From contig JAGBRL010000031.1 in the NCBI GenBank assembly GCA_017632345.1, forward strand, positions 1 through 64,000: a stretch of DNA of 64,000 bases. Direction: 5' to 3'. Each line of letters starts with the position of its first letter. Positions within the stretch are counted from its first letter, which is position 1. The DNA comes from Paludibacteraceae bacterium (GTDB taxonomy: Bacteria; Bacteroidota; Bacteroidia; Bacteroidales; Paludibacteraceae). A program made the translations under genes and the position numbers. Below the pieces are notes generated by a model. The model was not told the DNA's origin. It saw only the letters and a program-made list of their open reading frames with translations, and searched no databases. Of the stretch, positions 1 through 64,000 are shown one piece after another.

Positions 1-197
1 CCGGCAACCGTACCGCTGCCAGACGTAGGATAGCTCAAACCGCACAACATCCGCATCTCTGTCGTTTTACCAGCTCCGTTCGCTCCGAGAAACCCAAAGA
101 TTTCACCCCTTCGCACATCAAACGAGATATTATCAACAGCGATAAAGTCGCCAAAACGTTTCGTCAAGTTTTTTACAGAAATAACTATATCGTTCAT
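1..197 (-). CDS. ABC transporter ATP-binding protein, N-terminal part (runs off the window)
   Basis: The visible 65 residues begin [18 protein letters not shown] and contain a Walker A motif (GANGAGKTT) about 40 residues in, the standard start of an ABC nucleotide-binding domain. The ATG overlaps the TGA of the upstream ATPase gene by 4 bp, so the two are probably translationally coupled. The sequence around Walker A resembles the second ATPase half of YbhF-type exporters, whose two halves are normally one polypeptide; here they are separate genes. The permease genes expected next would lie left of the window. The rest of the protein cannot be seen. Confidence 0.9.
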
Positions 198-1093
198 CGC
201 TTCATCAATTTAATAAACACATCTTCTATCGTCGGGCTTACCGGAATAAATTCAAATCCGTCAACACAACCGAACACACTTAAGAAATCAGACACGTCAA
301 AATCGTCATCAGTTACCATGTGATGCCACTCTCCAAAAGGATAACAGTCTGCAACCCCCGAAAACAATCGGGCCTTCTCCAAAAGCGACAGCATACTCTT
401 CGCCTTTACGCCATAGATGACGGAGTCGAAATCGTTCACAATACCTTCAGGTGTATCAATCTTCAATATGCCGCCCTCATCACACAGAGCGACACGGTCG
501 CACCGCACAGCCTCATCCATGTATGGAGTTGAAACAAGAATTGTTAAGCCATGCCGCCTTAGTTCTGCGAGCATATCCCAAAACTCGCAGCGAGACACTG
601 CATCAACACCCGTTGTCGGCTCGTCCAAAAGCAGCACACTCGGCCTATGAATCAAGGCGCAAGAAAGAGCAAGTTTCTGCTTCATTCCACCAGACAGTTT
701 TCCAGCCCTCCGATTCCGGAACGGTTCTATCTGCTTGTAGATCGGCGCCACAAGACTATACGACTCCGCTACCGTTACACCAAACAAGGCCGCGAAAAAC
801 TGCAAATTCTCCTCCACAGACAAATCAGGATAGAGCGAGAACCTCCCGGGCATATACCCTACTCTTGAACGAACAGCCTGATAATCCTTAACAATATCAA
901 AACCATCAAGCACGGCGCTGCCGGAATCTGGGTTCAACAACGTGGCAAGCAGACGGAAAAGGGTGGTTTTCCCTGCCCCGTCAGGTCCAATAAGCCCGAA
1001 CAACTCACCGCGACGCACCTCAAACGACACATTTTTAAGAGCCTGCACCTTGCCATAAGACTTAGACAAATTATGTATCTCTATAGCCATCAT
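194..1093 (-). CDS. ABC transporter ATP-binding protein (YbhF first-half-like)
   Basis: This cytoplasmic ATPase should power an efflux pump with the HlyD and TolC proteins encoded just upstream. From the chosen ATG ([14 protein letters not shown]) Walker A (GPDGAGKTT) is at residues 36-44, the signature LSGGMKQK at 133-140 and Walker B LLLDEPT at about 154-160. The H-loop histidine expected after Walker B is replaced: the stretch reads STPYMDEA where STHYMDEA is usual, so this site may hydrolyse ATP poorly, a trait I recall for the first half of YbhF. The longest frame starts earlier at 1117, but the ATG at 1093 follows an AGGAGAGG-like sequence and fits the family start. The ATG lies just after the HlyD stop. 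Confidence 0.92.
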
Positions 1094-1094
1094 A

Positions 1095-1979
1095 TCACAA
1101 ATTGACCTCTCCTGCAAGCCCGATTTTCAGTCTGCCATCATTCTTTACCGCTATCTTTACCGCATAAACCAGATTAGCCCTCGAATCCTTAGTCTGAATT
1201 GTTTTTGGCGTAAACTCACCCTCAGACGCGATCCATGAAACACGTCCCTCATAATCATACCGCTTGTCACCTCCAAAATCCGCCACAACCGTAACCGTAT
1301 CGCCAAGATGTATATCTGCAAGTTGGTCTGACGTAAAATATGCGCGCAGATAAATCTTTTCCATATCAGCAACCTTCATTAACGGTTTGCCAACAGTCGC
1401 AAACTCACCCGCTTCGGCATACTTTACCAAAACCGTTCCATTTATAGGAGATGCGATGGAACATTTTGCGATACGGTCGTCAAGAGCGTCTATCTGAGCC
1501 TCCATAGCCGACGAACTGTTGTCAAGACTTGCGGCATTCTTGACAAGAGTTGACAATGCAGCCTCCAGCTGTCCTTCTAAAACGCGTATATGAGCATCAA
1601 TATCGTCTCGCTGTTTCTGAGTTGCGGCACCATCTCGCAACATATTTTCCACTCGCAAAAGTTCGCTCTTCTGCTTTGAAATCTGCTCCTTGAGCGACGC
1701 CACCTGCTTTTTCACATCAGGTCGAGAGTTCAGCAAAGCCGACTGCTGAGCCACCAGCTGCTTACGCTGCAAATGCAACTGCACTCCGTCAATCTCACCA
1801 ATCATCTTGCCCGCTATCACCTCTACGCCCTCCTCGACTTCAAAATTTAGTATTTTGCCAACAGCTTCGGCCGACACCACTATCTCCGTGGCTTCAAATG
1901 TGCCTTGCGCGTCAAACTCAGTCTCATTGCCACACGACACAACAAGCATCGCCATGGCCACGTATCCTGCTACTTTCAT
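1095..1979 (-). CDS. HlyD/YbhG-like periplasmic adaptor lipoprotein
   Basis: Membrane fusion protein linking an inner-membrane ABC exporter to a TolC channel. The N-terminus has a lipoprotein signal with lipobox VVSC (cysteine at residue 16). A biotinyl-lipoyl-like strand region follows (EIVVSAEAVGKILNFEVEEGVEV), then a long helical hairpin at about residues 70-165 rich in Q, K, E and L, then a second lipoyl half (ASPINGTVLVKYAEAGEFATVG) and a beta-barrel region with ADMEKIYLRAYF. At 294 residues it has typical family length. It lies 3 bp after the TolC gene and just before two ABC ATPases, so the substrate is likely exported as in YbhG-FSR systems; the substrate itself cannot be inferred. 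Confidence 0.93.
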   Translation of the reverse strand: MKVAGYVAMAMLVVSCGNETEFDAQGTFEATEIVVSAEAVGKILNFEVEEGVEVIAGKMIGEIDGVQLHLQRKQLVAQQSALLNSRPDVKKQVASLKEQISKQKSELLRVENMLRDGAATQKQRDDIDAHIRVLEGQLEAALSTLVKNAASLDNSSSAMEAQIDALDDRIAKCSIASPINGTVLVKYAEAGEFATVGKPLMKVADMEKIYLRAYFTSDQLADIHLGDTVTVVADFGGDKRYDYEGRVSWIASEGEFTPKTIQTKDSRANLVYAVKIAVKNDGRLKIGLAGEVNL

Positions 1980-1982
1980 ATT

Positions 1983-3260
1983 CTATTGATTTAATGTGGA
2001 TTTTAGTCTATATATAGCTTGCAACAACGCTATCTCGTGCGCGCTGAGATTAAACATTGCCTCTGACTCTTCAGTAATTTTACGCAACAGGTCTGTCGCA
2101 TCTATCACTCCGTTCGCAAACTGAGATTCCGCCGCAACTCTTACACGACGCCGCAACTCCACTATCCGCACGTCATCATCTACAGCTTTACGAAGCCTAA
2201 CTATCTCGCCATCTTCCTGCGCAACCTTCACTTCTGTGTTAAAGAGAAAGACCTCTCGCCTTACGGAAACCTGGCTTTGTGCAATATTGAGCTTTTCAAG
2301 GTTATTATTGTTTGTGTAATAAGCTCCGAAATTCCACGACATACGCACCCCAACAATTGCGTTGAAAGACCACTTTGCCGACGTCATACTCTCAAACATA
2401 TCAAACCCCGGATATCCGTAATAACCTTGGGCAAAAGCGCTGAACCGAGGCTTTGTAGCTGAGTTTATCAACTTGCGACGCGCATCCAGCACATTATTTT
2501 GTGCGTCAAAAAGAGCCAATTCCGGACGTGCAGACTCATAACCGACCACCTCCTGCATCTCAGGACGCATCAAATTGTCAGATGAAAGAGGCTGGCCGAT
2601 GAACACCTCCATAACACGGCGGTAACAGTCACGCGAAGCCTCTATCTGTCCTAACGACTGACTTGCGGTCAACAATTCCACTTCAACCACATCTACGTCC
2701 GATTGCGTCGCCACACCATTTTTAAGATAGGCTTGCATACGAGACAAGTTACTCTCCAGCATCGCGATTAAAGATTTTGTTTGCGACACACGCTCGTCAA
2801 AAAGCAAGATTCCAAAAAAGACATTGTCCACCCTCGTCTGCAAATCGTGAAGAGAGACATCAACCCTGCAGTTCTGCTCATTAGCGTCCGCCTGAGCAAT
2901 CACTTTGTCGGCAGCAGACTTGCCTCCGTCCCATATATGCTGCGACACATCTAACGCCACTTTATACTGGTCTTTTCTAACTCCTGAGATGTTTACTCCT
3001 CCAGCCTGCATCATCGAGCTGAACGCCTCCGGATACGTCGGAGCAGCCGACTGATACGATGCCTGAGCCGACAATGATATTTGCGGAATCCAAACCTTGG
3101 CTGCATTTGACAAATTATATTGTTCTGTCTGTCGAATAAGGTCGTACTGTCTTATTTCAGGATAATGCTCCCTTGCTAACTTGCGGCACTCCTCCAATGT
3201 TTGAGAAAACACCGAAGATGCAAGAAACATCAAACACCATACTACACAAAAATGTTTCAT
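1983..3260 (-). CDS. TolC-family outer membrane efflux protein
   Basis: Outer membrane channel component of the efflux operon. A signal peptide (MKHFCVVWCLMFLASSVFSQ) is followed by TLEECRKLAREHYPEI, the usual start of mature TolC-like proteins in Bacteroidetes. The rest is helical, with the two-fold repeat expected of the OEP family and the segment RMQAYLKNGVATQSDVDVVEVEL in the first half matched by RRVRVAAESQFANGVIDATDLLRKITE in the second. Length 425 residues is normal. It is the first gene of the operon, with a probable promoter at 3386-3417, and is divergent from an AraC-type regulator that may control it. Confidence 0.93.
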   Translation of the reverse strand: MKHFCVVWCLMFLASSVFSQTLEECRKLAREHYPEIRQYDLIRQTEQYNLSNAAKVWIPQISLSAQASYQSAAPTYPEAFSSMMQAGGVNISGVRKDQYKVALDVSQHIWDGGKSAADKVIAQADANEQNCRVDVSLHDLQTRVDNVFFGILLFDERVSQTKSLIAMLESNLSRMQAYLKNGVATQSDVDVVEVELLTASQSLGQIEASRDCYRRVMEVFIGQPLSSDNLMRPEMQEVVGYESARPELALFDAQNNVLDARRKLINSATKPRFSAFAQGYYGYPGFDMFESMTSAKWSFNAIVGVRMSWNFGAYYTNNNNLEKLNIAQSQVSVRREVFLFNTEVKVAQEDGEIVRLRKAVDDDVRIVELRRRVRVAAESQFANGVIDATDLLRKITEESEAMFNLSAHEIALLQAIYRLKSTLNQ

Positions 3261-3385
3261 AAATTTATCGTTTTGTAAATCTTCAACTTTAAGGCAATTT
3301 CCTTAAGCCATGACAAATATGAAATCATCCATCTGAAAAACTCACGCTATTATCATGTCAAGGCCAACAACCACTGCCGTAAAAC

Positions 3386-3417
3386 AAAGATAAGTTTCTC
3401 TATATGTTTAGACAATG
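3386..3417 (-). promoter_or_regulatory. Probable promoter of the efflux operon
   Basis: On the minus strand TATCTTTG (3393-3386) matches the Bacteroidetes -7 box TANNTTTG, with ATTG (3417-3414) 20 bases upstream as a near match to the -33 TTTG. Transcription would start near 3380, leaving a leader of about 120 bases that contains a small hairpin (TTAAGG and CCTTAA, 3289-3306). Assigned by pattern only. Confidence 0.45.
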
Positions 3418-3500
3418 CCAATCACACGCACAAATTGAGCAATATGCATCAACCTTAAATTTTAGTTCCTGCAAATCAAACAATCATTCTGCAAATTTGC

Positions 3501-3508
3501 TACATTTG
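3501..3508 (+). promoter_or_regulatory. Possible -7 box immediately before the AraC gene
   Basis: TACATTTG fits TANNTTTG and ends 4 bases before the ATG at 3513. If used, the mRNA would be leaderless or nearly so, or the true start codon is further in. No matching upstream TTTG is seen at the right distance, so this is weak. Confidence 0.25.
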
Positions 3509-3512
3509 CGCC

Positions 3513-4316
3513 ATGAACTTTTTTGACGATATAGACAATGACTTGTACTTCGGGCTTTATCTCTGCACAAGAGGTAAATGTGAAACGATTGTGAACGACA
3601 AGCCTTGCGTAATTACAGAAGGTATGGCGTTTATAAAATCGCCTCTTGTTCATATCAAAGAGTTTAGGAGGTCTGCAGATTTTAAATTCGTCACCATTTT
3701 CAATGACGAAATAGAAACTCTTGCACCTATTGCAGAGACAAACTTTGATATCGGACAGGACATATTGCAACAAAACAAATTTTACTGCAAATGCACCCCG
3801 GAAGAACAGACACTCTTTTTGTTTATAAAAAATTCTTTAGATAAGCACAAAAATAATTTAAGTTCCATAAAAAAGCCGTCTAAACTGCAAGAGGTCACTA
3901 TGCGTCTAATCGCTCTGACGGAGCAATCTGCATTATTAGAATACGCACGAATCTTTTTACAACAGCAAGACTCAGGACATAAGGGTAACGAAAAAGAGAG
4001 AAGCATCATGGTCAAATTCATATTTTTACTGTTCAAAAATTACAATTGCCATAGAGAAGTTCGATATTACGCAAACTTATTGAATTTCTCGCCCAACCAT
4101 TTCACCCGAATCATCAAGAAAGCGTCAAATCGCACTCCGTCCGAATGGATTGCAATCATCACTATTATACAGGCTAAAAAATTACTGCGGCAAAATAACA
4201 TATCAATAAAAGAGGTCGCACAAAAACTTAGCTTTCCAGAACAGTTCACTTTCCGCAAATACTTTAAGCAACACACCGGCATATCTCCAAAAGAATACAA
4301 AATGAGACATACGTGA
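3513..4316 (+). CDS. AraC-family transcriptional regulator
   Basis: DNA-binding regulator, 267 residues. The C-terminal 100 residues hold the paired helix-turn-helix of the family: YYANLLNFSPNHFTRIIKK for the first and SIKEVAQKLSFPEQFTFRKYFKQ for the second, ending TGISPKEYK. The N-terminal part (KCETIVNDKPCVITEGMAFIKSP) looks like a cupin-type sensing domain. It is transcribed away from the TolC-HlyD-ABC operon, so control of that pump is the simplest guess but is inferred only from position. The start is uncertain because a -7-like box abuts it; the next in-frame methionine is at about residue 38 and would cut into the sensing domain. Confidence 0.9.
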   Translation: MNFFDDIDNDLYFGLYLCTRGKCETIVNDKPCVITEGMAFIKSPLVHIKEFRRSADFKFVTIFNDEIETLAPIAETNFDIGQDILQQNKFYCKCTPEEQTLFLFIKNSLDKHKNNLSSIKKPSKLQEVTMRLIALTEQSALLEYARIFLQQQDSGHKGNEKERSIMVKFIFLLFKNYNCHREVRYYANLLNFSPNHFTRIIKKASNRTPSEWIAIITIIQAKKLLRQNNISIKEVAQKLSFPEQFTFRKYFKQHTGISPKEYKMRHT

Positions 4317-4480
4317 TGCCCCAAAAAGTGCACATTCAAGCTTAGAAATCCTTTCGGAAGATTTCCTACGTATTTTGAGTCAGTCTTTGTTTCCACATAC
4401 TGCCTTCATAAATTCATTAAAGGTTTCCTAACCAAAGAAAAGACACGCCAAAATCTTGTTCAAAAGGCGGGTCAAACTTT

Positions 4481-4609
4481 TCACAATAAGCACACCTTGT
4501 CAGACAAGATAGTGTCAATATCGATTCCACATGACCACAACGCGCCCATATCATCAAGATAATGAATAAACACTCTTTTCCCTCCCATAACATCTTCTGA
4601 ATTATTCAT
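4481..4609 (-). CDS. Small open frame of 42 codons, unknown
   Basis: ATG to TGA frame encoding MNNSEDVMGGKRVFIHYLDD and onward to ILSDKVCLL. The residue mix looks more protein-like than the surrounding AT-rich spacer, and an ACATTTG sequence lies just upstream of the ATG. It matches nothing I recognise and could be a gene remnant or chance. It lies downstream of the terminator hairpin for the parAB operon on the same strand. Confidence 0.22.
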   Translation of the reverse strand: MNNSEDVMGGKRVFIHYLDDMGALWSCGIDIDTILSDKVCLL

Positions 4610-4659
4610 TACTGCAAATGTGTTAGCTGATATAATTACGATTGGTCATTGGCAGAATA

Positions 4660-4707
4660 TAAAAAAGCAACTTCTGCAAATCATTAAATCTGATTTACAG
4701 AAGTTGC
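4660..4707 (-). terminator. Terminator of the parA-parB-DUF5683-mltD operon
   Basis: On the minus strand GCAACTTCTG (4707-4698) pairs with CAGAAGTTGC (4676-4667), with partial pairing continuing inwards, followed by TTTTTT. It lies 16 bases beyond the transglycosylase stop codon. Confidence 0.85.
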
Positions 4708-4722
4708 CTCGAACCATTTCTC

Positions 4723-6045
4723 TTACTTTATCACAAGCCTCTGCCCTATCCTGAGCCTGTCTGACCTCAGGCCGTTCCAGCGTTTCAATTGAGAGACTTT
4801 CACTCCGTGCCGTTTGGCTATGCCCGACAAGGTGTCGCCCTGCCGAACTCTGTAATTGCCTTTGCCGCCTCTCGCCCCTCGGAAATATGGGTCTTTGTAA
4901 GCAGGCTCGACCTTTACGCGCATTGTATTCAGTTCTTCCGCCCTATGCGCTATGATAGTATCTTTATTGTCAATGAAATTATTAACACTCGCCAAAGGCA
5001 AGCATAAAGAGTACGGAACACCATTGCCCGGAATTATATCCTTTCTATATTGAGGATTAAGGCTGCGCAACACATCAATGTCAATCTTCAGCACCTCCGC
5101 AATCTGCAAAAGATGCACACGCTCGCTAAGCATTATCGTGTCGCACAATATAGGCATTTCAATCTCCGCCGGACACAGATTATGCTCCTTATAGTAAGTC
5201 ATAGTATATGTAGCGGCGATAAATGCAGGCACATATCCGCGAGTCTCCTTTGGCAAATACGGATAGATGGCCCAGTAGTCCTTTTTGCCGCCAGAACGGC
5301 GGATAGCCTTGTTCACATTTCCAGGTCCGCAATTATACGCTGCGATAACCAATGCCCAGTCGCCATAAATATTGTACAAATCTTTAAGGAAACGCACAGC
5401 GGCGTTCGTAGATTTTATAGGATCTCTTCTGTCGTCTATCAGACTGTTGCCCTGCAAGCCGTACAACTTGCCAGTAGAATACATAAACTGCCAAAGCCCG
5501 GAAGCCCCCGCTCTAGAAAACGCCCTCGGATTAAGAGCAGACTCGATTACAGGCAGATACTTAAGTTCTATCGGCAAGCCCGCTGCGTCAAGCGCATCTT
5601 CAAATATAGGGAAATAGTACTTGCCCACTCCCAGCATATAATCCACCTGCTTTCTCCTTTTCACCGTATAAAGTTCGATGTAACGCTTCACAATGCTGTT
5701 GTAGTTCATCTCCATAATTGCAGGAATCTGGCTAAGGCGCTGCATGTACACGCTATCCGACAAGACCTCGCCCAAGCTGTCTGACTTGCAGTCCTTCTGA
5801 GGCCTCACATTCTTACGGAAAACATAAAGCAAACTATCCATATTGGAGACAAACCCAAGAGGTATAGTCTGCTCCTCCACATTCGCAGAATCTGTCACAA
5901 CGGAATCAGCCATTGTCGAATCAACACTTGCAAACGCCACCGAATCTTGCAAAAGTTCAGCAATCTTACTCTCTTCATTACCGTCTTCAGCCCAAGAAGA
6001 CACCGCACAAAGGCCCAACAGAGCCGTAATAAAATATTTTAACAT
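4723..6045 (-). CDS. mltD: Membrane-associated lytic murein transglycosylase with LysM domain (MltD-like)
   Basis: Cleaves the glycan strands of peptidoglycan in the periplasm. The frame opens with a TTG at 6063, but the ATG at 6045 (MLKYFITALLGLCAVSSWAE) gives a standard signal peptide and is preferred. After a linker, the SLT domain starts with LGVGKYYFPIFEDAL and contains the catalytic glutamate in VIESALNP (about residue 168) followed by AFSRAGASGLWQFM and AAYNCGPGNV, all hallmarks of family 1 transglycosylases. The last 45 residues are one LysM peptidoglycan-binding domain (YRVRQGDTLSGIAKRHGV). It closes the parAB operon, 14 bp after DUF5683. Confidence 0.93.
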   Translation of the reverse strand: MLKYFITALLGLCAVSSWAEDGNEESKIAELLQDSVAFASVDSTMADSVVTDSANVEEQTIPLGFVSNMDSLLYVFRKNVRPQKDCKSDSLGEVLSDSVYMQRLSQIPAIMEMNYNSIVKRYIELYTVKRRKQVDYMLGVGKYYFPIFEDALDAAGLPIELKYLPVIESALNPRAFSRAGASGLWQFMYSTGKLYGLQGNSLIDDRRDPIKSTNAAVRFLKDLYNIYGDWALVIAAYNCGPGNVNKAIRRSGGKKDYWAIYPYLPKETRGYVPAFIAATYTMTYYKEHNLCPAEIEMPILCDTIMLSERVHLLQIAEVLKIDIDVLRSLNPQYRKDIIPGNGVPYSLCLPLASVNNFIDNKDTIIAHRAEELNTMRVKVEPAYKDPYFRGARGGKGNYRVRQGDTLSGIAKRHGVKVSQLKRWNGLRSDRLRIGQRLVIK

Positions 6046-6059
6046 CTTCAAATTATATC

Positions 6060-6818
6060 TCAAAAACTAACTTTACACTGAAGTCCGAAAGAAGGCTCTA
6101 CACTAGGTGTCGCATAAAACGGACTGTTCAAAACCGGCTCCACTTTGAAAGAGATATCGTCCGTAACAGAAAAATCGTACAGATGTCCGTCAACATACGC
6201 GTCAATCACATTCAGAGCATACAACAAAACAAAACCGAACACGCACAAATCTCTATTTCTGCGATAATAATCCCGCTTGTTCCTCAACGTCTTCTGCTTC
6301 CAATCCAAAGTAACGTCCATATTACCGAAAATATCGTCATACGAATTTGTCGCCGGATTATTGTCAAACATGTCATGATAGGCATTTCCGTACTGGTTGT
6401 ACATTCGCCCTTGCCAAACCACGATATAACTCAAAACCGCCGCTCCGCCGTATATGACAGGCACTTTCCAGTAACTTCTGTTATAAACCTGCCCAAGCCC
6501 TGGACAAATAAGCGAATACCACACCGCTTTGTTTGGGTCCGGTTTCCAATAAACTATTTCCGGCTCTTTTTTTCTTTTTTTCTTTTTAACGACAGTATCT
6601 TCAGAAGCCACACCTTGCGCAGACTGACCAATCGCAGGCGAGCCATCCGTGCCAACTACGACTGTGTCCGCCTCAGAAAAAGCAGAGTCAGACACCAAGA
6701 CAGCAGGAGCCACGCGCATATTCACAACACTTGCCGAATCCTGACTTGCATAGCCATTAGAAAAAATCAAAAGAGAGAAGAGCAGAAATAAAAACATTCG
6801 CTCTCCCCTTTCCAACAT
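6060..6818 (-). CDS. DUF5683-family membrane protein
   Basis: Bacteroidetes-specific envelope protein of unknown function, typically found beside parB. It has a signal-like segment (ERMFLFLLFSLLIFSNGYAS), a low-complexity stretch with KKKKRKKEP, then the conserved core DPNKAVWYSLICPGLGQVYNRSYWKVP with two hydrophobic spans (VIYGGAAVLSYIVV and LCVFGFVLLYALNVIDAYVD), and a beta-rich tail. The open frame extends upstream to overlap parB through a TTG; the ATG at 6818 or that at 6797, which follows GGGGAG, are more likely starts. The stop lies 14 bp before the transglycosylase ATG. Confidence 0.8.
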   Translation of the reverse strand: MLERGERMFLFLLFSLLIFSNGYASQDSASVVNMRVAPAVLVSDSAFSEADTVVVGTDGSPAIGQSAQGVASEDTVVKKKKRKKEPEIVYWKPDPNKAVWYSLICPGLGQVYNRSYWKVPVIYGGAAVLSYIVVWQGRMYNQYGNAYHDMFDNNPATNSYDDIFGNMDVTLDWKQKTLRNKRDYYRRNRDLCVFGFVLLYALNVIDAYVDGHLYDFSVTDDISFKVEPVLNSPFYATPSVEPSFGLQCKVSF

Positions 6819-6862
6819 AATCTTTATCAATAAATTATTAAATTGATTCATAAGCAAAAAAC

Positions 6863-7765
6863 TCAACGTTTCTGAACAGAATCGAAAATCTCCATTATTT
6901 TCTCAAACTGCTCGTCATTCGAAAACGGAATTGTTATTTTACCTTTGCCTTTAGCGTTACGCACCAGATCAACCTTCTGCCCGAACATATCGGTAAGCAC
7001 ATCCTTCAGCAACACATATTCGTCAGGCAAAGAGGCTCCGCCGCCAGTTTTTCCGCCGCCACCGCCAGTTGTCGAACCATCCTCCTCATTCTCCTCATTC
7101 AAACCACGGACAAGCTCCTCAACTTTGCGCACAGACAAACCGTCTCGCTGTATAGCGTCATAAATCTCAAGCTGCTTGACAGGGTCTTCGACAGAAAGCA
7201 ACGCCCTTGCATGCCCCATGTCAATCTTCTTGTCCTTTATTCCGACCTGAATATTGCCCGGAAGACGAAGCAAGCGCAAATAATTTGAGACCGTAGCACG
7301 CTTTTTTCCGACACGCTCCGCCAGCTGCTCCTGCGTATAATTGCAAACGTCCATCAAATTCTGATAAGACAGAGCAACTTCGATAGAATTAAGGTCTTCG
7401 CGCTGAATGTTCTCTATCAGCGCCATTTCCATAACAAGCTCGTCTGACGCGTCTATGACATAGGCAGGAATAGAGTCCTTGCCAGCCATAGTAGAAGCTC
7501 TGTAACGACGTTCTCCGGCAATAATCTGATACTTATGATCAGCAACCTTTCGGAGCGTTATCGGCTGAATAACCCCGTGCTGCTTTATAGACTCCGACAG
7601 CTCCAACATAGCGTCAGCGTCAAAATTTTTTCGCGGCTGATCCGGATTAGCCTCAATCTCCGAAAGAGGAATCTCGTCCAGCGAAGACGAGCCTTTAACC
7701 TCCGGCTCCGAACCGCCCAAAAGGGCGTCCATTCCTCTGCCTAAACCTCCAAGTTTCTTAGCCAT
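6863..7765 (-). CDS. parB: Chromosome partitioning protein ParB
   Basis: Sequence-specific CTPase and DNA-binding protein that loads on parS sites and spreads, working with ParA in chromosome segregation. It begins with the classic MAKKLGGLGRGMDALLG. The N-terminal domain has IPLSEIEANPDQPRKNF and the GERRYRA box, the ENIQREDLN motif follows, then a helix-turn-helix (TQEQLAERVGKKRATVSNYLRLLRLP), and a C-terminal dimerisation region after a glycine-rich linker (TTGGGGGKTGGGA). 300 residues is normal. parA lies 18 bp upstream. No parS-like palindrome was recognised by eye in the window. Confidence 0.97.
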   Translation of the reverse strand: MAKKLGGLGRGMDALLGGSEPEVKGSSSLDEIPLSEIEANPDQPRKNFDADAMLELSESIKQHGVIQPITLRKVADHKYQIIAGERRYRASTMAGKDSIPAYVIDASDELVMEMALIENIQREDLNSIEVALSYQNLMDVCNYTQEQLAERVGKKRATVSNYLRLLRLPGNIQVGIKDKKIDMGHARALLSVEDPVKQLEIYDAIQRDGLSVRKVEELVRGLNEENEEDGSTTGGGGGKTGGGASLPDEYVLLKDVLTDMFGQKVDLVRNAKGKGKITIPFSNDEQFEKIMEIFDSVQKR

Positions 7766-7783
7766 AACAAACCACTTTCAATA

Positions 7784-8557
7784 TCACTCTTCTTCTGAAT
7801 TATTATCAAGGATTTCCTTTGCCAGCTGCATATAATTCTGCGCGCCTCTCGAATCAGCGTCAAACGTGATTACAGACTGACAGTACCCCGGAGCCTCGCC
7901 CAACTTGACGTTCCTCTGTATCATAGTCTTGAACACCATGTCGCCAAAGTGCTTCTTGACCTCCTCAACCACCTGATTGTTCAACTTGACACGAGAGTCG
8001 TACATTGTAAGCAAGAAACCTTCGATGTCCAAGTCAGGATTGAACTTGGTCTTAACGCGCTTGATTGTGTCGAGCAGCTTTGCAATACCTTCCAGCGCAT
8101 AATATTCGCACTGAACAGGAATCAGCACCGAGTCTGCCGCCACAAGAGCGTTGAGCACCAGAATTCCGAGCGACGGAGAACAATCCACAATCACATAGTC
8201 GTATTCATCAACAAGCGGAGCAAGCGACCCCTTCAAAACCATCTCGCGGTCCTGATAGTCTATCATCTTGATTTCCGCCCCAACCAAATCGATGTTCGAC
8301 GGAACTATCTTCAAGTTCTCTATATCCGTGTCACAAATTGCGTCCTTCATGTCCGCGCCCTCGACGAGACACTCATAAACAGTAGTTCCTACGTTTTTTA
8401 TATCTATGCCCAAACCTGAAGAAGCGTTAGCCTGCGGGTCTATATCCACCAACAGCACTTTCTTTTCCATTACAGCCAAAGCCGCCGCCAAATTAACAGC
8501 AGTAGTAGTCTTGCCCACTCCGCCCTTCTGATTCGCCATTGTTATAATCTTTCCCAT
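7784..8557 (-). CDS. parA: Chromosome partitioning ATPase ParA (Soj)
   Basis: Walker-type ATPase that positions ParB-parS complexes. The deviant Walker A KGGVGKTTT is at residues 11-19, followed by the A' motif DIDPQANAS and Walker B YVIVDCSPSLG; PVQCEYYALEG and TMYDSR are also typical of Soj-like proteins. At 257 residues with no N-terminal DNA-binding extension, it is the chromosomal rather than plasmid P1 type. It is first in the four-gene operon, with a TATATTTG box upstream at 8594-8601. Confidence 0.97.
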   Translation of the reverse strand: MGKIITMANQKGGVGKTTTAVNLAAALAVMEKKVLLVDIDPQANASSGLGIDIKNVGTTVYECLVEGADMKDAICDTDIENLKIVPSNIDLVGAEIKMIDYQDREMVLKGSLAPLVDEYDYVIVDCSPSLGILVLNALVAADSVLIPVQCEYYALEGIAKLLDTIKRVKTKFNPDLDIEGFLLTMYDSRVKLNNQVVEEVKKHFGDMVFKTMIQRNVKLGEAPGYCQSVITFDADSRGAQNYMQLAKEILDNNSEEE

Positions 8558-8593
8558 AACAACTGAAAAATTTTAGTTTGTTTTTCTATTTTG

Positions 8594-8601
8594 CAAATAT
8601 A
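8594..8601 (-). promoter_or_regulatory. -7 box of the parAB operon promoter
   Basis: TATATTTG on the minus strand matches TANNTTTG exactly and lies 36 bases before the parA ATG. No good -33 TTTG is seen at the expected spacing. Confidence 0.5.
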
Positions 8602-8762
8602 GTAAAAAATAATCTAATCTAATATTCACTTATCGTTTTATTTATCAACCGCAAAACAAACAAGTCTTTCACCAATCTAATTTTCAGCACATTACAAAAA
8701 ACAAAAAAAACAAAGTGAGAATACTTATCTGTTAATTTTCAAGCACTTAAAAACTTTTCAAC

Positions 8763-8803
8763 AAAACAAAAAAACTCCCGCCGACTAAAATCAGCAGGAG
8801 TTT
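8763..8803 (-). terminator. Terminator of the tra/giant-protein operon
   Basis: Minus strand AAACTCCTGCTGA pairs with TCGGCGGGAGTTT around a short loop, followed by a T run. It lies 50 bases past the stop of the giant gene and marks the end of the long transcription unit. Confidence 0.85.
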
Positions 8804-8852
8804 CAGCTCCTAAATTCACACCCAAGAGCCTGTATAGTCTACGATTCAAATA

Positions 8853-11800
8853 TCAATCCAAATGTCGTTTAGCAATCTTAAACGCGCGACCGTTCACCAA
8901 CACTGTATAAGAGCCTTGACTCAAATCACTTAAATCAATCACCTTCCGGTTATGCCCTCTGCCAGTCTTTTGCACGCGTCCATTCGCATCAACCACAACA
9001 TACTCAAACTCTTTGCCATAGGCGTTTATAGTCAGACTTTGACTGAACAAAGTTGGATAAACCGCAATGTTCTTGAACTCGACCGAAGGGCCTTCCGCCT
9101 CGTCCACAAACTCAGCGACAACATCGCTGTCATACGACCTGAACACCTCTTGCGGTATGTACAGAGCCGAGCTTACAGCAGTATCTCTGCACCCCTGCGG
9201 GTTTGTAACAACCAAAGACACCTTGTAACGTTCCGCATTATAGAAGTAACACATCGGGTCTTCTACGTAAGACCTCAAACCTTGCGTAAATTCATCGCAA
9301 TACTGCGGATTGGCCGGCTGAATCAGTTCCCAATAAAGCACAGACGCATTCTTGGACTTGTTTTTGAACTGCACAAGAGCGCCTTGCTCAATTGCCACCT
9401 CCTCCTGCTCACAAGGATATTCAAGTCCGTTCACCTCAAACGAAAAGTCTGCCTCAAAATCCAAAACACCCACCTTAACCTCCCTGCGAGTCTCGACGCC
9501 GGTTGTTTTCGACACCCTCACCATAGTCACGACAAAAGGCTCCGTCACATTATGGAACTCTATCTCTTCTCGGAAAAGTTTGCCTTCATAAGGCCTCTTT
9601 CCATAGAACGTGTTTTCCGGATAGCCGTCACAACGATAATAGAACTCACCGGTGTAAGTATGTTCTGCATTGTCATAACATATTATTGATGCGTTTTTAC
9701 CTCTACACACCGCATGTTCAACAACCACATCAGCCTCCTTTATCATAGGGGTGTTCAACGTGACAACTTTAAAAGATTCAGAAACAGATGTTCCGCAACT
9801 ATTTTTTGCACTTATCCGGTAATACCTCAACGGCAACGTGTCGTTCAACTCTAACGAATGCACTTCCGAGTTCAAGTCTATTTTCGACACCAGATTATCC
9901 CACAGTTCTCCGTTTTCACTTACCTGCCAGAACAAATAAGACGCATATTTAACTGTATCAAAAAGAGTTACGGACATATCATTTGTCTTTTGAATCATAA
10001 AATCTCCGTGCAATAAACCTGAAGAATTCAGAAGCGCTGTATCTGCATCGGTATAGATATAGCCAACTTCCGGCAAACCTACAATCTCTACAGAAACCTC
10101 ATTGCTGACCATCTTATATTCGCCAGCGTAAGTTTCCCGTCTATACCAAGTCTTTGTTGATATAGGGTCCGGCGTATAAGTCTTTCCATTCGCTCCGTCG
10201 ATCTGAACATAATCTGACATTGTAAGATTTTCATTCTTGTAATACCACTTATAAGAGTATTCGCCATTACCGCCGGAAACATCGGACGCTTTGATGGCAG
10301 GCATTTCCGACCCGCTGCACACAAAGCCGTTTCCGTCAACAGAAATCACACCGCCCCTCAATGGTTCGACCTTGTAAGGAGTAACGCAGCTTTCTGCATT
10401 CTTCACTATATAGACTGTGCTGTCCAAAGCGTCTGCAGGAATAGAGCTAAGACCAAAAGGCAGAGGCTTTTCAAGTCCTTTACCTTTTATCATATAATCA
10501 ACAGAGGCATTGTCCGCCATAGTGGACACAGAATAGACAGCCTCAGAATCGGACTTAACCATCGTTGTTATTTCAAGTCCAAGTTCAGCCACATAATCCA
10601 CCATCACAGACTCTTGTCCCTCAATCTTAAGAATATTGCTGAACAAAGTGTCACATCCGTTCGTCATGCAGCGCTTCATCTGTTTAGTTCCGTCAGCAAC
10701 AACCGTAACACGCGGAGAAGTTCCGTTTGGCACAGCGTTCCATTCAACACCGTCCCTGGACTCAAACCACTGATATTTGACGTGCAAATCATCTGTCTCT
10801 GTCTCTAAATCATACTTTCCGAAAACATCAACAATAGAGCCGTTGCAAGGGAACAAACTCGTAGCCTCGACCACATTCCGTTCCGCCTCAATAGGACGAG
10901 CCGAATAGGCGCGCATAACACTCTGTTCAGACTCGCATACGTTCAGACCAGCACGCACAACAGTTTTCACATAAAAGTCTGAATAATCGCCATCAATACC
11001 GCCAAACGTTGCGAAAGAACGACCTTCCGACAAGCTGTCGGTCTCCGTACCATCCGCGCGACTTATCAAGACAGATACAGACTCAAACTCATCACCAAAC
11101 GCAGCTTCACAATCCGCCTTGACCGAATCCAGATCCTCCTTGTTCATCTTCATGCTGAAACGCTGTCCGACACACTTAAAGTCAGTCTTCTCAATCAATG
11201 CCAAATCAACGTTCAATTTAGGGTACACCCTCACAAAAACAGTCTCACTCGTGTCCGAATCACACATATCATCAACTATTCTGCGGAAATAAGCAGAAGT
11301 TTTGATATTGCTGACCTCAAGGTCCTTGGCAACACCGCAATCTTCAAACACAACCATATCATAGGACATCTGCCACAAATAACTCTTCTCTCCGCTTCCA
11401 CCTTCAGCCAAACCGCCCTCTATCTTCACATCACTGCCGTAACAAGCAGCCAAGTTTGCAGTCGCCATCGCTCCCTGAGAAAGTTCCGGCATAGAATCCA
11501 CGTTAAAGAACAACGAATCAGTCACACATCCGCTGTTAATGTCCACACCAACAACACCGTACTGAGTTGCCACAATGTCCGAAACTCGCCTTATAGCCAA
11601 AGAATCATTCAGACCGGTCCACACCGGATTAGAATCTTCGTCCAATATGAACCAATAATAATTAAACTCATCAAGGTTATCTACCTTAACTACAATAGAG
11701 TCAGAACTGCAATCTTTCTTGTTTTGATAAACAGAAGGATACTTCAGCCTCTTCCATATTGTCAGATTCAACGGCTCGCTATAAGCCAAACCGCACACAT

Positions 11801-14800
11801 CGCTATAAACCGCGCGCACAGCAACCTCATTATTTCTGTCAAAATCTATTTCCAACAAATTACCATAACGCAAGACATACTCAAGGTCAAGAGAATAGCC
11901 AAACTTGTTCAGTTCAGAAACCATCTTAAAATCACCGCCGTTCAACGCAATCTCCCATCCGCAAAGATAGTCGTTGCGACCTGTAAATTCTGCATAACCA
12001 CCCGTAGGCAACGAGCTAGACACTTTAGGCAGAACATCTTTGTGACAGAAAAGCGCTTTGTCTGACTCTAACGACAATTCCCCAGGAAGCACCTCTCCAT
12101 AACGATATAACGTCAAAGTATCAGAATAACAGACCCTGCCAGTCTCGTTAACTGCCGCCCTGCGAATAAAGCAAACTCTGCAACTAGGATTAACGACACC
12201 CTCTATTTTGTCGGCAGGCAACTCTTCCGGACTAACCGCACCATCTATGTCAGTCCATACGTTCTGCGCCTCGTCCATGCAGATTTGCCACTGATAAGAA
12301 AACACCCTCGCCTCTCCGCTATTAGGAGAAAAACGCCTGCCTTGAGCAAGACGGTAATTGCTCACCTTATCAAACTGCTCACCTGCGCAAACCGACTGAT
12401 TTCCGCTGATAATTCCGCCGTCACTCTTAGAGAAGAAAGACAATGGCACAGCCAAAGACGAAGACATACAGCCCACATTGTCAACACGTTTCAGATATAC
12501 AACCGAAGGAGTCTCCGCGCTAACCGAATCAAAAACAAGCGGGAAACCTATGTTCAATGTGTCGGTACATTCTTCATCTCGGAACCAGAACACATCATAA
12601 GGTTCGTTAGAAACATAATCGACATACATCTTATCCCCAAACTCAATGCCTTCTTTAAACTTTCGTCCCTCTGGCGAAATAGCTGATATATACACCTCTT
12701 CTATCTTAGCCTTTTTGTCGGACAAAGTTTGATTCACAAAATTTGAATAAGAGACAGAGCATCCGTCGCTAAACGCACGTCTCACTATATAGCTTGTGTC
12801 CATACCATCGGTGCCACCAACGGAGAATATCTGAGCGTAATCTATACGTCCGTAATAAACATCGCCCTTCTCCCACACAGTAGAGTCATTAATGGTGCGT
12901 CCCTTTGCAAACTCAAACCAAGTTTGGAACTCTTCAGTTTGCCTATCATACAGATAAGGCCCGAACTCCAAGTTTTTCCACAAAGAGTACAATTCAGAAT
13001 TCTGATCTACAACACCGCTGATCTTAGCACCTTTTTCTCCCGAACAATATATTTCCTGACTTTCCTGCAAAGAGCCTGCCATACTTACCGAATTAGCAAG
13101 CAACAATTTCTCTACCAGATTAAGTTTCGGAACAATATAAACTGATACCGTGTCCGAATAGATGCTCTGCTCCCGTTTTTCACCGTTCACTACCTGAGTG
13201 AAACTTGTGCGTCTGAAGAAAGAGACTTTCTTTTCCAGAACAGTCCTTGACACATCGTCATTAGCCAAGACCTTTGCCAGTTTGCAAGTGTCCAGATTAA
13301 CCGTAGCGCTCCTAACTTGCGAGCCGGACTTGCCCCATAAAATATTATCCGAAATCTCATCATCAACCTTGTACCACCAATCATAAGTCAAGTCCTCGCT
13401 GCCCTCGACAAACACTTGACCGGCCCCCTCTCCGCTACAAATCCAGAACACATCTTTCGACGCGTCAAACTTTTCAAACGTCAGGCTGCCACCATCAACA
13501 GAGAAGGTCTTAATCACAACAGTGTCATAGTTAGACGACAAGCACTTCAAATCATCCTTTGTCATAGTCTTCACAAAAAACAGCTCTTCCGCGCTCTTCA
13601 AAGATTCCGTAACATACTCTTCGTAAACCTCTGTTGTATCCTTAACTCTGCGCATCTTGTCATACCACACATAATCAAACCCTTCATGCAAGCCGTTCAT
13701 GTGCGAACTGCTACCACTGACAACCAACGGATTGCAAGTGACAAAATCAGGCTCGATAAGAAACTCATCTCTAACATTCACCACCTTGACCGCCGTTGTG
13801 TCGGAGATACAATCGTCATGCACAACCCTGCAAAAACGTGTCGTCTTGTACAAACGGTAAATCTCCTGCATTGAATTGCCCGTATATTTCACACTAGTCT
13901 GCTCTACAACCGGAGACCATTTGCTCCAGCCATCGCTCGTACGCTCCGACTTCAGCCACTCATAAGAGTAATTTCCTGAGCCGCCAGTAGCATCAGAACC
14001 ATCTATGAAAGAGAAATAACTGCCGTAGCAAACATCTACAGTCGCAACGTCTATTCGACCCGGATCAAGCAATGGATAAACCCTTTTTGTTACCGAATTA
14101 GACACATAGCTTCTGTCCGGATAATTGCCCACACTGCTGACTACCGCATAGAACTGGCACGTCTCTCTGATATAGTTCAACAGCAAATAAGCCAAACCGC
14201 CATCAGTCGCATTCTCCAAACGTTCCGTAACCTCAAAAGGCTGCGTCTCGTCTCCATCAACAACCTTTGCAAAAGATGACATTTTATCGCTCTTGTAGTA
14301 CCAATCTACAGAATACACTCCATCTCCGCCGGTTATATCCTCTAACATCAGATGGACACGGTCCTTATTCGTACAAACCACCTCGTCTCCAGACTTGTCA
14401 AACAACATTTTTGCAGATATTTTTTTGTAAACATCAAAATGGTAAACAATCGGTTCAGAAGAGCAGTCGCCTTTACCTTTAGTTGTAACATACACAAACA
14501 CAGAATCTCTGCCCTGCTTAAATTTGCCGTCCACCCAGACAGGATTGCCAACATTCCATGTTTTCAAAGATGGGTCTGCCGTCCAGCTATATACGTTTTT
14601 ATAATCACGAGGCACAGCAAGCATCACAGAATCCAGCGACTCCCCTTCGTAAACCGAGCTGCTAAGCAAAACAACATCCTCTGCCGACAAACTTGCACCT
14701 TCGTTAAACATCAGCTGAAGCAGGTTTTCCGAATAGACTTCAGTTCCGTTACACGGGTCAACAGCCCCAAGTCTGAAATATGTGTTCTCACTATAATTTT

Positions 14801-17800
14801 CCAAATCGACCACACACTCGCTCAATGTGCAACCCATTGTCAAACCAACAGCCTCAACTGGCTTCCACACATTGTCCAGCCCCATCTGATACCACTGCAA
14901 ACTAAGATTATTAGCAATGAGCGAATCCGCAGATAACCTAAACGTGCCGGTCTCACCCTTGCACTTGTACAAAGTTTTGACACGTTCAACCTCCTCGTCA
15001 AAAGAGACCGAACAAAGTTTCAGAGCTTCTTTACCATGAACTTCATAGACAGGGGACGAGACTGACATCGACTTGCCTCCATCCGGAAGATAAGTCAGCT
15101 TGCAAATATACATAACTTTAACACCCTCCTTAGCCTCAACAACCAACTCTGCAGCTTTACCTTTATTAGACCAGTTTACACCATCAAGGCTCTCATACCA
15201 CTGATGCACAAAATCCTCACTTCCAAGTTCATTGCCTCCAAAAGACGGATAGTCAGAAATGGACAGAGACACCTTTGTCCCGCCACAAACCACCGCTGGA
15301 GATATACTCTGCGAAACATCGGAACTCACCACGGGTACACCCTCAAAACCGTCGTTAAGATGAACGTAAACCGTAGAACGAGACTCACATTTTTCATTCT
15401 GCCCATAACGTTTCACATTTAAAGCCGCCACATTATAAAGGAACGACAACGAATCCAACTTAACTGTAAAGAACTCCCCGTTATACTCATACGACATTGG
15501 CGGCTGATTATTAATCGAGACCTCCAGCTTATCCTTGATTTTCAGATTTTTGCCCTCAACCCTAATATCTACATGAGAATTCTTTTCAAACTCTTCACGA
15601 ACGACAACCGACGGCAAAGCCTCCAAAGAGAAAGACAAGTCCGGCTCAACGTCAATGACTTTAGTCGCATACTTATTATAATTGTGACAATATCTGTCAA
15701 CAACATTAACACCTACTACATTTACTTCATCATCAAGATTTACAAAAGCATAGCTTTTTTCTTCCCCGTCTGCAACAACATCTGTTTCGCGGAGCCATTC
15801 ATACCTGAAATAACCAGACCCGCCATCCACGCCTAATACAGACAGAGTCGCGCCGCCACCAAAACAAACCGAATCATCACTCAGATTCAAAGAGATGTTC
15901 CCTATCATGTCATAAGTATCAAATTTGATAGTATCCGTCACACTTCGGCACTCGTCAGAAGTCACCCTCACTACCTCATAACTACCGCCTTTCTCTCTGA
16001 ACATCGAGCCATCAGACACAAGATTTCGCGTTTTATCGGCCAACGGAACACCGCCGTTTATCGTCCAAGTGTACAAGAAATCTCCGTCTTGAGCCAAATT
16101 TGCATCAGATATAGTAAACGGATTTCCTGCACAAATCATATCGTTCTTTGCCCCATCTGAATTTTCAACAAAAAGCCTGCCCTTCTCCAACGGACGAAGC
16201 ATATCCTCATTATTGAACTTAAAATCAGTCTCACCAACACAACCGTCTTTCTTTGTCAACACTTTAAACGAAACAGAACCGTCGAGCGGCAAGTCAATTT
16301 CGGCCAAAGCACCTTCAACCGTGTCGCCGTCAGCCAAGACAAAAGCATATTCGCGTCCCAGCTGCTTGTTAACACCGACATTCACAGTTTCACCTCTGAC
16401 CTTGCATTTATCAGACAACAAATCCTCCTGGGGCACTTTCAAATTCTCTCCCGCGACAATTTTCACAGGCTCTGTTGCGTAAACAGTATCATTACAACAC
16501 AATGCAAATGCATATACCACAGAGTCTTTATCAACAGAAAATTTCTTCACGCCTTTTCCGAACGGCGTATAAGAACCATCTTTATTTTCAAAACAATACT
16601 CAAAGCCAACCTTTAACCCTTGACTTTCAATATCCGAAGCATTCTTCAACAATACAGAACACTCTACCACGTCTCCGTAACAAATATCCAGATCACCTTT
16701 TTGACCATCCACCAAAAGATCAAAAGCCGGAACTGCATAAACAGCAAACGTGACCTCATTACTAACAGACTCCAGATAACCGGTCTCAGCCCCTCCAGGC
16801 ACATTAGACCTCACATACCGGCGCACCTTCACGTCCCTATCGACAGGTTTTATCCAAGCACCAGCCTCAAGATTTTCTGTGCGAATAATCTTCCCGTCAG
16901 CATCAGTCATACCGACCCACTCAGACCCGTTGAAATACTGCCAAATATAAGAGTATGAGCCTTCTCCATATCCGCCAATAACATGGTCGCCAAACAAAAA
17001 CTTGTTCAACTCGCCCTTGCAGACATACACCTTGTCGCCTTCCAGTCCGCCTCCTGCATAAATATTATTGTTCAGCATCCCTTTGATATAATTAACGCAA
17101 AGAAAAACAGGCTCGCTCACACAACCAGAAGAGACATTGACCTTCTCTATTTTCATATAATCGCAAGCTTCCTTATCATACCATGCGCTCGTTCTTATAT
17201 TGTTTGACACCTTATATCCAGAAACCGGGTTAATCAAAGAGCGAGCCGCCCATTCAAACTCTCCTTTGTCGTCAACATTATCACTCTTGACAGACAGGTA
17301 ATAACGGCTTTGGCTCTTCTCCTCATCTTCATTTCCAATTATAACGCTAAAGTTCTTATCTTCAGGCACTCTGACCTTAAGTCTATTCTCAAATTCGTCT
17401 GAGTTAGAGACACTGCCGCCTTCAACGTGAATAGCCTCCCTTTTTAATTCAGGATTACGATGAACCTTAATCAAGCTAGACAAATCGACAACAGTTCCGC
17501 AACCGTCCGTAACCGAGATTTTGGTGTTTACATCTGACTCTGATACCAAAACAAACGGCAAAGACAAGTTTGCTGTTACCTTCGAGCCATTGAACGCATC
17601 AAAATTAGAAGAATACGAATACAAGAACTCGCACGCCGCATTCTCTCCTTTGTAGCCGCAATAACGACCATCTTGCTTAGGCTCAAAATTAACATTAAGC
17701 ACAGAGTCTAGTTCACTGCCCGGACACATTGCAGGGAAATCTGAAACAGCAAAATCAGAAGAGCCTAACTTTTTGAAACATTTCACCATCACATAATTAT

Positions 17801-19127
17801 TCTCTCCGCTTGCATACACCTTTTTATTAAAATTCTTCAAATAAAGCACCTGTCTGAAATAGTAAGTCCTATTCTCTTTGAAAACACTTTTCGAGATGCA
17901 CAAATCCACATCTTCCTTCACATTTTCCGCACCGAAATCGGCAACCGGCCGCCAATTTCTGTCAACCGACGTTTTGTACTCCCAACCATAAACCACGCCG
18001 TAAACATCCTCCGTAAAAACATTAGACACACGGCTCCAATCTACAGACTTGCCCTCTATTTTAAAAGCGTTTTCCGAAGTGCAGCTAAAATCACCTACAT
18101 TTGGCAAAGCCTGCTCCGCAGGACAAACAAACCGCTCCACTTCGTTCTCATCAAACCCATCCAGATGCAACACATCGACAGCCTGAAAAGTCAGCACATT
18201 ACTCCCGCACGAAAAATTTGAGTTGTAATACACACGTTCAACAACACGTTTCTCTCCACTTTTGAAACTCAATCCACTTCCCAACAAATCCTTATAATTA
18301 GGATAAGTGCAAAAGCTCCTATCGCTTTTAATGTTGTCGTTCACAACTCTATCATCAGAGTTTGTCACTTTAAAGTACACAGACTCGTCTGAGAAATTAA
18401 ACAGACTAGGGTCTGTCTCATTTACAATAGGATAAACACCACCCTCGTCCGAATTATATATACCATAGACAGGAACGCCCTTGTCCTCTGAAATATTAGG
18501 TGTGACAGCCTCGTCCGGCTTTATCTTTCCAGCCGAGCAATCATGCACAGTGATAGTCACATAACTTGTGACCTGATCCAAATCTCTTCTTGTATTTTTC
18601 TTGTTATTAATCTGATAACCAGAAACATTCAAGTCTATTTTAATTGTTGCCTTTCCATCCTTAAAATCCACACCTACAGCATTCATCAAGTCCTTCGCAG
18701 AGAATGTTGTTCCCTTCAAATTCCCTAAAAACCATGTGAATTTTCTTGCATCTTTTATATTGTCAGTTTCTTCCTTAACATTGAAATATCTACCCAAGTC
18801 AATATCACCACAACTTAATTCATAAGTCACTCCACGGTCTTTTATTCTTTGACCATTACAGCCTCCATGATCTATGCTCCATTTGAAGTACTGACCAGCA
18901 TCATGATTTATTGAATATGTAGGCAAATAAAAGCACATGCGATCATCCGCCTTCACGTTTATATCTGAAAACAAAGAGTTTCCATGCGCAAGAACTTTCA
19001 AACTTGGCTTAATCCCCCATCCTATTTTAGAATCTGCACAAGTATCTGCCCAAACGTCAGCAAAACAAAATACACTAGCCAGCAGAATTAAAAATCTATT
19101 TACAAAACTATACATGTTATTTTTCAT
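8853..19127 (-). CDS. Giant T9SS-sorted surface protein with PKD/Ig-like repeats, 3424 residues
   Basis: Predicted to be exported by Sec through a signal peptide (FLILLASVFCFADVWADT) and carried to the surface by T9SS: the last 75 residues have the type A sorting pattern, with VAVYPTLFSQSLTINAYGKE, YVVVDANGRVQKTG and DLSQGSYTVLVNG. Between lie many modules of the form C-x-G, a GGSG turn, then Y-x-Y-x-W. Examples are near residues 466, 702, 996, 1087, 1279, 1386, 1582, 1700, 1896, 2246, 2559 and 2939, reminiscent of PKD/Ig-like domains of SprB-type adhesins. No enzyme domain was recognised. The ATG overlaps the stop of the preceding lipoprotein gene by 4 bp, so it belongs to the tra operon. 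Adhesion or partner recognition is a guess. Confidence 0.88.
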   Translation of the reverse strand: MKNNMYSFVNRFLILLASVFCFADVWADTCADSKIGWGIKPSLKVLAHGNSLFSDINVKADDRMCFYLPTYSINHDAGQYFKWSIDHGGCNGQRIKDRGVTYELSCGDIDLGRYFNVKEETDNIKDARKFTWFLGNLKGTTFSAKDLMNAVGVDFKDGKATIKIDLNVSGYQINNKKNTRRDLDQVTSYVTITVHDCSAGKIKPDEAVTPNISEDKGVPVYGIYNSDEGGVYPIVNETDPSLFNFSDESVYFKVTNSDDRVVNDNIKSDRSFCTYPNYKDLLGSGLSFKSGEKRVVERVYYNSNFSCGSNVLTFQAVDVLHLDGFDENEVERFVCPAEQALPNVGDFSCTSENAFKIEGKSVDWSRVSNVFTEDVYGVVYGWEYKTSVDRNWRPVADFGAENVKEDVDLCISKSVFKENRTYYFRQVLYLKNFNKKVYASGENNYVMVKCFKKLGSSDFAVSDFPAMCPGSELDSVLNVNFEPKQDGRYCGYKGENAACEFLYSYSSNFDAFNGSKVTANLSLPFVLVSESDVNTKISVTDGCGTVVDLSSLIKVHRNPELKREAIHVEGGSVSNSDEFENRLKVRVPEDKNFSVIIGNEDEEKSQSRYYLSVKSDNVDDKGEFEWAARSLINPVSGYKVSNNIRTSAWYDKEACDYMKIEKVNVSSGCVSEPVFLCVNYIKGMLNNNIYAGGGLEGDKVYVCKGELNKFLFGDHVIGGYGEGSYSYIWQYFNGSEWVGMTDADGKIIRTENLEAGAWIKPVDRDVKVRRYVRSNVPGGAETGYLESVSNEVTFAVYAVPAFDLLVDGQKGDLDICYGDVVECSVLLKNASDIESQGLKVGFEYCFENKDGSYTPFGKGVKKFSVDKDSVVYAFALCCNDTVYATEPVKIVAGENLKVPQEDLLSDKCKVRGETVNVGVNKQLGREYAFVLADGDTVEGALAEIDLPLDGSVSFKVLTKKDGCVGETDFKFNNEDMLRPLEKGRLFVENSDGAKNDMICAGNPFTISDANLAQDGDFLYTWTINGGVPLADKTRNLVSDGSMFREKGGSYEVVRVTSDECRSVTDTIKFDTYDMIGNISLNLSDDSVCFGGGATLSVLGVDGGSGYFRYEWLRETDVVADGEEKSYAFVNLDDEVNVVGVNVVDRYCHNYNKYATKVIDVEPDLSFSLEALPSVVVREEFEKNSHVDIRVEGKNLKIKDKLEVSINNQPPMSYEYNGEFFTVKLDSLSFLYNVAALNVKRYGQNEKCESRSTVYVHLNDGFEGVPVVSSDVSQSISPAVVCGGTKVSLSISDYPSFGGNELGSEDFVHQWYESLDGVNWSNKGKAAELVVEAKEGVKVMYICKLTYLPDGGKSMSVSSPVYEVHGKEALKLCSVSFDEEVERVKTLYKCKGETGTFRLSADSLIANNLSLQWYQMGLDNVWKPVEAVGLTMGCTLSECVVDLENYSENTYFRLGAVDPCNGTEVYSENLLQLMFNEGASLSAEDVVLLSSSVYEGESLDSVMLAVPRDYKNVYSWTADPSLKTWNVGNPVWVDGKFKQGRDSVFVYVTTKGKGDCSSEPIVYHFDVYKKISAKMLFDKSGDEVVCTNKDRVHLMLEDITGGDGVYSVDWYYKSDKMSSFAKVVDGDETQPFEVTERLENATDGGLAYLLLNYIRETCQFYAVVSSVGNYPDRSYVSNSVTKRVYPLLDPGRIDVATVDVCYGSYFSFIDGSDATGGSGNYSYEWLKSERTSDGWSKWSPVVEQTSVKYTGNSMQEIYRLYKTTRFCRVVHDDCISDTTAVKVVNVRDEFLIEPDFVTCNPLVVSGSSSHMNGLHEGFDYVWYDKMRRVKDTTEVYEEYVTESLKSAEELFFVKTMTKDDLKCLSSNYDTVVIKTFSVDGGSLTFEKFDASKDVFWICSGEGAGQVFVEGSEDLTYDWWYKVDDEISDNILWGKSGSQVRSATVNLDTCKLAKVLANDDVSRTVLEKKVSFFRRTSFTQVVNGEKREQSIYSDTVSVYIVPKLNLVEKLLLANSVSMAGSLQESQEIYCSGEKGAKISGVVDQNSELYSLWKNLEFGPYLYDRQTEEFQTWFEFAKGRTINDSTVWEKGDVYYGRIDYAQIFSVGGTDGMDTSYIVRRAFSDGCSVSYSNFVNQTLSDKKAKIEEVYISAISPEGRKFKEGIEFGDKMYVDYVSNEPYDVFWFRDEECTDTLNIGFPLVFDSVSAETPSVVYLKRVDNVGCMSSSLAVPLSFFSKSDGGIISGNQSVCAGEQFDKVSNYRLAQGRRFSPNSGEARVFSYQWQICMDEAQNVWTDIDGAVSPEELPADKIEGVVNPSCRVCFIRRAAVNETGRVCYSDTLTLYRYGEVLPGELSLESDKALFCHKDVLPKVSSSLPTGGYAEFTGRNDYLCGWEIALNGGDFKMVSELNKFGYSLDLEYVLRYGNLLEIDFDRNNEVAVRAVYSDVCGLAYSEPLNLTIWKRLKYPSVYQNKKDCSSDSIVVKVDNLDEFNYYWFILDEDSNPVWTGLNDSLAIRRVSDIVATQYGVVGVDINSGCVTDSLFFNVDSMPELSQGAMATANLAACYGSDVKIEGGLAEGGSGEKSYLWQMSYDMVVFEDCGVAKDLEVSNIKTSAYFRRIVDDMCDSDTSETVFVRVYPKLNVDLALIEKTDFKCVGQRFSMKMNKEDLDSVKADCEAAFGDEFESVSVLISRADGTETDSLSEGRSFATFGGIDGDYSDFYVKTVVRAGLNVCESEQSVMRAYSARPIEAERNVVEATSLFPCNGSIVDVFGKYDLETETDDLHVKYQWFESRDGVEWNAVPNGTSPRVTVVADGTKQMKRCMTNGCDTLFSNILKIEGQESVMVDYVAELGLEITTMVKSDSEAVYSVSTMADNASVDYMIKGKGLEKPLPFGLSSIPADALDSTVYIVKNAESCVTPYKVEPLRGGVISVDGNGFVCSGSEMPAIKASDVSGGNGEYSYKWYYKNENLTMSDYVQIDGANGKTYTPDPISTKTWYRRETYAGEYKMVSNEVSVEIVGLPEVGYIYTDADTALLNSSGLLHGDFMIQKTNDMSVTLFDTVKYASYLFWQVSENGELWDNLVSKIDLNSEVHSLELNDTLPLRYYRISAKNSCGTSVSESFKVVTLNTPMIKEADVVVEHAVCRGKNASIICYDNAEHTYTGEFYYRCDGYPENTFYGKRPYEGKLFREEIEFHNVTEPFVVTMVRVSKTTGVETRREVKVGVLDFEADFSFEVNGLEYPCEQEEVAIEQGALVQFKNKSKNASVLYWELIQPANPQYCDEFTQGLRSYVEDPMCYFYNAERYKVSLVVTNPQGCRDTAVSSALYIPQEVFRSYDSDVVAEFVDEAEGPSVEFKNIAVYPTLFSQSLTINAYGKEFEYVVVDANGRVQKTGRGHNRKVIDLSDLSQGSYTVLVNGRAFKIAKRHLD

Positions 19128-20086
19128 TTACTAATTTTTATCTTTTTTGAACACCACTCACTCCACAATCCCCAAGAGTCCTTGCATCTCACATGAACGA
19201 CATGCTCGCCCTCTTCCTGAAAAACGTGTTTAACGTAAGGCAATGCCGTAGCCGTCAGGTAAACCCCTCCATACGCAGCATCTCCGGCCTTGACATTATT
19301 CACGGTTCTTTTATTTACAAAATCATACCGTTCAGCAGTAAAAGGAGAGAACACTTCTCCGTCAAAATTATACTCGTAGGCAACGATTTCGTCTCCGTCA
19401 ATATCCTCACAAACAGCCTTCACACCCTTTATCATATTATTGTCCGAGTCAGCAACAAAAACAAAGTCTGGAGTCGGCGCCCTATTTGCCCAAACCTGCA
19501 AATAAACATAAAACAAGCCCTCCTTGCCTATCTTGTTCTTTATCTTCAGTGTAATACGAGCACTAACGAGAGCTCTGCCGCCAGAACTCATATCTATCGG
19601 ATTAGAAACTGATATTGTCCAATAAGGAGCGAGCTTCTCATAAAAATACTCTGCAGACTTGGTCTTCTCCTTTATGATTATCTTCCTATTATCAGAGTCC
19701 ATTTCGACAGAAAGATGATTTCCGACAGATTCAACAGATTTGAAAACATCGTCATATTCGTCAGACCCGTCCGTATAATATCCATACAGCGCAGTTGAGT
19801 TTAGCGTGCCATTAATCTCGTACGAAAAATCGCCAGAAATGCCGTACTTGTCCTCAAAATTAAAGTCAAGTTCAACAGAATCTCCCCAACACAGATCCAC
19901 CGCAACATACTTTTGGTTAAAAATCTCCTCAGAACCCCACTTCTCCGGATTTACAAGAGTAATGACAGGCTCGTCACAATGCTCCAATATATAATCATCG
20001 CGCGTATCACAAGAAACGAAACAGGAAAACACGCCACAAAGCACAAAGACTTTCCTAAACAACTCAAACTTTCTCATCTTACACAT
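19124..20086 (-). CDS. Lipoprotein of unknown function with a PKD-like C-terminal domain
   Basis: 320 residues. The signal ends in the lipobox FVSC, so the protein should be lipid-anchored; ATGs at 20086 and 20077 both give a workable signal. The body is beta-rich. The C-terminal 110 residues (RAPTPDFVFVADSDNN, VCEDIDGDEIVAYEYNFDG, VFQEEGEHVVHVRCKDSWG) look like a PKD/cadherin-type Ig fold with a calcium-loop-like DIDGDE. It starts 3 bp after traO and overlaps the giant gene by 4 bp. This places it between the T4SS outer-membrane component and the giant surface protein, so it may anchor or assist one of them. I do not recognise a named family. Confidence 0.8.
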   Translation of the reverse strand: MCKMRKFELFRKVFVLCGVFSCFVSCDTRDDYILEHCDEPVITLVNPEKWGSEEIFNQKYVAVDLCWGDSVELDFNFEDKYGISGDFSYEINGTLNSTALYGYYTDGSDEYDDVFKSVESVGNHLSVEMDSDNRKIIIKEKTKSAEYFYEKLAPYWTISVSNPIDMSSGGRALVSARITLKIKNKIGKEGLFYVYLQVWANRAPTPDFVFVADSDNNMIKGVKAVCEDIDGDEIVAYEYNFDGEVFSPFTAERYDFVNKRTVNNVKAGDAAYGGVYLTATALPYVKHVFQEEGEHVVHVRCKDSWGLWSEWCSKKIKISK

Positions 20087-20089
20087 ATA

Positions 20090-20626
20090 CTATTTATGAA
20101 AATTATACCTCACACCAACACTAAACAAAGGCTTCAGATACTGGTCGTCATTGCCAAACAGCATATATTGCTGCGCCTTTATCAAGCAAGAGATTCGGCT
20201 AGACGGAAAGAACTCCAACGAATAACCGACATTAGCGCCGTAAACCATTCCGCTAACCTCTTCGTCCACAATATCACAACGCCAATTGTCGTAACCAACA
20301 GAAGCTCCGACGGAAAGATTCATATAGAACCAAACAGCCGGATTCCATACAGAATACACAACTCCGGGAGAAACAAGCACGACTCCAGAAAAGTCGGACA
20401 TGCCAAACTTAGCCCGCTCATAATCAGCCTCCAAAAGCAAAGCTGTTTTGGAATTAAAATAATACGAGTAGGTCAACCCCACATCATAATCACTTTTAGT
20501 GCCGATACCACCCCGCACACCAACGGCATGCACACCCTTCACATGAGTAAGTTCGGCAGATTGCGAATATACCGAGACAAAAAACGCAACAATAATAAGG
20601 CTTAACAACCTTCTAAAATTAAACAT
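20090..20626 (-). CDS. traO: Conjugal transfer protein TraO (outer membrane beta-barrel)
   Basis: Predicted outer membrane protein of the Bacteroidetes conjugation apparatus. The frame extends to 20767, but the ATG at 20626 (MFNFRRLLSLIIVAFFVSVYSQ) gives the signal peptide and fits the family length of about 180-190 residues. The mature part shows the TraO pattern: GVHAVGVRGGIG near the start, alternating strand segments (VGLTYSYYF, LLLEADYE, VVLVSPGVVYSV, YMNLSVGASVGYDNW) and the end LKPLFSVGVRYNFHK with a C-terminal-type strand. Unlike other junctions in the operon, there is a gap of about 200 bases from traN, in which no clear promoter was found. Confidence 0.82.
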   Translation of the reverse strand: MFNFRRLLSLIIVAFFVSVYSQSAELTHVKGVHAVGVRGGIGTKSDYDVGLTYSYYFNSKTALLLEADYERAKFGMSDFSGVVLVSPGVVYSVWNPAVWFYMNLSVGASVGYDNWRCDIVDEEVSGMVYGANVGYSLEFFPSSRISCLIKAQQYMLFGNDDQYLKPLFSVGVRYNFHK

Positions 20627-20829
20627 ATAAACTTTTAAATTTAAATTAATCAACAAAACAATTATAGGTTTTGAAAGAGCGCAGAGGTATAAAAATTCAG
20701 CATAAAACCAAGTCTCAAAAGCAACTTTTATTTTTAATAAAATAAGTTCCTCGATTTTAACCTTCACAACAAAAGCGACATATTATATACACCTGAGGCT
20801 CAACCAATTAACCACACATCACATTTCAC

Positions 20830-21948
20830 CTATCCGTCTTTCAGACGCCTCGCTTTTAACAGTTCTTTATTAGGAACTGTAAATTTAAGATGCCGACCTC
20901 CGTTTTTTTCAAAAATCTCAAAGTAAAGGCTGTGCTTGTCCGGTATGGTGAAACGTTTGAAAAAAAGCACAACAGACTTTTCCCGCTTTGCAGCAACCAC
21001 ATCAATCTCCGAACCATCCTCGTAGATAAAAAGCGGAACCTTTTCGTCTATCTGATACGCCTGAGCCTTTGCAGTCTTTTTATTGACTATATAACTTTTC
21101 AAGAAATCAACCTCATAGTCTATATGCGAATTATTCACAATAGAGAGGTGAAACATAAAAACATCATCTTCTACGAATATAGACCGCAACGAAAAAATCA
21201 TTTTATTGTCAATCACCCCATGATTCAGCATAGTGCCTTCGCTCACAACTTTCTCTCCAAGACGCCTCATGTCCATCTCGTTAACAGAAATTGAAGAGAA
21301 AACCGCATCTGGCACATCACCTCCTGACACTGTAAAATTCAAGTTTTCAGGATTTTCCGAATACTTCACTATAAAAGGATAGATCTGCTTATCCTCCGTT
21401 ATCACAAGCAAATTAGTCTCTCCAAAAAAATCGAATCCGACGGAAAGCGACTTGCATTTCACAATATTTTCGATATTCTCCACCTGCTCTGCAATGATAC
21501 TGTCACACCCCGCCTTCACATCCAGAATCTTACTTGGCAAAATAATATGAGACGTTCTTTTGTGAGACAACTCTATTTCCAACGGCAAAATTATATCCTT
21601 GTCTGCAATGTCCTGGTCAATTACATTGGCCGCTATAAACCTAGGGTTCTGGTTATAAGACAAAGAGAAAGTATAAACCTTTCCGTCGGTTGTTATTATA
21701 GTAATACTAGTCTCATCAAATACGGAGACCTCGCTTTTCACGCGCACCACTGAGTTCACGTTAGTCACCTCCACCGTTATCTCATCGGTACCCATATCTG
21801 CATAACTGACAGCAGCAGCGAACTTCAGATAAACCCACTTGACATCCGACACCTCCAACGGAATCTCCTTCACCTTAACAACATTTTGAGCAGAAGAAGT
21901 CTTGAAGCACAATAAACTCAGCAATAAAAAAAGACAGACACGAGCCAT
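20830..21948 (-). CDS. traN: Conjugative transfer protein TraN (DUF4138)
   Basis: Periplasmic or outer-membrane-associated subunit of Bacteroidetes T4SS, commonly compared with VirB9. A signal peptide (MARVCLFLLLSLLCFKTSSA) precedes a beta-rich protein with the family opening IPLEVSDVKWVYLKFAAAVSYADMG and the C-terminal KREKSVVLFFKRFTIPDKHSLYFEIFEK. At 372 residues it is slightly longer than typical. The ATG at 21948 shares one base with the traM stop (TGATG), a coupling junction; the frame also offers a GTG at 21951. Confidence 0.88.
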   Translation of the reverse strand: MARVCLFLLLSLLCFKTSSAQNVVKVKEIPLEVSDVKWVYLKFAAAVSYADMGTDEITVEVTNVNSVVRVKSEVSVFDETSITIITTDGKVYTFSLSYNQNPRFIAANVIDQDIADKDIILPLEIELSHKRTSHIILPSKILDVKAGCDSIIAEQVENIENIVKCKSLSVGFDFFGETNLLVITEDKQIYPFIVKYSENPENLNFTVSGGDVPDAVFSSISVNEMDMRRLGEKVVSEGTMLNHGVIDNKMIFSLRSIFVEDDVFMFHLSIVNNSHIDYEVDFLKSYIVNKKTAKAQAYQIDEKVPLFIYEDGSEIDVVAAKREKSVVLFFKRFTIPDKHSLYFEIFEKNGGRHLKFTVPNKELLKARRLKDG

Positions 21949-23090
21949 CACTTTGTCATTTTTATAATTAGTTTATAATTGGCCGGGAGCGTAACTTTAG
22001 TTTCCTTGATAGCTCCGCCCACCACGCTTTTTGTCGCATCCACAAGCGCATTTGCACTTTTGTCCAAGAGACCACGCAGTCCGCCTGTATTAACCTCCAC
22101 GCCTCTGACAGTTCTTTCACCTCCTTCCTTGCCTGCATCATTCACAAGATTGTCCGGTATATAAATACCCTTAAAACCATCTCTGTCATAAATGCAGCCT
22201 TTAAAAGGATACACATTGTCCTTGTATGCAATGTTCTCAATCGTAACAAACACTCTATTTTCAGAAAATGAGGCCTTGCCTATTATCATCGTGTTCGGAG
22301 GAATTACAGAGCCTGCCACCTCTATCTGATCCAGAATCCGCAGTTTCACCTGTGACGACGATGTTATGTTCTTCTGTTCTCCATGCACAACAGCCCGAAT
22401 ACTGCCAGCCTCCAAACTACCTCCCTTTTCGCCTAAAGATTTAAAACCATTCTTTTTATTAGTTTGAGCTATAACTTCAGGAACTACCTGCTCATTCGGA
22501 ACCGCAGCCGCGTCATTGGATTTGCTCGCTTCATTCTCTGCCGGAACACCATAACGCTCCAATATAGATGCCTTTTTACGCTCTATCTCTTCCGCCTTTC
22601 TTTGCCTAAGTTTCTCCAAACGCTCAGCTCGGCTCTGACTTTTCTCTACTTTTTTCACCTTAGTCCGTTCTGCAACGACCACATCCGAAGAAGATGTTTT
22701 TGGAGCTTCCACATCTTCAAAATCAGCCAACGACTTCTTTTGACGCACACCCGTCTCATTTACATCCGCCGAAACGTCGCCATTGTCTCTTTCCCCGGCT
22801 GCAATAGACCCGAGCAGATCAAACGAATTATTTTGCATCTTACGTCTGCTACGCTCCTCTTCCAGTCTGTTCTGTTCTGAAATAATAGCCTTCAACTTGC
22901 TATTTTCAAAACTATTGTTTTCAGGTTCCGGGATATTCATATTAAAACCTTCCGATACAGCAACTTCATGTTTTTCTTCCGTATCACCTAAATCCAATAT
23001 GAAAAATATAGCAATCGCCGTTAACGACACAAAAACACTGCCAACATGCAAAAGCATCTGCTGTTTACCTATTTTCAAATTACTTCTCAT
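21948..23090 (-). CDS. traM: Conjugative transposon protein TraM
   Basis: Inner-membrane-anchored T4SS scaffold subunit, commonly compared with VirB10. One transmembrane helix near the N-terminus (MLLHVGSVFVSLTAIAIFFI) is followed by a charged, coiled linker (ERLEKLRQRKAEEIERKKAS) and a C-terminal beta domain with SSQVKLRILDQIEVAGSVIPPNTMIIG and DRDGFKGIYIPDN, the characteristic TraM core. The ATG at 23090 overlaps the traL stop by 11 bp and is preferred over the earlier frame start at 23117. About 380 residues, near the family length. Confidence 0.9.
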   Translation of the reverse strand: MRSNLKIGKQQMLLHVGSVFVSLTAIAIFFILDLGDTEEKHEVAVSEGFNMNIPEPENNSFENSKLKAIISEQNRLEEERSRRKMQNNSFDLLGSIAAGERDNGDVSADVNETGVRQKKSLADFEDVEAPKTSSSDVVVAERTKVKKVEKSQSRAERLEKLRQRKAEEIERKKASILERYGVPAENEASKSNDAAAVPNEQVVPEVIAQTNKKNGFKSLGEKGGSLEAGSIRAVVHGEQKNITSSSQVKLRILDQIEVAGSVIPPNTMIIGKASFSENRVFVTIENIAYKDNVYPFKGCIYDRDGFKGIYIPDNLVNDAGKEGGERTVRGVEVNTGGLRGLLDKSANALVDATKSVVGGAIKETKVTLPANYKLIIKMTK

Positions 23091-23439
23091 ACGCCAAACT
23101 ATCTTTTTCAGCCTCAACCTTCAGAAGCTCCTTCAAACCTTTCTCTATCCGTTCAGGAACCTCTTTTTGAGGCACAGTCAAATCAATTTTCATAATATCC
23201 AGAGAATCTGCCGGAACAGTTTTTTCCGGGACCGTCCTATCCGTCCCAGCCCCGCTCTCATCAAAATCAGCCAATGCAAAAATCAATTTAAGCAAAACAG
23301 CAAGCAACAGCGCCACAAAAATCAGCTTAAAATAAAACTTGCGTCTTTCTACAGGAAGAGAGTTCAACTTTTCCTCTGCTCTTTTTCCCACTTCTGTTTT
23401 TTTACTTTCATAATATGTTTTAAAATTCTGACTATCCAT
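23080..23439 (-). CDS. traL: TraL-like conjugation protein
   Basis: 119 residues with one transmembrane helix (FKLIFVALLLAVLLKLIFAL at about 37-57) after a charged cytoplasmic start, and a short periplasmic tail. Sequence alone is weakly diagnostic; the call rests on size, topology and its place between traK and traM, where TraL is found in Bacteroides conjugative transposons. It starts 4 bp after the second traK and overlaps traM. Confidence 0.7.
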   Translation of the reverse strand: MDSQNFKTYYESKKTEVGKRAEEKLNSLPVERRKFYFKLIFVALLLAVLLKLIFALADFDESGAGTDRTVPEKTVPADSLDIMKIDLTVPQKEVPERIEKGLKELLKVEAEKDSLAYEK

Positions 23440-23443
23440 AAAT

Positions 23444-24052
23444 TCACCTTTTTACAATACCCAACAAACTATCATCCTCGATTTTCCAATTTACAATTTT
23501 AAAACCGTTAGGATTACACACATCCCTATCGCACGAAACCAGCCCGCACGTTGTTTTCAGATTTCTGAAAATCACTTTGTCTCCGTACACCAACGATGTT
23601 TTCCCGTACATCGTTGCATAAAACTCACAGTCATTACCCTCAGACAAACAGACGCTGTCGCACTGAAACTCTGACGACACACCGTTTGCGATCATAGAAT
23701 TAAAGTACCCCTTTTCAGAAAGCAAGCCATATTGATTCTTAACTGTATTGTCCGAAACATACAGAGCCTTTTCCATCTGTCTTTTCATAAAATCCGCATC
23801 AGGCGAAAGTATAAAAAACAACTCATGAAAACGCCTAACCTGCATTTCCGCCTCCGCTTTTCTGTTCGTCTGCACATCATTGGCCAATGCAAGCAACAGA
23901 GTGTTCTGAGAGCCAGCCACATATACAAAATTCCTCTCTTCCTCCGCAAAAACAAAAGCCAATTTCACGCAAAGCAATGAAATCGCGGTGGCAATCACCG
24001 TTGTCACAACAAACACCATCTTCACATTCGCAAAAATTTTCAACACATCCAT
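23444..24052 (-). CDS. traK: TraK-family conjugation protein, second copy
   Basis: T4SS inner-membrane protein with one N-terminal helix and a periplasmic domain, possibly VirB8-like. It carries the family core RKAEAEMQVRRFHELFFILSPD and the cysteine-containing segments CDSVC, YGK, FRNLKTTC and PNGFKIVNWKI. It follows another full-length traK paralogue (24055-24675) by 2 bp; the two share this core and the C-terminal pattern but differ elsewhere, so this is an old duplication rather than a recent copy. Both have intact frames, which suggests both are used. The product has 202 residues, normal for TraK. Confidence 0.85.
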   Translation of the reverse strand: MDVLKIFANVKMVFVVTTVIATAISLLCVKLAFVFAEEERNFVYVAGSQNTLLLALANDVQTNRKAEAEMQVRRFHELFFILSPDADFMKRQMEKALYVSDNTVKNQYGLLSEKGYFNSMIANGVSSEFQCDSVCLSEGNDCEFYATMYGKTSLVYGDKVIFRNLKTTCGLVSCDRDVCNPNGFKIVNWKIEDDSLLGIVKR

Positions 24053-24054
24053 TG

Positions 24055-24675
24055 TCAGTACAATTTATCAATTAACAGATCTCCGTTGTCTATAATTTCC
24101 AAATTCTCTATCATAAAGCCATGAGGAGTTGCCTCTGACCGTGCGCAATTACGTATATTGCACTGCGTCACCAGATTTCTGAACGTAGAGCCAGATGTTC
24201 TTTCAATCTCCATTTTCCCGTACATGACAGCCTTGTAAGGATACTTTGACACATCAACACAAACACTGTCACACTTATACAGGCAGTATATTTTAGCCTC
24301 CTCAAGCTGCCGGTAAAATCCACTGTCCATCAAGCTCTTATACAAATCATAAGCCGAAATGTCTGCCATTTCTAACGCCTTCTGCACCTTATGTCCGATT
24401 ATGCTCTTGTCCGGATAAAGATTGAAAAACAACTCATGGAAACGCTCCACATTAGCCTTCGCCTCCGCCATTCTGTTGTCAGTTGTGCTTTGATTAAAGA
24501 TGAAGTTCAACGGCTCCTCTCCCTGCAACGCATAAATTTTCCTTTTCTGCTCTTCTTTAAACTGCCACGAGCAGAAAAAGGCGAAACAAAGCACAAGAAA
24601 CTGCGAGCCCAACGTCAAAATCATAAATGTCCTGACATGAGAAAAAGCGCTCTGTATATTAATCAAACTTCTCAT
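24055..24675 (-). CDS. traK: TraK-family conjugation protein, first copy
   Basis: 206 residues, one N-terminal transmembrane helix (FMILTLGSQFLVLCFAFFCSW), then RMAEAKANVERFHELFFNLYPDKSIIGHKVQKALEMAD, the most recognisable TraK motif. The C-terminal half has CDSVC, KAVMYGKMEIERTSGSTFRNL, a CNIRNC pair and PHGFMIENLEI. The ATG overlaps the traJ stop by 4 bp. The family normally occurs once per conjugation operon; here a second member follows immediately, so the complex may contain a hetero-oligomer. Confidence 0.88.
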   Translation of the reverse strand: MRSLINIQSAFSHVRTFMILTLGSQFLVLCFAFFCSWQFKEEQKRKIYALQGEEPLNFIFNQSTTDNRMAEAKANVERFHELFFNLYPDKSIIGHKVQKALEMADISAYDLYKSLMDSGFYRQLEEAKIYCLYKCDSVCVDVSKYPYKAVMYGKMEIERTSGSTFRNLVTQCNIRNCARSEATPHGFMIENLEIIDNGDLLIDKLY

Positions 24676-25721
24676 CGTCCTCCAAATGTCTTTTGCACAG
24701 AGCCAAACGCGCCCTTCGCGCCTTTCAGCGCAGCTCCGCTCACATCCATCATATTGCCCATCATATTGCTTGACTTTGTCAAAGCCATAGACACATTAGA
24801 GCCGCCGGCCCCCGTCAACGTACCGCTACTATAAGTCATAGCCCCAACAACATACCCAGCAATGGACGGAATGCTCATATACCCAAACGCCGCCGCCAAA
24901 GAAAGAAACACGAGCATAGAGCTGCTCTGAGGTGCCGCAATCTCGTCCGTTCCAGCCGTCATTGCACCCAGATATTGCGAGAACAAGGACATTATCGCAT
25001 ACGTCACCAGATTCACACAAGGCAGATAGAGACTTGCCGTAACATACTTGCTCACCCAATTAGACAGAGAGTTTGAAAAGCTTGGTATCAAAGACAAAGC
25101 AAAAGCAAAAGGACCTATGTAGAACAATATCATCTTCGTGAAGTTTCCGATTGCCAGCACCCCCGCTCCGCAAATTGTCCCGGCCATAGTCAGAACTGAT
25201 ATGAAAAAGGAAGAAAGACCTGCCTCGCATTTATTTTTCAAATCAGCAAAGAAACCGACCATAAAGTCAGCGCTTGACTTAAACAAGTTGCCCATGTAGC
25301 TCGCCAGTCCCTCGTCTTCTGCAGACTGCATTCCAGCCTTTCCTCCTTTATCGTCCGAAAGCTTTATGCTAAAAAAGACCTCCTTCATCTGACTGTCGCA
25401 AGAGTTCTGTTTGCTCTGCAACATCTGCTCTGTAGGCAAGTTGACAATATTCATGACTGCGTCTATAAAGCTCACAAACACAGAAAAGTTCATAATCACA
25501 AGTCCTATGCAAAACGGCCTCAGTGTTGCGTAAAAATCAATCGGCTTCCCCTGACACCAGCTTTTCCATATCATGTTACCTATGTAAAACAATGCGAATA
25601 TCGCGCACAAAGACGAGGCTATCACAGAGACATCGCCTATATCAGTCTTGCTAGCCTCGTATATGCCCTGCAAATTGTCTGAAAAGACCTTCAGATTTAT
25701 TGGCTCCACATCAAAAAACAT
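24672..25721 (-). CDS. traJ: Conjugative transposon protein TraJ (VirB6-like)
   Basis: Polytopic inner membrane protein of the T4SS. Hydrophobic segments include VIASSLCAIFALFYIGNMIW, FCIGLVIMNFSVFVSFIDAV, SVLTMAGTICGAGVLAIGNF, ILFYIGPFAFALSLIPSF, NLVTYAIMSLF and MLVFLSLAAAFGYMSIPSIA, with the conserved PFAFALSLIPSFSNSLSNWVSKYV typical of TraJ. The tail is glycine, serine and alanine rich. 349 residues, near the family length. It starts 6 bp after the traI-like gene. Confidence 0.9.
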   Translation of the reverse strand: MFFDVEPINLKVFSDNLQGIYEASKTDIGDVSVIASSLCAIFALFYIGNMIWKSWCQGKPIDFYATLRPFCIGLVIMNFSVFVSFIDAVMNIVNLPTEQMLQSKQNSCDSQMKEVFFSIKLSDDKGGKAGMQSAEDEGLASYMGNLFKSSADFMVGFFADLKNKCEAGLSSFFISVLTMAGTICGAGVLAIGNFTKMILFYIGPFAFALSLIPSFSNSLSNWVSKYVTASLYLPCVNLVTYAIMSLFSQYLGAMTAGTDEIAAPQSSSMLVFLSLAAAFGYMSIPSIAGYVVGAMTYSSGTLTGAGGSNVSMALTKSSNMMGNMMDVSGAALKGAKGAFGSVQKTFGGR

Positions 25722-25727
25722 ACGCGC

Positions 25728-26405
25728 TTATTTTAAGAAGTTTGAAATCATCTGGTTCGTTGACAAATACGGTCCGCTTTGGTTTCTCGCCCCCATACTG
25801 TAAATATTCAGATAAGGCTCACACATCTCCTTCTTTCTGTCTATCACATCCTGAGCATCACCCTTCACCAGCTGCATTTTAGTTTTGCACGCCGCCATCT
25901 GAGAACGTATTCGGTTAAGCAAATCCAACCTCTCCGCAGAAGAAAGCCCCGCATCGTCTTCCGACTTAAAATCAGACACATACAGCTTCGCCTCCTCTAT
26001 CAAGTCCATCGCATCAGAATAGATGCCGAACCCTTTTAAATAAAGAGACAGCCGTTCGCCCTCGTTAAGCCAGTCTGTCTGTGTCAGTTGGTTGCGAAAT
26101 TCGTTAAGGTCGTTCGCCATATCCTCTGCGGCCTGAACAATCACAACAAAGTCCTTTGCTCGTTTCACCCAATTCATGGCGGTCTTAAACTTCTCTGCAT
26201 TTTTCTTAAAATCCTCCGCCTGCATGACCATTTGCTCTATTTGCTCATACATCACATACTTTTCCTCCACAGCCTCTGCCATCTGATCCACGAAATTCAT
26301 CGCGCGCTGAGCGAACGACGTCGGGTCTGTCACCACCATAGCTCCCTGCGAATACAGAGGAGACGCACCGCACAAAAGCAGTGCCAATAAAACAATATTT
26401 TTCAT
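25728..26405 (-). CDS. traI: TraI-like conjugation protein (DUF4141)
   Basis: Secreted, helical periplasmic protein; DUF4141 members sit between traG and traJ in Bacteroides conjugative elements, commonly compared with VirB5. A signal peptide (MKNIVLLALLLCGASPLYSQ) precedes the family start AMVVTDPTSFAQRAMNF, then long helices (MYEQIEQMVMQAEDFKKNAEK). 225 residues. The ATG overlaps the stop of the traG C-terminal fragment by 4 bp. The name follows Bacteroides usage and is unrelated to the F-plasmid relaxase TraI. Confidence 0.85.
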   Translation of the reverse strand: MKNIVLLALLLCGASPLYSQGAMVVTDPTSFAQRAMNFVDQMAEAVEEKYVMYEQIEQMVMQAEDFKKNAEKFKTAMNWVKRAKDFVVIVQAAEDMANDLNEFRNQLTQTDWLNEGERLSLYLKGFGIYSDAMDLIEEAKLYVSDFKSEDDAGLSSAERLDLLNRIRSQMAACKTKMQLVKGDAQDVIDRKKEMCEPYLNIYSMGARNQSGPYLSTNQMISNFLK

Positions 26406-26677
26406 AAGTTTCCTGTTTTTTTATAATGAACTTCTATATACTTTTCGATACCTTTCTGCATAGAGCCAAGTTCGTCCGCATAGGCCATAACGATGCCCTT
26501 TTCCTCCTTTGTTGTAGAAAAAGCCAAGTATTCAGCTGGCGAGACCTCCACACCGTAAACGGAAGAGAATGCTGAGTTAAAAGAGATGAACACCTCCTTG
26601 TACCTGCCTCTATTCTCGATATTCAGATTTCTGTTTATAGACAGCACCAAAGCCTTCTCCTTCTCTGACAATGCCAA
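26402..26677 (-). CDS. traG: C-terminal fragment of TraG (VirB4-like), separated by an in-frame TAA
   Basis: Frame from a TTG, reading MALSEKEKALVLSINRN and ending after a TraG-like tail (RYKEVFISFNSAFSS, YGVEVSPAEYLAFST). This is the C-terminal segment that normally completes Bacteroidetes TraG proteins (LTDKEK...SINLN, then EVSPEEYL in homologues I remember). It is in the same reading frame as the upstream 743-residue part: after the TAA at 26692-26690 the frame reads IQETLALSEKEK without interruption. An AGGAG sequence lies upstream of TTG codons, so re-initiation is possible. On its own it has no recognisable active site. Confidence 0.8.
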   Translation of the reverse strand: MALSEKEKALVLSINRNLNIENRGRYKEVFISFNSAFSSVYGVEVSPAEYLAFSTTKEEKGIVMAYADELGSMQKGIEKYIEVHYKKTGNL

Positions 26678-26689
26678 AGTCTCCTGAAT

Positions 26690-28921
26690 TTATACAAATC
26701 GATTCATAAATTTAGACTGGTCCAGAAGTATTTTCTCGTCTGCATTATTTATAATCGCATCCTTCACAATCTCGTTGCCAATTATGTCTCCGACCTCTTG
26801 CGTCACCACCGCCACCTCTCCATTATGCTTTCTCACCGTTTTGTAGAGATATTTGATAAACTCTGCGGTCCCCGACTTAGAGATTGCCTTCCAAGCCTCC
26901 TCTATGAGAATCACTTTACGTTCATGAGGGGCAAGCCTGCGCATTTTTGTGATGAACGTGTCCATCAGCACAATTGTGACTATTGGAAAGAGAACTTTAT
27001 GATCTTTTATGTTATCTAATTCAAAAACGATAAACCGTTTATGAAGAAGGTCCAAATTAGCCTCGCTGTTTAGAAGATAATCGTACTTGCCTCCCTTGTA
27101 ATACGGCGACAAGACCTGCAAAAGATTCTCCAAATCGAAGTTCTCAATCCTTATTCCCTCTTGCGAAACCCTGTCTTTGAAACAAGTCCTCATGAAATCA
27201 TAAAATCCGTTGAACGACGGAAACTCGCCTCTGTTTTCGCATAAATGCTTAACATACAAATTCAGTGCGATTTCAATCTGAGTCTCTTCCGACTTTGAAA
27301 TATCCTCATGCTCATTCTTCCACAAGACACAGATCAAAGAAAGCAGCTGCACCATCTTCTCTTCTGTGTAAACATAATCCTCCACGAAAAAAGGATTGAA
27401 AGAGATTGGCTCGTCCTCTTTGTACGTGTAATAAATACCGTCAGCTCCACCTGTCCGTTCGTTAATCAGCCTGCACAGACCTTGGTAAGAGTCTCCGACA
27501 TCAACAATCACAAGATGTTCTCCCTGATCATATTTCTGAGAAACCATGACATTTGTAAAGAAAGACTTGCCCGACCCCGAAGGCCCCAAAATGAACTTGT
27601 TCTTTGCAGAAGCCCAACCTCGCTTCACCGGCTCGTCCGACACGTCAACCCTAACCGGAATGCCAGACAGACGGTCTGTCAGCTTCAGACCTTGACTCTT
27701 CTCGCCTGTTATGTCCGAATAGTTCGTCTCCATATTGAAAAGACAGACTCCTTGCGATATAAACGACAAAAACCTCATCTCGTCTGGATAATTTGACGCC
27801 GCTCCCGGAATTGCGGCCCAAAAGAGGTGCGGAACAATGACCTCCGTTTTCGAAACATTACAATCCATCGCGGAAAGGCTACCTCCTACCACCGAGTTTT
27901 TTTGAAGCAACGACACATAACTTTCGTCCCATAGCATTACGTTAAACGCACAATGGACACTCCGCTCTTTCCGCACTTGAGCTTCGTTCAAATACTCGTC
28001 GTTGAACATTTTGTTCACAAGATTCTCTCTTGAAACGGCAGACAAAGACTCCATTCGCTTGCCTTGTCTCTCCAACTCGTTCAATGTTTCCGCAGAATCT
28101 CCTATGAATATAAACTGATTGTAAATATGGTCAAAAGGCAGTTTTAGCGCTACCGGAAAGGCCATGCAATTAGACAACACAGACACGTCTGTCGAATAGC
28201 TTTCGTTGCGGCAACTAGAACTGAGGACATTCGGCAAATCTGTAAGTTCGCCAATAGAAAAACAAGAGACATACTTGTCGCCAATCATCAAATCCTTCTC
28301 TTCCACATGCAAATCTGCCAAAACCTCGTCCCTGCCTGTGAAATTCAGCGAAAGATATTTCTCTATAAGCCCAAATCTGCCATTCTCAGCCCCAACAACC
28401 TCGTCAAGTTCCAACTCCCGGCAACCTAATCCGCCCGACTTCAATATAGACACAAACTGATTCACCGAGTCGTTAAAATCATCTAGCCTCGACTTGTCCG
28501 TTGCTTCTGCCGGCACAAAACGGTTCTTCAGAATTGCATTCATTGAAGATGTTTTTCGAAAACCGCTTTTCACACTAAGTGTCACATACAAATAGCACCG
28601 ATGCCTCAGACATCGCCTTCCACAAAAATGCTCCGAACTCGCCTTTTGCAAAAAGCCCTCCCATTTAGGTTCGTCGCAGCAGACATCCTCAAAGAACACA
28701 TCCTGCTTATGCACAATGGAGTAATTTGGAAGAACTCGCGCAGCCCGGCACCATACAGAATGCAACGCATCAAGTTCCGAATCTGAATTTGTAAAGACAG
28801 GACTCAGCTCCAGTTCAAAAACGCGAGTCACATCTCCCGACTTGGAAATCAAAGCTCCATTCTCGTAAGCCAGCAGCGGAAAGCATTTTCTTATATCACC
28901 AGATCTCACATTGAAATTCAT
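26690..28921 (-). CDS. traG: TraG conjugation ATPase (VirB4-like), N-terminal 743 residues, ends at an in-frame stop
   Basis: ATPase that energises T4SS assembly at the inner membrane. The ATG at 28921 overlaps the traF stop by 4 bp and gives the family start (KCFPLLAYENGALISKSGDV). Walker A GPSGSGKSFF lies near residue 447 and Walker B KVILIEEAWKAI near 670, followed by TVRKHNGEVAVVTQEVGD. It stops at ILLDQSKFMNRFV, whereas relatives continue with IQ...L.DKEK; here those residues follow directly after one TAA codon. With the downstream piece the product would be about 839 residues, the normal size. Nonsense mutation, readthrough, re-initiation or a base-call error are all possible. Confidence 0.9.
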   Translation of the reverse strand: MNFNVRSGDIRKCFPLLAYENGALISKSGDVTRVFELELSPVFTNSDSELDALHSVWCRAARVLPNYSIVHKQDVFFEDVCCDEPKWEGFLQKASSEHFCGRRCLRHRCYLYVTLSVKSGFRKTSSMNAILKNRFVPAEATDKSRLDDFNDSVNQFVSILKSGGLGCRELELDEVVGAENGRFGLIEKYLSLNFTGRDEVLADLHVEEKDLMIGDKYVSCFSIGELTDLPNVLSSSCRNESYSTDVSVLSNCMAFPVALKLPFDHIYNQFIFIGDSAETLNELERQGKRMESLSAVSRENLVNKMFNDEYLNEAQVRKERSVHCAFNVMLWDESYVSLLQKNSVVGGSLSAMDCNVSKTEVIVPHLFWAAIPGAASNYPDEMRFLSFISQGVCLFNMETNYSDITGEKSQGLKLTDRLSGIPVRVDVSDEPVKRGWASAKNKFILGPSGSGKSFFTNVMVSQKYDQGEHLVIVDVGDSYQGLCRLINERTGGADGIYYTYKEDEPISFNPFFVEDYVYTEEKMVQLLSLICVLWKNEHEDISKSEETQIEIALNLYVKHLCENRGEFPSFNGFYDFMRTCFKDRVSQEGIRIENFDLENLLQVLSPYYKGGKYDYLLNSEANLDLLHKRFIVFELDNIKDHKVLFPIVTIVLMDTFITKMRRLAPHERKVILIEEAWKAISKSGTAEFIKYLYKTVRKHNGEVAVVTQEVGDIIGNEIVKDAIINNADEKILLDQSKFMNRFV

Positions 28922-29226
28922 ACCTGACCTACCGACATTAAGTTTCTGACTCGCCTTATCATAATCCGTTCCGGACAAGACCGCATGGCAAAACTCTTAG
29001 ACATGCCGCACACACCGTACTTTGCATTCAGATAATAGCACAAAAAATAGTCCGCCACAGCCACAAGCGCAGCCACCGTCACTGCTATAAACTGGCTAAT
29101 AAAAGCCAGCACAAAATAGATTGCCACAGCCACAACTATGCCCGCCGCAAAATATAAGATAAACTGCTCTTTCAAGCCGTAGAAATCAAGCGGACGCCCA
29201 ACTCCCTTATTCACAACGTAATCCAT
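28918..29226 (-). CDS. traF: TraF conjugation protein (DUF4133, VirB3-like)
   Basis: 102-residue inner membrane protein with two helices (QFILYFAAGIVVAVAIYFVL and IAVTVAALVAVADYFLCYYL). It shows the family start YVVNKGVGRPLDFYGLKEQF and the C-terminal NAKYGVCGMSK...RIMIRR pattern of DUF4133. Stop and traG start overlap by 4 bp. It is 50 bp downstream of traE. Confidence 0.9.
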   Translation of the reverse strand: MDYVVNKGVGRPLDFYGLKEQFILYFAAGIVVAVAIYFVLAFISQFIAVTVAALVAVADYFLCYYLNAKYGVCGMSKSFAMRSCPERIMIRRVRNLMSVGQV

Positions 29227-29276
29227 AGAAACCTCCTCTGAAGATGCTCCTTAAAAAGAAGCACCCTCCTAAATAA

Positions 29277-29600
29277 TCACACGTTGAAAAAACTTTTAAC
29301 CAAAGTGATGACAACCACAGCAAAGACCAACGAGCCAATCCAGCTGCCTGCGGTCTTTGTCGTGTCCGGATCGCCAGACGACCATTTAGAATAAACCTTG
29401 AAAGCGCCGACCAAAGCCATTATGGCACAAACAACATAAAACAAATCACAAGCCACAGCAAAATAGCTCTTCACCTCATTTGTAGCTCCGGTTAAAGCCG
29501 CTGTCCGGCTTGACGTTGAAGACTGGGCAAACATCAAACCTGATGAAAACGCAACTGAAATCACAGTCGTCAACCCTCTTTTAAAGACATTTTTTTTCAT
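29277..29600 (-). CDS. traE: TraE conjugation protein (DUF4134, VirB2-like)
   Basis: 107 residues: a signal-like helix (LTTVISVAFSSGLMFAQ), then two hydrophobic segments (LFYVVCAIMALVGAFKVYSKW and WIGSLVFAVVVITLVKSFF) separated by SSGDPDTTKTAGSW. The GAFKVYxKWxxGDPD motif is diagnostic of DUF4134. Its size and topology match a pilin-like subunit. It is the first recognisable tra gene, with 283 non-coding bases before it. Confidence 0.92.
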   Translation of the reverse strand: MKKNVFKRGLTTVISVAFSSGLMFAQSSTSSRTAALTGATNEVKSYFAVACDLFYVVCAIMALVGAFKVYSKWSSGDPDTTKTAGSWIGSLVFAVVVITLVKSFFNV

Positions 29601-29883
29601 AAATTTTTATTTAAAAACAAATCATATTCCGACTGCCACAAAGCAGCACATAAGCTCATTTGCCACCCAAACACATAAGGCAATATCTACAAATCACGTC
29701 CCGCAGTTTACATATTCTGAAATTTGTCACGGACACTTTTGAGCACATCCCGTCTATTTACACTAAGACTTACTCAGTCACGAAGTCCGCATCACATCTT
29801 CTCAAAGACATGACCAATCTAAACAAAATATTTTTCTAAATCGGCTCGACCTAATTTGCAGAAGCAGCCTCGCGGGAATTGCA
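29601..29883. other. Non-coding spacer inside the tra operon, 283 bases
   Basis: Separates the small first gene from traE. No open frame, strong hairpin or exact TANNTTTG box was found on the minus strand; only short imperfect inverted repeats. It could be a leader or hold a second weak promoter. Confidence 0.4.
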
Positions 29884-30081
29884 CTAAGGAGAAACAGGAA
29901 CATCGAGTTCTTCAGCCTGCCGGCCTGAAGCTTGCACTGGCTCCGCCTCCCTCTTTTTACGTCTGTCATTTTTAGAAACGGAAGGCTCGTTTTTCACAAA
30001 AAACCTGAAAAACAAAAACACAACAACGTTAAACATAACAAAAGCCGTAAACACAACTAACAAAAAAAATTCCACCTTCAT
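29884..30081 (-). CDS. Small membrane protein heading the tra operon, unknown
   Basis: From the ATG at 30081 it encodes 65 residues: MKVEFFLLVVFTAFVMFNVV and onward forms one long hydrophobic helix, followed by a charged tail (KNDRRKKREAEPVQASGRQA). A GTG at 30120 would add 13 residues. It lies about 120 bases after a good promoter (30205-30234) and is the first gene of the unit. No family recognised; a small regulatory or assembly subunit is only a guess. Confidence 0.55.
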   Translation of the reverse strand: MKVEFFLLVVFTAFVMFNVVVFLFFRFFVKNEPSVSKNDRRKKREAEPVQASGRQAEELDVPVSP

Positions 30082-30204
30082 AAAACGATAGTTTTTTTTA
30101 ACACTCTGGATTACCGGCACTCACATCTTGTCTCTAAGCCGCAACCCTTTTTACCGTGACCGTCTTGCCATTTTGAAAACGTAATACAACAAAACTTCAC
30201 GACG

Positions 30205-30234
30205 CAAAGTTAGGCAAAATACTTAAACTACAAA
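30205..30234 (-). promoter_or_regulatory. Promoter of the tra/giant-protein operon
   Basis: Minus strand TTTG (30234-30231), an 18-base gap, then TAACTTTG (30212-30205), a close match to the Bacteroidetes -33/-7 consensus. Start of transcription would be near 30200. Confidence 0.6.
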
Positions 30235-30383
30235 ACTTTTCGCACTATTTTTTTCACTATATTTTAGTTCAATTTTTCAAATTATAATTTAATTAATATT
30301 ATCTGTAATTTACAAAATCGCCAAATTTTAAATTAATTATCTATTTATCGCCTCTACAAACCTCTTCATAACAATATTTTTGC

Positions 30384-30391
30384 TAAATTTG
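30384..30391 (+). promoter_or_regulatory. -7 box of valS
   Basis: TAAATTTG matches TANNTTTG and lies 53 bases before the valS ATG. No convincing -33 element. Confidence 0.45.
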
Positions 30392-30444
30392 CAGAATTGT
30401 GCAATATATATTTAGCAGAATAAAAAAACATAAAAAATATAAAA

Positions 30445-33069
30445 ATGGAACTAGCAAGCAAATACAATCCATCTGACGTTGAGTCTAAATGGTACCAGTA
30501 TTGGTTAGACAAAGGTTTTTTCAAATCAAAAATTGACGGGCGAGAACCGTACACTGTCGTAATTCCGCCTCCAAATGTGACCGGTGTGCTGCACATGGGC
30601 CACATGCTGAACAACACGATTCAGGACATTCTCGTCCGCCGCGCAAGAATGTTAGGGAAAAACGCTTGCTGGGTGCCAGGAACGGACCACGCTTCTATCG
30701 CAACTGAGGCAAAAGTTGTGAACAAACTTGCATCCGAAGGCATCAAAAAAACTGACCTTACTCGCGACGAGTTCTTGGGCCATGCGTGGGAATGGACACA
30801 CAAGCACGGCGGAATCATCCTTGAACAGCTCAAAAAGCTGGGCGCGTCATGCGACTGGGACAGAACCGGATTCACGATGGACGACGTGCGCAGCGAAAGC
30901 GTAATAAAGGTGTTTTGCGACCTTTATCAGAAAGGCCTGATTTACCGCGGAGTGCGTATGGTGAACTGGGACCCGAAAGCTCTCACCGCACTTTCTGACG
31001 AAGAGGTTATATATAAGGAAGAACACGGCAAATTGTACTACCTCAGATACATGATTGAGGGAGAAGACGGCTATGCTGTGGTTGCTACTACTCGTCCGGA
31101 AACAATCATGGGCGACACTGCAATGTGCATAAACCCTAACGACCCTAAGAACCAGCATCTTAAAGGCAAAAAAGTAATCGTGCCGCTTGTCGGACGCGTC
31201 ATCCCTGTAATCGAAGATGATTATGTTGACGTTGAGTTTGGTACTGGTTGCCTGAAGGTAACTCCGGCTCATGATGTAAACGACTATATGCTGGGCGAAA
31301 AGTACAACCTGCAGACTATCGACATATTTAACGACAACGGAACTATAAGCGAGGCTGCCGGAATGTACGACGGAATGGACAGATTTGACGTGCGCAAACA
31401 GATCGAAAAAGACCTCGAAGCTGCCGGCTTGCTGGAAAAGACAGAAGCTTATACTAACAAGGTGGGACACTCTGAAAGAACTAACGTCGTTATCGAGCCG
31501 AAACTTTCTATGCAGTGGTTCCTTAAAATGGAACATCTCGCAAAAATCGCGCTTGAGCCTGTGATGAAAGACGACATCAAGTTCTATCCTTCTAAATACA
31601 AAAACACTTACCGCCACTGGATGGAGAACATCAAGGACTGGTGCATCAGCCGTCAGTTGTGGTGGGGACACAGAATCCCGGCTTACTTCTTGCCTGAAGG
31701 CGGATACGTTGTTGCCGAAACGGAAGAGAAAGCTTTAGCTTTGGCTAAGGAAAAGACTGGCAACGCAAATTTGACAACGGCAGACCTGCGTCAGGACGAA
31801 GACTGCCTCGACACTTGGTTCTCTTCTTGGTTGTGGCCTATCTCTTTGTTCGACGGAATCAACAACCCGGGCAACGAGGAAATCAAGTACTACTACCCTA
31901 CTGCGGACCTTGTGACTGGCCCGGACATCATCTTCTTCTGGGTTGCCAGAATGATTATGGCCGGATACGAGTACGAAGGCAAGATGCCGTTCAAGAACGT
32001 GTACTTCACAGGTATTGTGCGCGACAAGATCGGACGCAAGATGTCTAAGTCTTTAGGTAACTCGCCTGACCCGCTTGACCTCATCGACAAGTTCGGCGCT
32101 GACGGCGTGCGCATGGGTATGATGCTTTCTGCTCCTGCTGGAAACGACATTTTGTTCGACGAGGCTTTGTGCGAACAGGGTCGTAACTTCAACAATAAGA
32201 TATGGAACGCTTTCCGCCTTGTGAAAGGTTGGGAGGTTAGCGAATCTTTGGCTCAGCCGGAATCTGCTAAAGTTGCGACTGCATGGTTCGCTGAACAGCT
32301 GAACAGAGCTATCATCGAGGTTAACGACTGCTTCGACAAGTACAGAATCAGCGAGGCTCTGATGACTGTTTACAAACTCTTCTGGGACGAGTTCTCTTCT
32401 TGGTACCTTGAAATGGTGAAGCCGGCTTATCAGCAGCCTATCGACAAGGCGACTTACGAAACTACACTTTCGTTCTTCGAAAACTTGCTGAAATTGCTCC
32501 ATCCTTTCATGCCGTTCATCACAGAAGAGCTTTATCAGGCTATAAAAGAGAGAGACGCAATGGACAGCATCATGGTCAGCCTGCTTCCTGCTACTGAAAA
32601 ATATTGCAGCTGCACGCTCGACAAGATGGAGGTAACTAAAGAGATTATTGCCGGAATCAGAAACATCAGGGCCGAAAAAGGCATCAGTCCGCGAGAAGCG
32701 TTCGAAATGTTCTACAAAGGCTCTCTGGACGCAGCCAACAACTGCATCATTGAGAAACTTGCCAACATCAGCAAGATTGCGGAAGCGCCTGAATCTATAG
32801 ATGGAGCGTCCGTGACATTCATGGTAGGAACTACAGAAATATCTATTCCGCTCGGAAACAACATCAATGCGGAAGAGGAAATCTCTAAGATGGAGAGCGA
32901 AATCAAATACTTGCAAGGCTTCTTGGTTTCTGTAGAAAAGAAACTGGGCAACGAAAAGTTTGTGGCTAACGCAAAGCCTGAAGTTGTTGAGAACGAACGC
33001 AAGAAGAAAGCTGACGCAGAAAGCAAAATCGCAACTCTGCAAGCCAACATCGCCGCTCTGAAGAAGTAA
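30445..33069 (+). CDS. valS: Valine--tRNA ligase
   Basis: Cytoplasmic class I aminoacyl-tRNA synthetase charging tRNA-Val. The HIGH-type motif is [16 protein letters not shown] at residues 41-56 and the KMSKS motif [10 protein letters not shown] is near residue 532. The editing domain ([17 protein letters not shown]) and zinc-free ValS core WDRTGFTMD are present, the anticodon-binding domain follows, and the C-terminal coiled coil typical of ValS covers the last 70 residues ([18 protein letters not shown]). 874 residues is standard. Its codon use looks like that of a highly expressed gene. A strong terminator follows. Confidence 0.98.
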
Positions 33070-33091
33070 GATTTGAAAACTTAACATAAAA

Positions 33092-33129
33092 TGAGACCGT
33101 GTCATTATAAAATTCGTGACACGGTCTTG
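33092..33129 (+). terminator. Terminator after valS
   Basis: AGACCGTGTCA pairs perfectly with TGACACGGTCT across a short AT loop, followed by TGTTTTTC. It lies 23 bases after the valS stop. Confidence 0.9.
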
Positions 33130-33486
33130 TTTTTCTTTGGTTCTTGCCTTTTAATTTATCTCGTCCAGTTTTTATCGGAACCAACCTGCAAACTCCTATC
33201 TATACATCTGATTATCAGCATTTTACCCCCCCTATTTAAAAATTTCATTTGCAAAAATTTGTTTTTGCGCGTAATTTTGTATTATATTTGTAAAATTGAT
33301 ACGCGTTAGCCACAGCCCCAACGAGGTTCAGGCTACTTGTCTAATGCAAATACATCTAATTAAAAAAATTATGAAGATTAATAACTTTTGCAAAACGTGT
33401 GATTAGAAAATATATCGCAGCACAAAATAAACTTTTGGAATCCAAAGGGGTAAATTATAGAGTAGGATATTAAATTTAAAGACTTA
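33130..33486. other. Intergenic region with promoter for the BspA-like operon
   Basis: 357 bases. TTTG at 33258-33261, a 21-base gap and TATATTTG at 33283-33290 make a good Bacteroidetes promoter, implying a leader of about 190 bases before the ATG at 33487. The leader holds only an 11-codon frame (33371-33406) and weak stem potential; no known riboswitch was recognised. Confidence 0.5.
33258..33290 (+). promoter_or_regulatory. Promoter of the 33.5-38.4 kb operon
   Basis: TTTG, 21-base gap, TATATTTG. Full match to the Bacteroidetes housekeeping consensus. Confidence 0.6.
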
Positions 33487-34473
33487 ATGGTTCGCAAATT
33501 TTACATTATCATAGCTTTCGTCTTACTGTCGATTAACCTGTTCGCGCAGGAGTACTCGACGGGCGACATCATTGAAGAAAACGGCATCTCGTACAAGGTT
33601 CTGGTCACGTATCTGGTGGTTCACCCAAAAGAGTCTCCCGACACTATTAAAGGTCCTGACAAATTCTATCAGGCAGGCGAACTGATGGTGGTGAAGGTGG
33701 ACAAGGGTTTGAAAGATGTTGTCATACCTCCTGAGGTGGGCAGATTCAAAGTCATAGGTCTTACCGACAGCCTCTTCTATGAACATGAGCACGACAGAAT
33801 TTGGTTGCCCGACCTCAGTTTCGCTGGGAACGGCTGCTTTGCCAAACTAAAGATGGGCAGCGGGGCTTTGGTCATTCACAACATTTCAAATCTCGGAATG
33901 GCTGTGTTCGACGAACTTGACGCAGACTTGATTTTAGACATAACAAGACAAGTCTCTTGGGGCGATTCTTTTCGTAAAATGAGGGAGGATTCTACATTTA
34001 CCACCAGCAGCCCCAAAGGATTAATTAAAGTCAACACCAGAATGCTTGGCCACGTCAAAAGCAATCCAATATACAACGATTGTTATAGTGCAAACGGACG
34101 CAATTACACAAACTGGATAAACAAAGCATTCAGGAACGACAAGGCGTTTACAAAAAACGCTCGCTTAGCTAAAAACGCTTCTTTGAGCAAGAGAACATAC
34201 TCAACCACTCCAAGAAAAAAGAAAAGAGGTCTGACAATCACCGCAGGCGTCTCAAATGTAAAAAAACTTGGATACCCTTGGGGCAATCTCACTCTAAAAT
34301 ATTACCGTCTCCCTAAATACACTGTCATGGACAAAAAGCGAAGAGTCACAAAATACTATCAGGACTTCATACCTACGGCTGACGCGACACGTAAAGAGGG
34401 ATGGTTCGTAAAGTTTGTCGGCGAGGAAGGCGAGATTAAATATAAGTTGAATGGCAAAAAAATAAGAAAATGA
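33487..34473 (+). CDS. Secreted protein with short leucine-rich-repeat-like region, unknown
   Basis: 328 residues with a signal peptide (FYIIIAFVLLSINLFAQ). The first 150 residues resemble a worn BspA-type leucine-rich-repeat protein (LKDVVIPPEVGRFKVIGLTDSLF, RIWLPDLSFAGNGCFAKL, LVIHNISNLGMAVFDEL). The basic C-terminal half (KNARLAKNASLSKRTYS, TTPRKKKRGLTI) has no recognised family. The next gene overlaps it by 4 bp and shares its overall plan (EENGISYKVL against EKDGLKYTIA), so the two are distant paralogues. No sorting domain is seen. Confidence 0.7.
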   Translation: MVRKFYIIIAFVLLSINLFAQEYSTGDIIEENGISYKVLVTYLVVHPKESPDTIKGPDKFYQAGELMVVKVDKGLKDVVIPPEVGRFKVIGLTDSLFYEHEHDRIWLPDLSFAGNGCFAKLKMGSGALVIHNISNLGMAVFDELDADLILDITRQVSWGDSFRKMREDSTFTTSSPKGLIKVNTRMLGHVKSNPIYNDCYSANGRNYTNWINKAFRNDKAFTKNARLAKNASLSKRTYSTTPRKKKRGLTITAGVSNVKKLGYPWGNLTLKYYRLPKYTVMDKKRRVTKYYQDFIPTADATRKEGWFVKFVGEEGEIKYKLNGKKIRK

Positions 34474-35573
34474 AAAGGATTACAATATTATTGATAACAC
34501 TCGCCTTCTGCGTCATTTCTTTTGCAGACCAAAGAGGTGTGACTTTTGAAAAGGATGGCTTGAAATACACCATAGCTTCTGAATACATCATATGGCACGA
34601 CGTTGCTGACCCAGCTACAGGCGAGATGAAAAAAAAATCCGAAATTAGAGGTGAAGTATATGTGAGCGGGGTTACTGTTTCTGACACCGTTGTAAAAGTT
34701 CCTGTAAAAGTGACATTCCCATCATCGTACAGCAAGAGCGAAGAAGATACTGCGACATACTATGTTTTGGGAATTGGTGAAAAAGCATTCGAGGGAGTTG
34801 TATTAAAAGACCTCTCTATACCCTACGATTTAAAATTCATCGGCGATGAGGCTTTTCGCAACATGACTATCACTAACGGCATGTTTATCGTTCAGCCTGC
34901 GAGAAGAATGGGCACCAATCTGTTCGAAGGAGTGAATGCAAAAGTACTCATAACAGGTCTGAACATCATCAGATACGAAAGAAAAACTCCTATTGTCTTT
35001 GACAAAACATTTGAAAACACTGAGAATTTACCGGAAATATACATTTCTCATTCAAGTGCAGGCGTCCAGACAAACGGCATAAACAAGCAAATCTTTTATA
35101 CCGTTGGCAAGAATATCATCGATAATTGGCTGTCTGCAAAAGACAAAGCCGATAAGGCGAGGGAATGGCCTACTTCCGGCACAGGAAGATTGTTCACCTT
35201 TAATAGCGAGAACGCCCCCTATGTCACAATTAGGATCCGCAAAAAATTCGAGAAAACTAACAAAGACATAGGAATGCTCCCTCCTTACGAATATCAATGC
35301 TGGAACCCTTACACACAGAAAAGGTATGTTTATCAAGAGTTTGCCATAAACAATTCTATCTATAGGGGAAAGACAGATGACAAGTATCTATATTTCACGA
35401 CAGACGGAAAACCAATAACAAATATAGAGAGCTTGCTCGACAGTTCTGGCAAAGATCCGTTTGGGAGACAAGTTATTTCTGCAGAAGAGCTGAAGGAAAA
35501 AAAGTCTGCAAAAGAAAGAGAAAAAAATCTCAACAAGAAACTCAACGATTTGAAATCGACATTTGGTTTTTAA
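34470..35573 (+). CDS. Secreted BspA-like leucine-rich-repeat protein
   Basis: 367 residues with signal peptide MKRITILLITLAFCVISFA. The region near residues 90-150 has the BspA pattern (VLGIGEKAFEGVVLKDLSIP, FIGDEAFRNM), then a longer unique part. The end is highly charged (EELKEKKSAKEREKNLNKKL). ATG overlaps the previous stop by 4 bp, so the genes are coupled. Paralogous to its upstream neighbour; such families are surface or periplasmic, but the role is unknown. Confidence 0.72.
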   Translation: MKRITILLITLAFCVISFADQRGVTFEKDGLKYTIASEYIIWHDVADPATGEMKKKSEIRGEVYVSGVTVSDTVVKVPVKVTFPSSYSKSEEDTATYYVLGIGEKAFEGVVLKDLSIPYDLKFIGDEAFRNMTITNGMFIVQPARRMGTNLFEGVNAKVLITGLNIIRYERKTPIVFDKTFENTENLPEIYISHSSAGVQTNGINKQIFYTVGKNIIDNWLSAKDKADKAREWPTSGTGRLFTFNSENAPYVTIRIRKKFEKTNKDIGMLPPYEYQCWNPYTQKRYVYQEFAINNSIYRGKTDDKYLYFTTDGKPITNIESLLDSSGKDPFGRQVISAEELKEKKSAKEREKNLNKKLNDLKSTFGF

Positions 35574-35599
35574 AATGAATAACAATTAAAATAAAAATT

Positions 35600-38398
35600 A
35601 TGACAAATATTAAATCTTGGATATTGGGGACGATTGCCGCATGCTCGGCGATGTTCATAAGTTGCAACAAGCCAAAGGAAAATTTGAGCAACTGCGAAGA
35701 TTATGTTTTCACCGACTCTGTTTCTAACAGCCATGTCTATGGTTTTGTATATGATGCGGACGGAAACGCATTGGCTAATGTGTTGGTGACAAGCGGAAAA
35801 GACACTGCCGTATCAAACGAAGGTGGCGTTTACTCCTTCGAAAGGTGCCGTGCCGTAAACGGAAGATGCGTTATCAAATTTGAAGACAATAACTACTTCT
35901 CTGCAATCCGCACCGCGAACATCGAAGAGGGAGAGGCAAGGGTTGACGCAATATTAATGCCTCAAGACATCAAAGAGGGAGTGACAGATGTCTCTACTTT
36001 TCAAAACTGCAATGGCACAACAATCAAAATCGGGAAAATGGAGATTGCCATTCCTGCCAATGCTTTGGTCTATGAGAACGACGGAAGGCCTTTCAATGGC
36101 ACCGTATTTGCCAGCGCTTACTATTTGAACCCGAACTCGGAAAACTTCACAAAAGAGATGCCGGGCGGAGACATGAGCGGAGTGACTTCTGATGGAAAGA
36201 GCGTGATTCTCCTGTCGTACGGAATGGTGGAAATCACTATGAAAGACTCCCTCAACCAAAAACTGCAGTTGAAGGACGGCGCAGAAAGCACTTTGACATT
36301 CCCGACTCCGGACGGATTCACAGAAGAACAGAAGCATAATGAAATTCCGCTATGGTATTTCGACGAGGAGAAAGGCACTTGGGTAGAGGAAGGCATCGCC
36401 ACAAAAAATGGCGACACCTACTCAGGGAAAATAAAACATTTCTCATGGCACAATCTTGACTATCCGTTGATGAGAGCCACTATCTGCGGACAAGTGACAA
36501 ATAAGAATGGCACTCCATTGCCTAACGTGTTGGTCACAATTTCCCAAACAAGCGCACGTACGGATAAAAACGGCAATTACTGCGCGTACGTCCCTCAAAA
36601 CACTCCGGTCTTTGTCACTGTAAAGCCTTCTGACTATGCCATTTGTCCAAACATTCCAATTTACAATGTGGACGGATTAGAGGCTACAACAACTTTCTAT
36701 CAAGATATTGTACTTCCTAATATGCCAACCATTCATGGTATAGTCACAGACAAGAAGCAAGGAATTGCTCTTCGCGACATAAGAGTATGCACAGACAAAA
36801 CATCTACAGTAACCAACAGATTAGGAGAATACACCATCTACCATAATGGCAATGATCCATTTACCTTGTTTGTGGAAAAATTAACAATCCAAAAAACAGA
36901 GAAGATGGAGTACAAATTCAATAACCCTTCGGAGATTGATGAGAACAAAAGTTATGATTTTGCGATAACACGACCAATTTATACCTGGGGGTATGTTCAC
37001 TATTCTGACAATAAAAGACGTAACAAAAGCGTATCAGTCACAGCCCTTATCAACAACAAGGAATATAAAATAAAAACGTCAGCTTCTGGCTATTATTCAT
37101 TCTATTTCAACCCAGATGTGAAGGAAATCACAACATACGTCAGCGCGAGCGACGGCTTAGGTGTGGAATCTAACAGAGTGTCCAAAAAAACTAAAGACAT
37201 TTACTGGAGTCTTTACATCCCTCAAATTATAGTTCCGACCGGTATTTCAGTAAGAGGTTACGTGAAGAACACTTGTGGAATCTCAAAAGCAAACATTTCA
37301 ATTGAATCAGGGAAGGGAAAGAACAAAAAGACCATCTCTCAATATTCTGCGTATGGATATTTTGACATAGACCTTCCTATAAGCATGGCTGGCTCTAAAG
37401 CTAAAGTCAATATTAATTGCCAAGGAAAGAAAATAACTAAAAAAATCGACCTTGATAAGAATGACATTGATTTAGGCTCTATTGAACTCTGTTCTGGCGA
37501 AAAACCGGAGCCAGACTGCATCTATGCCGTCATTGGAGAAAAGATCGTCAAATTTGACACAAAAAAAGACAGATACACGGAAATGTTCCAGAAAAACAAT
37601 AAAACTTTAGGACACAAGTATCAAGCATGGTACAAAAGTCCGGAACACAACGCCACTCTGATTCTTGAGATAATAACATATCCTGAGTATATTGACAAAT
37701 CAAACAGACTTTCCGCTTATCTTGTTTCTGATGAAATCTCTGCCTCCAGAAATGAGATCTACGCACCTAAAAACAAGGATAACATATATGAGTTCAAAAC
37801 TGGCTTTAATCTATACAACGACAAAATTGAAAGTGAGGAAGATGATGATGAAGTTTATTTGTATGGTTCAGCCAGCATTATGAACAAAAACATTACAGAC
37901 AATATCAAATCGACTTATATAGATATACAATTAAGTTCAAAAGCAACAAGCATTCTTGCCGGAAAATCTAATTCCACTGAATTTCTAACGTTGACTCTCC
38001 CTAAAGAAGCGACTAAAGATTTAGAGAGACTGCTAAGAAAGGTCGGATTCGTAGAGAAATCAACATTTATGGACGACGAAGGCAGATTCGCATCGATTTT
38101 CCTTAAGGACGATGCTGAGGCATATATTAAAAGAAACAAAGACAACACATCCGATGTGACCATATTGACACGAGAAGGGATTGGGCAAGAGCCTCTTTAC
38201 AGCTGCTGGAAGGTGGATTTCAAAAACTCGTCGCTGAAAGGCAAAGGCAAGTCTGTGGACTATCTGTGGAAGAACGAGGCAGACATAGCCCAGCTTGTCA
38301 TGTTTGGACCTATAATGGGAGTCAAATTCACAAAGACTGACATAACAGAAGACAAATGCGGCTGCGCAGCCGGAAACGGTCCTGTGGTTGCAAACTAA
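35600..38398 (+). CDS. Lipoprotein with carboxypeptidase-regulatory-like repeats, 932 residues
   Basis: Lipoprotein signal with lipobox FISC (CNKPKEN). The protein contains several CarboxypepD_reg-like (transthyretin-like) modules: SHVYGFVYDADGNALANVLV near residue 45, CGQVTNKNGTPLPNVLVTIS near 300, IHGIVTDKKQGIALRDIRV near 380 and GYVKNTCGISKANISIE near 555. Such modules are carried by many Bacteroidetes surface proteins. The last 300 residues have no family I recognise. It follows the BspA-like pair by 26 bp and ends the operon at a terminator. Probably displayed on the cell surface; ligand unknown. Confidence 0.78.
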   Translation: MTNIKSWILGTIAACSAMFISCNKPKENLSNCEDYVFTDSVSNSHVYGFVYDADGNALANVLVTSGKDTAVSNEGGVYSFERCRAVNGRCVIKFEDNNYFSAIRTANIEEGEARVDAILMPQDIKEGVTDVSTFQNCNGTTIKIGKMEIAIPANALVYENDGRPFNGTVFASAYYLNPNSENFTKEMPGGDMSGVTSDGKSVILLSYGMVEITMKDSLNQKLQLKDGAESTLTFPTPDGFTEEQKHNEIPLWYFDEEKGTWVEEGIATKNGDTYSGKIKHFSWHNLDYPLMRATICGQVTNKNGTPLPNVLVTISQTSARTDKNGNYCAYVPQNTPVFVTVKPSDYAICPNIPIYNVDGLEATTTFYQDIVLPNMPTIHGIVTDKKQGIALRDIRVCTDKTSTVTNRLGEYTIYHNGNDPFTLFVEKLTIQKTEKMEYKFNNPSEIDENKSYDFAITRPIYTWGYVHYSDNKRRNKSVSVTALINNKEYKIKTSASGYYSFYFNPDVKEITTYVSASDGLGVESNRVSKKTKDIYWSLYIPQIIVPTGISVRGYVKNTCGISKANISIESGKGKNKKTISQYSAYGYFDIDLPISMAGSKAKVNINCQGKKITKKIDLDKNDIDLGSIELCSGEKPEPDCIYAVIGEKIVKFDTKKDRYTEMFQKNNKTLGHKYQAWYKSPEHNATLILEIITYPEYIDKSNRLSAYLVSDEISASRNEIYAPKNKDNIYEFKTGFNLYNDKIESEEDDDEVYLYGSASIMNKNITDNIKSTYIDIQLSSKATSILAGKSNSTEFLTLTLPKEATKDLERLLRKVGFVEKSTFMDDEGRFASIFLKDDAEAYIKRNKDNTSDVTILTREGIGQEPLYSCWKVDFKNSSLKGKGKSVDYLWKNEADIAQLVMFGPIMGVKFTKTDITEDKCGCAAGNGPVVAN

Positions 38399-38415
38399 AT
38401 TTTGTGTTTCGGGCA

Positions 38416-38442
38416 AAAAGGAGGTCTCAAGCCTCCTTTTTT
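38416..38442 (+). terminator. Terminator of the 33.5-38.4 kb operon
   Basis: AAAAGGAGG pairs with CCTCCTTTT around TCTCAAG, followed by a T run. Confidence 0.85.
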
Positions 38443-38703
38443 CATAAATCTATATGCCAGAAAAAAAATCTTTTGAAACATTATGCCTCAAGAAAATTTA
38501 CATGAAAAACACATGCAATACAAAGAAAATCAGACTTGCTGCATGGCTTACGATGTGCATTAAGCTTTCTCACGAGTATTTCAAATCGTCAACAAGCCAC
38601 AAAATCACAAAATTTCCTCAAAGACACTAGTTTTTATTTTAATATACATTTACAATCGTTTTTTTTTGTATGTTTGCAATAACTAACAAAAAGATATATA
38701 TAT
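38443..38703. other. Intergenic region with promoter
   Basis: AT-rich spacer. TATGTTTG at 38669-38676 fits TANNTTTG and lies 27 bases before the ATG of the next gene. Nothing else seen. Confidence 0.45.
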
Positions 38704-39657
38704 ATGAAAAAGACAATCATTTTTGCTGTGGCACTTGCATTCGCCACTTTTGCTAATGCCGCAGAAATTGTACTAAAACCACAAGGATGGAAAGAGGGCG
38801 ATTCAAAAAAACTCACTGAGGAATTGATTCGAAGCCACACCGACTCTACAACAGGCTCAACTCCTCGTGTCGTAAGCACAAAGAAAACGCCTAATAAAAT
38901 CAGCGTACAATCGGCAGACTCAGATAAGTACATAATAAGCATAATGACTCTGGACACAGTTTATACAAAATCTGACTCAAATAGCATTTTTGGAGCAGAA
39001 CTTGCAAAAAAGGTTCGCACAACTCCTTTAAAGTTTTCATTGTCAAAAGACGGAGAACTAGGACATTCAGTAAACTATGAAGAGTTTGAGGCTCTGTTCG
39101 CAGATTCACAACATCCATTTTATAAAACATTTATAATAGGCAATAACAAGGAGGATTTTGAGCAAAGAAACCTATATACTTGGGGGCTTATTTATTGGTA
39201 CATGAATAAAAAGTTTGAGACAGACAAAGAACTAATTTGTAAGAAAAAATATAATTTAGGGGTTTCCGCTCCTGAAATCGACACAAAAATGCGTGTCTCT
39301 GTAGCCAATGGCAAAGTCACATTTGAGTCTGAGGTTAAGTTAACTGAAGAGGCTTATTTTGAAGAAGCAAAGAAAGGCGCTCTTCTCAGATTAGAAAATC
39401 AGGTTGAATCAGTAACCCTTGAAGGCTCTAAAGAGATTTCTGAGTCGAGGAAAAACGACCTTCGTTCTATTTTCGCTCAACAAATTGACCGACAACTAAA
39501 ACAGATTAAAGAGCAGAGAATTTCTATCCAAATCAAAGAGACGGTTGTATTTGACGAAAAGACAGGCTGGCTTATCTCTTTCGACAAAACAACAACCACC
39601 ACAAGCGCAACAAGCAATAGCTCGACTATCGTACAAAACAAGTTTATAATCGAATAA
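38704..39657 (+). CDS. Secreted protein of unknown function
   Basis: 317 residues with a clean signal peptide (MKKTIIFAVALAFATFANA). The body has a strand-rich first part with SDKYIISIMTLDTVYTKSDS, a middle charged segment, and a long amphipathic helix (LRSIFAQQIDRQLKQIKEQR). The last 40 residues (VVFDEKTGWLISFDKTTTTT) resemble the ends of some DUF6263-like Bacteroidetes proteins, but I cannot be sure of that. Single gene with its own promoter and a terminator at 39665-39700. Confidence 0.65.
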   Translation: MKKTIIFAVALAFATFANAAEIVLKPQGWKEGDSKKLTEELIRSHTDSTTGSTPRVVSTKKTPNKISVQSADSDKYIISIMTLDTVYTKSDSNSIFGAELAKKVRTTPLKFSLSKDGELGHSVNYEEFEALFADSQHPFYKTFIIGNNKEDFEQRNLYTWGLIYWYMNKKFETDKELICKKKYNLGVSAPEIDTKMRVSVANGKVTFESEVKLTEEAYFEEAKKGALLRLENQVESVTLEGSKEISESRKNDLRSIFAQQIDRQLKQIKEQRISIQIKETVVFDEKTGWLISFDKTTTTTSATSNSSTIVQNKFIIE

Positions 39658-39664
39658 TATTCTC

Positions 39665-39700
39665 AGTCCGCAGCGAATCAGTCTCGTTGCGGACTATCTT
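39665..39700. terminator. Terminator between convergent genes
   Basis: AGTCCGCA pairs with TGCGGACT around a 15-base loop, with ATCTTTT after it on the plus strand. It sits between the convergent secreted-protein gene and pbpC and may serve both. Confidence 0.7.
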
Positions 39701-39708
39701 TTAACGCA

Positions 39709-41988
39709 TCACTTCAGATGTATCATCACGGCCCTCCGGTTGCCAATTTCATCCACAACAGACAGCACATGAGAGCCTTTCTCCGGAGTTAGGCTTATCT
39801 TATGGTCATCCTTTGTCGAGCCTATATAAGTGTTGTCCATATGCCAAAAAAGAGTAGCGTCCGCCCTTTTTGAAACCGCACTGAAAACCACCTCTTCAAA
39901 CTTACCGTCAAAACCTCTCGGAATCACAATTTCCGCATTATGCTCAGGATAAATAAAATCGAGAGACTCATTCGACATGCTTTCACAATTCGGATGAAAC
40001 GGAGGCAGAGCACGATAATCAGCATGGCACTTTTTGTAAAAATACTCCTGAGCAGCAGGAAGCACAAAACGTTTTTCCGTCTTTATCCCCAAATTTTCCG
40101 CGCACGACAGATTGACCTGCCACCGACCATCTTCCGAAAGATGCACAACCTTGCAATAGTTGCAAATATCCGCCTCTCGTGATTTTTCAGGCAGATACAG
40201 AGTATCAACCACAGCACAATCCAAAGAAGCCAGACAGCCGCTGCTCCTGCAAACCGACATCAACTCCAAACCTTTCGAAGGCTGATAAAACTTATCCGAA
40301 TCGTCCAGCAAAGCGAACACGTCAAACATCACCGGAGAGGCGAATCCCACGCCAGTCACGCCAGCTCTGCCCTCCCCGGTTGCATTGCCGCACCACACGC
40401 CAACCACATACTTAGAAGTCACACCAACCGACCATGCGTCCCTGCTGCCCCAGCTAGTCCCGGTTTTCCATGCGATATTCTTCATAGACTTGAACTGCGT
40501 CCACTGAGCCTCCTCCTCCGGTCTGTTCAGTTTAGACATTGCCTTGAACATATACCAAATAGCAGGTTTCGAAATTCTGTCAGAAGGATTGTCCGGCTCA
40601 TCATAATACAACTTGCGAGCCAGTTTGCGATACATCTGGCAAAGGTCCCAAAGCTTCACCTCCGCCCCGCCAAGCACCAAAGACGCTCCATAATGGTCTT
40701 CCGAGTAATGAAGCGTTGACATGCCAAGCCACTTCAGGTCTTCCATGAACCGGCCTGTAGTATGCAAAGAAAGCATACGCACCAGTGGCACGTTGAGAGA
40801 CTGTATCACAGCCTCGTCCGCATGCACAGCCCCGCTAAAGCCCTTGTTGAAATTTGACGGAGTAAAGCCGTTTATGGTCAGAGGCGTGTCGGATATAAGC
40901 TGCCGAGGCGTAATCTCGCCACAGCTCATCATCGCAGCGTACAGAAAAGGCTTCAAGGTGCTGCCCGGACTCCTCTCGCTCTGAACAACATCCACTTGCG
41001 AGGCTACCGCCCGCGTATCCGTTGTGTTGCCCACATACGCAACCGGCTGTCCTGTTTCTACATCCAGCACAACAAGCGCCATGTTTTCGAGGTGATTAGA
41101 GTGCCTGTACCTTGCAGAATAGTCATTGACCATGCGCTGCACAAGACGCTGCAAACGCAAGTCTATTGAACTTTTCATAACCGACGTCCGGCTATTCTTG
41201 CGCAAAAAGTCGAAATAGTGCGACGCGTCGTTGGGCAATGGATACGGCTTCTCTGGCAGCTCTTCGAGCAAGGCAAGTTCATACTCCTCCGCCGTCAGCA
41301 CATCCCTCTTGCGCAAAACGCCAAGCAGCACGTCCCTTTTGCGCTTTAGAGCCGACCTGTTCCGTCCCGGATGAATCAGTGCGGGAGAATTTGGCAAAAC
41401 CGCCAACGTAGCAGCCTCCGCCCAAGAAAGCCTCGAAAGGTCTCTGTTAAAATATCGCCACGAGGCGGTCTGCGCCCCGACCGTATTACCGCCAAAAGGG
41501 GCGTGCGACACATAAAGCTTCAGAATCTCCTCCTTTGAATGAGTCAGTTCTATATCGACAGCCCACAAAGCCTCCACAATCTTGTTCCACAGCGTGCGCG
41601 GACGATTTCCGCGCGCCATACGAGCAAGCTGCATTGTCAAAGTGCTGGCACCCTCCTTTACCGTTTCACTCTGCATATTTCTTTTCAAAGCTCTGAATAC
41701 TGAATACACATCAATGCCCAGATGCGAGTAGAAACGACGGTCTTCATAATTCAACAGGCAAGACACAAAACGTTTGTCAAGGGAGTCCGTTTCCGGGAAA
41801 CGCCACTGCCCGTCCGGCGCAATACGCGCGCACATAAGATTCCCGTCCTTGTCTAACAGCAAAGAGGACTCCGCATCGTCAAACAAAGTTTCCGGCATGA
41901 AGAAACAATGAAAGACAAAAAAGAACAGAAAGCCCCCCGAAAAGACGGCCAACAAAACTTTAGCTATTTTTTTACGCAACAACCTCAT
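39709..41988 (-). CDS. pbpC: Penicillin-binding protein 1C
   Basis: Bifunctional peptidoglycan glycosyltransferase and transpeptidase-like protein anchored by one N-terminal helix (VLLAVFSGGFLFFFVFHCFF). The glycosyltransferase domain shows NYEDRRFYSHLGID, EGASTLTMQLARM and KIVEALWAVDIELTHSKEEIL. The penicillin-binding domain has S-x-x-K in SPGSTLKPF near residue 340, SLN in QSLNVP and KTGTSW near residue 505. The C-terminal domain of PBP1C type follows (KGSHVLSVVDEIGNR). The frame begins with TTG at 41994; the ATG at 41988 is preferred. The alpha-2-macroglobulin gene often paired with pbpC is not adjacent. Confidence 0.95.
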   Translation of the reverse strand: MRLLRKKIAKVLLAVFSGGFLFFFVFHCFFMPETLFDDAESSLLLDKDGNLMCARIAPDGQWRFPETDSLDKRFVSCLLNYEDRRFYSHLGIDVYSVFRALKRNMQSETVKEGASTLTMQLARMARGNRPRTLWNKIVEALWAVDIELTHSKEEILKLYVSHAPFGGNTVGAQTASWRYFNRDLSRLSWAEAATLAVLPNSPALIHPGRNRSALKRKRDVLLGVLRKRDVLTAEEYELALLEELPEKPYPLPNDASHYFDFLRKNSRTSVMKSSIDLRLQRLVQRMVNDYSARYRHSNHLENMALVVLDVETGQPVAYVGNTTDTRAVASQVDVVQSERSPGSTLKPFLYAAMMSCGEITPRQLISDTPLTINGFTPSNFNKGFSGAVHADEAVIQSLNVPLVRMLSLHTTGRFMEDLKWLGMSTLHYSEDHYGASLVLGGAEVKLWDLCQMYRKLARKLYYDEPDNPSDRISKPAIWYMFKAMSKLNRPEEEAQWTQFKSMKNIAWKTGTSWGSRDAWSVGVTSKYVVGVWCGNATGEGRAGVTGVGFASPVMFDVFALLDDSDKFYQPSKGLELMSVCRSSGCLASLDCAVVDTLYLPEKSREADICNYCKVVHLSEDGRWQVNLSCAENLGIKTEKRFVLPAAQEYFYKKCHADYRALPPFHPNCESMSNESLDFIYPEHNAEIVIPRGFDGKFEEVVFSAVSKRADATLFWHMDNTYIGSTKDDHKISLTPEKGSHVLSVVDEIGNRRAVMIHLK

Positions 41989-42002
41989 AAACAAAAAAAA
42001 TC

Positions 42003-42030
42003 ACCGGCGAACATTTGCACATTCGCCGGC
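42003..42030 (-). terminator. Terminator of the VTC-DUF4956-DUF2490 operon
   Basis: CCGGCGAA (42004-42011) and TTCGCCGG (42022-42029) form a perfect stem; on the minus strand it is followed by TGATTTTTTTT. It sits just ahead of the pbpC start. Confidence 0.85.
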
Positions 42031-42045
42031 TTAACTCTTCACATA

Positions 42046-42735
42046 TCAAAACTTGTATTGATAACCCGCACACAGTTTAAATCCGTCCAACGGTTCCGCC
42101 ACATTCATCTCGTCGTCATACCTAAAAGACAAACTGACAGAGTTCTTCTTGTTGAACTTATATTCGCCGCCAGCCTCATACCTTACATTATCAATCGTGT
42201 TTCCTTTGTAATTATTCAACTGATAAAACACTTCGGCAGAAGCGAACGGAGTCAACGGTATCTTCGGCAACTTATAAGAGAGTTCAAACTTGCCGCGCAA
42301 GTAGCTTTTCGGATTCCATTTGAAACTCTTTACAGACTCGTCCTTATAAGTCAGCTGATATCGTCCGCGCAAAGACATCTCCAACCTATGAATCTTATGC
42401 TTCGCGCTAACCTGTCCGACTAGCCTATGCCTCCAAGAGAAACCTTCAATTTCGTCATAATCGGCGATAAAGGTGTAACCCACCCCCACCTTAACGATTT
42501 TCGGCACAAGCTGGAACGATGCATCCAACCCGGTAGCCAGACGGTCCAGCTGCCTTGAGTTTTCTTTTGTGCGCATCTCCTCTTCCAGCCCAATCTCAAA
42601 GCGTTTGCCAAACTTTTTAGAGACGGCAACGCCCACATTAAGCCCGAAGTCCTGCTCGTCGGCAGACGCCCCCGCAGCCAAGCTGCACGAGACAAGCGAA
42701 AGCACAAGAATTTTTATATATCTCACTTTATCCAT
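42046..42735 (-). CDS. DUF2490 outer membrane protein
   Basis: 229 residues, signal peptide (YIKILVLSLVSCSLAAGASA), then a beta-barrel pattern: FGLNVGVAVSKKFGKRFEIGLEEEMRT, a GVGYTFIADYDE segment, alternating strands and a terminal strand FKLCAGYQYKF. Matches the DUF2490 layout. The function is unknown. It overlaps the DUF4956 gene by 8 bp, the last gene of an operon headed by two small secreted proteins and a VTC-domain protein. Confidence 0.82.
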   Translation of the reverse strand: MDKVRYIKILVLSLVSCSLAAGASADEQDFGLNVGVAVSKKFGKRFEIGLEEEMRTKENSRQLDRLATGLDASFQLVPKIVKVGVGYTFIADYDEIEGFSWRHRLVGQVSAKHKIHRLEMSLRGRYQLTYKDESVKSFKWNPKSYLRGKFELSYKLPKIPLTPFASAEVFYQLNNYKGNTIDNVRYEAGGEYKFNKKNSVSLSFRYDDEMNVAEPLDGFKLCAGYQYKF

Positions 42736-43426
42736 TAAACTGAGAAACTTTAGTTATATTATCAACAGTGTTGACCTCTGTCGATTCTGACTTATAATAA
42801 ACCTTAACAAACGCAATGTCTTTCAAGAAATCGATATGCCCGATTTCAATCTTCACCACATCAAGCCCCGTTCTAGCCTTTATATCTTCCAGCATCTCTT
42901 CGCGATGCTCCGGAGTAATCAACTTTATCTTTTCATAAACAACAAGTTTGCAAGCAGTACGGTTCATGAACTTCATAGACTCCATGATCCAGACCATCAG
43001 CACAAACAAGAAATTAGTCAAAAGAGACTGAACAAGGCTTTCGCGCGTGTCCAGACCGTTAAGCACAGAAACACCTATAATGACAAAGAGGTAAGTCATT
43101 TCACGGATAGGCACTGTGTCCGTTCTGTATCGCACAATTCCGAATATTGCGAACATCCCCAAGGCAAGCCCCATCTCAAGCTTTGTCTTGCCTAGCGCGA
43201 ACATCAGCAAAAACACTGTGGTGCTTATCAGCATGAACGTATAGACATAATCGCGACGTTTAGACTTCTTGTAATAAAGTCCGCCAACAATAATTGCAGT
43301 CACCAATATATTAAGAGCGAACATCAGCAGAAGTTCTGTAACCGCCCTTGTATTTATAACCGGAATTCCTAAAAATTCCATTCCCTCTAAAAATTCCATT
43401 TCAAAAAAATTTAAATTATTACACAT
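42728..43426 (-). CDS. DUF4956 membrane protein
   Basis: Polytopic inner membrane protein with helices LLLMFALNILVTAIIVGGLYY, TFMLISTTVFLLMFALG, LGMFAIFGIVRYRT and LFVIIGVSVLNGLD, and a C-terminal cytoplasmic domain. FAIFGIVRYRTDTVPIREMTYLF is the DUF4956 hallmark. Such proteins are commonly linked with VTC-domain proteins, as here. The frame begins at a TTG at 43447; the ATG at 43426 or a later one (43399 or 43381) is more likely, with a short repeated MEFLxG at the start that makes the choice uncertain. Confidence 0.85.
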   Translation of the reverse strand: MCNNLNFFEMEFLEGMEFLGIPVINTRAVTELLLMFALNILVTAIIVGGLYYKKSKRRDYVYTFMLISTTVFLLMFALGKTKLEMGLALGMFAIFGIVRYRTDTVPIREMTYLFVIIGVSVLNGLDTRESLVQSLLTNFLFVLMVWIMESMKFMNRTACKLVVYEKIKLITPEHREEMLEDIKARTGLDVVKIEIGHIDFLKDIAFVKVYYKSESTEVNTVDNITKVSQFNG

Positions 43427-43443
43427 GACCAAGAACAAACCGT

Positions 43444-44214
43444 TCAAGCCACTTTCAACATTTTCTTTATATAACTAATCTTACGTTTAAACCTGTTACG
43501 TTTCAACGAGTCGTCCGTCAAAACCATACCTAAGCAGTACTTGCTGATGCCCTTTCTCTTGACACGCTCGCACTGCAGGTAATCCTTAAACGGAGAGTGC
43601 ATATTGCCATCTTGCTTCACTTCCACTATACAGAGGTGCTCGAAAGTGTTCTGCAGGTCAGTTTTGCAATTGCGGAATTTGATATTGACATCGATGGTCA
43701 GCCGCTCCGTTTTGGCCTTGTTCACCAAAGTAACTCTGTAAAAATAGTTACGCAGGCGCGGCGACAGCCTCTCTATGCCATAATTCAGTTTTTCCTCAAT
43801 AAAAGACCTCGCTTCGTCTTGCACAAGCACATTCTCGTCAGGAACCGAAATCCGGACTTTCTTCGTGCGCCCCTTGTTGTTTTTGTTTTTGATTTCAAGG
43901 AAACGCTGATTAGACTCCACATACTCGCGGATTCTCAACTTCTGCCTTGTCCGGCGACCGTTGTGATGAATCGTGAACATCTCCGCATTCTCTGTGTCGA
44001 AATAGAGAGTCCGGTAATAAGCCATACGGCTGCCGTCAATCTCTTGAGCGAAATAATCCGCCTTCGCTTTTTCGAGGAGTTTGGGCAAAAGCCTCACATC
44101 AATCATATATTTTGTATCGATGCGGTTCATAAGCTTTATTCCGCTCATCTGCGACAACGATATAGGCTCAAAAGAGGCAAGAGTTGTTTCTATCTCTTTC
44201 ATTATGGTCTCCAT
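43444..44214 (-). CDS. VTC-domain protein (polyphosphate polymerase type)
   Basis: Cytoplasmic protein of 256 residues with the triphosphate-tunnel fold of VTC4: MNRIDTKYMIDVRLLPKLL at the start, MAYYRTLYFDTENAEMF, RTRQKLRIREYVES, FLEIKNKNNKGRTKKVRI and IVEVKQDG, giving the ring of basic residues and paired glutamates that bind phosphate and metal. VTC4 in yeast makes polyphosphate from ATP; bacterial members with a DUF4956 partner are less studied, so the reaction is inferred. ATG at 44214 or 44203. Confidence 0.88.
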   Translation of the reverse strand: METIMKEIETTLASFEPISLSQMSGIKLMNRIDTKYMIDVRLLPKLLEKAKADYFAQEIDGSRMAYYRTLYFDTENAEMFTIHHNGRRTRQKLRIREYVESNQRFLEIKNKNNKGRTKKVRISVPDENVLVQDEARSFIEEKLNYGIERLSPRLRNYFYRVTLVNKAKTERLTIDVNIKFRNCKTDLQNTFEHLCIVEVKQDGNMHSPFKDYLQCERVKRKGISKYCLGMVLTDDSLKRNRFKRKISYIKKMLKVA

Positions 44215-44235
44215 CTTCAGCCCCCCTTTCCGCCT

Positions 44236-44643
44236 TTATTCAAGAATATACTCGAACTCTTTCGTGTTCTTCAGCTTGTTGTTTGGTGCATAGACGCTCT
44301 CCAATTTCTTCTTTCCGTTTTCGTGATACTCGATAACCACAGTCTTTTCAAGTTTGTCAAACTCATCGTAGTGAGTCTCTTTGATGCACTTGCCATTCTG
44401 GTTATATTCGTACGTCACACGGCTTTTCTGGTCTCCGACACTTGTGTATTCAACCTCTTCTACCTTTTTGCCGTCTGCATTGTAAGTTGTCTTATGGTCA
44501 AGACGTTTCTTTTTGCCTTCCACCTTCCACTCCTTAGTCTCTTTGATTTTTTTACCGTCAAAAGTGTTTTTCTGAGCGAATGCAGAAGAACCCGTTATGC
44601 CGACTATAGTCGCCAGCAAGACTATTTTAACAAACTGTCTCAT
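44236..44643 (-). CDS. Small secreted protein with YwqK-like repeats
   Basis: From the ATG at 44643 it encodes 135 residues with a signal peptide (VKIVLLATIVGITGSSAFAQ). The mature part is a series of short strand repeats: TTYNADGKKVEEVEY, RVTYEYNQNGKCIKE and VIEYHENGKKKLESVY, the YwqK/MORN-like Y-x-x-N-G-K pattern. It is preceded in frame by a TTG at 44652. It lies 27 bp after a lipoprotein gene and 21 bp before the VTC gene. Confidence 0.72.
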   Translation of the reverse strand: MRQFVKIVLLATIVGITGSSAFAQKNTFDGKKIKETKEWKVEGKKKRLDHKTTYNADGKKVEEVEYTSVGDQKSRVTYEYNQNGKCIKETHYDEFDKLEKTVVIEYHENGKKKLESVYAPNNKLKNTKEFEYILE

Positions 44644-44670
44644 ACTTTTCAATTTTTAAATTAATCAAAA

Positions 44671-45405
44671 TTAATAAGCCGACACCTTAATTGGCTCATC
44701 AGTTATATTCACTATTGTTCCAACTTCTCCAGTTTTCACATTTGCATAAACCGGTATAATGTCACAATTCTTGTCTGTTTCGTGCTCACCCCAAATCACG
44801 TATTCTGTATTAGGCTCAAGCTTTGCGAAAGCGAAATAACCGCGGTCATCTCCGCGCGTATCCTCAACAGGAGCGACAGAGCCCTTCTTTCTGAGATAAA
44901 CACGAAGTCCAACGCCCGCAGCGTGTATGCCGTCATCCCATGAACACTCTATTTTGCCAACAATACCGCTGCAGCCCACATTTTTACCATCTTTCACATA
45001 AATGTCTTCCACTTTGAAAGTTCCAGACTCGCCAACGCTGACATTTCTGTAGATAGCTTCCATTTCGGACGATGCAAGTTCATTGTAAGCAAAAACTGTA
45101 TAATCGCCTTCACGAAGATACCTGAACGCAAAGCGTCCGTCCGCAGAAGTTTTTGTATCGTCGTCAAAAATATCCGCAGAGTTTCCTCCATAAATGATGA
45201 ATACATCCTGATCTGCCGCCACAACAGTATCCGGAGCAAAGACGAACGAGCCGTCAGCTGCCTCTTTAATGGCGCCATCGTCCACTATTTTATAGATAGT
45301 ACCCTCAATGTTAGCTTTTCCACCTTCGCCTTCCTCTTTAGTACACGAAACGGCAAACATAGCCAACACCACCAACTTAAACGTGATAATTAATGTGTTT
45401 TTCAT
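44671..45405 (-). CDS. Lipoprotein with transthyretin-like domains, unknown
   Basis: 244 residues, lipoprotein signal with lipobox AVSC (CTKEEGEGG). Two carboxypeptidase-regulatory or SpaA-like strand domains are visible: DGRFAFRYLREGDYTVFAYNE and DRGYFAFAKLEPNTEYVIWGEHE. It is the first gene of the operon leading to the VTC protein, with TATATTTG at 45430-45437 upstream. Role unknown. Confidence 0.75.
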   Translation of the reverse strand: MKNTLIITFKLVVLAMFAVSCTKEEGEGGKANIEGTIYKIVDDGAIKEAADGSFVFAPDTVVAADQDVFIIYGGNSADIFDDDTKTSADGRFAFRYLREGDYTVFAYNELASSEMEAIYRNVSVGESGTFKVEDIYVKDGKNVGCSGIVGKIECSWDDGIHAAGVGLRVYLRKKGSVAPVEDTRGDDRGYFAFAKLEPNTEYVIWGEHETDKNCDIIPVYANVKTGEVGTIVNITDEPIKVSAY

Positions 45406-45429
45406 ATTTTATAATACTAAATTTATTTT

Positions 45430-45437
45430 CAAATATA
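45430..45437 (-). promoter_or_regulatory. -7 box of the VTC operon
   Basis: Minus strand TATATTTG, an exact TANNTTTG, 25 bases before the lipoprotein ATG. No clear -33 element. Confidence 0.5.
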
Positions 45438-45646
45438 AGCTCTGCCCTAACTGCTCACGAAAACATTCAGCGAAAACCGCCAAAACTTCAGCCAATCTCC
45501 GCTCAAGTATTTCAAAAACAAAATAACGCCATGTCGGGCCTATAAAGAAGGCCGATGCCACAACGTAGGCAGATTCATCAAACAAACGTAAATATGCACG
45601 AACTCAATCCTTAAATCATTCGCCGCATTAAAACGAAACCTTAAAA

Positions 45647-46195
45647 TCAATATCCCTGATCTTCAAAATAGCTGTCGTCGTTCAGACTAAGATTATCCAG
45701 CTCATCATCATTATAAGACTCCAAGAAATCATCATCAAATCCGAACGCATCCTTGTCATTCGCCACCACACCTAAATCAGAACCAAACATATCCTCTATC
45801 TGCACCGGAGCTTTGCCTTCCGAACGAGTGCAGACCGGCTGTTCCAAACTGCCAGAAGAGATGCCCTGCATTTCGATGAAAAAGCACCTGTCGCACATAT
45901 TGTCAAACACAAAAATCAGCCTCTGACCCTCGTCCGACACAAACTCCTCCACCTTGGTGTCTTCCATCACGTAACTGTCATATTCCGAAGATGTTTCCAT
46001 CTCCACAAGAGTAATCTCCTGCCCTTTCTCCCAACTGTCGTTGCAAATGAAGAAGGATGTCATCTGATCCTTGGTGTACCCTACAGAATCCAGAATAGCA
46101 TTCTGAAAATCCAAAAAAGTCGCCTCCGAATCTATTTGAATCTCCCTTACAAAGTCATCGACTTCATCCGAACACAAGACAAATTTGAATACCAT
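45647..46195 (-). CDS. pRiA4b ORF-3-like protein
   Basis: 182 residues. The pattern FREIQIDSEATFLDFQNAILDSVGYTKDQMTSFFIC and later EGQRLIFVFDNMCDRCFFIEM matches the pRiA4b ORF-3 family (also annotated as IS1096 element passenger), which in Bacteroidetes is a conserved chromosomal gene and not by itself a sign of a transposon. The tail is strongly acidic (FLESYNDDELDNLSLND). Function unknown. Single gene just downstream of dnaA on the same strand. Confidence 0.82.
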   Translation of the reverse strand: MVFKFVLCSDEVDDFVREIQIDSEATFLDFQNAILDSVGYTKDQMTSFFICNDSWEKGQEITLVEMETSSEYDSYVMEDTKVEEFVSDEGQRLIFVFDNMCDRCFFIEMQGISSGSLEQPVCTRSEGKAPVQIEDMFGSDLGVVANDKDAFGFDDDFLESYNDDELDNLSLNDDSYFEDQGY

Positions 46196-46303
46196 ATTTC
46201 TCTAAATTTATTTTGCCGTAAAAATAACTATTTTTTTAAAACAACACACTCTTTAGCTGATTTTTTTTGCCTACAACGCTTTTTTTTTACGCTGCGGCCG
46301 GAA

Positions 46304-47704
46304 TCACCTCAGTTTTTCCTCTATCGAGTCAAGACTCTGCCTTAGTTCCTTGTCTATCTCAGACTGTTCAGCCACCGTCTTGCACGCATGCAAAACCGTT
46401 GCGTGGTCTCGGTTGCCAATCAGCTCTCCAATTGCCGTCAGCGAGTTTTTCGTGTATTTCCTTGCCAGATACATTGCCACCTGCCTTGCCTGCACCACCA
46501 CACGCTTTCTTGACTTTGTCTGTATATCGTTCACTTCCAAATTGTAATAGTCGCAAACGACCTCCTGAATTTTAGAAATGTTCACCACCTTGCTCGTTGT
46601 GTTCGCAATTTTGCCCACAACCTTCTGCGCAAGGTCAAGATTTATCTCCGCATTAATCAATATGGACTGAGCCAGGAGCGAACTTACCACCCCTTCAAGC
46701 TCACGGACGTTGTCGGTAACAGCGCCGGCAATATAGTCCACCACATCTTCCGGTATAAGAAGACCTTCCGCCTTCACTTTGTTCAGCAGGATGTCCTTCT
46801 TGGTATTGAAGTCCGGCGGAACAAGCTCTGCAGACAGTCCCCACTTGAAACGGCTCAAAATGCGGTGTTCCAGCCCCTGCAGCACATTCGGCGACTGGTC
46901 CGAAGTCAAGATAAGCTGTTTGCCGGCCTGATGCAAGTGATTAAAAATATGGAAAAATGTGTTTTGCGTACCTGTACGCGAGGCCATGTCCTGAATGTCG
47001 TCCACAATAAGCACGTCCAAAGACTGATAAAAATTCAGGAAGTCCGTGGAATTGTTGTTCCTCGTCGCCTCCATATATTGAGTCTGAAACTTATTTGCGC
47101 TGACATACAGCACATTAAGATTCGGATTAAGACGTTCAGCCTCAAGACCTATCGCATTAGCAAGGTGAGTTTTACCGAGGCCTGAGCCTCCGTATATAAA
47201 CATCGGGTTGAAAGCGTTTTTCCCAGGATGTTCCGCAATAGACATACCGGCAGAACGAGCCAGCTGATTGCAGACGCCCTCCACAAAGTTTGCAAAAGTG
47301 TAATTATGATTAAGCTGCGAATCAACCTTCTTGCTTGCATGCCCCTGAAACGGATTGAACACAGTCTGTCCCTGCCCCGCGTTCTGCCTGCGGCCACCTG
47401 ACTGGTCCACCAAAGTCGGGGCGTCGCCCGAATTTGTCATCATGACACGGTAGTTCAGTTTCGCGCCTGTTCCAATAACCCTGTTAAGCACCATAAAAAG
47501 GAGGTCACAATAACGGTCTTCAAGCATTTCGTAGAAATACGAGCTCGGCAGCAAAAGCGTCAGCTTCTTGTCCTCTATACTCAAAGGCCGGATAGGGACA
47601 AACCACACGTCAAAAGCCTGCGGCGGCAAAATGTCCTTTATTATAGCAAGACACTCGCCCCACACCTTCTCATGCTCAGCCTTCATATTTATGGTACTGT
47701 TCAT
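46304..47704 (-). CDS. dnaA: Chromosomal replication initiator protein DnaA
   Basis: AAA+ ATPase that opens the replication origin. Domain I is at the start (VWGECLAIIKDILPPQAFDVWF), a low-complexity linker follows, then Walker A GGSGLGKTH near residue 172, Walker B VLIVDDIQ, the DnaA box-binding helix-turn-helix and the signature NRDHATVLHACKT in domain IV. 466 residues from the ATG at 47704; a TTG at 47707 precedes it and an ATG at 47686 is also possible. No cluster of DnaA boxes (TTATCCACA type) is visible near the gene. Confidence 0.97.
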   Translation of the reverse strand: MNSTINMKAEHEKVWGECLAIIKDILPPQAFDVWFVPIRPLSIEDKKLTLLLPSSYFYEMLEDRYCDLLFMVLNRVIGTGAKLNYRVMMTNSGDAPTLVDQSGGRRQNAGQGQTVFNPFQGHASKKVDSQLNHNYTFANFVEGVCNQLARSAGMSIAEHPGKNAFNPMFIYGGSGLGKTHLANAIGLEAERLNPNLNVLYVSANKFQTQYMEATRNNNSTDFLNFYQSLDVLIVDDIQDMASRTGTQNTFFHIFNHLHQAGKQLILTSDQSPNVLQGLEHRILSRFKWGLSAELVPPDFNTKKDILLNKVKAEGLLIPEDVVDYIAGAVTDNVRELEGVVSSLLAQSILINAEINLDLAQKVVGKIANTTSKVVNISKIQEVVCDYYNLEVNDIQTKSRKRVVVQARQVAMYLARKYTKNSLTAIGELIGNRDHATVLHACKTVAEQSEIDKELRQSLDSIEEKLR

Positions 47705-48092
47705 CAATTAAATATCTCCATCTATTTAGAAGCTGCCACCCGCATACAACTCTGCCGCCCGTAAAGAGGCTAGCAGACCGAATTCCAACGGCAAAACAGC
47801 CAAAGTTGTGTTACATGATACGACACCAAGCACATCCACTTCTCGGAAGCTTGCAGTCTGCAAGACCGCCACTCGCCTTCCGAAAAACAGAAGAGCCCAC
47901 CTACGTTAAAAAAACATCACCTTTATTTCAGTGCAAATTTCGCCTTATTTTTTCTTAAAAAAAAATTTTAAGATTCATTTTACAAAAAAAATATGCGTCA
48001 CACTACAATTCAAAATGTCTCCAAAACACTACGCAGCCGCAGTTTGACAGTGTCAGGCACCGTCCAACCGCAGTGCGTCAGTTTACATCCTT
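47705..48092. other. Intergenic region upstream of dnaA
   Basis: 388 bases without an open frame. It should hold the dnaA promoter, but no exact TANNTTTG box was found on the minus strand and no DnaA boxes were seen. An AT tract occurs around 47935-47990. Confidence 0.5.
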
Positions 48093-49010
48093 TTATTTAG
48101 ATTCAGACTTATCCTTTTTTCCCCACAAAGAGAATTGCACATAACGCTTAGGATTAGCCTTCAAATCGATAAGCAGTTCGTTCGCGCTGCCTGCCGTATT
48201 CGCCAAGTTGTTATACAAAGTCTTGTCGTTCAGCAACATTCCGACAGTACCTTCACCTCTGTTAACCTTGTCTGTTATAGTCTGAAGATTAGCGAGCGTA
48301 TTGTCAACCCTTTTCATAGTAGCTTGAAAATCCACATGACTCAAATTCGCGCTGACTTTTGAAAAGTCTGTCGTTATCGTATTAACGTTTTTCATTATGA
48401 CAGGCACGTCGTTCTTCATCATGCCGTTAAGCGAGATCGAAGCAGACTCTAAGTTGGCAGTCAGACGCTGAATATTACCGAGCGACTTCTGAATAGCCTG
48501 GTCTCCGGCAATCACCTTCAACGAAACCAGCAGCGAGTCAAGCTGAGGAACGATGCTCTGAACGCGCGGCATAATCTCTGCGGTCACGGTTGCCATAATT
48601 CCGTCGTCAATAAAAGAAGGTATTGTGTCACCTTTCTTGTAGAACACTCCGTTCATTTCAGCATTGAGGGTCAAAGAGACATTCGCTCCGCCCAGCAACT
48701 CAGAAGTAAGAACCGCCCGCGAATTAACAGGAATCCTCAGGTCGTCATCCACCTGCAACACAACAACAATACCGTCCTTCGGGTCATCATAATTGTATAT
48801 GATATCCTTTATCAGACCGATTTTGTACCCTTTTATTGTGATAGGGCTAGAGACCGACAGTCCGTTAACGCGGTCAAACTTCACATAATAATAGTTCGTT
48901 GGGTTAAAGATATTTATACCTTTAAGATAATTAACCCCGAAATAGAGAACAGCGACCGTCGCAATGACAAGAGCTCCGATCCATAATTCCCGACTAAATT
49001 TAAATTTCAT
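48093..49010 (-). CDS. MlaD/MCE-domain protein
   Basis: 305-residue periplasmic lipid-binding component of an Mla-type transport system, anchored by one N-terminal helix (LWIGALVIATVAVLYFGV). The MCE domain follows (YYYVKFDRVNGLSVSSPITIKGYKIG, GGANVSLTL). The rest is helical with spaced SxxLxN-type heptads (LANLQTITDKVNRGEGTVGMLLND). Neighbouring permease and ATPase genes are absent here. It lies 19 bp after the amidase gene on the same strand, a common Bacteroidales arrangement. Confidence 0.92.
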   Translation of the reverse strand: MKFKFSRELWIGALVIATVAVLYFGVNYLKGINIFNPTNYYYVKFDRVNGLSVSSPITIKGYKIGLIKDIIYNYDDPKDGIVVVLQVDDDLRIPVNSRAVLTSELLGGANVSLTLNAEMNGVFYKKGDTIPSFIDDGIMATVTAEIMPRVQSIVPQLDSLLVSLKVIAGDQAIQKSLGNIQRLTANLESASISLNGMMKNDVPVIMKNVNTITTDFSKVSANLSHVDFQATMKRVDNTLANLQTITDKVNRGEGTVGMLLNDKTLYNNLANTAGSANELLIDLKANPKRYVQFSLWGKKDKSESK

Positions 49011-49029
49011 ATTTTTTTATTTAACATTA

Positions 49030-50271
49030 TCATTTCAAATACGGCAACGCCTCCGGAATCGGAAGTTTCACACCGTTCTTAAACACGACGATGAAAGCGT
49101 CCTTGAACGACACCTGAATCTTCTTGCGCAAAGCTGCCGCTCCGTCAAAAGTCTTCTCTTCGCCGTACATATATTTATAGATGCCGTTCTCCGCCACTTC
49201 AAAAGCAGGCACGCACATCTTAAACTCTCTGCTATTCAAGTCCTTTCGTTTGCTTGAGCTGCAAAACTGCACACGGTAAACAATACCATCCTCAACCTTC
49301 ACGCCAGGCCCTTCGGCCTTCTTCTCCTTCTCCTCTTTCTTCACCTTCTCATCTACCGTTTTCGCCACAGTATCCTTGCGCGCCGCCTCTTCAGCCTTCT
49401 TCTTTGCCTCCGCATCCGCCTTTTCCTGCTTAGCCTTCGCCTCCTCTGCTTTTCTCTTCGCCTCTTCCGCTTTCGCCTCTTTGCTCACGCGCCCGTTCTT
49501 CTTGTCATAATCCGCCTTATACTTAACAAAAGCGTCAAATATAGACTCTGCAAGTTCTTTCTGAGACTTCGTCTTGCTAAGATAACGTTCCTCGTCTGCG
49601 TTTGACAGATAGCCAAGCTCCACCAGAATTCCAGGCGACGAAATTTGCTTCAGCACAAGGAACCCGGCCTGCTTAACGCCTCTGTCTGTTCTCTTATTCT
49701 TCTTAAACTGATTCTGAACCGCGCTCGCCAACGACAAGCTCTGCTTAGAGTATGCGAACTGCATATAGTCGAACATTATATAAGATTCGGAGGAGTTCGG
49801 GTCGAATCCCTCGTACGTCTTTTCATAATCATCTTCGAGCAAGATTACGGCATTTTCTCGCATTGCGACCTCCATGCTCGACGAGGATGAACCCAGCACA
49901 TAAGTTTCTGTGCCGTAAGCCGTCCTGTTTACCGCCGCATTAGCATGTATCGAGATGAAGAGGTCCGCCTTCGCCTTATTCGCTATCTTGGGGCGCTCGT
50001 CGAGAGGCACAAATACGTCCGTCTTTCTTGTGTACACGACACGGGCATCAGTGTTCTCTTTTATAAGTTTTCCCAGTTCAAGCGCAACAGAGAGATTTAT
50101 CTTCTTCTCCATAACCTTGAGCTTCGACCCTATCGCTCCGGCATCTTTCCCTCCGTGACCTGCATCTATGACGACAGTGAACGGTTTGCCGTCAGCCGCA
50201 AAAACTTCAGCCGAACAGAACCCGAACACCACGGAAAAAACGCATAAGACCGATAGCAGCAATGTCCTCAT
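49030..50271 (-). CDS. N-acetylmuramoyl-L-alanine amidase
   Basis: Secreted zinc amidase that cuts peptide stems from peptidoglycan. After a signal peptide (LLLSVLCVFSVVFGFCSAEVFA) the Amidase_3 domain shows the zinc and catalytic residues in VVIDAGHGGKDAGA, KVMEKKINL, DLFISIHANA and GILVELGYLSN. A lysine, glutamate and alanine-rich coiled linker follows (about residues 255-325), then a SPOR-like domain (YRVQFCSSSKRKD, KYMYGEEKTFDGAAALRKKI). 413 residues. Operonic with the downstream MCE gene. Confidence 0.95.
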   Translation of the reverse strand: MRTLLLSVLCVFSVVFGFCSAEVFAADGKPFTVVIDAGHGGKDAGAIGSKLKVMEKKINLSVALELGKLIKENTDARVVYTRKTDVFVPLDERPKIANKAKADLFISIHANAAVNRTAYGTETYVLGSSSSSMEVAMRENAVILLEDDYEKTYEGFDPNSSESYIMFDYMQFAYSKQSLSLASAVQNQFKKNKRTDRGVKQAGFLVLKQISSPGILVELGYLSNADEERYLSKTKSQKELAESIFDAFVKYKADYDKKNGRVSKEAKAEEAKRKAEEAKAKQEKADAEAKKKAEEAARKDTVAKTVDEKVKKEEKEKKAEGPGVKVEDGIVYRVQFCSSSKRKDLNSREFKMCVPAFEVAENGIYKYMYGEEKTFDGAAALRKKIQVSFKDAFIVVFKNGVKLPIPEALPYLK

Positions 50272-50780
50272 CTTAAAGTTGTAAAGTCACTCAACCACTC
50301 TCAGCTAAATCTTTGCGAACACGTCAAAACCTCCCTTGTCCGGAATATTTTCAGAACAAACCAAAAGTTATTTTACCGAAACAATCCGCTACAAAAAGAC
50401 TCCGATTGAGACGCCTCACAACGACCGCTTTCTGATTTTACCGCACAAATATATAAAATCACGCTTAAATACAGCCACAAAAAACACTTGTTTTTTTCCT
50501 TTTTTTAAATAGAGCGGAAAAACAATCGGAAGCAAACGGCGCTTTCCTCTAAAAAAACAGCACGTCAAACCAAAAGCACTTCTGACAAGATAAGCAAAGC
50601 TCAAAAAATGACGGCGCTTTCAAATTCGACTATTTGTCGCAAAAAAAGTTCCTTTCGCACAGTTTCCGACCTCTAATTCAAATTTATTTACAAAAAATAT
50701 ATCGCTTCTCACTGTTTCAGATTGATTTTTTCTTTAGAAATTCATAACTTCGCACAATTAAATTTTGGAATAAAAATATA
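50272..50780. other. Divergent intergenic region between amidase and lptD
   Basis: About 510 AT-rich bases. TATATTTG on the minus strand (50453-50446) may serve the amidase, and ATTG, 20 bases, TAACTTCG (50721-50752) may serve lptD. A 62-codon frame on the minus strand looks like chance, being basic and full of low-complexity stretches. Nothing else recognised. Confidence 0.5.
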
Positions 50781-53546
50781 ATGTCTATATATCTGAAGAA
50801 AAAGCAGGTTTTCAGAACGTTTTTTTTACTGACCTGCCTCGCTTATTTTTCCGTCTTTAGCGCAAACTCGCAAGACGAGCAACTAGATGCAAAAGTGACA
50901 ACTGCGGCGGACTCAACTGCGGCGGACTCGTCAGGCTCTGCCAACGTTGTCGTACATAAAGACTCCGTACATCTTCTGCAGCCTAAGCGCTCAAAGGACG
51001 CGCTTGATGCGCCTGTGCACTACTCGGCTCAGGACTCTATCGTTTTTTACGGCGACGGCCGCGCCTTTCTGTATGGCAAAGCGACTGTGAAGTACGAAAA
51101 GATGGAACTGGCGTCTGACAACATAAAGCTGAACATGGACAGCAGCATTGTGCAGGCAAGGGGCGGAAAGGACAGCACCGGAGCCGACATGGACCTGCCG
51201 GTGTTCACTGAAGGACAGGACTCTTACGAGTCTAAGTGCATCGACTACAACTTCAAGTCTAAAAAGGGACTTATTCGCGGAGTTGTGACCCAGCAAGGCG
51301 ACGGCTACATCACCAGCGACAAGGCAAAGAAGCTCGACGACGACGTGTTCCTTATGAAGGACGGAAAATACACGACCTGCAGCGAGCATGACCATCCGCA
51401 CTTCTACATAAACATGACGAAGGCTAAAGTGAAGCCAAAGGAGTTTGTGGTTGCAGGGCCTGCCTACCTCGTGATTCTGGATGTGCCTATTCCGCTGATG
51501 CTTCCTTTCGGATATTTCCCGTTCACAGACAAATACTCGTCCGGCTTGCTTATGCCAAGCTACGGAGAGGAGTCTTCTCGTGGCTTCTATTTAAAGGACG
51601 GAGGTTACTACTTCGCGCTCAGCGACTATTTTGACCTTGCTGTGCGCGGCGACATATACACCAAAGGTTCTTGGGGCATTAACGGAACTTCAAGATATAA
51701 AAAGAGATACAAATACAACGGCAACTTTTACATAAGCTATCAAAAAACTGTTGACGGAGAAAAGACGCTGAAGGAATATACAGAAAGCGGCGACTTGAAA
51801 ATCACGTGGAGACACACTCAGGACCCAAAAGCGAACCCATTCAGCACTCTTTCGGCTTCGGTAAATTTCTCCACCTCCTCTTATAATAAGAATAATCTGG
51901 ATTCTTATTACAAGCCGAGCTTGTATGGCGAAAACAACAAATCGTCAAGTATAAACTACAGTTACAAGTTTCCGGAGTCTCCGTTCTCACTGTCAACAAA
52001 CATGACGGTCAACCAGCGTCAGAGCGACTCTACATTGTCGGTTTCGTTTCCTAACGTGTACCTTACCATGTCTCGCGTGTACCCTTTCAAGAAGAAGGTG
52101 CGTGTGGGCAAAGAGAAATGGTTTGAAAAGATACATTTGAACTATAAGGTTGACTTCAACAATAACATAACGACAAAGCAGGACAAGCCGCTCGGCTCTT
52201 CTGAGATGAAGGATTTCAAGAAATGGAACAACGGGTTCAGACATCAGTTGAGCACTGGCGCGTCTTATAATTTGTTCAAATATTTGATTGTGTCTCCGGG
52301 CGCGTCTTACAACGAAAAGTGGTATTTCAAAAGAGTAGGTCAGGAATGGGACGAGAAGAACCAGGCTATCCGCCGAGACACCACAACCGGATTCTACCGT
52401 CTGAACGACTTCAACGCGAAGATTGACTTCAGCACTCAGCTCTACGGATTCTTCAAGCCTCTTATCGGCAAGAAAATCAGTATGATACGCCACGTATTCC
52501 AGCCTACAGTAGGTTTCTCATGGTCGCCAGAAATAGACAGGTTCGAACCATCTTTCGGTTCTACCAAAAATATGTATTATTCATATTACAATCGCCCTAA
52601 CCCGGCAGAGCCTGATCTTTACAATCCTGTAAAGTACAGTTATTACCAAGGAGCTGTGTTTGGAGCGCCATCTTCCGGCGGTCGCGGTTACCTGAACTTC
52701 GGAATGACAAACAATCTTGAAATGAAGGTAAATTCCACAAAGGACTCTACCGGATACAAAAAGATTTCGCTTATAGACAATTTGTCGGCGAACGCAAGCT
52801 ATAATATGTTTGCAGACTCACTCAACTGGTCTGACATAAGCACAAGTGTGCGTTTCAAAGTTACAAAAAACGTGAATTTGACAGTCACAGCAAACTTCAC
52901 GCCTTACACGTACAGGCTTAACGAATACAACGTGCCAACTAAGTCCAATTTAACAGAATGGCAAAAGAACGGAAGAATTGCAAGGCTGACAAGCGCGCAG
53001 ACCTCTTTCGGCTATTCGTTTAACAACGACACGTTCAAGAAGAAGAACAAAAAAGACAATAGCAGCACGCACGCAGAGGAGAAAAGCCAGTACGAGCAGG
53101 AGCTGGAAGACGAGATGTACACTCCTAAGAAAGAGACTAAGAATAGCGACAGCGAAGGTGTTGACGAGCAGGGATACCAGAAGTTCAGCTTGCCTTGGAA
53201 CTTCCGCTTTGACTATTCTATAGCTTACTCTGATTACGAATTCGACAAAAGACGCCTTAAGTTCAAGAAGCGCGTATCTCAGGCGTTGAACTTTTCAGGG
53301 TCTATAACATTTACAAAGAACTGGAACTTCAACTTCAGCTCCGGTTATGACTTTGACAACAGAAAGATTGCATACTCGTCTTGCGGCATATCTCGTAATC
53401 TGCACTGCTGGTCCGCATCGCTCAATCTTGTGCCGTTCGGAGACAACAAGTCTTACAATTTCGTCATAAGCGCAAGCTCTTCGCTGCTGCAAGACCTGAA
53501 GTACGAACAGCGCAGCAACCCGAGCGACAACCCAATCTGGTATTAA
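50781..53546 (+). CDS. lptD: LPS-assembly protein LptD, Bacteroidetes type
   Basis: Outer membrane barrel that inserts lipopolysaccharide into the outer leaflet. Signal region near residues 11-30, then an OstA-like beta-jellyroll (DSIVFYGDGRAFLYGKATVKYEKMELASDNIKLNM), a conserved LptD segment (VPIPLMLPFGYFPFTDKYSSG, MPSYGEESSRGFYLKDGGYYFALSDYFDLAVRGDIYT) and a long barrel with many aromatic-ended strands up to residue 921. A low-complexity charged loop lies at about 750-800. Single gene followed by a strong terminator. Confidence 0.92.
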   Translation: MSIYLKKKQVFRTFFLLTCLAYFSVFSANSQDEQLDAKVTTAADSTAADSSGSANVVVHKDSVHLLQPKRSKDALDAPVHYSAQDSIVFYGDGRAFLYGKATVKYEKMELASDNIKLNMDSSIVQARGGKDSTGADMDLPVFTEGQDSYESKCIDYNFKSKKGLIRGVVTQQGDGYITSDKAKKLDDDVFLMKDGKYTTCSEHDHPHFYINMTKAKVKPKEFVVAGPAYLVILDVPIPLMLPFGYFPFTDKYSSGLLMPSYGEESSRGFYLKDGGYYFALSDYFDLAVRGDIYTKGSWGINGTSRYKKRYKYNGNFYISYQKTVDGEKTLKEYTESGDLKITWRHTQDPKANPFSTLSASVNFSTSSYNKNNLDSYYKPSLYGENNKSSSINYSYKFPESPFSLSTNMTVNQRQSDSTLSVSFPNVYLTMSRVYPFKKKVRVGKEKWFEKIHLNYKVDFNNNITTKQDKPLGSSEMKDFKKWNNGFRHQLSTGASYNLFKYLIVSPGASYNEKWYFKRVGQEWDEKNQAIRRDTTTGFYRLNDFNAKIDFSTQLYGFFKPLIGKKISMIRHVFQPTVGFSWSPEIDRFEPSFGSTKNMYYSYYNRPNPAEPDLYNPVKYSYYQGAVFGAPSSGGRGYLNFGMTNNLEMKVNSTKDSTGYKKISLIDNLSANASYNMFADSLNWSDISTSVRFKVTKNVNLTVTANFTPYTYRLNEYNVPTKSNLTEWQKNGRIARLTSAQTSFGYSFNNDTFKKKNKKDNSSTHAEEKSQYEQELEDEMYTPKKETKNSDSEGVDEQGYQKFSLPWNFRFDYSIAYSDYEFDKRRLKFKKRVSQALNFSGSITFTKNWNFNFSSGYDFDNRKIAYSSCGISRNLHCWSASLNLVPFGDNKSYNFVISASSSLLQDLKYEQRSNPSDNPIWY

Positions 53547-53574
53547 GACATATCATATTTTACAACGATAAGAA

Positions 53575-53615
53575 AAGCGGCTCCGAGTCAAATAAAGATT
53601 CCGAGCCGCTTTTTA
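53575..53615 (+). terminator. Terminator of lptD
   Basis: AAGCGGCTC pairs with GAGCCGCTT and the stem continues inward after one mismatch; TTTTT follows on the plus strand. Confidence 0.9.
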
Positions 53616-53651
53616 TGTTTTCGTCTTCAGCCTGACTATAAATGGCGAAAC

Positions 53652-53682
53652 AAAAAAGGCAGCCTGTAAAAACAGACTGCCT
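53652..53682 (-). terminator. Terminator of fabI
   Basis: On the minus strand AGGCAGTCTGT pairs with ACAGGCTGCCT, followed by TTTTTTG. It lies 44 bases beyond the fabI stop. Confidence 0.85.
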
Positions 53683-53725
53683 CCCTCTGAAAAAAATTAT
53701 CTATTGTTCTTATTGTGTTCTCTAA

Positions 53726-54583
53726 TCAACCATAAATAATCTTGCCGTTCTCGTCTGTATATTGGTCAAAGCTCTTCTGATACTGGTCCATTGCGCGAAG
53801 GCTCATACCCATGCTGGAGAAACCGCCGTCGTGGAACAGATTCTGCATAGTAACCTTGCGTGTCAAGTCAGAGAACATCACGATACAGTAGTCGGCGCAC
53901 TCGTCCGCTGTAGCGTTGCCAAGCGGCGACATACGTTCCGAGAAGTCCATAAGATGGTCGATTCCCTTGATTCCGGCCCCTGCAGTTGTCATTGTTGGCG
54001 ACTGAGAGATGGTGTTGATACGCACACCCTTTTCACGGCCGTATATGTAGCCAAAGCTGCGCGCTATAGACTCCAGCATAGCCTTGGCATCCGCCATGTC
54101 GTTATAACCGAACAAAGTCCTCTGCGAAGCTATGTAAGTAAGAGCCACCACAGAACCGTTCTCTGCAATTGCGTCCAACTTCTTCGCAGACTGCAACATC
54201 TTATGGAAAGAGATTGCCGAAATATCAAGCGTTGTGCTCAACATGTTATAATCCAAATCATCGTAAGTGCGCTTCTTGCGAACGTTAGGCGACATACCTA
54301 TTGAGTGAAGAACAAAGTCAATCTTGCCACCCAAAATCTCCTGAGCCTTCACAAACACATTTTCAAGGTCTTCAACCTTTGTTGCGTCAGCAGGGATAAC
54401 CTCGCAGTTCAACTTTTCGCTAAGCTGCTTAACTGTTCCCATTCTAACTGCCAAGGCCGTATTTGACAATACGATAGAAGCGCCCTCTTCCACTGCCCTC
54501 TCGGCAACTTTCCATGCAATAGACATATCGTTCAATGCTCCAAAAACAATACCTCTCTTGCCTTTCAATAAATTATTACTCAT
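53726..54583 (-). CDS. fabI: Enoyl-[acyl-carrier-protein] reductase (NADH)
   Basis: Last reduction of the fatty acid elongation cycle; target of triclosan-type inhibitors. Rossmann-like start LLKGKRGIVFGALNDMSIAW, then VLHSIGMSPN. The catalytic residues are Tyr150 and Tyr160-x6-Lys167 (TYIASQRTLFGYNDMADAK), the FabI arrangement of the short-chain reductase family. 285 residues is normal. Monocistronic, with a promoter at 54704-54734. Confidence 0.97.
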   Translation of the reverse strand: MSNNLLKGKRGIVFGALNDMSIAWKVAERAVEEGASIVLSNTALAVRMGTVKQLSEKLNCEVIPADATKVEDLENVFVKAQEILGGKIDFVLHSIGMSPNVRKKRTYDDLDYNMLSTTLDISAISFHKMLQSAKKLDAIAENGSVVALTYIASQRTLFGYNDMADAKAMLESIARSFGYIYGREKGVRINTISQSPTMTTAGAGIKGIDHLMDFSERMSPLGNATADECADYCIVMFSDLTRKVTMQNLFHDGGFSSMGMSLRAMDQYQKSFDQYTDENGKIIYG

Positions 54584-54972
54584 CTTTAGTACATTTAATT
54601 GCTCTAACTAATAATATCATAACCCTTACTCTTGTAAACACAATACAGAGCTTCTCGGTTCTGACATTTTTTGTTTTATGTTATACAGCATAAAAATTTT
54701 GCACAAAAGTAATAAATCAGTGCAACTATACAAAATATTTGAGTATTTGTTTTAATTTTTTCAGATAATTATGAAAATGTTGGCTTTACACCTCCTTTCT
54801 TTGAACAGATTTTCCATGAATTTGAAACCTCACTCCTCAAAAAAAGTTGTTTATGATTTTTTTTGTATATTTGTCGTGCTGGTAAATCTTTCTAAAACAT
54901 TGTTTCTGATGTTTCTTAAAACAAGAAGGTAAATTGGCTTATTGAAGATGTTTCACTAAATCATTTGAAATC
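54584..54972. other. Divergent promoter region, fabI and DUF3160 gene
   Basis: 389 bases. TATATTTG at 54866-54873 is a -7 box on the plus strand about 100 bases before the next gene; the fabI promoter lies on the minus strand. No other feature seen. Confidence 0.5.
54704..54734 (-). promoter_or_regulatory. Promoter of fabI
   Basis: Minus strand TTTG (54734-54731), a 19-base gap and TACTTTTG (54711-54704), a full consensus match about 120 bases before the ATG. Confidence 0.6.
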
Positions 54973-57636
54973 ATGAAATATATTTACACGCTTATACCGT
55001 TATTGCTTTTGGCAAGTTGCTGGGGTTCTGACAAATCAAACTCGGGAAGTGAACAGACAGCCGAAAGTGACTCTTGTGTTGCTGCTAAAGTTGACAACTC
55101 GACACATGACGAAGATTTTTACGCACAACAAAATCTCAATATGGAAGAGGCACGAAAACATCTTGTCACCTACGAAGACCTCATGGAGCTTCAGACAAAT
55201 GACGCAAAATATACTTATTGCGCAGATTGTGGCAATGAGTTTACTCTTGAAAAAAAGAATATTGACACTACCAAAGCGCCTTTCTCGATGGATGCGGAAA
55301 AACATCCTTTTGCGATTGATTATCAGCAGGACTTGTCTAAATTATCATACGCGGAGCTGTTGATGTTGAGGGAGTTCCCGTATGCTATGCATGGATACTG
55401 GTTCATGGAAGAGTACCTGAACAATTATTTTAGAACGAAGACTAATTGGTACACGGATGCCGCCCTTGTTTTGGTTTCAAGATTCCCCAATCCAGAGAAA
55501 GATGAAGCGTATGGATGGTTTGTGGGGTATGGAATGCATGGACATCCTTCGGACAGGTCGCAAGTGATGTTGTCTGCTCAAGAAACGGAGTTTATAGAGA
55601 AAATAGACCGCCGAATTGCTGAAATAGAAGAGGAAAGGCTTGTTGATGTGGAGGGTGTGAAGTTGCTCAACACTAATATGATTGCCAACCAGTTTTTAGT
55701 GGAGAAAAGTCATCGGGATGAATTGTTCAAACATCTGGCTCGCCAAAATTTTGCCCTCAAGCGGACAGATTGCATCCAATTGTTTAACATTTATGAAGAA
55801 AACGAATACTTATGTATGCCAAACTACATAACGACCGACTTGTTTTTGCATGCCTACTATGCCTATTTTACTTATGAGATGAAGCGTTGCGAACTATTTT
55901 ATTTCTTGCCGATGATGACAGACTTCTGCGAGTCGCTGTACAAGCAGAGCCGAAACATTGCGAAGGAACATCCGGAACTGGCTGATTTGGCAGACTGGAA
56001 CACCACCTTCTTTGCTGTGGCACTGAACCAGATGGACGGCAGAAATGTGGAGGTGCCAGACAAGTACAAAAGCATGTATGCCGCTGAATGCCAAAATATA
56101 AATAGCGCATCAGATAATCCGTCTGATTTTTTAGGGTATAGTGAGGATCCTTTCCCTTACAACAAATTTAAACCGGTAGGACACTACTCTTACAATGACA
56201 CGCTCCGACACTATTTCAAAGCCATGATGTGGCTGCAGTTTGTTCCGTTCTGTCAAAGTAGCGAGACTGATCTTAAGCGGACTATCTTTATGGCTCAGAT
56301 GTACAATCATGCCGACAAATCAACCCAAGAGAAACTGAGTTTCTTTAATGATGCGATCTCTAATTTCATGGGAGATATGGACAATGTGGGCGTGCTGGAC
56401 ATTGCAAAAATCCTCAAAAACTTAAACATTTACGATTTCGGCCAAACTTTCACGCAAAGTTCTATCAGCAAAATAAATGCGGAGATTAACAAAGTGGCGC
56501 AAGGACGAAACCGTATAAAACCGCTCATCGAGCTTACTTGTCCGGACAAAATCAACTTCATGCCTCAAAGGTATATGCCTGACAATGAGGTCTTGGGGAG
56601 CATTTTGAACACTTCTGCATTACCATCGAAACGCATGATGCCGAAAGGTCTTGATGTCTTTGCCGCTTTCGGGGTGAAAAGTGCAGAAACTATTCTGACC
56701 GACTTTTATCGTGAAAAAGAAAACTGGAACGGATTTGCCCCTAAGTTAGAGGAGAAGAAGCAACAGTTTGCCCAATACAGAGATTGGAACAAAAATCTTT
56801 ACAACAGATGGCTCGACTGCTTAGTCAAGATGCAGCAAACTAAAAAGGAGTACCCCGGCATGATGCAAACCAAGGCTTGGGAACTTAAAAATCTGAATAC
56901 TGCGCTTGCCTCCTGGACACAGCTGCAACATTTGGCCGCATTGTACAAAGAAGAACCTGCGTTCGCAGAGTATGGCGGAGGAGAACCAATCCTTCCGTCT
57001 CCTGATATTTTCGTGGGTTCTGTAGAGCCTAACGTGGAGTTTTGGAAGTTGCTGAAAAAGAATATTCAATCGTTGAATGATATTGTCGGAAAGTTTTCTG
57101 AAAAGACTAATGACAATGCCTCTTATCTGCTGTCTATGGTGGATAGTTGTCTTGTCATTTCAAACAATATACTCAATGGCATCCCTATCTCCAAGTCTCA
57201 GTTAGCATGGATTGAGGGTATTGATTATAATATGGAAGAATTTTTGCTTGACGTGACAAGATCTCCAGACTCCGAGTATAGCTACTCGAGTTGGCAAGAG
57301 ATTAAAGGACCTGATCGTTCCGTCGCTCTTACGAGTACCATTTACACCAATCCGCTCGAAGAGAAAAATCCATTCCTGCATGCCGCCACCGGAAATGCGA
57401 GCGCGATATATGTTCTCGTGGATGTGAATGGCAAGACTTTCTTAGCTCGTGGCGCAACGTACGATTATCGTGAGTTCGTTCATAGCGGACGTTTAGACGA
57501 CAGCGAATGGCAAAAGATGTTGGAGGAGGACAAGGAAAAAGGTGTTCAAAAATGGATGCAGCCTTTGTATTTGGATACTCATGTAAAAGTAGATGAGAGA
57601 GTAACAGTAAACAGATATGCCGATCCTCTCCGATAA
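54973..57636 (+). CDS. DUF3160 lipoprotein
   Basis: 887 residues, lipoprotein signal with lipobox LASC. The N-terminal 230 residues are unique to it; from residue 235 the DUF3160 region begins (NQFLVEKSHRDELFKHLARQNFALKRTDCIQLFNIYEENEY, NYITTDLFLHAYYAYFTYEMK), then PFCQSSETDLKRTIFMAQMY and the C-terminal part with AYDYREF-like elements (GATYDYREFVHSGRLDDSEWQ). Its function is unknown; family members are secreted. The next gene overlaps its 3' end by 20 bp. Confidence 0.85.
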   Translation: MKYIYTLIPLLLLASCWGSDKSNSGSEQTAESDSCVAAKVDNSTHDEDFYAQQNLNMEEARKHLVTYEDLMELQTNDAKYTYCADCGNEFTLEKKNIDTTKAPFSMDAEKHPFAIDYQQDLSKLSYAELLMLREFPYAMHGYWFMEEYLNNYFRTKTNWYTDAALVLVSRFPNPEKDEAYGWFVGYGMHGHPSDRSQVMLSAQETEFIEKIDRRIAEIEEERLVDVEGVKLLNTNMIANQFLVEKSHRDELFKHLARQNFALKRTDCIQLFNIYEENEYLCMPNYITTDLFLHAYYAYFTYEMKRCELFYFLPMMTDFCESLYKQSRNIAKEHPELADLADWNTTFFAVALNQMDGRNVEVPDKYKSMYAAECQNINSASDNPSDFLGYSEDPFPYNKFKPVGHYSYNDTLRHYFKAMMWLQFVPFCQSSETDLKRTIFMAQMYNHADKSTQEKLSFFNDAISNFMGDMDNVGVLDIAKILKNLNIYDFGQTFTQSSISKINAEINKVAQGRNRIKPLIELTCPDKINFMPQRYMPDNEVLGSILNTSALPSKRMMPKGLDVFAAFGVKSAETILTDFYREKENWNGFAPKLEEKKQQFAQYRDWNKNLYNRWLDCLVKMQQTKKEYPGMMQTKAWELKNLNTALASWTQLQHLAALYKEEPAFAEYGGGEPILPSPDIFVGSVEPNVEFWKLLKKNIQSLNDIVGKFSEKTNDNASYLLSMVDSCLVISNNILNGIPISKSQLAWIEGIDYNMEEFLLDVTRSPDSEYSYSSWQEIKGPDRSVALTSTIYTNPLEEKNPFLHAATGNASAIYVLVDVNGKTFLARGATYDYREFVHSGRLDDSEWQKMLEEDKEKGVQKWMQPLYLDTHVKVDERVTVNRYADPLR

Positions 57637-58126
57637 CAGACTGATTCTTGCAGTTTTGCTGTTTCTTTTCGGCTGCTCAACAGAAAAGCCGGAGAGTTTT
57701 GAGTTCAATGGCGGAACGATAGGTTTAAAACGTGTGAACGACTCGCTTTCTTACATTTTTCACACAAAAAACGATGAGGTGATTTCCTACTGGAAATTGC
57801 CTTATCCTGTTTATCGTTTCGACTACGGAGACTTGAACGGCGACTCTGTTCCGGAGCTTGCCGTCGGTGTCACCAAACCTACGCTGAGTTCTCCTGTAAT
57901 GGCAAACCGGCTCTTCCTTTTCAAGCTTTATGACAAGGAACTGATAAAGCCGCTTTGGTTCGGTTCGCGCGTGACTTACAAACTGATTGACTTCAAGGTG
58001 CGTCAAGACACCTTTCCTGCTACAATCGTGACCGAGGAACTCTCTCCTCAGGGCAAAATCTTTGAAGCCGAATACAAAACCCACAAAGGCTTTGGAATTG
58101 AGCGACTTCGGCTGGAGGAGAGGTGA
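57617..58126 (+). CDS. Lipoprotein with FG-GAP-like motif, unknown
   Basis: 169 residues, lipoprotein signal with lipobox LFGC (CSTEKPES). The sequence FDYGDLNGDSVPELAVGVTKP is a calcium-loop pattern found in FG-GAP/VCBS-type repeats, suggesting a single beta-propeller blade or similar. It overlaps the DUF3160 gene by 20 bp, so the two are coupled and may form a pair. The 75-base 3' end (58053-58127) recurs 1.5 kb further on at 59615-59689 with only silent differences, on the far side of an ATPase cassette. Confidence 0.75.
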   Translation: MPILSDNRLILAVLLFLFGCSTEKPESFEFNGGTIGLKRVNDSLSYIFHTKNDEVISYWKLPYPVYRFDYGDLNGDSVPELAVGVTKPTLSSPVMANRLFLFKLYDKELIKPLWFGSRVTYKLIDFKVRQDTFPATIVTEELSPQGKIFEAEYKTHKGFGIERLRLEER

Positions 58127-58127
58127 A
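58053..58127 (+). repeat. Left copy of the duplicated gene 3' end
   Basis: The last 25 codons and stop of the 57617-58126 gene. Repeated at 59615-59689 with 5 of 75 bases different. All five differences are third positions and silent (cac/cat, gga/ggg, gag/gaa, cgg/cga, ctg/ctt). It may mark the left boundary of an inserted cassette. Confidence 0.85.
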
Positions 58128-58179
58128 GTCGCAGCACTTTAATTATTTGTTAGGTAAAGTAGATGTTGCTCGAGATTAG

Positions 58180-58218
58180 GATGTTTTAAAAAATTTATGT
58201 GTGTACAGCATAGTTTAA
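58180..58218 (+). pseudogene. Remnant of a second ATPase gene 3' end
   Basis: Thirteen codons reading DVLKNLCVYSIV-stop align with the end of the intact ATPase (DFFKKLWANSII-stop), 30 of 39 bases identical, and both run into the 112-bp repeat at the same point. This suggests that a second ATPase copy once lay here and was mostly deleted. Confidence 0.55.
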
Positions 58219-58318
58219 AATGATTAAAAATTCGCAGTGCAACTTCATATTTTCATTGAATTTTTGCAGTGCTACTTCAAATTTTCATTGAAAATTCGCA
58301 GTAGAGTTGCGGATTTTT
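58207..58318. repeat. 112-bp direct repeat, copy 1
   Basis: Matches 59468-59579 at about 104 of 112 bases. It is built of three imperfect 32-base units starting TT(C/T)GCAGT at 58231, 58263 and 58295. It lies just before the promoter and start of the ATPase gene. Confidence 0.85.
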
Positions 58319-58319
58319 G

Positions 58320-58327
58320 TATATTTG
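58320..58327 (+). promoter_or_regulatory. -7 box of the ATPase gene
   Basis: TATATTTG, an exact TANNTTTG, directly after repeat copy 1 and 18 bases before the ATG at 58346. Confidence 0.5.
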
Positions 58328-58345
58328 CAAAAATTGTATAGTGTC

Positions 58346-59479
58346 ATGAAAGAGCGTATTTTGCAAATAATCAACGATGAAAGTGTTTTCTTGTTTGGTG
58401 CTCGCCAAACGGGGAAAACCACGTTGCTGAAGAAAAAGTATCCAAATGCTATTTACTTTGACTTGTTACAAACGGATGTGTTAGACCGACTTAGACGTAG
58501 ACCTGCATTGTTGAGAGAGTCTTTGGAGCATGAGAAAGAGGGGACATTGGTGATTGTCGATGAGATTCAACAAGTGCCGGAATTGCTTAATGAAATTCAT
58601 TGGTTGATTACAAACAAACAGGTGCGTTTTGTTTTATGTGGCTCGAGTGCAAGAAAACTTAGGAGGCAGGGCGTAAACACATTAGGGGGACGTGCAGTTC
58701 CTCAATATTTATTTCCGTTCGTGAGTTGTGAAATCCCCGATTTTAACATAGATCGAGCTGTGAACAATGGCATGATTCCTCGTCATTATATGAAAGATAA
58801 TCCAGCTGCTTTGCTCAAGGCATACGTCGGAGTGTATTTGCGGGAAGAGATACAGGCGGAATCGTTAGTCAGAAACCTCGCAGGTTTTTCTCGTTTTTTG
58901 GAAATTGCAGCTATGACAGATGGTGAGATGGTGAATTATTTGAATATTGCATCTGATTGTGGTGTGAGTTCCAATACGGTGAAAGAATATTTCCAGATAT
59001 TAGAAGATACCCTCGTCGGCTATATGATCCCGGCGTTCACAAAAAAAATGAAAAGAAAATTGGTGCAATCGCCAAGGTTTTATTTGTTTGATGTGGGTGT
59101 TACTAACTATTTGCTGGGGCGTTCAAATTTACAACGTGGAACTACCGATTATGGTCATGCTTTTGAACATCTGATAATTCAAGAACTTGTGGCATATTTG
59201 AGCTATACTGCAAATCCTAATAAACTTTCCTATTGGAGAACATATTCTCAGATTGAAGTAGATGTGATTTTGGGAGATGCGAAAGTTGCGATAGAAATCA
59301 AATCGACCGAAACCGTTTTGCCGAAGCATCTGAAAGGTTTGAAAGCCTTTGCCGAGGAACATCCTGATTGTCAACGGATAATAGTCTCTCTTGATAGATT
59401 CAACAGAGTTATTGACGGCATTGAACATCTTTATATATACGATTTTTTCAAAAAATTATGGGCTAATAGCATAATTTAA
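58346..59479 (+). CDS. AAA-family ATPase with DUF4143 (AAA_14)
   Basis: 377 residues from the ATG at 58346 (MKERILQIINDESVF); an earlier in-frame methionine at 58307 lies inside the upstream repeat and is not preferred. Walker A is GARQTGKTT near residue 18 and Walker B LVIVDEIQQ near residue 73, followed by FVLCGSSARKL and GGRAVPQYLFPF. The DUF4143 half contains FYLFDVGVTNYLLGRS, the GHAFEHLIIQEL segment and a nuclease-like EVDVILGDAKVAIEIKST. The PD-(D/E)xK-like strand pattern is typical of this family, whose cellular role is unclear. Flanked by direct repeats and by duplicated DNA. Confidence 0.88.
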   Translation: MKERILQIINDESVFLFGARQTGKTTLLKKKYPNAIYFDLLQTDVLDRLRRRPALLRESLEHEKEGTLVIVDEIQQVPELLNEIHWLITNKQVRFVLCGSSARKLRRQGVNTLGGRAVPQYLFPFVSCEIPDFNIDRAVNNGMIPRHYMKDNPAALLKAYVGVYLREEIQAESLVRNLAGFSRFLEIAAMTDGEMVNYLNIASDCGVSSNTVKEYFQILEDTLVGYMIPAFTKKMKRKLVQSPRFYLFDVGVTNYLLGRSNLQRGTTDYGHAFEHLIIQELVAYLSYTANPNKLSYWRTYSQIEVDVILGDAKVAIEIKSTETVLPKHLKGLKAFAEEHPDCQRIIVSLDRFNRVIDGIEHLYIYDFFKKLWANSII

Positions 59480-59579
59480 AATGATTAAAAATTCGCAGTG
59501 TTACTTCAAATTTTCAATGAAATTTTGCAGTACTACTTCAAATTTTCATTAAAAATTCGCAGTAGAGTTGCGGATTTTT
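59468..59579. repeat. 112-bp direct repeat, copy 2
   Basis: Second copy of the repeat at 58207-58318, overlapping the last codons and stop of the ATPase gene. The TATATTTG that follows copy 1 is absent here. Confidence 0.85.
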
Positions 59580-59614
59580 ATAAAAAATAAAGAGGTTTAT
59601 AACAAAATTTTTCA

Positions 59615-59689
59615 GCAAAATCTTTGAAGCCGAATACAAAACCCATAAAGGCTTTGGGATTGAACGACTTCGACTTGAGGAGAGGTGAA
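59615..59689 (+). repeat. Right copy of the duplicated gene 3' end
   Basis: Copy of the last 25 codons and stop of the 57617-58126 gene. It has no start codon or upstream coding part, so it is a relic. The five differences from the left copy are all silent, which means it derives from a functional homologue and is not a recently decayed copy. Confidence 0.85.
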
Positions 59690-59703
59690 ATAACTATTGC
59701 AAA

Positions 59704-60105
59704 CAATATTGTCCTAAATAATTTACAGAAAAAAAATAAAAAAGGAAGTTGAACGCCAAATAAAAATATTATTTTAGCAATAGAACGTATAACCCGACTT
59801 CCTTATGGCAAACATTACACTTTTCGCACAAGTAATCGGTAAATTGCCGAAAGAAAATATCAGAAAAATTATTCGGACAGCAGGTTCAAAGGCAACACAG
59901 CAAGTTCCGTTTCAAGATTTCCGTGAAGCTTCCGGATTCCGCGCTCGTGTCATTAACGAGGTCCTTCATGACTGGGCGCATTACACAACAAAAAAAAAGT
60001 GCGGTAAAGATGCACACACTGCTCGACTATGACAGCTTATTGCCTGAGTTTGAGAATAATACTCTGTGCGATACTTTACGCATTAAAATATTTAGGACAA
60101 TATTG
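59704..60105 (+). mobile_element. Internally deleted IS4-type element (402 bp) with 17-bp inverted ends
   Basis: CAATATTGTCCTAAATA at 59704-59720 and its exact inverse at 60089-60105 bound the element. Inside is a shortened transposase frame (59805-60032). Ends related to the right one occur at 62435-62451 and 63598-63614. It is probably non-autonomous. Confidence 0.75.
59805..60032 (+). pseudogene. Truncated, frameshifted IS4-family transposase
   Basis: Starts MANITLFAQVIGKLPKENIR, a start common to Bacteroidetes IS4-type transposases with a DUF4372 domain, then jumps to a segment that ends LHDWAHYTTKKK. After a run of nine A's the frame is lost, and the other frame continues SAVKMHTLLDYDSLLPEF, which matches the catalytic-domain region AVKLHTLLDYDGNLP of full transposases. 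Most of the enzyme (normally about 380-400 residues) is missing, so it is inactive. Confidence 0.75.
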
Positions 60106-60219
60106 ATTTTTTTCATCTATTAGCATTTTTTTCTCTCAAATTCCTCTTGATTTGAAAAAAATATCGTATAATTGCAACCTGGAGCGAACACATAATTATA
60201 AACTATAAATAATAATATC

Positions 60220-62241
60220 ATGAAAAAACGATTACTAGCAATAGGAATTCTCCTATTTTCTTTCTGTGTTGCGAGTTTCGCGCAACTAAATCAGAACCCA
60301 TGTAAGTTTTTGGGTAATATCACCACACGCGGACAGATCCAACCTAATGTTGGAGGTCTGAGGTATGAGGCTTTGTGGGATCAGCTTACTTGTGAGAATG
60401 AATCCAAGTGGGGATCAATTGTTAATTGTAAGGTGAGCAGCGCTCAAGAGGGTGTCCAGAAATGGAACTGGAAAAGTTCAGATGATCATTACAAATGGTG
60501 TAAGGAGAACGGTGTATTGTTTAAATTCCACTGTCTTCTTTGGACTAGTCAGTGGCCTTCATGTTTGGCAAATTGCTCTGCTTCTGAATTGAAGCAGCAG
60601 GTGGAATATTGGATGGATGCTGTCGCTATCAAATATCCTGATTTGTCAATGATCGATGTTGTCAATGAGGCGATAAGAGGACATGCGGAAGGAACAGAGA
60701 ATGGTCACTCATGTGCTGATTTCAAGAAACTTTTGAGTCAGGCATTGGGCAACAGTACCAATCCATATGACTATAAGTGGATTGCCGAGGCATTCAGAAT
60801 GGCTCGTGAGCGATTCCCTAATGCGGTGTTGATCTATAATGATTATAACACTTTCACTTGGCAAAAAAATGATTTTATTGACCTTGTAGCTTCTTTGGTA
60901 CAGCAAGGCGCACCAATCGATGCTTACGGACACCAGAGTCACGATTTGGATGACTATTACAAAAACAATCAAATCACAAACTTTGGCAACACTTTGAAGG
61001 AGATTCACAATAGCATCACTCAGAAAGCCGGTAAAGAGTTGCTGTGCTACATCACTGAGTTTGACATTTCTCAGGGTGATGACAACACTTACGAAACAAT
61101 CATGAAGAATACCTTCAAGCCAATGTGGGAGGCTGATTACGTAGCAGGTATCACAATCTGGGGATTTGTGAACGGAGCTACTTGGAGAGACAACACTGGT
61201 TTGGTAACAAGCACCGGAGCTGACCGTAGCGGTATGAAGTGGCTTAAGAGCTATATGGCAACTGATGAGGCTATAAATGCAAAAAGTCCATATTGTGGTG
61301 GGCCATCAGCAACTGTGAACTTGTCATCCAAAACTATTAAATTTGGAGAAACAGTCACAATCACCGCTTCTGCAAAATTTGAAGGAGATATAGACCATAT
61401 TGACATATTCGACGGAGACGACTTGCTTGTCAATAAGTTTGACGCACCTTATGAATGGGAATATACTCCAACAGAAACAGGATTCCATACAATCAAGGTC
61501 GTTGCTTATGACAAGAGCGGCAACACTGTTGAATGTTCAACTGAATTCTTCGTATGCGAAGCACGTGCTCCATTCAACGGAGAGCCTGCAGCAATTCCTG
61601 GAACAATCGAGGTTGAAGCATTCGACAAAGGTTGCGAAGGCGAGGTTTACCAAGATAGTGACAGCGAAAATGAAGGTGATGCTAAAATTCAAGATGGTGG
61701 TGTCGACATTGTGACCGGAGGCGATAACTATGCAATCGGTTATACTGCGGCAGACGAATGGCTTGAATATACCGTCAATGTCAAAAAGAGCGGTGAATAT
61801 AAACTTTCTGCATTCGCTGCCTCTGGATTGGAGGGTTCTGGATTCAAACTCGACTTGGATGGAAAAGCGTTGGTCGAAAAAGTTTCAGTTCCTCAAACAG
61901 GAGACAATGTTTGGGACGTTTTCGAGGAAATCGAACTCGGAGAATTTAATTTGACTGAGGGAGAACATATCCTCCGCATGACTATCACCAACGCATACTG
62001 TAACATCGACAAACTTGTGTTCACTTCAACCACTACTTCTGAAGAAACTGGTGTGAAAGAGATTGACGCTATTTCAAACTTCTCCGGAATTTGCAAAGTT
62101 TACTCTCTACAAGGGTCTTTGATTACTTCTGCGTACATTGATAATGGAAATCTATCGGCGTTGAAAGAATCCCTCAAGAAGGGAGTTTACTTGGTTCGTT
62201 GCGAAAATGGCTTGAACCAATTGGTTGTGGTAAATGATTAA
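60220..62241 (+). CDS. Secreted GH10 endo-1,4-beta-xylanase with CBM6-like and T9SS sorting regions
   Basis: Hydrolyses xylan backbone outside the cell. Signal peptide (MKKRLLAIGILLFSFCVASFAQ), then a GH10 catalytic domain to about residue 350: substrate-site KFHCLLWTSQWP, acid/base Glu150 in DVVNEA, HQSHD, nucleophile Glu280 in YITEFDI, and WGFVNGATWRDNTG. An Ig-like module (about 365-450; VNLSSKTIKFGETVTITASAKFEG) and a CBM6-like module (about 460-605; GTIEVEAFD, GYTAADEWLEYTVNV) follow. The C-terminal 60 residues resemble a T9SS sorting region (ICKVYSLQGSLI, LKKGVYLVRCENG). 673 residues, single gene with terminator. Confidence 0.94.
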   Translation: MKKRLLAIGILLFSFCVASFAQLNQNPCKFLGNITTRGQIQPNVGGLRYEALWDQLTCENESKWGSIVNCKVSSAQEGVQKWNWKSSDDHYKWCKENGVLFKFHCLLWTSQWPSCLANCSASELKQQVEYWMDAVAIKYPDLSMIDVVNEAIRGHAEGTENGHSCADFKKLLSQALGNSTNPYDYKWIAEAFRMARERFPNAVLIYNDYNTFTWQKNDFIDLVASLVQQGAPIDAYGHQSHDLDDYYKNNQITNFGNTLKEIHNSITQKAGKELLCYITEFDISQGDDNTYETIMKNTFKPMWEADYVAGITIWGFVNGATWRDNTGLVTSTGADRSGMKWLKSYMATDEAINAKSPYCGGPSATVNLSSKTIKFGETVTITASAKFEGDIDHIDIFDGDDLLVNKFDAPYEWEYTPTETGFHTIKVVAYDKSGNTVECSTEFFVCEARAPFNGEPAAIPGTIEVEAFDKGCEGEVYQDSDSENEGDAKIQDGGVDIVTGGDNYAIGYTAADEWLEYTVNVKKSGEYKLSAFAASGLEGSGFKLDLDGKALVEKVSVPQTGDNVWDVFEEIELGEFNLTEGEHILRMTITNAYCNIDKLVFTSTTTSEETGVKEIDAISNFSGICKVYSLQGSLITSAYIDNGNLSALKESLKKGVYLVRCENGLNQLVVVND

Positions 62242-62251
62242 TCCATCTTAA

Positions 62252-62289
62252 AAAGGTTGGAAGGGTTTACAATACTCCTTCCAACCTTT
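62252..62289 (+). terminator. Terminator of the xylanase gene
   Basis: AAAGGTTGGAAGG pairs perfectly with CCTTCCAACCTTT around a 12-base loop, 11 bases after the stop. Confidence 0.88.
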
Positions 62290-62399
62290 CTATTTCAATA
62301 GAACCATAATTACTTTATTAGTGTTCGATAAAAACTGAAAGGTTTTTTCTGTCAATTCTCCTGCTGCTACTCCTTGCGTGACATTTCCATTCACAAAGT

Positions 62400-62451
62400 A
62401 TTAATACTCTGTGCAATACTTCATGCTTTAAAAACATTTAGGACAATATTG
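62400..62451 (+). mobile_element. Right-end remnant of the IS4-type element
   Basis: About 50 bases resembling the right end of the 59704-60105 element (the ACTCTGTGC region), ending in CATTTAGGACAATATTG at 62435-62451, one mismatch from the intact end. No left end was found nearby. Confidence 0.6.
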
Positions 62452-62546
62452 ATTGCAAACAATAAAAAGGTTGTAAGTTCACAACCATATTGAAAATATT
62501 TTGTAATTTTTTTGTTCAACACCGCACACCTTCTTGATTTTGCAAT

Positions 62547-62554
62547 TATTTTTG
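62547..62554 (+). promoter_or_regulatory. -7 box before the DUF3298-like gene
   Basis: TATTTTTG, which fits TANNTTTG, 46 bases before the ATG at 62600. The same sequence is kept in front of the second paralogue. No clear -33 element. Confidence 0.4.
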
Positions 62555-62599
62555 CGTTCTGAAAGGTATAAAATTAGGTTAATGAAAAGTTATTAAGTT

Positions 62600-63574
62600 A
62601 TGAGAAAAATTTTGTTCATGTCATTGTTCGCTTTGTGCGGGGCTGTTTTTTTATCCATGGCGAGCGTGAGGGCGAATACGATGTCGTCAGAAAAGGCTCT
62701 AATAGAAGCAGACTCCTTGGAGAGTGTGAAGGCTAATATTCAACCATCTGACGAAGAGATAAGAGATACTGACACCTCATACTATGACATCACCGTCCTT
62801 GACTCTTTTGAGTTGCGGAACATCACGTTTTATCAGATAGCAGTTAAATACGAAAAGGAATATGTTGATGTTGCGATGTCTTTTTCCCTCCCCGTTAAAT
62901 CTAAAAAAGAGGATTCCGAATTGATTAAAAATCTGCAAAAAGAAATTCTTAGGCAACTGCTGGATTGGGAAATACTGGGTTGGGAAATGCTGGATTTGGG
63001 AACGCTGGATTTGGGAACGCCTTACTGTGCTCAACTTTCTGACATTAAAGATCTTGTAGAAGAAAATTGGTCCGACATGGTCGCAGGTTCTTTCGAGTCC
63101 GAAGTTCATGTCAGTTTGAAAGAATACGGTTGGGAGGTATCCACGTATAAATATTGGATTGTTACGAGTCATTGCGCGGATTCAAAGTCAAAGATTTGCG
63201 ATTTGAAAACGGGTTCGCCTCTGAATCTCACTTTTGATAACTTCATAACAGACTATGATAAACTGAGAAAAATTCTGTTCGAGAAGGTGAAAACCGAATT
63301 GAGAGGAGACCATATGGAGTCGTCCGAGCTTACTGATTTTGTGAACAATGGTTATGAAGAATTTAAGATAAGAGAAGACTTTATTTTGGATGAAAACGGT
63401 GTGACTTTTTCTTTATACAACGGATGGTATGATTTAAGAGTTGGAGGTTATGATTTAATTGATGTCACAATCTCTTTAGATGATATGGAGGAGTTTGTGC
63501 AAGAAGAGTACCAATATTTGTTAAAACTTTGCAAGAAGCAAAAACGGTTGGAAAAGAGAAGGAATAAACAGTAA
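62600..63574 (+). CDS. Secreted DUF3298-like protein, first paralogue
   Basis: 324 residues with a signal peptide (MRKILFMSLFALCGAVFLSMASVRA). The C-terminal half resembles the DUF3298/RsiV fold: NLTFDNFITDYDKLRKILFEKVKTEL, then FKIREDFILDENGVTFSLYNGWYDLRVGGYDLIDVTISLDDM. A run of five-residue repeats (LDWEI LGWEM LDLGT LDLGT) near residues 118-137 comes from a 15-base in-frame tandem repeat at 62960-63021. The product is probably periplasmic. A second copy begins at 63766. Role unknown. Confidence 0.75.
   Translation: MRKILFMSLFALCGAVFLSMASVRANTMSSEKALIEADSLESVKANIQPSDEEIRDTDTSYYDITVLDSFELRNITFYQIAVKYEKEYVDVAMSFSLPVKSKKEDSELIKNLQKEILRQLLDWEILGWEMLDLGTLDLGTPYCAQLSDIKDLVEENWSDMVAGSFESEVHVSLKEYGWEVSTYKYWIVTSHCADSKSKICDLKTGSPLNLTFDNFITDYDKLRKILFEKVKTELRGDHMESSELTDFVNNGYEEFKIREDFILDENGVTFSLYNGWYDLRVGGYDLIDVTISLDDMEEFVQEEYQYLLKLCKKQKRLEKRRNKQ
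62960..63021 (+). repeat. In-frame 15-base tandem repeat
   Basis: About four imperfect copies of CTGGATTTGGGAACG inside the DUF3298-like gene, encoding L-x-x-x-x units. The last two copies are nearly identical, which suggests recent slippage. Confidence 0.8.
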
Positions 63575-63597
63575 ATTTTAGACCTATAGGTCAAAAA

Positions 63598-63614
63598 TAT
63601 TTAGTACAATATTG
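63598..63614 (+). mobile_element. Second inverted-end remnant of the IS4-type element
   Basis: TATTTAGTACAATATTG, one mismatch from the intact right end of the 59704-60105 element. It is followed by the same flanking sequence as the remnant at 62435, so it was copied along with the gene duplication. Confidence 0.6.
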
Positions 63615-63765
63615 ATTGCAAACAATAAAAAGGTTATAAGTTCACAACCATATTGAAAATATTTTGCATTTTTTTTTGTTCAATACCGCACACCTTCTTG
63701 ATTTTGCAATTATTTTTGTGTTCTAAAAAGTATAAAATTAGGTTAATGAAAAGTTATATCAAGTT

Positions 63766-64000
63766 ATGAGAAAAATTTTGTTCATATCATTGCTTGCTTT
63801 GTGCGGGTGTGTTTTTTTATACATGGCGAGCGTGAGGGCGAATACGATGTCGTCTGACATGGCTCTAAAAGATGCAGACTCCTTGGCGAGTGTGAAGGCT
63901 AATATGCAACCTTCTGACGAAGAGATAAGAGATACTGCCACATCATACTATGACTTCACCGTCCTTGACTCTTTTGAGTTGCGGAACATCACGTTTTATC
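63766..64000 (+). CDS. Secreted DUF3298-like protein, second paralogue (cut by the window edge)
   Basis: The visible 78 residues (MRKILFISLLALCGCVFLYM, ASVRANTMSSDMALKDADSL, PSDEEIRDTATSYYDFTVLD) are near-identical to the start of the gene at 62600, so this is a recent tandem duplicate. About 160 bases of the upstream sequence are duplicated too, including the IS end. The frame is intact to the window edge. Confidence 0.85.
   Translation, partial: MRKILFISLLALCGCVFLYMASVRANTMSSDMALKDADSLASVKANMQPSDEEIRDTATSYYDFTVLDSFELRNITFY

Follow-up and report, generated by a model that had tools for sequence, protein, structure and literature searches.

A close described counterpart of the locus analyzed here is the transfer region of CTnDOT-type elements (MPF_B, TraE-TraQ), with which it shares the gene order E-F-G-I-J-K-L-M-N-O and the protein families. 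However, the locus lacks the relaxase, the coupling protein, TraA-C, TraP/Q and the integrase, it carries two traK genes as well as an added lipoprotein and a giant surface protein, and its TraG is only 45-47% identical to the TraG of plasmids and classic ICEs. Chromosomal VirB4 genes without a relaxase are also known from MOBless T4SSs and from protein-exporting ones (pT4SS; PMC3158045, PMC4793230), and the genome studied here likewise possesses a T4SS without a relaxase, one of the two properties, next to a demonstrated protein substrate, by which a pT4SS is recognized. On the other hand, the present system belongs to MPF_B, whereas reports of protein export by T4SSs were confined to MPF_I and MPF_T (PMC4793230, 2016). 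The bacteria-killing T4SS of the Xanthomonas type (PMC6536674) is likewise chromosomal and relaxase-free, and in one genus of relatives (g27) the likeness extends to a VirD4-like protein and partnered toxin-like genes; however, the homology is limited to the T4SS core, and the genome under study has neither the coupling protein nor the toxins.

The surface components recall yet other systems. In SprB/SprF and other giant T9SS adhesins, a giant protein with Ig-like repeats is likewise encoded next to an outer-membrane barrel, but the barrel here is TraO (PF10626), the tail resembles type A, and the genes are linked to tra. TasL, the contact lipoprotein and adhesin for T6SS killing in Vibrio fischeri (PMC9040878), is likewise a large surface protein tied to a contact-dependent weapon, for which it is the proposed specificity factor; here, a T9SS-type giant and a separate lipoprotein are tied to a T4SS, and the likeness drawn here is one of description. 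T4SSs devoid of a relaxase are already known; to find them paired with a giant of the T9SS type and a lipoprotein appears to be new. The reading we favor, to which we give an even chance, is that of a chromosomal, relaxase-free MPF_B T4SS that works in a contact-dependent manner together with a surface module composed of the TraO barrel, the lipoprotein and the T9SS giant. A conserved and selected system of this kind would extend the protein-exporting T4SSs to Bacteroidota, a dominant gut phylum, and the consistency of the pairing hints at a way in which a T4SS might select its target cell.

The tra operon and its surroundings

The window (the whole 64,000-nucleotide stretch of DNA) comes from a 112-contig draft genome that is 99.66% complete. 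Its minus strand encodes, at 8853-29600, a compact traE-F-G-I-J-K-K-L-M-N-O operon, followed by the lipoprotein and the 3,424-residue giant. The coordinates bear out the preliminary description, which had reported a minus-strand train of genes with mostly 4-bp overlaps or very short gaps: such overlaps occur at the giant/lipoprotein, traN/traM, first traK/traJ, traI/traG and traG/traF junctions, and 3 bp separate the lipoprotein gene from traO. The exception is traO itself, whose likely start at 20629 leaves a gap of ~200 bp after traN. The terminator announced at 8763-8803 corresponds to a terminator-like 15-bp stem followed by a T-rich tail with a T-run (8804-8771, minus strand), and the promoter placed at 30205-30234 to a promoter-like motif, TAnnTTTG, near 30205. 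The flanks were correctly recognized as core genes, according to Pfam matches: a parA-parB operon (6863..8557, minus strand; PF13614, PF17762/PF02195) and valS (30445..33069, plus strand; PF00133, 9.6e-128), both outside the system. It is on account of these flanks that we call the locus chromosomal.

Profile tests against Pfam and NCBIfam place the tra genes, all on the minus strand, in the families of the Bacteroidetes conjugation type, in agreement with the identities proposed earlier: traE (VirB2-like pilin, 29277..29600; PF13572, 2.4e-25), traF (VirB3-like, 28918..29226; PF13571, 3.9e-19), traG (VirB4-like ATPase, 26402..28921), traJ (VirB6-like, 24672..25721; TIGR03782, 4.6e-32, below the curated cut-off), two copies of traK (VirB8-like, 24055..24675 and 23444..24052; TIGR03781, 4.3e-53 and 1.7e-45), traM (VirB10-like, 21948..23117, with the true start probably at ~23090; TIGR03779, 1.8e-44, and PF12508, 1.8e-34), traN (VirB9-like, 20830..21951; TIGR03780, 1e-61, and PF13595, 1.7e-64) and traO (outer-membrane beta-barrel, 20090..20629, with the start deduced from the signal peptide; PF10626, 3.2e-10). 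No strong match in Pfam or NCBIfam was found for the TraI-like and TraL-like proteins, whose assignment follows from their location in the operon and from homologues that other tra operons encode. The former (25728..26405, in the VirB5/TrbJ position) matches TIGR02780 weakly (0.0013) and has homologues at the same position in relatives; the latter (23080..23439), without any family match, gives short matches to G027 and G097. This set, a TraG/VirB4 of the TIGR03783 family with TraE, F, J, K, M, N and O, is that of an MPF_B T4SS, in which TraG is interrupted by a stop codon and TraJ scores below the cut-off. The duplication of traK recurs in the genomes G027, G097, G061 and G174 and in Candidatus Scybalocola (L017); Candidatus Scybalocola fimicaballi was the sole named relative detected in a scan of genome contigs with TraK, and a scan of viral contigs revealed no match.

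Upstream of traE there is a small TraD-like gene for a 65-aa membrane protein (29884..30081, minus strand), identified by alignment to the proteins of relatives; too small for the ORF list, it had previously been overlooked. The protein aligns with 62-66 aa versions in the genus g7 and with the N-terminal portion of longer proteins (183-211 aa) adjoining the tra operons of G027, G097 and G174, with which it shares the motif FLxFRFxxxxxxxVSKNExRKxRE.

An in-frame TAA in traG (26690-26692) also escaped the preliminary description. It lies inside the P-loop domain, ~90 codons ahead of the natural end, and the regions before and beyond it are covered in the same frame by TIGR03783 (3.7e-248) and PF19044 (3.7e-19), respectively. 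Among the TraG matches in the family, an internal stop is found in this genome only, the traG genes of relatives being intact, and a traG-family search detected no second TraG in this assembly. Since the sole copy of traG, which may be broken or misassembled, carries a premature stop, the T4SS half may be inactive in this genome. A reassigned stop codon was judged unlikely as the source of the TAA, since translation with table 11 gives normal ends for the other genes as well as for the giant's 10.3-kb ORF.

The surface module and its distribution

The lipoprotein (19124..20086, minus strand) has a PKD-like C-terminus (alignments; PF00801, 0.002) and a lipobox, S-C-[DE]-[TS]-R-x-D, that is conserved in alignments across relatives. 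It was found in 42 of the 200 family genomes that constitute our co-occurrence sample, and on no plasmid; beyond the family, 393 genomes of the order and 395 of the phylum yielded only weak and partial matches. An AlphaFold model of the lipoprotein calculated from a single sequence (pLDDT 33) was set aside.

The giant (8853..19127, minus strand; 3,424 aa) is a secreted surface protein with Ig/PKD-like repeats and a T9SS type-A-like C-terminal tail. Its earlier assignment to T9SS agrees with the presence of SprA in the genome (2,555 bits, G000:C80) and with homologues that exceed the PF18962 cut-off of 27 (G182, 37.2 bits; G174, 32.8; G105, 28.0), but its own tail scores below the curated cut-offs (PF18962, 3.9e-5; TIGR04183, 6.6e-4). 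Full-length homologues comprise 3,350-3,800 aa and exhibit 24-36% identity. The divergence is concentrated toward the N-terminus: between G027 and G114 identity rises from 24% at the N-terminus to 96-100% at the C-terminus, and between G027 and G136 from ~30% to 84%, in contrast to the coupling proteins of the same genomes, which are 94% identical.

The lipoprotein occurs in 35 of the 36 genomes with the divergent TraG/T4SS and in none of the 12 that possess only the classic ICE-type TraG. At the level of genera, both are present in five, the lipoprotein alone in two, TraG alone in none, and neither in 26 (Fisher p = 9e-5). In 18 of the 35 genomes the lipoprotein and the divergent TraG lie less than 30 kb apart on one contig (expected by chance at ~2% each). 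The order traO-lipoprotein-giant, for which a search of relatives had been recommended, is found in at least five genera (genomes G061, G027, G097, G126, G077, G136, G151, G114, G143, G182, G174, G178, G122 and G108), and in the genus g7 a single conserved locus combines traE-O with a 1,263-1,343-aa surface protein and the lipoprotein. The co-occurrence and synteny rule out chance adjacency of the giant and lipoprotein genes to tra in this one genome, the possibility against which the pairing had been posed.

Mobility genes and selection

Searches of the whole draft genome revealed neither a relaxase (PF03432) nor a coupling protein (PF02534, and a protein search with the coupling protein of G027), which upholds the earlier claim that mobility genes are missing; PF01076 gave no match in any genome, controls included, and is thus uninformative on the relaxase. 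No integrase or att repeats were found at the borders with parAB and valS, the window contains no tRNA, and a 16-mer comparison of the two flanks detected no common direct repeat of at least 16 bases.

The relaxase is also missing from 10 of the 11 g7 genomes and 8 of the 10 g27 genomes searched. The genus g7 likewise lacks the coupling protein, while g27 keeps an orphan VirD4-like one adjoining core genes. In the relaxase-free lineages, tra, the coupling protein, traO, the lipoprotein and the giant exhibit dN/dS of 0.03-0.26, i.e. strong purifying selection, from which we conclude that the g7 and g27 forms are not relics. In the genus g19 (G019, G108, G122), on the other hand, the module lies within ~30 kb of a relaxase, a coupling protein, ParA, traE-M and an integrase; the module thus also belongs to ICEs, and it was probably derived from an ICE family. 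Of the two origins envisaged previously, a T4SS kept by the chromosome and an old element without its mobile parts, each is therefore partly true, and the ICE machine and its domesticated form are available for side-by-side comparison.

Competing explanations of the locus

The surface module could be a general adhesin, recruited independently by T4SS, ICE and T6SS loci, with its adjacency to tra reflecting shared regulation or a shared contact function. It occurs without TraG in G036, G071, G091, G133, G156 and G178 (in G071, G091 and G156 together with traN), it adjoins TssD-VgrG-DUF4280 genes in G019, G091 and G108, and in several g27 genomes it lies apart from tra, in this genus often on a different contig than the tra operon; in this genome the giant is intact despite the interrupted traG. 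Since the module is found in genomes without a detected T4SS ATPase, the giant, the lipoprotein and the barrel form a separable unit, and since it also comes after T6SS genes in g19, the T4SS may be dispensable for it, which counts against our favored reading. However, the near-complete co-occurrence with the divergent TraG, the absence of the lipoprotein where only classic ICE T4SSs are present, and the inclusion in the module of T4SS outer-membrane parts, traO always and traN often, make an adhesin indifferent to the T4SS unlikely. An apparatus for uptake of DNA or exchange of cellular DNA, similar to Helicobacter ComB or archaeal Ced, in which the giant would hold the cells together, agrees with the lack of both coupling protein and relaxase in g7 and in this genome, and has a precedent in the relaxase-free Ced/Ted, which are domesticated DNA-importing T4SSs (PMC9905601). 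We regard it as unlikely, as the neighborhood of the loci revealed no competence genes, and the g27 coupling protein, encoded next to core genes, and the toxin-like cassettes fit protein export better. Finally, the sister TraGs of G061 and G122 are encoded in loci that resemble ICEs and include a relaxase and a coupling protein, and G001, of the same genus as the source genome, carries a broken coupling-protein fragment; together with the traG stop, this could indicate a decaying ICE that has lost its relaxase, coupling protein and integrase in this genome. Yet every other ORF is intact, including that of 10.3 kb, the relaxase-free relatives combine dN/dS well below 1 with conserved chromosomal positions, and the flanks lack a common repeat, so that decay appears improbable.

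According to the favored reading of a contact-dependent T4SS with a surface module, TraE-N would build an envelope-spanning channel and a pilus, and T9SS would export the giant, whose C-terminus would hold it on the cell surface, either close to the lipoprotein and TraO or joined to them, while the far end of the molecule, the hypervariable N-terminal region, would bind neighboring cells and provide the contact needed by the T4SS. Both this adhesive role and the delivery of proteins are what we infer from the genes and their conservation. Apart from the interrupted traG and the tail just below the cut-off, this reading must accommodate g7 and the present genome, which lack the coupling protein used by bacteria-killing T4SSs. 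A bolder proposal, possible but rather doubtful, is a new branch of contact-dependent chromosomal T4SSs in Bacteroidota that arose from ICEs more than once, in which the T9SS-exported, hypervariable giant adhesin, the lipoprotein and TraO would select the target and toxins would be delivered with the help of an orphan coupling protein, so that two secretion systems would act as a single weapon.

The features of a bacteria-killing T4SS, a VirD4 that recruits effectors and effector/immunity pairs, were both missing from this genome, and the search for toxin-like cassettes was negative here and in g7. They are plausible in g27, the one genus in which antibacterial protein secretion is supported: there, toxin-like cassettes, with proteins of 180 aa and 490 aa, lie beside the tra operon as well as beside the module, and the orphan VirD4-like coupling protein and the toxin-like pairs suggest probable injection of antibacterial proteins. 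Each of these toxin-like genes is preceded by a small partner gene, and the N-terminus of a g27 toxin-like protein matches the solved Rhs toxin-type chain 6xtd (1.7e-8).

A relaxase-free T4SS with a putative T9SS surface module

The window encodes an MPF_B T4SS that lacks a relaxase and is joined to a conserved surface module, putatively of T9SS type, composed of TraO, a lipoprotein and a giant surface protein. Relaxase-less T4SSs are an already known kind, broadly counted in 2011 and regarded as possible protein exporters (PMC3158045); what appears to be new is the pairing with the T9SS surface module. No description of a T4SS in combination with a T9SS giant was found in the open-access literature. 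Protein-exporting types have been described for MPF_I and MPF_T only (PMC4793230), from which the MPF_B system of the window differs.

From traE (29600) to the giant gene (3,424 aa, 8853..19127, minus strand), the minus-strand ORFs follow one another with 4-bp overlaps or short gaps; TraE, F, G, J, two K, M, N and O were assigned by Pfam and NCBIfam, and TraI and TraL by position. According to profile matches, the operon is flanked by valS upstream and parA-parB downstream, and a terminator-like stem lies 3' of the giant gene. The ORF coordinates and domain assignments thus confirm the compact operon with core flanks proposed in the preliminary description, whose gene list missed a gene for a 65-aa membrane protein 5' of traE, which is a further member of the cluster, and an in-frame TAA that splits traG (26690-26692, minus strand). 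The pieces on either side of this stop fit the TraG P-loop family and share one frame, while relatives possess sense codons at this site and an intact traG. Since a genome search revealed no second TraG, the interrupted copy is the only one; either it is broken or the assembly contains an error at the stop, and the T4SS of this genome may be inactive.

The alleged lack of mobility genes was borne out by searches of the whole draft genome (2.82 Mb, 112 contigs, 99.66% complete; the window is contig C38), which contains neither a PF03432 relaxase nor a coupling protein, the latter sought both with PF02534 and with a relative's coupling protein. There is no tRNA within the 64-kb window and no 16-bp word common to both operon flanks. 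The T9SS component SprA is encoded in the genome. The only same-genus genome compared (G001) contains a broken coupling-protein fragment (L100:9476-9802, contig C13).

Conservation of the module across the family

The lipoprotein belongs to a clear family, with the lipobox S-C-[DE]-[TS]-R-x-D and the C-terminal motif HxFQxxGxHxVxxRxKDxxGLWSxW. Among 200 family genomes, the "divergent" TraG typical of the window is present in 36, and 35 of these encode the lipoprotein (the single exception is 81% complete), as opposed to none of the 12 genomes with only the classic ICE-type TraG. This co-occurrence is significant by Fisher's test (p = 7e-31 by genome, although genomes are not independent; 9e-5 by genus), and in 18 of the 35 genomes both genes lie on one contig, at most 30 kb apart. 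Beyond the family, lipoprotein matches are weak and partial only, and a plasmid search yielded none. The traO-lipoprotein-giant order recurs in many genomes and hence is not peculiar to a single one: G174 exhibits a contiguous traO-lipoprotein-giant-TraD-like-traE-N arrangement, and in G143 the module precedes traF-G-I-J-K-L-M-N. Over almost their entire length, giants of 3,350-3,800 aa can be aligned with 24-36% identity. In G186, the operon ends with traN-lipoprotein-traO (L103:13149-14580), and the giant is not adjacent.

Relaxase-free and mobile lineages

Genus g7 possesses a single conserved locus with core flanks, in which traE-O are followed by a surface protein of 1,263-1,343 aa and the lipoprotein; profile and protein searches detected no coupling protein in any of its 11 genomes and no relaxase in 10. 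In genus g27, which carries traE-N, the module is often located elsewhere, and an orphan VirD4-like coupling protein was found in six of the genomes searched (G027, G097, G114, G136, G151, G174). Wherever its neighbourhood was read (G027, G097, G151; L056:8002-10938, L057:8626-11301, L058:8614-11289; about 900-980 aa), it is a conserved one of core genes, without a relaxase. In the relaxase-free lineages, dN/dS is 0.03-0.14 for the tra genes and the coupling protein and 0.04-0.26 for traO, the lipoprotein and the giant; such low values indicate that all these genes are maintained.

In genomes of genus g19, as in G061 (genus g5), the divergent TraG is accompanied by a relaxase and a coupling protein; G019, G108 and G122 also possess an integrase 3' of traM, and in these three genomes the module is no more than about 30 kb away from the relaxase, coupling-protein and integrase genes. 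In the TraG tree, the window groups with G027 and G097, and its next neighbours are G061 and one of the copies from G122. The relaxase-free sets are spread over more than one clade, with deep joins uncertain where branches are long, and therefore mobility was lost, or gained, more than once. Two distinct divergent T4SS operons lie less than 20 kb apart on one contig of G122 (C68; L051-L052).

Possible function of the giant protein

Between G027 and G114, the identity of the giants rises smoothly from 24% at the N-terminus to 96-100% at the C-terminus (L021-L022 versus L072), and between G027 and G136 from about 30% to 84%, with other genes being 80-94% identical. This gradient is the one expected of a surface-anchored recognition protein; recent recombination may account for some of the C-terminal identity, because the neighbouring cassette is 98% identical. 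This g27 cassette, a pair of genes encoding 180 aa and about 490 aa, flanks both the tra operon and the module (L021:12109-14144, L022:6778-8828, L037:3804-5811, L046:2607-4662, L072:360-4032, L084:16866-18837). The N-terminus of the 490-aa protein matches PDB 6xtd, named RhsA, and the pair is a candidate for toxin and immunity genes. In g19, the T6SS genes TssD-VgrG-DUF4280 are followed by traN-traO-lipoprotein-giant (L023, L077, L078, L079, L082; T6SS genes upstream confirmed in G019 and G091), and several of these T6SS-linked modules occur in genomes without TraG. Taken together, the variability of the giant, the g27 cassettes, the T6SS adjacency in g19 and the presence of SprA suggest that the giant could serve as a contact adhesin for contact-dependent weapons, by analogy to TasL (PMC9040878). 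Between G027 and G114, the lipoprotein is also divergent (55% identity), and TraO is 88% identical.
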